IMG/VR virus record: IMGVR_UViG_3300023196_000118
Coordinates: 1 to 20,662 of that record
Source: a virus
Strand: one strand, 5' to 3'
DNA length: 20,662 nt
The notes under the pieces are model-generated. The model did no database searches, was not told where the DNA came from, and was given only the letters and a program-made list of their open reading frames with translations. The position numbers were made by a program, and so were the translations under genes. Shown here one piece after another: positions 1 through 20,662 of this stretch (positions are counted from its first letter, which is position 1; every line of letters starts with the position of its first letter).

Positions 1-1293
1 TATGCCATGTTAGCAGACCCACTACGTTATATGGGGCATCCAGCATTTAGTGGATTGCTGTTACGACATACAACAGAAGAACTTCGTGAACTTATTTTTA
101 AGTCACAAGAGTTGTACCCACAAATATGGCCGGGCATTAAATGGTCGGAAAGAAAGATGCAGTGGACTGCCCCTTCTGGTGCGAGACTGTGGATGTCTTA
201 TCTTGATAGAGATGATGACGTTCTTCGCTATCAGGGTCTAGCGTTTAGCTGGATAGGCTTTGACGAGTTAACACAGTGGCAGTCACCTTATGCATGGAAT
301 TACATGCGTTCTCGTCTTAGGTCTACTGCACCAGATTTGCCTATCTTTATGAGGGCAACAACAAACCCGGGTGGAAGAGGTCACGCTTGGGTTAAGAAGA
401 TGTTTATTGACCCATCATCTTATGGAAAGGCATTTGATGCGACAGATATTGAAACAGGTGAAGTTCTCAAGTATCCAGCAGGGCATAGCAAAGCTGGGAA
501 GTCTCTTTTCAAAAGGCGGTTTATACCTGCTAGGCTATCTGATAACCCCTATCTCGCAGATGCTGGTGACTACGAAGCCATGCTCCTGTCGCTCCCAGAG
601 CAACAAAGAAGACAACTCTTGGACGGTGACTGGGATATTAAAGAAGGTGCAGCGTTCACAGAGTTTAACCGTGATATTCATGTTGTTGAACCTTTTAATA
701 TTCCTAGCAATTGGGTTAAGTTCAGAGCATGTGATTATGGGTATGGCTCTTACAGTGGTGTTGTATGGTTTGCTGTCGCACCGTCTGAGCAACTTATTGT
801 GTACAGGGAACTGTATGTGTCAAAAGTCTTAGCTACTGACTTAGCTGACATGATACTAAACTTAGAGGCAGAAGATGGCAATATTAAGTATGGTGTGCTT
901 GATAGTTCTCTTTGGCATAAGCGTGGCGATACTGGTCCTAGCCTTGCAGAGCAAATGATACAGAAGGGTTGCAGGTGGCGACCTTCAGACAGAAGCAGAG
1001 GTAGTCGCGTTTCTGGCAAGAATGAAATTCACAGACGACTACAGGTAGATGAATTTACGGAAGAACCTAAACTTGTGTTTTTTAGTAGTTGCACAGACAT
1101 TATCTCACAATTGCCATCATTGCCACTGGATAAAAAAAATCCAGAGGATATTGACACGAAAGCAGAAGACCACTTGTATGATGCGATGAGGTATGGTATA
1201 ATGTCACGACCAAGGTTTAGTATATTTGACTATGACCCACATGGAAGACCGGGTGGTGGTATGCCAATAGCAGATTCAACATTTGGATATTAA
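1..1293 (+). CDS. terL: terminase large subunit, 3' part (5' end outside window)
   Basis: DNA-packaging motor ATPase and nuclease; it cuts the concatemer and pumps DNA into the procapsid through the portal. The frame is open to the window edge, so the ATG at 7 is not a real start and the Walker A loop must lie upstream. Numbering from that ATG: Walker B (FSWIGFDEL, D86-E87), a coupling motif TTNPGG at 118-123, then an RNase H-like nuclease with acidic residues at D243 (CDYGYG), D299 (GVLDSS) and D388/D392 (EDHLYDAMRYG). The spacing fits large terminases. The stop at 1291-1293 abuts the portal gene, whose Shine-Dalgarno AAGGA overlaps this stop codon. Motif recognition is strong; assignment to a packaging type (cos or pac) is not possible here. 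Confidence 0.95.
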   Translation, partial: YAMLADPLRYMGHPAFSGLLLRHTTEELRELIFKSQELYPQIWPGIKWSERKMQWTAPSGARLWMSYLDRDDDVLRYQGLAFSWIGFDELTQWQSPYAWNYMRSRLRSTAPDLPIFMRATTNPGGRGHAWVKKMFIDPSSYGKAFDATDIETGEVLKYPAGHSKAGKSLFKRRFIPARLSDNPYLADAGDYEAMLLSLPEQQRRQLLDGDWDIKEGAAFTEFNRDIHVVEPFNIPSNWVKFRACDYGYGSYSGVVWFAVAPSEQLIVYRELYVSKVLATDLADMILNLEAEDGNIKYGVLDSSLWHKRGDTGPSLAEQMIQKGCRWRPSDRSRGSRVSGKNEIHRRLQVDEFTEEPKLVFFSSCTDIISQLPSLPLDKKNPEDIDTKAEDHLYDAMRYGIMSRPRFSIFDYDPHGRPGGGMPIADSTFGY

Positions 1294-1303
1294 GGATATT
1301 AAA

Positions 1304-3439
1304 ATGGCAGAAGATGAAAATGTAATGATTGAAGATGACGCTATCTCATTAGAAGATGTAGAGGATAGCAATGCTGAAGATGTAGATGTTTCTTCCATTA
1401 TTCCTTTTATTAGAGAAAGATTTAAAAGAGCAGAAGACTATAGATACCAAGATGAACAAAGATGGCTAAAAGCATATCGTAATTATCGTGGATTATACGG
1501 ACCTGACGTAGCTTTTACCGAATCGGAGAAGTCACGTGTCTTTATTAAAGTTACCAAAACAAAAACTCTTGCGGCCTATGGGCAAATTGTTGATGTACTT
1601 TTTGCTAATAATAGGTTTCCTCTATCTGTTGACCCTACTGAATTACCAGAAGGAGTTGTCGCAGACGTACACTTTGACCCCCAAGAACCAGAGCAGTTGC
1701 GTGGTGATACTTCATTAAGTAGCCCATACGGATTTGCAGGTGATGGTAAAGACCTACCAGCAGGTGCTACAGAAAAGTCTCTTCAAGATATGCTTGGTGC
1801 TTTAACGGGGAAATTAGAGGGTATAGACGGTCTTAAAGAGGGTGTGGGTAAGACACCTACCTCAGTGACCTTTAGCCCTGCTATGGTGGCTGCAAAGATG
1901 ATGGAGAAGAAAATCCATGACCAGCTAGAAGAATCAGGTGCAAGTAAACATCTTCGTAACTCTGCATTTGAAATGTCTCTATTTGGTACTGGTGTAATGA
2001 AAGGTCCGTTTGCTGTAGATAAAGAATATCCTAATTGGGGAGAGGATGGTGAGTATGACCCAGTTTTCAAAACAATGCCACAAGTTTCCCACGTTTCTGT
2101 TTGGAATTTCTATCCTGACCCTGATGCCAATAATATGGATGAAGCGCAGTATGTTATTGAACGACACAAGATGTCAAGGTCGCAATTACGGAATCTCAAA
2201 AAAAGACCCATGTTCAGGTCAAATGTAATTGATGAAGTAATACAGTTAGGTGAAAACTATACTAAAGAATACTGGGAAGATGACTTAGCTGACTATGCAC
2301 CAGAACACGGTGTAGAAAGATTTGATGTATTAGAATACTGGGGTATGGTTGATACAGATGCTATGGAAGAGGCAGGTGTTGAGATACCTAAAGAACTAAC
2401 GGAGTTAGATGAGTTACAAGCAAACGTGTGGATTTGTAATGGCAAGTTACTGCGTATGGTGCTTAACCCATTTAAACCATCTAAGATACCATATCATGCC
2501 GCACCATATGAATTAAATCCTTATTCATTCTTTGGTGTAGGTATTGCTGAGAACATGGATGATACACAGACACTAATGAATGGCTTTATGCGTATGGCTG
2601 TTGACAATGCTGTGTTATCAGGCAATCTGATTGTAGAAGTAGATGAGACAAACCTAGTGCCGGGTCAAGACTTATCATTATACCCCGGCAAGGTGTTCCG
2701 AAGACAAGGTGGCGCACCCGGTCAGGCTATCTTTGGTACAAAGTTCCCGAATGTATCCAGTGAGAACATGATGCTGTTTGACAAGGCTCGTGTACTTGCA
2801 GATGAAAGCACAGGCTTCCCATCTTTTGCACATGGACAGACAGGTGTATCAGGAGTAGGTAGAACTGCTAGTGGTATATCTATGTTAATGAATGCCGCGG
2901 CTGGTGGTACAAAAACTGTCATAAAGAATGTAGATGACTATCTATTACGTCCTATAGGAGAAGGACTGTTTAGATTTAATATGCAGTTTGACTATGACCC
3001 ACAAATAAAAGGTGACTTAGAAGTAAGAGCAAGAGGTACTGAAAGTCTTATGGCTAATGAAGTACGTAGTCAAAGATTGATGCAGTTCTTACAGGTAGCA
3101 AGTAATCCATCACTTGCACCGTTTGCTAAGTTCCAATATATTATCCGTGAGATTGCAAAGTCTATGGAATTAGACCCCGACAAAGTTACTAACAATATGG
3201 ATGAAGCCGCTATTCAGGCAGAACTGATGAAAGGCTTCCAACAAGAACAGCCACAAACACCAGAGGCTCAAGCTAATCCGCTAGACCCAACAGGTGCAGG
3301 TGGGGGTAACATAGGAACAGGGCAAGTACCAGTTCCGGGCGAACAAGGATTTAGTGCAAATGGACAACAACCGCAAGCAGATACTCAGCAATCTCAAAAC
3401 GCTGGTCAACCACCCGAAGCAATGGGAGGCATTCAGTAG
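1304..3439 (+). CDS. portal protein
   Basis: Forms the ring at the unique capsid vertex, through which DNA enters and leaves and to which the tail attaches. At 711 residues the length matches the large portals of podoviruses. Family-like signals are the segment VWNFYPDPDANN followed by DEAQYVIERHKMS, typical of P22-type portals, and the helix-rich C-terminal half. The last ~70 residues are rich in Gln, Pro and Gly and probably disordered. An in-frame TTG at 1283 would add 7 residues, but ATG 1304 has AAGGA at 1292-1296, seven bases upstream, so I use ATG. Position directly after terminase supports the call. The 3' end overlaps the next gene by 80 bases in another frame. Confidence 0.9.
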   Translation: MAEDENVMIEDDAISLEDVEDSNAEDVDVSSIIPFIRERFKRAEDYRYQDEQRWLKAYRNYRGLYGPDVAFTESEKSRVFIKVTKTKTLAAYGQIVDVLFANNRFPLSVDPTELPEGVVADVHFDPQEPEQLRGDTSLSSPYGFAGDGKDLPAGATEKSLQDMLGALTGKLEGIDGLKEGVGKTPTSVTFSPAMVAAKMMEKKIHDQLEESGASKHLRNSAFEMSLFGTGVMKGPFAVDKEYPNWGEDGEYDPVFKTMPQVSHVSVWNFYPDPDANNMDEAQYVIERHKMSRSQLRNLKKRPMFRSNVIDEVIQLGENYTKEYWEDDLADYAPEHGVERFDVLEYWGMVDTDAMEEAGVEIPKELTELDELQANVWICNGKLLRMVLNPFKPSKIPYHAAPYELNPYSFFGVGIAENMDDTQTLMNGFMRMAVDNAVLSGNLIVEVDETNLVPGQDLSLYPGKVFRRQGGAPGQAIFGTKFPNVSSENMMLFDKARVLADESTGFPSFAHGQTGVSGVGRTASGISMLMNAAAGGTKTVIKNVDDYLLRPIGEGLFRFNMQFDYDPQIKGDLEVRARGTESLMANEVRSQRLMQFLQVASNPSLAPFAKFQYIIREIAKSMELDPDKVTNNMDEAAIQAELMKGFQQEQPQTPEAQANPLDPTGAGGGNIGTGQVPVPGEQGFSANGQQPQADTQQSQNAGQPPEAMGGIQ

Positions 3440-3575
3440 TTATATAGAGTTAACTATTGAACAACATCGAAAACTTTTAGAACAAACAGACGATGCAGTA
3501 TTAATACATAGACAACAGGGTGCAATAGCTGTATTGCGTAAACTTAAAATGTTGAGAGATGAAGTTAATGGATGA
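3360..3575 (+). CDS. small conserved helical protein between portal and internal protein
   Basis: A 71-residue predicted helical protein with pattern LVNHPKQW, then QHRKLLEQTDD, then QGAIAVLRKLKMLRDEVNG. Small proteins of this style (Glu/Gln-rich middle, QGAI..LRKL end) follow the portal in many marine phages; I know of no proven role. ATG 3360 is preceded by AAGGA at 3345-3349, ten bases away; a GTG at 3354 in the same frame is an alternative. The first 80 bases lie inside the portal gene in another reading frame, and the 3' end overlaps the start of the 1197-residue gene. It could be a portal-associated or assembly factor (inference from position only). Confidence 0.72.
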   Translation: MDNNRKQILSNLKTLVNHPKQWEAFSSYIELTIEQHRKLLEQTDDAVLIHRQQGAIAVLRKLKMLRDEVNG

Positions 3576-6500
3576 TAATGAATTTCTTGAATCCTATGTA
3601 AATATACTAGGAGATATAGAAGGTAAAGAAGGTGGCGACACCACCACAGATATTTTTACTAGAGAATTAGGAATTGTAAATACTTTAGGAATAGACCCTG
3701 CTGATTATCCCAACAATCCCAGAGGATTAGCAAAAGCAGTAGCCGAAAAAAATATTCAAGAATTAAAAAGAATAGGTGTAAATTGGGATGAGTTGCCACT
3801 GTCTATGAAATACAATGCATTAGATATGCAATTTAACTTTGGTAGTTTAAACGTAAAAGCAAAAAATTATTTAGCTAATTTAAAAACAAAAAACTATGCA
3901 GGTGCAATAAATGAAACATTGGATGCATTAAGTGCAAGTGACCCTAAAGATGGAAAGCAAAGACCCGTAAAAGGTATAGCATTAAGAAGAGCAAAGTTTT
4001 ATAATTTAGTTGCTTCAGACCTTGGTATTCCACTAATAACTAGTGTAGATGCTGTAAATCAAGACAATGCTCAAAAGAGTGCAAAGTTTACTTATAAGTT
4101 AGACGATGGTAAGGATATAGTAAAACCTTTTACTGTTATGTCATTACATAGTAGAAGTGTACCCGGTGCTGAAAAAGTATTAGGTTTTGAAGATAAAGTT
4201 GTTATTAAACCAACAGGGGAAGAACTTCCTGTATCTGATTTAGAAGAAAAAGGAATAGGACAGCAAACTGAATCTGCATTTCCTATGACAGGTGATGAAC
4301 AATACTTAGACCAAGAAGGACCTATAAGAGATACAGGAGAACTAGTAGAGCCTGAAGAAAGTCGTGGTATTTTAGATAGAATAAAAGATTTTATTAGTCC
4401 AGATACAGATGAAGAAAAAAAATTAAAAGAAATACGAAATCAAAAATCTGAAGTATTAGATTTGCCAAATGAGTTATCTGAAGCTAGAGACTTCAGTGTT
4501 CTTAGAAAAATGTATGAAGATAAAAAGTTTAATGAAGGTGGTTTATCTTTATCTGAACAGATGGATACAATACAAGACCCAGCAGTTAAACAAGATACAG
4601 ATAAAACAACATTAGATAAATTAAAAGATGTAGCAAAGTTTGGTGCAGAGTTTATTCCCGGAGTTGGGGAAGCTATGGCAGTAAAACGTGTATCAGATGC
4701 TATGGATGAAAAAGACTATGTTGGTGCTGGTATAGAAACTGCAGCAGGTGCATTAGGTTTGCTTCCTATAGTAGGTGATGTAGCAGGTAAAGGGTTACGT
4801 GTAGCCACTAAAAAGTTTCGCAAAGCTGATGTAGAAGAAGCAGAAAAATTAATAGCAGACCCTAAAAAAATTGATGAGTGGAGAAGTTTAAATAAACTTC
4901 CAGAATCTCAGAGACAAAAAAATATACCAGAAGCGCAACAAGCTGCAGAAGATTTGTTTCAAAATAAAATTAAATCTAAAGAAGCACGTAAACAAATTAA
5001 GGATGCATTTCCAGAACCAAAGTTATATACATCCGAAACAATGCCAGAAATGCCTACTGTAACGGATGTTGTTGGTTCTATGGGTAAAAAGTCTGAAAAG
5101 GGTATTTTAGGTGTACGGGGTTTTGATTTAGAGCCGGGTCAGCGTGTGGGTGCTAGACTAGATATACCAGCTTATAATGAGTATGATAAGTGGGTTGTTT
5201 CAATACACGATGGAAAAAGTAGAAATGGTTCAGTAGTAGGTTATGGACAAGCTATAAGATTGAAGAATATTGAGTTTGGCTCAGACCCAAAAGTTGCATT
5301 AGATATAGCAAAAGGCAAACGAGTAGCAAAAACTACAGGTGAAGAAAAACCTATGGGTAAGGCGACAATAGCCCGTGTATTTGGTGACTACGTTCCTGAA
5401 GACCCCTATGAGTTACAAATGTTTGCTAAGAAAATATTAGCCGACAAAGATTCAAGTTGGACACAAGTAGGTATGAATCCTTATAGAGGTAGTTATTTTT
5501 ATGACAAAGCTACAGGAACACCTATAACACGAGCAGATGAAGTGATACAAGTAGGTCCATTAGTTCTTGCAAAAAATGTTACAAAACCTAAAGTATCTGA
5601 ATTAAAACAAATGTTTAAACCTGCTGCAAGAACAACAGAAGGTAAATTAAGAATTTTTAGTGAAGGTGGAGCAGTACCAATGAAAGAACAAATGAGTATG
5701 TTTGACGATGGCGGTCTTATGGATGAAGGTAATACAATAGACCCTATATCAGGTAATGATGTTCCACCCGGTTCAACACAAGAAGAAGTACGTGATGATA
5801 TACCTGCACAGTTAAGTGAAGGTGAGTTTGTATTTCCTGCTGACGTAGTGCGATACATTGGTCTTGAAAAACTTATGCAGATGAGACAGCAAGCTAAGAT
5901 GGGTTTGCAAACGATGGATGACATGGGGCAAATGGGTAATAGTGAAGAAGCTGTTATGCCAGATAATTTACCATTTGAATTATCTGACCTTGACATGGAT
6001 GATGACCCAGTAGAAATGAACACAGGTGGAGTTGCTGGTGTAAGCACTGTTCCTTCACAAGTACCTGCTACTTCGTTTGTGCAAGCACCTGAAGCACCTA
6101 CTGTACCTACTCCTGCTCCAACACCTACAGCGTCTACTGTTCCAATAGCACCTACATACACACCACCTACACAACAAGCACCACCTATTGCTCCAGATTA
6201 TAGTGAACTTGCATACAAAGATGTAATGTCAACTCCTGAATTAGCTGCAAGACTTGTAGATATAATTAATCCAACTACGGGTGAAAAAAGAACAATTAAT
6301 TTTATTCCCGGTGTAACACCAATACCAGATGGTTTTGTGTTGGCTAGTGAATATACTGCACCTGATGTACAAGCAACATCTGTAACACCTACTGTTGGTC
6401 AAGCGCAAGTACGTAAAGATGATGATGATGACCGTTCAGCAGATGAATCAATAAGAAAAGCAAAAGAAGCCAATGCTAGAAAAGCTATGATAGATGAATT

Positions 6501-7152
6501 GTTTGGAAAAGATTATAGTGCAACTAATTTTGCTCCTACTTTTGCTGATTTAACAGGAGGTTTAAAGCCGGGAATGGTATCAACTGGGGGTTATCTTATA
6601 GGAGATAATGGAGAATATTTAGACCCATCAACAGGTATGCAAAAATTCTTCGGTCTTGATAGTGCTAAATACGCAATAAACCCTTCTAGTGCGCCACCTT
6701 TAAAATTAAAACCGGGTGGAGTTAACGAAAGATTTATTAAAATAGCAATTGAAAAATCAATTAAAGATGATTCACCTAGAAGAAAAGGTGATACAGTATC
6801 AACTGAAACAGGTTCTGTGTCTGCTGATATGATACTAGATTCTATTAGAAAAGAAAAAGAAGAAGCAGATGCACCACCAACAAGAACACCAAAACAACAA
6901 GCTGCAATGGATGCATTTAATAAACAAGTAGCTGAAGCACGAGCTATTGAAAAACAAAAAAAGGAAGATAGAAAAGATAGAGAAACAGCAACAAAAGAAA
7001 GATATAAAGCACCAGCATTAAAAGAAAAAGCAAAAGATATTGCTCAAGGTGGTAAAAGAAGAACTTTTGGTGGTTTTAAAGAAGGTGGTTTAGCATCAAA
7101 GCCTAAACCTAAACCTAAGAAGATGAGGCAAGGTGGATTAGCCTCAAGATAA
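3559..7152 (+). CDS. large composite virion protein with lysozyme-like N-terminus
   Basis: A 1197-residue protein, probably packaged in the virion and ejected at infection (inference from domains and position). Residues ~8-160 resemble the lysozyme fold: an acidic IEGKEGG near 20-26, a helix pattern around YNALDMQFNFGS and a terminal LRRAKFYNL that mirrors the RR..E..L end of phage lysozymes. The catalytic Glu (E21 or E24) is uncertain. Residues ~361-412 hold two Gly/Ala-rich hydrophobic stretches with LLPIVGD, possibly membrane-active. Residues ~515-680 form a compact unknown domain (WVVSIHDG, then PLVLAKN). Residues ~700-818 carry the marine-phage block PAQLSEGEFVFPADVV. A Pro/Thr-rich linker covers ~828-890. 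The C-terminus is Lys/Gly-rich with GGLAS twice. ATG 3568 is an alternative start. The gene is more A-rich than its neighbours. Confidence 0.75.
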   Translation: MKLMDDNEFLESYVNILGDIEGKEGGDTTTDIFTRELGIVNTLGIDPADYPNNPRGLAKAVAEKNIQELKRIGVNWDELPLSMKYNALDMQFNFGSLNVKAKNYLANLKTKNYAGAINETLDALSASDPKDGKQRPVKGIALRRAKFYNLVASDLGIPLITSVDAVNQDNAQKSAKFTYKLDDGKDIVKPFTVMSLHSRSVPGAEKVLGFEDKVVIKPTGEELPVSDLEEKGIGQQTESAFPMTGDEQYLDQEGPIRDTGELVEPEESRGILDRIKDFISPDTDEEKKLKEIRNQKSEVLDLPNELSEARDFSVLRKMYEDKKFNEGGLSLSEQMDTIQDPAVKQDTDKTTLDKLKDVAKFGAEFIPGVGEAMAVKRVSDAMDEKDYVGAGIETAAGALGLLPIVGDVAGKGLRVATKKFRKADVEEAEKLIADPKKIDEWRSLNKLPESQRQKNIPEAQQAAEDLFQNKIKSKEARKQIKDAFPEPKLYTSETMPEMPTVTDVVGSMGKKSEKGILGVRGFDLEPGQRVGARLDIPAYNEYDKWVVSIHDGKSRNGSVVGYGQAIRLKNIEFGSDPKVALDIAKGKRVAKTTGEEKPMGKATIARVFGDYVPEDPYELQMFAKKILADKDSSWTQVGMNPYRGSYFYDKATGTPITRADEVIQVGPLVLAKNVTKPKVSELKQMFKPAARTTEGKLRIFSEGGAVPMKEQMSMFDDGGLMDEGNTIDPISGNDVPPGSTQEEVRDDIPAQLSEGEFVFPADVVRYIGLEKLMQMRQQAKMGLQTMDDMGQMGNSEEAVMPDNLPFELSDLDMDDDPVEMNTGGVAGVSTVPSQVPATSFVQAPEAPTVPTPAPTPTASTVPIAPTYTPPTQQAPPIAPDYSELAYKDVMSTPELAARLVDIINPTTGEKRTINFIPGVTPIPDGFVLASEYTAPDVQATSVTPTVGQAQVRKDDDDDRSADESIRKAKEANARKAMIDELFGKDYSATNFAPTFADLTGGLKPGMVSTGGYLIGDNGEYLDPSTGMQKFFGLDSAKYAINPSSAPPLKLKPGGVNERFIKIAIEKSIKDDSPRRKGDTVSTETGSVSADMILDSIRKEKEEADAPPTRTPKQQAAMDAFNKQVAEARAIEKQKKEDRKDRETATKERYKAPALKEKAKDIAQGGKRRTFGGFKEGGLASKPKPKPKKMRQGGLASR

Positions 7153-7227
7153 TTAATCCACATTAACTGGCTACCTAACTCCCCACCCCAACGTGGCTAC
7201 GGTTAGCCCCAGCATAGGAGACATTAT
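7153..7227 (+). promoter_or_regulatory. intergenic segment with competing hairpin arms and scaffold ribosome-binding site
   Basis: The 75-base gap before the scaffold gene is C-rich, unlike its surroundings. GGCTA at 7195-7199 and TAGCC at 7204-7208 form a 5-bp stem with loop CGGT. A second upstream GGCTA(CC) at 7169-7175 could pair with the same TAGCC arm, giving two mutually exclusive foldings. No T-run follows, so this is not a standard terminator. AGGAG at 7216-7220 serves ATG 7228. A translational or processing role is possible but unproven. Confidence 0.4.
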
Positions 7228-8097
7228 ATGTCTGAAGCAATCATGGCTGAAGAAATGCAGCCCCAAAAGAAAACAGCATTTGTATCTAAACCTTATTCAC
7301 AAGAAGAACGTATTAAACGTGATGAGGAAGAGTTAGAGCAATTAATGAAAGAACAAAAGGGTGAAGCAGAAACTGCTGAACCTGAAGAAGCAGAACCTAC
7401 TAACGCAGAAGAAAAAACTTTTAAGAAAAGATATTCTGATTTACGTAGGCATCAGCAAAAACAAGCTGAAGAATTTAAAACAGAATTAGAAAATGTAAAA
7501 CGTCAGTTATCTGAAGCCACTAAAAAAGAAATGCAGTTACCCAAGTCTGATGAGGACATTGAAGCATGGGCGGCAGAATATCCTGATGTAGCTGCAATAG
7601 TAGAAACAATTGCTATGAAGAAAGCTAGAGAACAATCTAGTGATTTAGAAGAAAGAATAAAAGCAATTGATGAGATGCAAACTTCTGCTACAAAAGAAAA
7701 AGCAGAGGTAGAGCTAATGAGATTGCATCCTGACTTTGGAGATATCAGAGACAGTGATGACTTTCACGAGTGGGCTGAAGAACAACCTAAATGGATTCAA
7801 GAGGCTCTATATGATAACGACAATGATGCAAGGTCTGCCGCACGAGCAATTGACTTATACAAGTCAGATAGAAATATTAGCAAGGCAAAACCAAGCAAGA
7901 ATGCTAAAGGTGCTGCTGAAGCGGTTAGTACGAAGAATGCGAGAACTAAACCACAAGATAGTGACGCTTCTTCCCACATAAAAGAATCTGATGTCCAAAA
8001 GATGTCACCACAAGAATATGAGAAACAGTCAGACGAAATCATGGAAGCTATTCGTTCTGGCAAATTCATATATGATTTATCTGGTTCTGCTAGATAA
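7228..8097 (+). CDS. capsid scaffolding protein
   Basis: A temporary inner framework for procapsid assembly, removed before DNA packaging. The 289 residues are highly charged (Glu, Lys, Gln) with almost no hydrophobic core. The N-terminal ~75 residues are acidic, 75-170 form heptad-like coiled coil (FKKRYSDLRRHQQKQ, then LENVKRQLSEATKK), and the C-terminus from ~258 (MSPQEYEKQSDEIMEAI) is a short helical module like the coat-binding ends of known scaffolds. It lies directly before the major capsid gene, as expected. The start at 7228 is fixed by AGGAG seven bases upstream. No protease motif is visible. Confidence 0.85.
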   Translation: MSEAIMAEEMQPQKKTAFVSKPYSQEERIKRDEEELEQLMKEQKGEAETAEPEEAEPTNAEEKTFKKRYSDLRRHQQKQAEEFKTELENVKRQLSEATKKEMQLPKSDEDIEAWAAEYPDVAAIVETIAMKKAREQSSDLEERIKAIDEMQTSATKEKAEVELMRLHPDFGDIRDSDDFHEWAEEQPKWIQEALYDNDNDARSAARAIDLYKSDRNISKAKPSKNAKGAAEAVSTKNARTKPQDSDASSHIKESDVQKMSPQEYEKQSDEIMEAIRSGKFIYDLSGSAR

Positions 8098-8104
8098 AAA
8101 ACTG

Positions 8105-8132
8105 TTGACAAGTAATACTTTATCAGTATAAC
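8105..8132 (+). promoter_or_regulatory. sigma70-type promoter for the capsid gene
   Basis: TTGACA at 8105-8110 (6/6 consensus), a 16-bp spacer, and TATAAC at 8127-8132 (5/6). Transcription would start near 8139, giving a leader of about 170 bases before the capsid ATG at 8313. The promoter sits inside an imperfect dyad: GTTGAC 8104-8109 with GTCAAC 8137-8142, and inner arms ATACT 8115-8119 with AGTAT 8125-8129. It would allow the host RNA polymerase to boost capsid expression over other late genes. Confidence 0.65.
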
Positions 8133-8144
8133 TATAGTCAACAC

Positions 8145-8173
8145 GTGTACACGGACTAGCTATTTGTGTACAC
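8145..8173. promoter_or_regulatory. twin palindromes, operator-like
   Basis: The perfect 8-bp palindrome GTGTACAC occurs at 8145-8152 and again at 8166-8173. Their centres are exactly 21 bp apart (two helical turns), just downstream of the expected start of the 8105 promoter. Flanking bases extend the symmetry partly: CACGTG at 8142-8147 overlaps the first copy. This arrangement fits co-operative binding of a dimeric regulator, but no regulator gene is in the window. Confidence 0.45.
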
Positions 8174-8312
8174 ACACTATTCGCAAACGAACAATGTCTT
8201 CGGATTACCTAGTAGATTTAGCCTGACCCGTACAGTCACACCTAAAAATATTAGCCTCTATAGTCTTGTAAGTTTGTATCTGTAAATAATGCTTATAACA
8301 TAGGAGAATATC
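8174..8312 (+). promoter_or_regulatory. capsid mRNA leader with micro-ORF
   Basis: This is the remainder of the 215-base gap between scaffold and capsid genes. It holds a ten-codon ORF (ATG 8194, stop 8224-8226, peptide MSSDYLVDLA) without a good ribosome-binding site. The capsid Shine-Dalgarno AGGAG is at 8302-8306, six bases before ATG 8313. I see no tRNA and no clear stable fold in the rest. Confidence 0.35.
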
Positions 8313-9371
8313 ATGGCATTTTCTACTGCTGCCGGGTACGGTAATCTTCCTAACGGCAATTTCAGTCCTGTTATTTATAGCAAACAGGTGCAACTTGCTT
8401 TCCGCAAGTCTGCTGTTTGTGAAGCTATCACCAATTCTGATTACTTTGGTGAGATTGCTAACATGGGTGATTCCGTTAAGATTATCAAAGAACCCGAAAT
8501 TACTGTTAAGGCCTACGCACGTGGCACAACTATTACACCACAAGACCTTGACGATGAAGACTTCAGCCTAACAATTGACAAAGCTAACTACTTTGCATTT
8601 AAGGTTGATGATATTGAAGAAGCACACTCACATGTGAACTTCCAACAACTAGCATCTGACCGTGCGGCATACCGTTTGGCTGACCAGTTTGACCAAGACG
8701 TACTTGGTTACTTAACTGGCTTTAAACAGTCTGCTATTCATGGTACACCAGATACAGTAAACTCTACTGTTAATGGTTCTGTAGCCGTGTCAACTGCTGG
8801 TACAGATGAGTTATTATCGTCAATGAAACTTGATGAAGATGACTTTGGTGGTTCTGGTGGAGCTGCACTTGCACTTCAACCTCGTACTGGTGGTGCTACT
8901 GATTCAACACCTGCCGCTGGGGATACATTCCCATTGACAGTTATCGCTCGTATGTCACGTTTGCTAGACCAGCAAAATGTTGATTCTACTGGGCGTTGGT
9001 TGGTTGTTGACCCAGTATTCATGGAACTATTGAAAGACGAAGATTCTCGTTTATTCAATGCTGACTTCGGTGGTTCTGGTCTTCAGAACGGTCAGGTCAG
9101 TACACAGATTCATGGCTTTACTGTGTACACCTCTAATAATCTTCCTTCTGTTGGAACAGGTCCGTCCTTTACTGGTACGAACTCTACTACCAACTTTGGT
9201 ATGATTGTTGCAGGACATGATTCTGCTGTTGCTACTGCGGAGCAGATTAACAAGACCGAAACTTATCGTGACCCTGACAGCTTTGCTGACATTGTTCGTG
9301 GTATGCATTTATATGGTCGCAAGATACTTCGTCCTGAAGCTCTTGTTAACGCCAAATATCACTTGGCATAG
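8313..9371 (+). CDS. major capsid protein
   Basis: The main shell subunit, 352 residues, of presumed HK97 fold. Evidence is its place right after the scaffold and its own strong promoter and ribosome-binding site, plus the capsid-style pattern: an N-terminal arm (FSPVIYSKQVQLAFRKS), an extended E-loop-like stretch (MGDSVKIIKEPEITVKAYARG region, ~50-72), a long spine-helix region (VNFQQLASDRAAYRLADQF, ~108-127) and a P-domain end (RDPDSFADIVRGMHLYGRKI). It belongs to a coat family common in marine podovirus-like genomes. GC content and codon use look more optimised than in the neighbours (more C-ending codons), as expected for the most abundant product. Confidence 0.88.
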   Translation: MAFSTAAGYGNLPNGNFSPVIYSKQVQLAFRKSAVCEAITNSDYFGEIANMGDSVKIIKEPEITVKAYARGTTITPQDLDDEDFSLTIDKANYFAFKVDDIEEAHSHVNFQQLASDRAAYRLADQFDQDVLGYLTGFKQSAIHGTPDTVNSTVNGSVAVSTAGTDELLSSMKLDEDDFGGSGGAALALQPRTGGATDSTPAAGDTFPLTVIARMSRLLDQQNVDSTGRWLVVDPVFMELLKDEDSRLFNADFGGSGLQNGQVSTQIHGFTVYTSNNLPSVGTGPSFTGTNSTTNFGMIVAGHDSAVATAEQINKTETYRDPDSFADIVRGMHLYGRKILRPEALVNAKYHLA

Positions 9372-9385
9372 GGGGGGATTAAAAA

Positions 9386-9880
9386 ATGGCTTTAGGTGAT
9401 AATACTCTCCAAGTAGCACGTGGCAATTCGCAACGTGGTCGCAATCCTTACTTTGTTCAAATGGAATTAAATTATGCTACAGCACTTTCAGATAAGGGTT
9501 CTGCCCTTGCTGCCTCTGATGTAATTCCAGTTATTGCTGTCAAAAAAGGCACAATGATTTTGAACGTAGGTGTTGAGACTGTTACTGCTACTTCAGGCGG
9601 AACATCTACAATCGATGTAGGTACAGGTGTTGATGCTGACTGTTTTGTAGACGGTTACGATAACGCATCTGGTACAGCCGCAGGTACTGTTGCACAGAAC
9701 CCTGCCGCTTATCAACCCATTATGTGTGTGGCAGATGACAACATTGATGTTACTCTAGCTACACAATCAGGCACAGCTTTGACTACTGGTAAAATCAGGG
9801 TCTGGGCAGTGTTGATGGATTGTACTGACCAAGGTAGTGACATGACTGCTAATGAAGTAGACCGTGACGCACTTGCTTAA
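9386..9880 (+). CDS. probable capsid decoration or head structural protein
   Basis: 164 residues, predicted all-beta and rich in Thr, Ala, Gly and Val, with no charge clusters and no signal peptide. The middle (KKGTMILNVGVETVTATSGG, then a GTGVDADCFVDGYD segment) looks like a small jelly-roll or barrel protein. It directly follows the capsid gene and lies before the terminator, so it is probably co-transcribed with capsid from the 8105 promoter and made in large amounts. Decoration protein is an inference from context; I cannot assign a named family. The ribosome-binding region is unusual: seven G in a row (9371-9377) that start in the capsid stop codon. Confidence 0.62.
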   Translation: MALGDNTLQVARGNSQRGRNPYFVQMELNYATALSDKGSALAASDVIPVIAVKKGTMILNVGVETVTATSGGTSTIDVGTGVDADCFVDGYDNASGTAAGTVAQNPAAYQPIMCVADDNIDVTLATQSGTALTTGKIRVWAVLMDCTDQGSDMTANEVDRDALA

Positions 9881-9887
9881 CTAACAT

Positions 9888-9915
9888 AAGGGGGCAGGGC
9901 AACTTGCCCCTTTTT
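9888..9915 (+). terminator. Rho-independent terminator after the head genes
   Basis: Arm AAGGGGGCA (9888-9896) pairs with TGCCCCTT (9905-9912) with one bulged G and an 8-base loop. It is followed by T through 9915, so the stem ends in the T-run. It lies between the decoration-like gene and the next gene, so it would limit read-through from the capsid promoter into tail genes and keep head protein output high relative to tail parts. Confidence 0.82.
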
Positions 9916-9937
9916 ATCTTACATTATGGAGAATTAA

Positions 9938-10375
9938 ATGTCTATTACGACTGCAATGTGTAAAAGTTTTAAGCAAGAATTGTTAGGTGCTGTTCACGAT
10001 ATGGATACACATACAATAAAACTTGCTCTTATAAAAGCATCACCTTCAGGTACTTACAATAACGCTACAACTAATTACTCAGATGTTACTGGAAACTCTG
10101 ATGAGGCATCAGGTACAAACTATAGTGCAGGGGGTAATAACCTTGATAGTGCATCTATAGCTTTGTCTGGCACTACAGCTATTGTAGACTTTGCTAATGA
10201 AGTATTTTCTAACGTAACAGTTTCTGCTTCTGGTTGTATCTTATATAACTCATCGGCATCAAATAAAGCAATTGCTGTAATTGACTTTGGTGGAACAGTG
10301 AGTGCTACTGCTGGTGACTTAACAATAGAATTTCCTGCTGCTGACGCATCTAACGCTATTATTCGTATCGCTTAA
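9938..10375 (+). CDS. conserved small structural-like protein, unknown role
   Basis: 145 residues. It opens with a helical MSITTAMCKSFKQELLGAVH segment and KLALIKAS, followed by an all-beta, Ser/Thr/Asn/Gly-rich body (GTNYSAGGNNL, then VTVSASGCILYN). Proteins with this opening are frequent next to tail and fibre genes in marine phages; I know of no demonstrated function. GGAG about seven bases upstream supports the start. It follows the terminator, so it depends on read-through or an unseen promoter. A tail-accessory or surface protein is likely from context only. Confidence 0.6.
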   Translation: MSITTAMCKSFKQELLGAVHDMDTHTIKLALIKASPSGTYNNATTNYSDVTGNSDEASGTNYSAGGNNLDSASIALSGTTAIVDFANEVFSNVTVSASGCILYNSSASNKAIAVIDFGGTVSATAGDLTIEFPAADASNAIIRIA

Positions 10376-10386
10376 AGAGGTAGCGC

Positions 10387-12381
10387 ATGTCGTTCTATGA
10401 CATTAACGATGCTCTTTTTGGTACAGGAAAATATGGTTCTGCAAGATATGGAATTGTATCTCCTAACGTATCAATAACAGGCGTTAGTGCGACAGGCGCA
10501 ATACAAGCACCTAGCATAGGTGGTTTAGAAGTAGACATTAGTGAAGTACTAACTTCGGTTAGTGCTACTTCTAGTTTAGGAACAATAGTTCCTAGTGTAT
10601 CTGATAGTGTGACATTAACTGGTGTATCTACTGCTATTGCTAGTGAAATTAGCACAGGTGTAACATCAAGACTTATTTCAGTTGCCGCAGCTGACGAAGA
10701 TTTTTATACAGAACGAACTGCTGACATTAGTGCTTACATAGGAGCAACAGCAAGACTAGTTATTTTATATCAATCAACCTCTGATTTTAGAGGTGACGTA
10801 CAACTAGATGACTTTAATATTGGTGGAAATACGTTTACTGATTTTTCATCTAGTCAAAGTTTTCAAACTAATAATGTACCAGACAATAGTAAAGTAACAT
10901 CTGGTAATTTAGATAATATACAATCAGAATTAGACAATGTTACATTCCAAAATATTGGAACTAGTACAAGTCTTAGAGGAAGATGGGTCAGAGATTCTGG
11001 TGGTACTCCTTCAGGCAGTACGGGTTTAACATCAGGTAACACTGGTAGTTTTTATTTATATGCTGAAGTAACTGGTACAAGTACATCTAACGGAGGACTT
11101 GATAACGATTTTTGGTTACGTTCACCATCTGTTACAATTAATAATGGTACATTAAGTTTCTTTAGCGCACAATCAGGTTCTGGTTGTGGTCCGTTTTTCG
11201 CTTATCTTGATGTAAGTTCTGCTCCAGCTTCTAGTGCAGGAACAGGTGTTGGAACTGTACAAGTAAACATACAAGAAGACATTACTGGTGTAAGTGCTAC
11301 TGGTTCTATAAACTCTGTTGTTATTAGTAGAGTAGTAACAATATCAGGAGTAGCTAGTACTTCCGCATTAGGTTCAATAGAACCGCAGGTAACTGAAGAT
11401 ATTACTGGTGTAAGTGCCACAGGTGGTATTGGTACATTTACAGTTGCTAATACAGTAGGTCCTACAGGTATTGTAGGCACAACAAATAGTCCTGCTCTTC
11501 AAGTAAATATACAAGAAGATATAGTAGGTACAAGTGCTACGTCAGCAGTAGGTTCAGTAACAACTGCAACTGCCGCAGGATTAACAGGTGTAAGTGCAAC
11601 TGGTGCAATATCGGGTTTATCTGTTGGTCAGTTTGAAATTGATGTTAGTGAAGTTATTCCAACAGGTGTAAGTGCTACAGGTGCTGTCCAACAAATTATA
11701 CCATCTTCTGTTGTAGGTTTAACAGGAGTAAGTGCGACAGGCGCAGTTTCGTCTTTAGCTACGGGGCAATTTGAAATTGATGTTAGTGATGTACTAACAG
11801 CCGTTGTAGCAACTGGTACAGCAGGTAGTTTAGGTGCTGGTGTTAGTGTCACACCTACTGGTATACTAGGTACTTCTGGTCTAACTGCTGTCAGTGTTAA
11901 CATAAAGAAAGTTCCTACGGGTGTTGTTGGAACATCATCAGCAGGGGCATTACAATTAAATCCTACGGCTGGTTTAGATGGAGTTGAAGCTACTGGAACT
12001 GCTGGTAGTATACTAGTTGGTGCTAGTGAAAACATAGAAAGTGTATCGGCTACTTCTTCTATTGGCACTATTAGTATAAATGTTAAAAAACTACTAACAA
12101 GTATACTGGGTACATCAGCGTTAGGTTCTATAACTTCTACTGGAGTTATCTTTGACTTTGATACAGTTAAAGATTTATATGGACGAAAACGTATTGTTTA
12201 TGTAGAAGGATTTACAGAACAGTCTAAAGAAAGACGTATATACGTACCGAATGAAAACAGAACAGTATCCGTAGAAAAAGTTGGTTTAAATAGAAGAACA
12301 ATATTTGTTCCTCAAGAAAATAGAAAAGTATATATTCAGCCTTATTCTACTTCTGCTGAAAGACGAGTAAGAGCCGCATAG
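10387..12381 (+). CDS. repeat-rich tail or fibre protein with MAM-like insertion
   Basis: 664 residues. The N-terminus (FGTGKYGSARYG) is a short glycine/aromatic anchor. About 17 copies of a degenerate TGVSATGAI-type beta repeat, 20-26 residues apart, fill ~27-590. An insertion at ~99-280 interrupts the repeats. It contains YIGATARLVILYQSTSDF then VQLDDFNIGG (to ~147), and later RGRWVRDSGGTPS (~198-209), FYLYAEV, LRSPSV and LSFFSAQSG (to ~278); these resemble the two halves of a MAM/jelly-roll domain. The C-terminal ~70 residues carry three RR-x-IYVPxENR-like units. The next gene is a fibre-tail adaptor-like protein, so an extended virion surface protein is likely. AGAGG precedes ATG 10387. 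Confidence 0.68.
   Translation: MSFYDINDALFGTGKYGSARYGIVSPNVSITGVSATGAIQAPSIGGLEVDISEVLTSVSATSSLGTIVPSVSDSVTLTGVSTAIASEISTGVTSRLISVAAADEDFYTERTADISAYIGATARLVILYQSTSDFRGDVQLDDFNIGGNTFTDFSSSQSFQTNNVPDNSKVTSGNLDNIQSELDNVTFQNIGTSTSLRGRWVRDSGGTPSGSTGLTSGNTGSFYLYAEVTGTSTSNGGLDNDFWLRSPSVTINNGTLSFFSAQSGSGCGPFFAYLDVSSAPASSAGTGVGTVQVNIQEDITGVSATGSINSVVISRVVTISGVASTSALGSIEPQVTEDITGVSATGGIGTFTVANTVGPTGIVGTTNSPALQVNIQEDIVGTSATSAVGSVTTATAAGLTGVSATGAISGLSVGQFEIDVSEVIPTGVSATGAVQQIIPSSVVGLTGVSATGAVSSLATGQFEIDVSDVLTAVVATGTAGSLGAGVSVTPTGILGTSGLTAVSVNIKKVPTGVVGTSSAGALQLNPTAGLDGVEATGTAGSILVGASENIESVSATSSIGTISINVKKLLTSILGTSALGSITSTGVIFDFDTVKDLYGRKRIVYVEGFTEQSKERRIYVPNENRTVSVEKVGLNRRTIFVPQENRKVYIQPYSTSAERRVRAA
10477..12150 (+). 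repeat. coding repeats, TGVSATG type
   Basis: Degenerate direct repeats within the 664-residue gene, built around GGTGTAAGTGCNAC and its variants. The best-conserved copies lie near 11287, 11407, 11587, 11665 and 11725. The block is interrupted by the non-repeat insertion at roughly 10680-11230. Units differ mainly at third codon positions, showing protein-level conservation rather than recent DNA amplification, although several copies stay close enough to recombine. Confidence 0.75.
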
Positions 12382-12390
12382 GAGATATAG

Positions 12391-12735
12391 ATGTCATTTC
12401 GTTGGCCTGTTAAAGACCCTGATGAAACATTAGACTACAGTGTAGACTGGTCTAGGTTTTTAGGTAGCAATACAATAGCATCTGTTGTGTGGTCTGTACA
12501 AACATCCGAAATAGGTAAAACTACTTTAGGTGCTGGACAAACATTAACTACAGCGTCAAGTAGTGCAGTCACAGATAGCATTCAAAATGTAGGTCAGTCT
12601 AACACAAACACAGTTGCTACAATAAATATAGGTGGTGGTGTTTTAAATAGAGAGTATACATTTACTTGTAAGATTACAGACAATGCATCTAAGGTTGCTG
12701 AAAGAACAATTAAACTAGTTATAAGAGAGAAATAA
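12391..12735 (+). CDS. fibre-tail adaptor-like protein
   Basis: 114 residues with an immunoglobulin-like all-beta pattern: WPVKDPDETLDYSVDWSRFL, then IASVVWSV, and an end NREYTFTCKITDNASKVAERT typical of small phage Ig-like adaptor proteins that link fibres to the tail. The KDPDE.LDY..DW start is shared with such adaptors. GGAG lies eight bases before the ATG. The stop shares a base with the next start (TAATG at 12733-12737), so translation is coupled to the head-tail adaptor gene. The family is recognised from memory and should be confirmed by profile search. Confidence 0.65.
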   Translation: MSFRWPVKDPDETLDYSVDWSRFLGSNTIASVVWSVQTSEIGKTTLGAGQTLTTASSSAVTDSIQNVGQSNTNTVATINIGGGVLNREYTFTCKITDNASKVAERTIKLVIREK

Positions 12736-13463
12736 TGGCTTACGATTTTCTTGGTCTTGTTAATGAAGTAAACAAAAGAGTTAATGAAGTTGTTCTTACT
12801 ACGTCCAACTTTGCTACGGTAAAAGGTTTCTATGCTCACGCACAAGATGCAGTCAATGCTTCAATAAGAGATATTAACCAACACGAATACAATTGGCCTT
12901 TTAATCATGTAGAGCAAGAAGATACATTATCTGCTGATGTTAGTAGATATCCTTTTCCATATGATACTAAGCTAGTTAACTTTAATACTTTTAGAATTAA
13001 AGAAAATACTACATTAGGAAATGCTACTGAAAAATTAGGCATAATAACATATGAAGAGTATTTAGAAAGTTACGTAGAACAAGAATATAATTCTACAGCA
13101 AGGCAGGGTGTTCCACGTTTGGTTGCTCATGGTCCTGCACTAGAATACATTGTGACACCAGAGCCTGATAAGGCGTACTCTATTATTTATGAATACTATA
13201 GAGTGCCTGTAGATTTAGAATTACACGATGATGTACCTACAATACCAGAAAGATTTAAACATATTATAGTAGATGGTGCTATGCACTATGCATATTTGTT
13301 TAGAGGTAATACACAAGATGCTTTAGTTGCAAAAGAAAAGTTTGAAGAGGGTATTAAAAATATGCGCTCTACTCTTATTAATAGAACATACTATGTTAGT
13401 TCTTCCATGATAACTCGTAATACAAGTGGTACATCTTCTAGCTTTGTGAGGCTTTCTACTTAA
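12735..13463 (+). CDS. head-tail adaptor (tail tubular A-like)
   Basis: 242 residues. It likely forms the ring joining portal to nozzle in a short-tailed virion, in the role of T7 gp11 or P22 gp4. Evidence: a helical N-terminus (LGLVNEVNKRVNEVV, then QDAVNASIRDINQHEYNW), a beta-rich centre with a conserved-looking RYPFPYD turn, a helical RFKHIIVDGAMHYAYLFR segment and placement directly before the nozzle gene. Both gene borders are TAATG overlaps (12733-12737 and 13461-13465), implying coupled, near-stoichiometric translation. Sequence-level membership of a named family is not certain; gene order carries much of the call. Confidence 0.75.
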   Translation: MAYDFLGLVNEVNKRVNEVVLTTSNFATVKGFYAHAQDAVNASIRDINQHEYNWPFNHVEQEDTLSADVSRYPFPYDTKLVNFNTFRIKENTTLGNATEKLGIITYEEYLESYVEQEYNSTARQGVPRLVAHGPALEYIVTPEPDKAYSIIYEYYRVPVDLELHDDVPTIPERFKHIIVDGAMHYAYLFRGNTQDALVAKEKFEEGIKNMRSTLINRTYYVSSSMITRNTSGTSSSFVRLST

Positions 13464-15217
13464 TGGCTGATAATTGGCAAACATATTCAATACTTTTTAA
13501 AGGTGGTTTGATTACTAACTTATCACCTTATCAACATGGTATAGAAGCACCGGGGTCTGCTCGTATTCTACGTAACTTTGAACCTTCTGTGTTTGGTGGT
13601 TATCGTAGAGTTGAAGGATATGAAAAGTACGATATTGCTACTGTGCCGAACACAGGTCTTATTCGTGGCGTATTTAAATTTGGCGACCATGTGTATGCAG
13701 TGCGAGGTGATGATTTATTTAGGTCTACTGGCACTCTTATAACTGCTAAAGTAAATGTAGCAACTAGTTCTTCTGCTACTGTAACTGTAGATACTAAAGC
13801 TGGTACTATAGCATCTGGTATGCAAGTTGTAGGAACAGGTATTACAGGAACTGTAACAGTTAGTAGCATATCTGCACAAGATACTAATACAGCAACAGTT
13901 GTGCTTTCTACTACTGTAACATTTGCCGATAACACTGACTTAACTTTTTCAGCAGGTTGGACACAAGTTACAGATAATGGTACGTTTAGTAGTAGTGGAG
14001 TTACCATAGGTGGTTCTGGGAAGACACGTTTTTTAAAATACAACTTTGATGGTACAGACAAATTTATGCTAGTAGACGGTACAGGCAAACCGTTTAGACT
14101 AAGTGGCAGTACTTTTACACAATTGTCTTCATTACCTGCTGACACATCTGGTGCTACTCAAATTATTAATTTTAAAAATCATGTTTTCTTAGCAGTAGGT
14201 AACACTTTAGTTTACTCAGCACCTTATGAAGATGATGACTTTACTGTTGCTAACGGTGGTGGTTCTATAAACATAGGCGACCCTATTACAGGATTAATTG
14301 TTTTCCGTGAACAGTTAGTTATTTTTAGTCAAAGCACTATAAATGTTTTACAGGGTAGTAGCATATCAGACTTTACTTTGCAACCTGTGTCAAGAAATCT
14401 TGGTTGTGTATCAGAAGATACTATACAAGAAATAGGTGGTGACATTATTTTCTTAGGTCCTGATGGTCTTAGATTATTTAGTGCTACAGATAAAATTGGT
14501 GACTTCGGACTTGCTGTTATATCTAAACCAATACAGACAGAGATAATAGATTTAACATCTTCTAGTCCCGGTGGTTTTTCTAGTACAGTAATTAGAGAGA
14601 AAAGTCAATTTAGATTATTTGGATATAATGCTAGTAATAGTGATGCGGCATCAAAAGGTATAGCTGGTACACAATTACAAGAAGGCATACAATGGAATGA
14701 CCTACGTGGTTTTAATGCTTATGTAGTATATAGTGAGTATGACTTTGGCACTGCTGGTGCATTTGAGGCAATATACTTTGGCAATGCTACAGGTTATGTA
14801 TATCAAATGGAGCAAGGAAATACGTTAGATGGTGCAAATATCGCGGCAAGTTTTGCTACACCCTTTGTTCCATTAGGAGATTCAGAAGTTAGGAAAACTG
14901 TTTATAAAGGAACTACTTACTTAGATGTTAATGGTACATTTGATTTAGAGTATTCATTAAAATTTGATTATGACCAGCCTGATTCTGTACAACCCGATTC
15001 TATATTAACAACAGATTCTGCGGCTTCAGTTACATTTGGTGAAGGTATATATGGAACATCTCCATTTGGTAATAAACAGAAAGCTATTTACGAAGTACAG
15101 AATATTGGTTCAGGGTTTACTATATCTATTTTGTATGAAACAACTGGTTCAGGAACAGACGCAGTATTTTCTGTAGATTCTGCTACATTAGAATATACTG
15201 TGAACGATAGGAGATAA
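13463..15217 (+). CDS. tail nozzle (tail tubular B-like) protein
   Basis: 584 residues, predicted beta-propeller, forming the distal short tail. The opening FKGGLITNLSPYQHG, APGSARILRNFEPS and GGYRRVEGYEKYD is the hallmark start of podovirus nozzle or stabilisation proteins (an N..P....G....L.NFE....GGYRR..GYE pattern). Further blade-like repeats include RFLKYNFDGTDKFMLVDGTG and VTGL/ITGLIVFREQLVIF-type strands. A Thr/Val-rich insertion at ~95-170 (TVTVDTKAG, then TGTVTVSSISAQD) looks like an added Ig-like or sheet domain. The start overlaps the adaptor stop by one base. The gene ends three bases before the tail fibre gene, whose AGGAG lies in this gene's last codons. Confidence 0.8.
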   Translation: MADNWQTYSILFKGGLITNLSPYQHGIEAPGSARILRNFEPSVFGGYRRVEGYEKYDIATVPNTGLIRGVFKFGDHVYAVRGDDLFRSTGTLITAKVNVATSSSATVTVDTKAGTIASGMQVVGTGITGTVTVSSISAQDTNTATVVLSTTVTFADNTDLTFSAGWTQVTDNGTFSSSGVTIGGSGKTRFLKYNFDGTDKFMLVDGTGKPFRLSGSTFTQLSSLPADTSGATQIINFKNHVFLAVGNTLVYSAPYEDDDFTVANGGGSINIGDPITGLIVFREQLVIFSQSTINVLQGSSISDFTLQPVSRNLGCVSEDTIQEIGGDIIFLGPDGLRLFSATDKIGDFGLAVISKPIQTEIIDLTSSSPGGFSSTVIREKSQFRLFGYNASNSDAASKGIAGTQLQEGIQWNDLRGFNAYVVYSEYDFGTAGAFEAIYFGNATGYVYQMEQGNTLDGANIAASFATPFVPLGDSEVRKTVYKGTTYLDVNGTFDLEYSLKFDYDQPDSVQPDSILTTDSAASVTFGEGIYGTSPFGNKQKAIYEVQNIGSGFTISILYETTGSGTDAVFSVDSATLEYTVNDRR

Positions 15218-15219
15218 CA

Positions 15220-16554
15220 ATGGGTACAGGTTATGTTCGTAATGATACGGGTAATAACATTGCAGATGGCAACGTAATTAATGCTTCTGATTTAGATGGA
15301 GAGTTTGATGCTATTGTTGCCGCCTTTAATGCAAGTTCTGGTCATACACACGATGGTACGTCAGGTGAAGGACCTCCGATAGAAGCGGCTGGTATTGCTA
15401 ACAACGCTGTTGCTCTTGGAACAAAAACTACAGGTAACTATGTAGCTACCTTAACAGCAGGAATACTAATAGACTTACAAAATAACTCAGGTGAAAGTGC
15501 TACTCCTACTATTGATGTTGATTTGTCAGAGTTAGCAACATCTACCTCTGATGGAGATGGGGATTTCTTTGCAGTTATTGACGATTCAAATAATCAGAAA
15601 AAGTTAACCAAGGGTAACATAGCTATTTCTGGTTTTAATAACGACAGTGGCTTTACAACTAACGCTGGTACAGTTACATCTGTAGGTACTACTGGTAGCG
15701 TAAACGGTATAACACTTTCAGGCACTGTTACATCAAGCGGTAATTTAACTTTAGGTGGTACACTTGGTAGTATTACAGTTAGTCAGTTAGCAGCCGATTC
15801 ATTAACAATAAGTTCTGAATCATTTGCTGATAATGATACTACCTTAATGACTAGTGCCGCAATCAATGACAGAATTGAATCATTTGGTTATACAACAAAC
15901 ACTGGTGACATTACTGGAGTAACAGCAGGTGTAGGTCTGTCAGGTGGTGGTGCATCAGGTGCTGTTACATTGACTGTAGATTTATCTGAGCTTACAGATA
16001 TGACACAAACAATGGTAGGTGCAGATGAGTTTATTGTACTAGACAATGGTGCAGACAGACGTAAAGCCGCTAGTGAAATACCACTTAGTATTTTTAATAA
16101 CGATAGTGGCTTTACAACTACATCAGGTACAGTAACAAGTGTTACATTTGGTGCAGGTGCATTGATAGGTATATCAGGTACAAGTCCTATTACAACATCA
16201 GGCACAGCAACTATAGCTGTAGATTTGTCTGACTTAGCTACGTCTACTTCAGATGGTGATGGTGACTTCTTTGTAGTTGTTGATTCATCTAACGCACAGA
16301 AAAAACTTACTAAAGGTAATATAGCTTTATCTGGTTTTAATAATGATGCAGGATTTATTACATCGTCATCTACATCACTACCAATTGAAAACTCCAGTAA
16401 CGCTACGCAGTTTACATCAACTAACAGTACAGGCTTACAGTTTGCTGCGGCTGGTTCAGCTAGTGTAGCTTTTGATGCAACCAATAGAAGAGTTACCTAC
16501 ACAGTAACAGAAACAGACCCTGCCGCTTTAGCTTTTGCTATTGCATTAGGTTAA
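15220..16554 (+). CDS. tail fibre protein
   Basis: 444 residues; a host-recognition fibre attached to the tail. The N-terminal block (VINASDLDGEFDAIVAAFN, then GHTHDG) is common to podovirus fibre attachment regions. The rest is low-complexity beta (Thr, Ser, Gly, Asn) with a duplicated unit DLSxLATSTSDGDGDFF, QKKLTKGNIA, SGFNND at residues 101-147 and 335-381, plus a third FNNDSGFTT at ~289. Such units are usual in trimeric fibre shafts. The C-terminus (AFDATNRRVTYTVTE) is short with no enzymatic or chaperone motif, so the receptor-binding tip may be supplied by the small proteins encoded downstream (inference). Confidence 0.78.
   Translation: MGTGYVRNDTGNNIADGNVINASDLDGEFDAIVAAFNASSGHTHDGTSGEGPPIEAAGIANNAVALGTKTTGNYVATLTAGILIDLQNNSGESATPTIDVDLSELATSTSDGDGDFFAVIDDSNNQKKLTKGNIAISGFNNDSGFTTNAGTVTSVGTTGSVNGITLSGTVTSSGNLTLGGTLGSITVSQLAADSLTISSESFADNDTTLMTSAAINDRIESFGYTTNTGDITGVTAGVGLSGGGASGAVTLTVDLSELTDMTQTMVGADEFIVLDNGADRRKAASEIPLSIFNNDSGFTTTSGTVTSVTFGAGALIGISGTSPITTSGTATIAVDLSDLATSTSDGDGDFFVVVDSSNAQKKLTKGNIALSGFNNDAGFITSSSTSLPIENSSNATQFTSTNSTGLQFAAAGSASVAFDATNRRVTYTVTETDPAALAFAIALG
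15520..15660 (+). repeat. fibre shaft repeat, copy A
   Basis: A 141-bp coding unit (residues 101-147 of the tail fibre). It matches copy B (16222-16362), which has the same length and nearly the same protein sequence but many silent differences. The silent drift indicates an old duplication kept for structure. Confidence 0.8.
16222..16362 (+). repeat. fibre shaft repeat, copy B
   Basis: The second 141-bp copy of the unit at 15520-15660 (residues 335-381), containing SDGDGDFF, QKKLTKGNIA and SGFNND in the same order. Confidence 0.8.
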
Positions 16555-16561
16555 ATAACGC

Positions 16562-16590
16562 TTGACAAACCACGCTGTTTGTGGTATAAT
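16562..16590 (+). promoter_or_regulatory. perfect consensus sigma70 promoter with internal dyad
   Basis: TTGACA at 16562-16567, exactly 17 bp of spacer, TATAAT at 16585-16590. The start would be near 16597, with AGGAG at 16603-16607 and ATG at 16616. Inside it lies a perfect inverted repeat, ACAAAC (16565-16570) and GTTTGT (16577-16582), overlapping the -35 box. A second, offset repeat pairs ACCAC (16569-16573) with GTGGT (16581-16585). The dyad fits an operator. The promoter makes the downstream small-gene array a separate transcription unit readable by host polymerase. Confidence 0.8.
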
Positions 16591-16615
16591 TATAATACAA
16601 TTAGGAGTATAAACA

Positions 16616-16960
16616 ATGGCAAACGCTTTTTTATCAGAGACAGATAAAGAAATAGGCACAGGCACTGCCACCGTTTTTACTTGCGGTTCATCTACAGAAT
16701 CTACTATAATAGGTTTGAGTGTTGCTAATAGAGTAACATCTCAAATATTAGTAGACGTTGAACTAGATGCTTCAAATAGAACTAGTGGTTCAGAAGATAA
16801 GGTGTTTCTTGTAAAAGATGCACCTATTCCTGTAGGTGGTACGTTGGTAGTTATTGGTGGCGACCAAAAGGTTGTGCTTGAGCCGGGTGATACTATTAAA
16901 GTAACATCTGATACTGCATCTTCTGCTGACGTTGTTCTTAGTCATCTTGATATTACATAA
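16616..16960 (+). CDS. small virion-associated protein, marine phage family
   Basis: 114 residues, all-beta: TGTATVFTCGSS, IIGLSVANRV, ILVDVEL, then PIPVGGTLVVIGGDQKVVLE and GDTIKVTSDTASSADVVLS. The VIGGDQKVVLEPGD segment recurs in small tail-region proteins of marine phages, whose function is not established; the beta-sandwich pattern suggests a structural or fibre-accessory subunit. It is first in the unit driven by the 16562 promoter, with a good AGGAG, so it is probably the best-expressed member. The PGD uses CCG-GGT, in line with the CCWGG avoidance described in the findings. Confidence 0.68.
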   Translation: MANAFLSETDKEIGTGTATVFTCGSSTESTIIGLSVANRVTSQILVDVELDASNRTSGSEDKVFLVKDAPIPVGGTLVVIGGDQKVVLEPGDTIKVTSDTASSADVVLSHLDIT

Positions 16961-16971
16961 GGATATATAGT

Positions 16972-17418
16972 ATGCCTTACATTGGTGGTACACCCACAGC
17001 AAACTTTACAGACGTACCTGTTGTAGAACGGTTCAATGGAAATAATTCTACTACGTCTTTTACTTTATCTCGCACAGTGGGTGCAGATGAAGATATACTT
17101 GTTTCTGTAGATGGTGTTATTCAGGACACAAATAAGTATAGTGTATCAGGCACTAGTCTTTCTTTTAGCACAGCACCTTCAACTGGTACTGGCAATATCT
17201 TTGTAAACTTTCTTGGTGTTAGCATAGCTACTGTATCACCACCAACTGCTAACAGAAGTAGTTTTATAGGTGGTGGTATGTTTCGTGTAAATGATAAAAC
17301 AGTAGGTTCTAATGTAACAGTAGGCGGTGCAGAAAACGCAAGTGCTACAGGTCCTATTACAGTTAACTCTAGTGTCACTCTTCAAGTAGAAGATGGCGGT
17401 ACGTTGGTGATAATATGA
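16972..17418 (+). CDS. small fibre-like protein, MPYIG type (copy 1)
   Basis: 148 residues. The N-terminal tag MPYIGGTPT is followed by a beta domain (ERFNGNNSTTSFTLSRTV, ILVSVDGVIQD, YSVSGTSLSFSTAPSTG), a pattern common in marine phage tail proteins that carry a VNGV(Q/L)..(Y/D)Y-type fold. The last ~40 residues (VNDKTVGSNVTVGG, then GPITVNSSVTLQV) form a trailer also seen at the end of the 20164 gene. ATGA at 17415-17418 couples it to the next gene. It is likely a fibre or adhesin subunit; the exact role is unknown. Confidence 0.7.
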   Translation: MPYIGGTPTANFTDVPVVERFNGNNSTTSFTLSRTVGADEDILVSVDGVIQDTNKYSVSGTSLSFSTAPSTGTGNIFVNFLGVSIATVSPPTANRSSFIGGGMFRVNDKTVGSNVTVGGAENASATGPITVNSSVTLQVEDGGTLVII

Positions 17419-17816
17419 GTACATTAATAGCAACAACTGTTAAAGCAACAACTCTTCAAACTTCTGCTGGTGGCGCAGTTGCGTTGACTAAGCAAGCGTC
17501 TGCAAAAGTTCTGTTTAATATGAATTTGCGTAGTGATACTACAATGGACATAGCAAATAATGCAATTTCTTCTGAGACATTAAACATATCAAGTGGTTCA
17601 GATGAAGGAACTGGAGATAGTCACGGGAACATAACCAGCCCAATGCAAAACAAACAATATATTTGGACGGAAGGAACACTCGCGGCAAACAACACAAACA
17701 ATCTTGATGTTGGAGTTTCAACAACAAGTCTCATTGTTTTTCAGGGGCATGATGCAGACAGTAGTAGTGATGCAGATTTAATTGGCTGTTCAGCAATATT
17801 CGGAGATTTAGCATGA
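17415..17816 (+). CDS. small fibre-like protein, MSTL N-terminus
   Basis: 133 residues starting MSTLIATTVKATTLQTSAGG, the short N-terminal signature shared by a series of marine phage tail genes, followed by a Ser/Asn/Asp-rich beta region (FNMNLRSDTTMDIANNAISS, then LIVFQGHDADSS). It ends IFGDLA. The start overlaps the preceding stop (ATGA) and there is no clear Shine-Dalgarno, so it probably depends on translational coupling. The last codons contain the GGAG that serves the next gene, within the 18-bp direct repeat. Role unknown; a tip or accessory fibre subunit is likely from context. Confidence 0.65.
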   Translation: MSTLIATTVKATTLQTSAGGAVALTKQASAKVLFNMNLRSDTTMDIANNAISSETLNISSGSDEGTGDSHGNITSPMQNKQYIWTEGTLAANNTNNLDVGVSTTSLIVFQGHDADSSSDADLIGCSAIFGDLA

Positions 17817-17818
17817 GT
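17801..17818 (+). repeat. 18-bp junction repeat, copy 1
   Basis: CGGAGATTTAGCATGAGT. It encodes the end of the upstream protein (GDLA, stop), the ribosome-binding GGAG, and the first codons (Met-Ser) of the next gene. It is exactly repeated at 18232-18249, 431 bp downstream. Confidence 0.85.
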
Positions 17819-18247
17819 GAAATTAAAGTAGATAAAATCTCAGGCAAGACTTCTGATAATGCCGTTACAGTAACAGGTGAGAATGGTAGTACGCAAACAT
17901 CTTTGCAACAGGGGTTGGCAAAAGGCTGGTGTAATTTTGAACAAGCGTCAAGTCACACGGTTAGAGACAGCTTGAACATTGCAAGTTTAACAGATGTTAC
18001 TGAGGGTATTACCAATACAAATTATACAAATAATTTTGCTAATGATGATTACGTTGCCGCTGGTCATGCTGGTAGGCAAGCCGCTACTAGCACAACTGCA
18101 TACTGGCTTTTTCCAACAAGTAGCACCGTTGTTTACAGTACATCAGCTACAAGTTGGCAAGGGGGTTTTAGCACTGGCACTTCAAGCGCAATGGGTATTT
18201 TAGATTTAGTTTTAGCCCTTTGTACTATTCACGGAGATTTAGCATGA
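17813..18247 (+). CDS. small fibre-like protein, MSEIKVDKIS N-terminus
   Basis: 144 residues. The first ~25 (MSEIKVDKISGKTSDNAVTV) are the MS.(L/I)KVD.(I/L) signature of marine phage fibre-like genes. The body has aromatic-rich beta segments (GWCNFEQASSHTVRDSLN, then AYWLFPTSSTVVYS) and ends CTIHGDLA, the same GDLA end as the gene before it. It starts in an ATGA overlap with GGAG seven bases before ATG. The gene is exactly bracketed by the two 18-bp repeats, like a cassette. The GWCNF-type body is seen in small marine phage proteins of unknown function. Confidence 0.65.
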   Translation: MSEIKVDKISGKTSDNAVTVTGENGSTQTSLQQGLAKGWCNFEQASSHTVRDSLNIASLTDVTEGITNTNYTNNFANDDYVAAGHAGRQAATSTTAYWLFPTSSTVVYSTSATSWQGGFSTGTSSAMGILDLVLALCTIHGDLA

Positions 18248-18249
18248 GT
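18232..18249 (+). repeat. 18-bp junction repeat, copy 2
   Basis: An identical copy of the repeat at 17801-17818, again spanning upstream GDLA-stop, GGAG and next-gene start. Similarity continues beyond it: TTAAAGTAGATAAAATCTC after copy 1 versus TTAAAAGTAGATAATCTC after copy 2. Confidence 0.85.
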
Positions 18250-18807
18250 ACTTTAAAAGTAGATAATCTCCTGTTGTCAAATAATAATACAGGTACTGGT
18301 AGAATACTTGAAATGGTTAGTGGTGTGTGTGATGGAAGTTCAATTACTACTTTAAGTGGCACATATACGTTTGAAAACGTAACAGAAAGACAAGTTCTAA
18401 GTATAACACACACTGACCAAAAAGGTAGTCTTATAAGTTACAAACCCCCAGAAGGAACAAAAAGAATAATATATGAGTCTGTTTTTCATCTATATGGTGT
18501 TGATGCAGATGCTATGGGGCATCATAAATTACTTGTTGACAGTATAGAAGTTGAAGCAGCAAGAGTAACTTACAGAGCAGAAGACCTTCAAGGTAGAGTT
18601 TCTTTTAAATGGATGTTTACTGTTGGTGGTGTTGATAATGCTAATTATGGAAAGTTTAGCAGTTGGACAAGTTTAAAAGAAATTAAAATGCAAGCTAGAC
18701 AATACACCAGTGATTTTGAATATGATTTACACGCTTCATCTCATTGGGATGGAAGTGGCACAGATATTTTTTGTGTTCCACAATTATTTATAACAGCAAT
18801 AGGATAA
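18244..18807 (+). CDS. fibre-like protein, MSTLKVDNL N-terminus
   Basis: 187 residues. The start is ATG 18244 in the ATGA overlap with GGAG upstream; the longer frame from TTG 18220 would read through the previous gene's end and is not needed. The N-terminus MSTLKVDNLLLSNNN is the recurrent tag. The body is a predicted beta-sandwich (ILEMVSGVCDGSSITTL, VLSITHTDQKGSLISYKPP, IIYESVFHLYG) with a C-terminal WTSLKEIKMQARQY and HWDGSG segment. It differs from the preceding genes outside the tag, fitting exchangeable binding domains on a common anchor. Precise role unknown. Confidence 0.66.
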   Translation: MSTLKVDNLLLSNNNTGTGRILEMVSGVCDGSSITTLSGTYTFENVTERQVLSITHTDQKGSLISYKPPEGTKRIIYESVFHLYGVDADAMGHHKLLVDSIEVEAARVTYRAEDLQGRVSFKWMFTVGGVDNANYGKFSSWTSLKEIKMQARQYTSDFEYDLHASSHWDGSGTDIFCVPQLFITAIG

Positions 18808-18810
18808 ACA

Positions 18811-19284
18811 ATGGATACACCACAATTCAAAGGCACACATTTATTTGACAGACTATGTTGGGCTAAAGAAAGTTTAGATGGGGTGCAATCAGACTATCGT
18901 GTAGTCTATGAAGATAACATAGATGGCTGTGCAAAGATACTTGTGCCTGACCCTAACTGGATGGCTTGTGCATTACAGGGTGGTATACTTCCTCCAGTGT
19001 GGGTATATTGGGAATTAAAGAAAGATGAAGCACAACCAGACTTCAAGAAGCATACTCGTGGTTATCTGTTACATAATACAGAGCCTATGGAAGCTATGAC
19101 TGAAGAACAGGCAATAGAATACCTTATTCAGAAAGATGTGCCAGAGCATGTGTGGATGAATTGGGATGAAGGTAATCGTCCTAAGATGGTTATCTGTAGG
19201 AAGAATCAACTTCCTGCAACTAGAGAATGGCGAAACTCTTGGCGCATCAGCGAAGAAGTTACCGTTGAAAAAGAAGCGGCTTAA
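18811..19284 (+). CDS. conserved marine phage protein, possible fibre-assembly factor
   Basis: 157 residues, soluble and Trp- and charge-rich, unlike the Thr/Ser-rich fibres around it. Segments such as FDRLCWAKESLDGVQSDYRVVYED, DPNWMACALQGGILPPVWVYWEL, then EEQAIEYLIQKDVP and VWMNWDEGNRPKMVICRKNQ are conserved in marine phage proteins I recall only as hypothetical. It ends with REWRNSWRIS, resembling the R-FR-AW motif near the start of the following protein. Non-structural composition and position among fibre genes suggest a chaperone or assembly protein (inference). AGGA precedes ATG 18811 within the end of the previous gene. Confidence 0.6.
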   Translation: MDTPQFKGTHLFDRLCWAKESLDGVQSDYRVVYEDNIDGCAKILVPDPNWMACALQGGILPPVWVYWELKKDEAQPDFKKHTRGYLLHNTEPMEAMTEEQAIEYLIQKDVPEHVWMNWDEGNRPKMVICRKNQLPATREWRNSWRISEEVTVEKEAA

Positions 19285-19301
19285 ACTATAGGAGTATTAA
19301 A

Positions 19302-19676
19302 ATGGCTGTAACAACTTATATTGTTGATAAGGACGGTAATCAAGCTAATTCCGCTAGTGTTACCAAACCTTCAGACAGAAACTTTCGTGAGGCATGGACA
19401 CTTTCTGGTAATGTAATATCAGAAGATTTAGCCACTGCAAAAACAATTTTTAAAGATAAGATTAGAGAAGTTCGTGCGCCTCTACTTGAAGCAGAAGATG
19501 TTGTATATATGAAAGCATTAGAAGCAGATGATGCAAGTGCAAAGACTGCGTCTGTTACAAAGAAAACAAATTTTCGTAACGCTCCTGCCGCAAGTGCAAT
19601 AACAAATGCAACAACGATTGCAGAACTTAAAGCCGCATGGGATACTAGTTTATTAGGTGCAAGCCCTTACGCATAG
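19302..19676 (+). CDS. tail fibre assembly chaperone-like protein
   Basis: 124 residues, helical and charged. TTYIVDKDGNQANSASV is followed by DRNFREAWTLSG (25-36), then NVISEDLATAKTIFKDKIRE, RAPLLEAEDVVYMKALEADD and a C-terminal FRNAPAASAITNATTIAELK. The order (R-FR-AW, DKIRE-R, ALE-GDD-like, LR-AP, TT-EL) matches small phage proteins encoded beside tail fibre genes that resemble fibre-assembly chaperones. AGGAG lies upstream of ATG 19302. With the preceding gene it forms a pair sharing the R-x-xRNxW/FREAW motif. Chaperone function is an inference from family style and position. Confidence 0.6.
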   Translation: MAVTTYIVDKDGNQANSASVTKPSDRNFREAWTLSGNVISEDLATAKTIFKDKIREVRAPLLEAEDVVYMKALEADDASAKTASVTKKTNFRNAPAASAITNATTIAELKAAWDTSLLGASPYA

Positions 19677-19685
19677 GAGTAGGCT

Positions 19686-20159
19686 ATGACACTAACTAAA
19701 ATAGCTGATGGGGGAATGCCGTCAGGTGCTGTATTGCAAGTTGTGCAAACGGTAAAGACAGATTCTTTTAGTACATCAAGCAGTTCTTTTGTAGATATAA
19801 CTGGTCTATCTGCGGCTATAACCCCCTTGTCTACATCAAGTAAAATACTTGTTGATGTAAGAATAGGTGGATATAATACTGATGCGGCTACGATTGTTTT
19901 ATTTAACATATTAAGAGGTAGCACTACACTTTCAACAGGCACAGCAGGAGAAGGAACAGCCTGTACTTTTGGGATTACAGTAAATGCTTCTAGGTCAGAA
20001 ACTGTTTCTATGTGTCTTTTAGATAGTCCTTCTACTACTAGTGCAACTACGTACAAAGTACAAACTAGAACCGATAGTAGCAATAGTCTTACTATAAACG
20101 AAAGAAGTGGGCAGTATAGCACTATCAGCACAATAACTTTAACAGAGATAGCAGGGTAG
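19686..20159 (+). CDS. fibre-tip-like protein, MTLTKIADGG type
   Basis: 157 residues, all-beta. The N-terminus MTLTKIADGGMPSGAVLQVV is a widespread opening of small marine phage and bacterial tail-fibre-like proteins; SSFVDITGLSAAITPLSTSS then KILVDVRIGG and the end STITLTEIAG complete the family pattern. These are thought to be host-contact or tip proteins, although evidence for individual members is limited. GGAG (in GCATAGGAG, overlapping the previous stop) precedes ATG 19686. It carries one internal CTFGITV strand and two Cys, unlike its neighbours. Confidence 0.66.
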   Translation: MTLTKIADGGMPSGAVLQVVQTVKTDSFSTSSSSFVDITGLSAAITPLSTSSKILVDVRIGGYNTDAATIVLFNILRGSTTLSTGTAGEGTACTFGITVNASRSETVSMCLLDSPSTTSATTYKVQTRTDSSNSLTINERSGQYSTISTITLTEIAG

Positions 20160-20163
20160 ACCG

Positions 20164-20622
20164 ATGCCATACATAGGAAAATCCCCCACTAATGGTGTAA
20201 GAACACGCTACCTATATACAGCTACTGATGCACAGACAGCGTTCTCAGGTAGTGACAGCAGTTCTAATGTTCTTGTATACACAGATGGTATGTACATGGA
20301 TGTGTATCAGAATGGTGTACTACTAAAGCCTACTACAGATTATGCTGCAACAAACGGCACAACTGTAACATTGACAACAGGCGCACAAGGTAATGATGTA
20401 CTTGAGATGGTTGTCTATGATGTATTTAATATACAAGGTAACTACACCAAAACTGAATCAGATACACGCTATCCTTTCAAAGGTAACAACAGTATCATAC
20501 GTCTTAATGGTCAAACAATAAGCAATGACCTTACAATAGATAGTGATGAGAATGGTATGTCAGCAGGTCCTATTACACAGAGTGCTACAGTTACTGTTAA
20601 TGGATATTGGAGCATAGTATGA
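20164..20622 (+). CDS. small fibre-like protein, MPYIG type (copy 2)
   Basis: 152 residues. It shares the tag MPYIG(K)SPT and the C-terminal trailer (GQTISNDLTIDSDENG, then AGPITQSATVTV) with the 16972 gene, but the central domain differs: LVYTDGMYMDVYQNGVLLKP is a DVY-NGV(L)L-type segment, followed by YVFNIQ-like and YTKTESDTRYPFKG stretches common in phage fibres. Like copy 1 it ends in an ATGA overlap (20619-20622) with an MSTL/MTSVL-type gene. A fibre or adhesin subunit is likely. The ribosome-binding site is weak (AGGG at some distance), so expression may rely on read-in translation from upstream. Confidence 0.7.
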   Translation: MPYIGKSPTNGVRTRYLYTATDAQTAFSGSDSSSNVLVYTDGMYMDVYQNGVLLKPTTDYAATNGTTVTLTTGAQGNDVLEMVVYDVFNIQGNYTKTESDTRYPFKGNNSIIRLNGQTISNDLTIDSDENGMSAGPITQSATVTVNGYWSIV

Positions 20623-20662
20623 CAAGTGTATTAAATGTAGATACGATTGCGGCAAAGAATGG
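20619..20662 (+). CDS. start of another small fibre-like gene (cut by window end)
   Basis: ATG 20619 overlaps the preceding stop (ATGA) and opens MTSVLNVDTIAAKNG, the same short tag style (MS.L.V..I) as the genes at 17415, 17813 and 18244. The frame is open to the window end. This reproduces the MPYIG-then-MSTL gene pair seen at 16972-17816. Confidence 0.6.
   Translation, partial: MTSVLNVDTIAAKN

What the first reader, a model, noticed from the sequence alone, without database searches (positions are those of the whole stretch)
1..20662. CCWGG is also absent, and Pro codons before Gly are switched to achieve it
I find no CCAGG or CCTGG, but about 18 CCSGG (e.g. 131, 367, 1249, 2660, 3334, 4159, 5766, 6308, 13551, 14567, 16881) and at least 13 GGWCC. 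In an AT-rich genome CCWGG should exceed CCSGG. The cause is visible: Pro is usually CCT or CCA, yet every Pro-Gly pair I checked uses CCC or CCG. At 5764-5772 Pro-Pro-Gly reads CCA CCC GGT, with the switch only at the second Pro. With GATC, this means both the Dam-type and the Dcm/EcoRII-type target words are purged, a paired signature that may fingerprint the host's methylation or restriction repertoire.
Basis: seen in the sequence. Interest (0 to 1): 0.87.

Follow-up and report, generated by a model that had tools for sequence, protein, structure and literature searches.

The report
Marine phage purged of CCWGG sites
This ocean virus of bacteria has rewritten its DNA, mainly by swapping synonymous proline codons in front of glycine, so that a word that common bacterial DNA-cutting enzymes are known to target never occurs; its relatives do the same or make the opposite choice, which suggests a record of which enzymes each lineage has had to survive.

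Summary
The window is a fragment of an HMO-2011-type marine podovirus. It has 0 CCWGG (16.5 expected when codons are shuffled among synonymous positions; minimum 10 in 1000), 19 CCSGG (5.5 expected) and 13 GGWCC (13.9). All 17 Pro-Gly pairs use CCC or CCG; elsewhere Pro is CCA/CCT in 226 of 260. GATC is 0 (52 expected).

Of 18 CCGG, 17 sit at Pro-Gly; outside, 1 against about 14 expected. Pro-Gly always spells CCNGG, so it forces a choice. Of 182 loci (window, named relatives, related contigs) with at least 5 Pro-Gly pairs, 89 use only CCS (0.2 expected), 45 only CCW (27 expected), 48 both. The state changes at least 18 times on a capsid tree. Phages isolated on one host can be in opposite states, so the isolation host is not what is fingerprinted. 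GATC purging is only loosely tied to CCWGG purging.

Best explanation: type II restriction-site avoidance, a known kind, by synonymous recoding under conflicting CCWGG and CCGG pressures. No cognate host enzyme could be shown. Deamination and codon-pair bias are unlikely; no phage-encoded cause was found.

The parts
1..20662 (.). HMO-2011-type podovirus fragment without any CCWGG or GATC
130..135 (+). Pro-Gly CCG GGC
367..372 (+). Pro-Gly CCG GGT (overlaps CCCGGG 366-371)
1249..1254 (+). Pro-Gly CCG GGT
2660..2665 (+). Pro-Gly CCG GGT
2684..2689 (+). Pro-Gly CCC GGC
2717..2722 (+). Pro-Gly CCC GGT
3335..3340 (+). Pro-Gly CCG GGC
4162..4167 (+). Pro-Gly CCC GGT
4657..4662 (+). Pro-Gly CCC GGA
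5134..5139 (+). Pro-Gly CCG GGT
5764..5772 (+). Pro-Pro-Gly CCA CCC GGT: only the Pro before Gly is switched
6307..6312 (+). Pro-Gly CCC GGT
6568..6573 (+). Pro-Gly CCG GGA
6712..6717 (+). Pro-Gly CCG GGT
13550..13555 (+). Pro-Gly CCG GGG
14567..14572 (+). Pro-Gly CCC GGT
16883..16888 (+). Pro-Gly CCG GGT
8332..8336 (+). CCGGG out of frame in the capsid gene: the only CCGG in the window not at a Pro-Gly pair

Best explanation
Restriction-site avoidance by synonymous recoding. Over many generations the phage lineage has met hosts whose type II enzymes cut CCWGG (EcoRII-like) and GATC, and more weakly or less often CCGG (HpaII-like). Genomes that carried the words were lost, so silent changes removed them. 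A Pro-Gly pair always spells CCNGG, so there the word cannot be removed without changing the protein, and the lineage keeps the less costly form: CCGG (as CCCGG or CCGGG) here, CCWGG in other lineages. Shown: the purge, the codon switch, the conflict at Pro-Gly, the two states and their repeated changes in relatives. Inferred: that restriction by host enzymes is the selecting force, and the identity of those enzymes.
For: Codon-preserving shuffles. 17 of 18 CCGG at Pro-Gly; elsewhere 1 found, 14.2 expected. In 182 loci with at least 5 Pro-Gly pairs: 89 CCS-only (0.22 expected from each locus's own Pro codons), 45 CCW-only (27 expected). 95 CCS-state loci: CCWGG outside Pro-Gly 2, expected 774. 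50 CCW-state loci: CCGG outside Pro-Gly 24, expected about 761 (5 of 569 in the 41 that avoid both words). At least 18 changes between states on the capsid tree; capsids up to 95.7% identical with opposite states. Named records, counted in two pieces each: HMO-2011 0 CCWGG, 0 GATC; HTVC033P 57 CCWGG, 0 CCGG; CRP-738 0 CCWGG, 21 CCGG. DNA methylase matches over the cut-off in 2 of 50 records searched: C5 in CRP-603 and CRP-9, D12 and N6/N4 in none. Deamination products CTWGG and CCWAG not raised: 17 against 18.0, 16 against 17.8. T7 shows the same lean at Pro-Gly: 1:6 against 103:28.
Against: No host enzyme or host methylome was seen; the host of this phage is unknown. Four phages isolated on FZCC0040 differ in state, so that host does not enforce the purge in culture. 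48 of 182 loci are not pure, 37 of them clearly mixed. HTVC115P and CRP-3 purge CCWGG with little CCGG avoidance outside Pro-Gly (15 of 18.4 and 137 of 158.8 expected), ctYwJ313 with partial (39 of 72.0), so the conflict is not general. Methylase absence is not clean: relatives carry annotated methyltransferases outside the three families (CRP-345, CRP-9, CRP-13, phiM6), and PMC6918029 reports a putative C5 methylase in CRP-2 that the family search did not find. Several other words low in the window (CGNCG, GASTC, RAGCTY) have no named enzyme here.
Confidence: 0.8

Rival explanations
1. The phage itself encodes a nuclease that cuts host DNA at CCWGG (or CCGG), and must keep its own genome free of the word.
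For: Would give absolute purging set by phage lineage and not by isolation host, as seen. HNH and endonuclease genes are annotated in relatives, one likened to PacI.
Against: Among 572 protein clusters of 15 named phage records, none is in all 6 CCS-state and no CCW-state phage, or the reverse; best 3 of 6 against 0 of 7, and 0 of 6 against 5 of 7. Proteins under 40 residues and a diverged nuclease could be missed. The window is a fragment, so its own early genes are unseen.
Confidence: 0.08
2. Mutation, not selection: a host Dcm-like methylase makes 5-methyl-C at CCWGG, which decays to T.
For: Would remove CCWGG without any nuclease.
Against: CTWGG and CCWAG are not raised; at Pro-Gly the codons differ in the third base, W against S, not by C to T in the word; zero sites in whole phage records is too complete.
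Confidence: 0.02
3. Codon-pair or tRNA effects at Pro-Gly make CCC/CCG preferable before GGN.
For: In the window alone most of the signal lies at Pro-Gly (3.8 CCWGG expected elsewhere).
Against: The 95 CCS-state loci also lack CCWGG outside Pro-Gly (2 found, 774 expected). Close relatives show the opposite preference. Pro before other G-starting codons is normal.
Confidence: 0.02
4. The words are avoided because host methylation at GATC/CCWGG (orphan Dam- or Dcm-like methylases, methyl-dependent nucleases, repair or replication control) harms the phage, not because unmethylated sites are cut.
For: None of the 50 CCW-state loci is GATC-free, against 35 of 95 CCS-state loci. Marine virus genomes with methylated CCWGG and GATC are reported (passages of PMC9516812).
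Against: Does not predict the CCGG-avoiding mirror state; pairing has no phylogenetically independent support; L041 is GATC-free with normal CCWGG.
Confidence: 0.08

Closest known systems
Recognition-site avoidance in prokaryotic viruses (PMC6286503, BMC Genomics 2018; search listing and three passages seen)
   Same: Short palindromic type II words depleted in phage genomes; a passage reports GATC under-represented in all 46 phages whose hosts encode the enzyme.
   Different: Here depletion is complete and can be followed codon by codon; two avoided words collide at Pro-Gly; the host enzyme is not known. 'CCWGG', 'codon' and 'amino acid' do not occur in that paper's main text.
Phage T7 (its history with EcoRII-type and Dam-type words is recalled)
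   Same: 2 CCWGG and 6 GATC in the whole record; Pro-Gly 1 CCW to 6 CCS against 103:28.
   Different: Unrelated podovirus group; purge less complete; 58 CCGG.
HMO-2011-type phages (PMC9038755, PMC6918029; starts of abstracts in listings and found passages seen)
   Same: Window terminase, portal and capsid are closest to HMO-2011, CRP-345 and CRP-1.
   Different: 'restriction' and 'codon' occur 0 times in the main text of PMC9038755; PMC6918029 has 'restriction' once, for a methylase gene.

Membership tests
Restriction-site avoidance (passive anti-restriction) | Word depleted beyond composition, proteins and codon usage | tested here: met
   0 against 16.5, minimum 10 in 1000 shuffles
Restriction-site avoidance (passive anti-restriction) | Control palindrome of the same letters not depleted | tested here: met
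   GGWCC 13 against 13.9
Restriction-site avoidance (passive anti-restriction) | Phage does not protect the word with its own methylase | tested here: inconclusive
   of 50 records, 0 over the cut-off for D12 or N6/N4 (one weak N6/N4 match in a MAG), 2 for C5 (CRP-603, CRP-9); the window's own record was not in these searches and is a fragment, as most of the 33 contigs are likely to be; other annotated methyltransferases exist in relatives
Restriction-site avoidance (passive anti-restriction) | Host encodes an endonuclease for the word | not testable with these tools
Restriction-site avoidance (passive anti-restriction) | Sites restored reduce infection of a restricting host | not tested
   bench test
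HMO-2011-type phages | Terminase, portal and capsid of the group | tested here: met
   capsid 81% to CRP-345 and HMO-2011; terminase 88% to HMO-2011, CRP-345 and CRP-1
HMO-2011-type phages | About 55 kb genome with replication module | not testable with these tools
   window is a 20.7 kb fragment
m5C decay at a Dcm-like site | Excess of CTWGG/CCWAG | tested here: not met

The most novel reading that the evidence does not exclude
Pro-Gly is a forced-choice readout. Because it must spell CCNGG, the third base of proline before glycine reports, genome by genome, which of CCWGG and CCGG restriction is the heavier burden. In HMO-2011-type phages this readout is pure in 134 of 182 loci, flips repeatedly between close relatives, is uncoupled from the isolation host, and where both words are purged it may have begun to change proteins by removing Pro-Gly itself (CRP-345 7 pairs, 42 expected; CRP-1 13 of 43; CRP-738 17 of 46).
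Probability: 0.45. Interest if true: 0.72.

Novelty: new variant of a known kind. Interest (0 to 1): 0.52.

Why it matters
HMO-2011-type phages are described as dominant and broadly distributed in the ocean (start of the abstract of PMC9038755), and I could find nothing here about the restriction systems of their hosts. A word census plus the Pro-Gly readout could tell, from sequence alone, which type II pressures each uncultured phage lineage lives under and when it changed hosts. It also gives a clean place to ask how strong restriction must be to alter a protein.

Tried and rejected
Chance and composition: rejected. Deamination: rejected. Codon-pair bias: rejected. Phage-encoded determinant: searched by protein clusters, first on partial records, then on whole ones; none found. 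Host through mis-binned phage contigs: the single genome-contig scan gave 8 loci in MAGs labelled Flavobacteriales, Marinimicrobia, Gammaproteobacteria, Bacteroidetes and Blastopirellula, which I take as binning errors, not hosts. I found no way to reach a SAR116 or Roseobacter genome by name, so host enzymes were not examined.

Protein-level purge of Pro-Gly: suggestive only. Over the 200 of 234 loci with enough expected words, those avoiding both words (112) have Pro-Gly 0.73 of expected against 0.81 for the other 88 pooled; permutation 175 of 5000, Gly-Pro control 3073 of 5000. HTVC115P is low (0.47) without CCGG avoidance, and the window is not low (0.75 against Gly-Pro 0.57). Retention of homologous Pro-Gly is lowest in CRP-738, HTVC115P, CRP-345 and CRP-1, but these counts repeat the same sites across donors.

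GATC-CCWGG pairing: tested with independent pairs, not significant.

Rows dropped: one search kept 234 of 370 loci (those under 5 kb, or sharing over 40% of sampled 31-mers with a kept locus, were dropped), then used the 182 with at least 5 Pro-Gly pairs; the tree used 147 of these, those with a capsid match. Methylase searches took 50 records: 16 phage records, 33 virus contigs, 1 MAG. One search counts are over 80 loci, not de-duplicated, and include a copy of HMO-2011 (L060).
Full report
WHAT THE WINDOW IS. The 20662-base window is a virus record. I took 22 ORFs on the + strand as its genes from the ORF list. Family matches name a terminase large subunit, a portal, a capsid and an SU10-type adaptor; a 1197-residue protein and several tail-side genes have no named family. 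Nearest named phages are HMO-2011, CRP-345 and CRP-1; terminase identity to each is 88%. It is therefore an HMO-2011-type phage. Its host is not known.

THE OBSERVATION. CCWGG 0, CCSGG 19, GGWCC 13, GATC 0. Markov expectation for CCWGG is 19.3 to 22.9. A null that shuffles synonymous codons within each gene gives CCWGG 16.5 (10 to 24 in 1000), CCSGG 5.5 (0 to 14), GGWCC 13.9, GATC 51.9 (36 to 69). CCNGG as a whole is near normal (19 against 22.0), so sites are converted, not deleted. Pro before Gly is CCC 7, CCG 10, CCA or CCT 0; other Pro codons are CCA or CCT in 226 of 260.

CCGG is avoided as well. Of 18 CCGG, 17 are the in-frame Pro-Gly sites and one (8332) is elsewhere, against 14.2 expected outside Pro-Gly. 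Pro-Gly must spell CCNGG; CCA/CCT give CCWGG, CCC/CCG give CCGG. So at Pro-Gly two avoided words collide, and this phage always keeps CCGG. A milder parallel exists at Ala-Ala (GCNGC): 18 GCW to 31 GCS, against 481 to 52 for other Ala codons.

RELATIVES. In 80 viral contigs carrying a related capsid, CCWGG totals 49 against 742 expected by a first-order model, GGWCC 490 against 504, GATC 706 against 1527. After adding more loci and named phages, dropping short and overlapping ones and keeping those with at least 5 Pro-Gly pairs, 182 loci remain, the window included: 89 use only CCS, 45 only CCW, 6 are at least 90% CCS, 5 at least 90% CCW, 37 mixed. From each locus's own Pro usage 0.22 CCS-only and 27 CCW-only would be expected. 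CCW-only is thus partly what codon bias gives; CCS-only is not. The 95 CCS-state loci have 2 CCWGG outside Pro-Gly against 774 expected, and 50 of them also avoid CCGG outside Pro-Gly. The 50 CCW-state loci have 24 CCGG outside Pro-Gly against about 761 expected; 41 of them avoid both words there (CCWGG 15 of 306 expected, CCGG 5 of 569). Purging both words is therefore common, and Pro-Gly shows which one gives way. Of the 37 mixed loci, 15 also avoid both words outside Pro-Gly, so a mixed outcome is possible.

CHANGES OF STATE. On a capsid tree of 147 loci the CCS/CCW state changes at least 18 times among the 114 two-state loci, and GATC purging at least 12 times (a FastTree tree of one gene, so recombination could inflate this). 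L005 and L332 have capsids 95.7% identical and opposite states; L005 and the window 93.2%. At five homologous Pro-Gly pairs shared with L005, all five codons are S in the window and W in L005; with L006 and L013, of the window's own state, all five stay S.

GATC. It is 0 in 40 of 182 loci: 35 of 95 CCS-state, 5 of 37 mixed, 0 of 50 CCW-state. This looks like pairing, but 55 CCS-state loci keep GATC, L041 lacks GATC while CCWGG is normal (13 against 13.7), and independent pairs do not confirm it.

ISOLATION HOST. CRP-3, CRP-207, CRP-212 and CRP-235 were all isolated on FZCC0040. Record counts of CCWGG and CCGG are 1 and 219, 32 and 47, 1 and 63, 85 and 3. FZCC0040 in culture evidently tolerates both words, unless these phages carry counter-defences. 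The pressure must come from other hosts or other times. HMO-2011 (host IMCC1322) has 0 CCWGG and 0 GATC in 55282 bases.

MECHANISM. Host type II restriction is the most economical cause: palindromic words, control palindrome untouched, sites outside Pro-Gly affected too in the group, near-complete purging, silent means. DNA methylases are rare in what was searched: over the cut-off in 2 of 50 records for three families (the window's own record was not among them). Against this, other methyltransferases are annotated in relatives, and a C5 methylase reported for CRP-2 in PMC6918029 was not found by the family search. Three genomes (G082, G106, G197) have both EcoRII-C and HpaII matches, the EcoRII-C ones weak in G082 and G106. 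In G106 the EcoRII-C-like gene follows a C5 methylase gene; in G082 the HpaII domain is fused to a C5 methylase. So one bacterium can carry both types of system. Whether such bacteria are hosts of these phages is not known, and the specificities EcoRII = CCWGG, HpaII = CCGG, DpnII = GATC are recalled.

PROTEIN LEVEL. CRP-345, CRP-1 and CRP-738 purge both words and have few Pro-Gly pairs: 7 of 42.2 expected, 13 of 43.1, 17 of 46.0, while Gly-Pro is 26 of 42.2, 26 of 43.1, 38 of 46.0. Across loci the effect is small, HTVC115P is an exception and the window shows no effect, so this stays suggestive.

LITERATURE. Site avoidance by phages is established (PMC6286503, listing and passages). I found no account of the Pro-Gly conflict or of site avoidance in HMO-2011-type phages in the held library: listings and found passages of PMC9038755 and PMC6918029. 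Most subscription papers are not held, so absence from print is not shown.

VERDICT. A true and strong observation of a known kind, with a neat feature that I have not seen described: forced choice at Pro-Gly, pure in 134 of 182 loci and changing often. Host enzymes remain to be shown.

Noticed in passing
window 1-20662: Other palindromes low against codon shuffles: TCGA 2 (22.7), GASTC 1 (16.9), CGNCG 0 (14.5), RAGCTY 2 (15.7), GCYRGC 0 (6.4), GGCC 5 (16.7).
   Followed up: partly
window, Ala-Ala pairs: Ala before Ala is GCS in 31 of 49 against 52 of 533 for other Ala; HMO-2011 leans the same way, 63 of 152 against 29 of 390: a second forced-choice word, GCWGC.
   Followed up: partly
L095 (HTVC115P): Zero GATC, CASTG, AGSCT, ACGT, GGCC, CCWGG, ACSGT and GCGC in 49.8 kb: an unusually long list of absent words.
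   Followed up: no
L092 (CRP-603): TCWGA 0 (118 expected), AAWTT 0 (106), AATT 19 (208) by a first-order model.
   Followed up: no
L098-L105: HMO-2011-type phage contigs binned into MAGs named Flavobacteriales, Marinimicrobia, Gammaproteobacteria, Bacteroidetes and Blastopirellula; contigs of the same names and lengths occur in two different MAGs.
   Followed up: no
   Followed up: partly
window 10387-12381: 664-residue protein with many imperfect repeats of the type 'ITGVSATGAI', no PHROGs match at E 0.001.
   Followed up: no
L112, L113 (CRP-603, CRP-9): C5 methylase genes near the left end; both phages lean to CCW at Pro-Gly and have 3 CCGG each.
   Followed up: no
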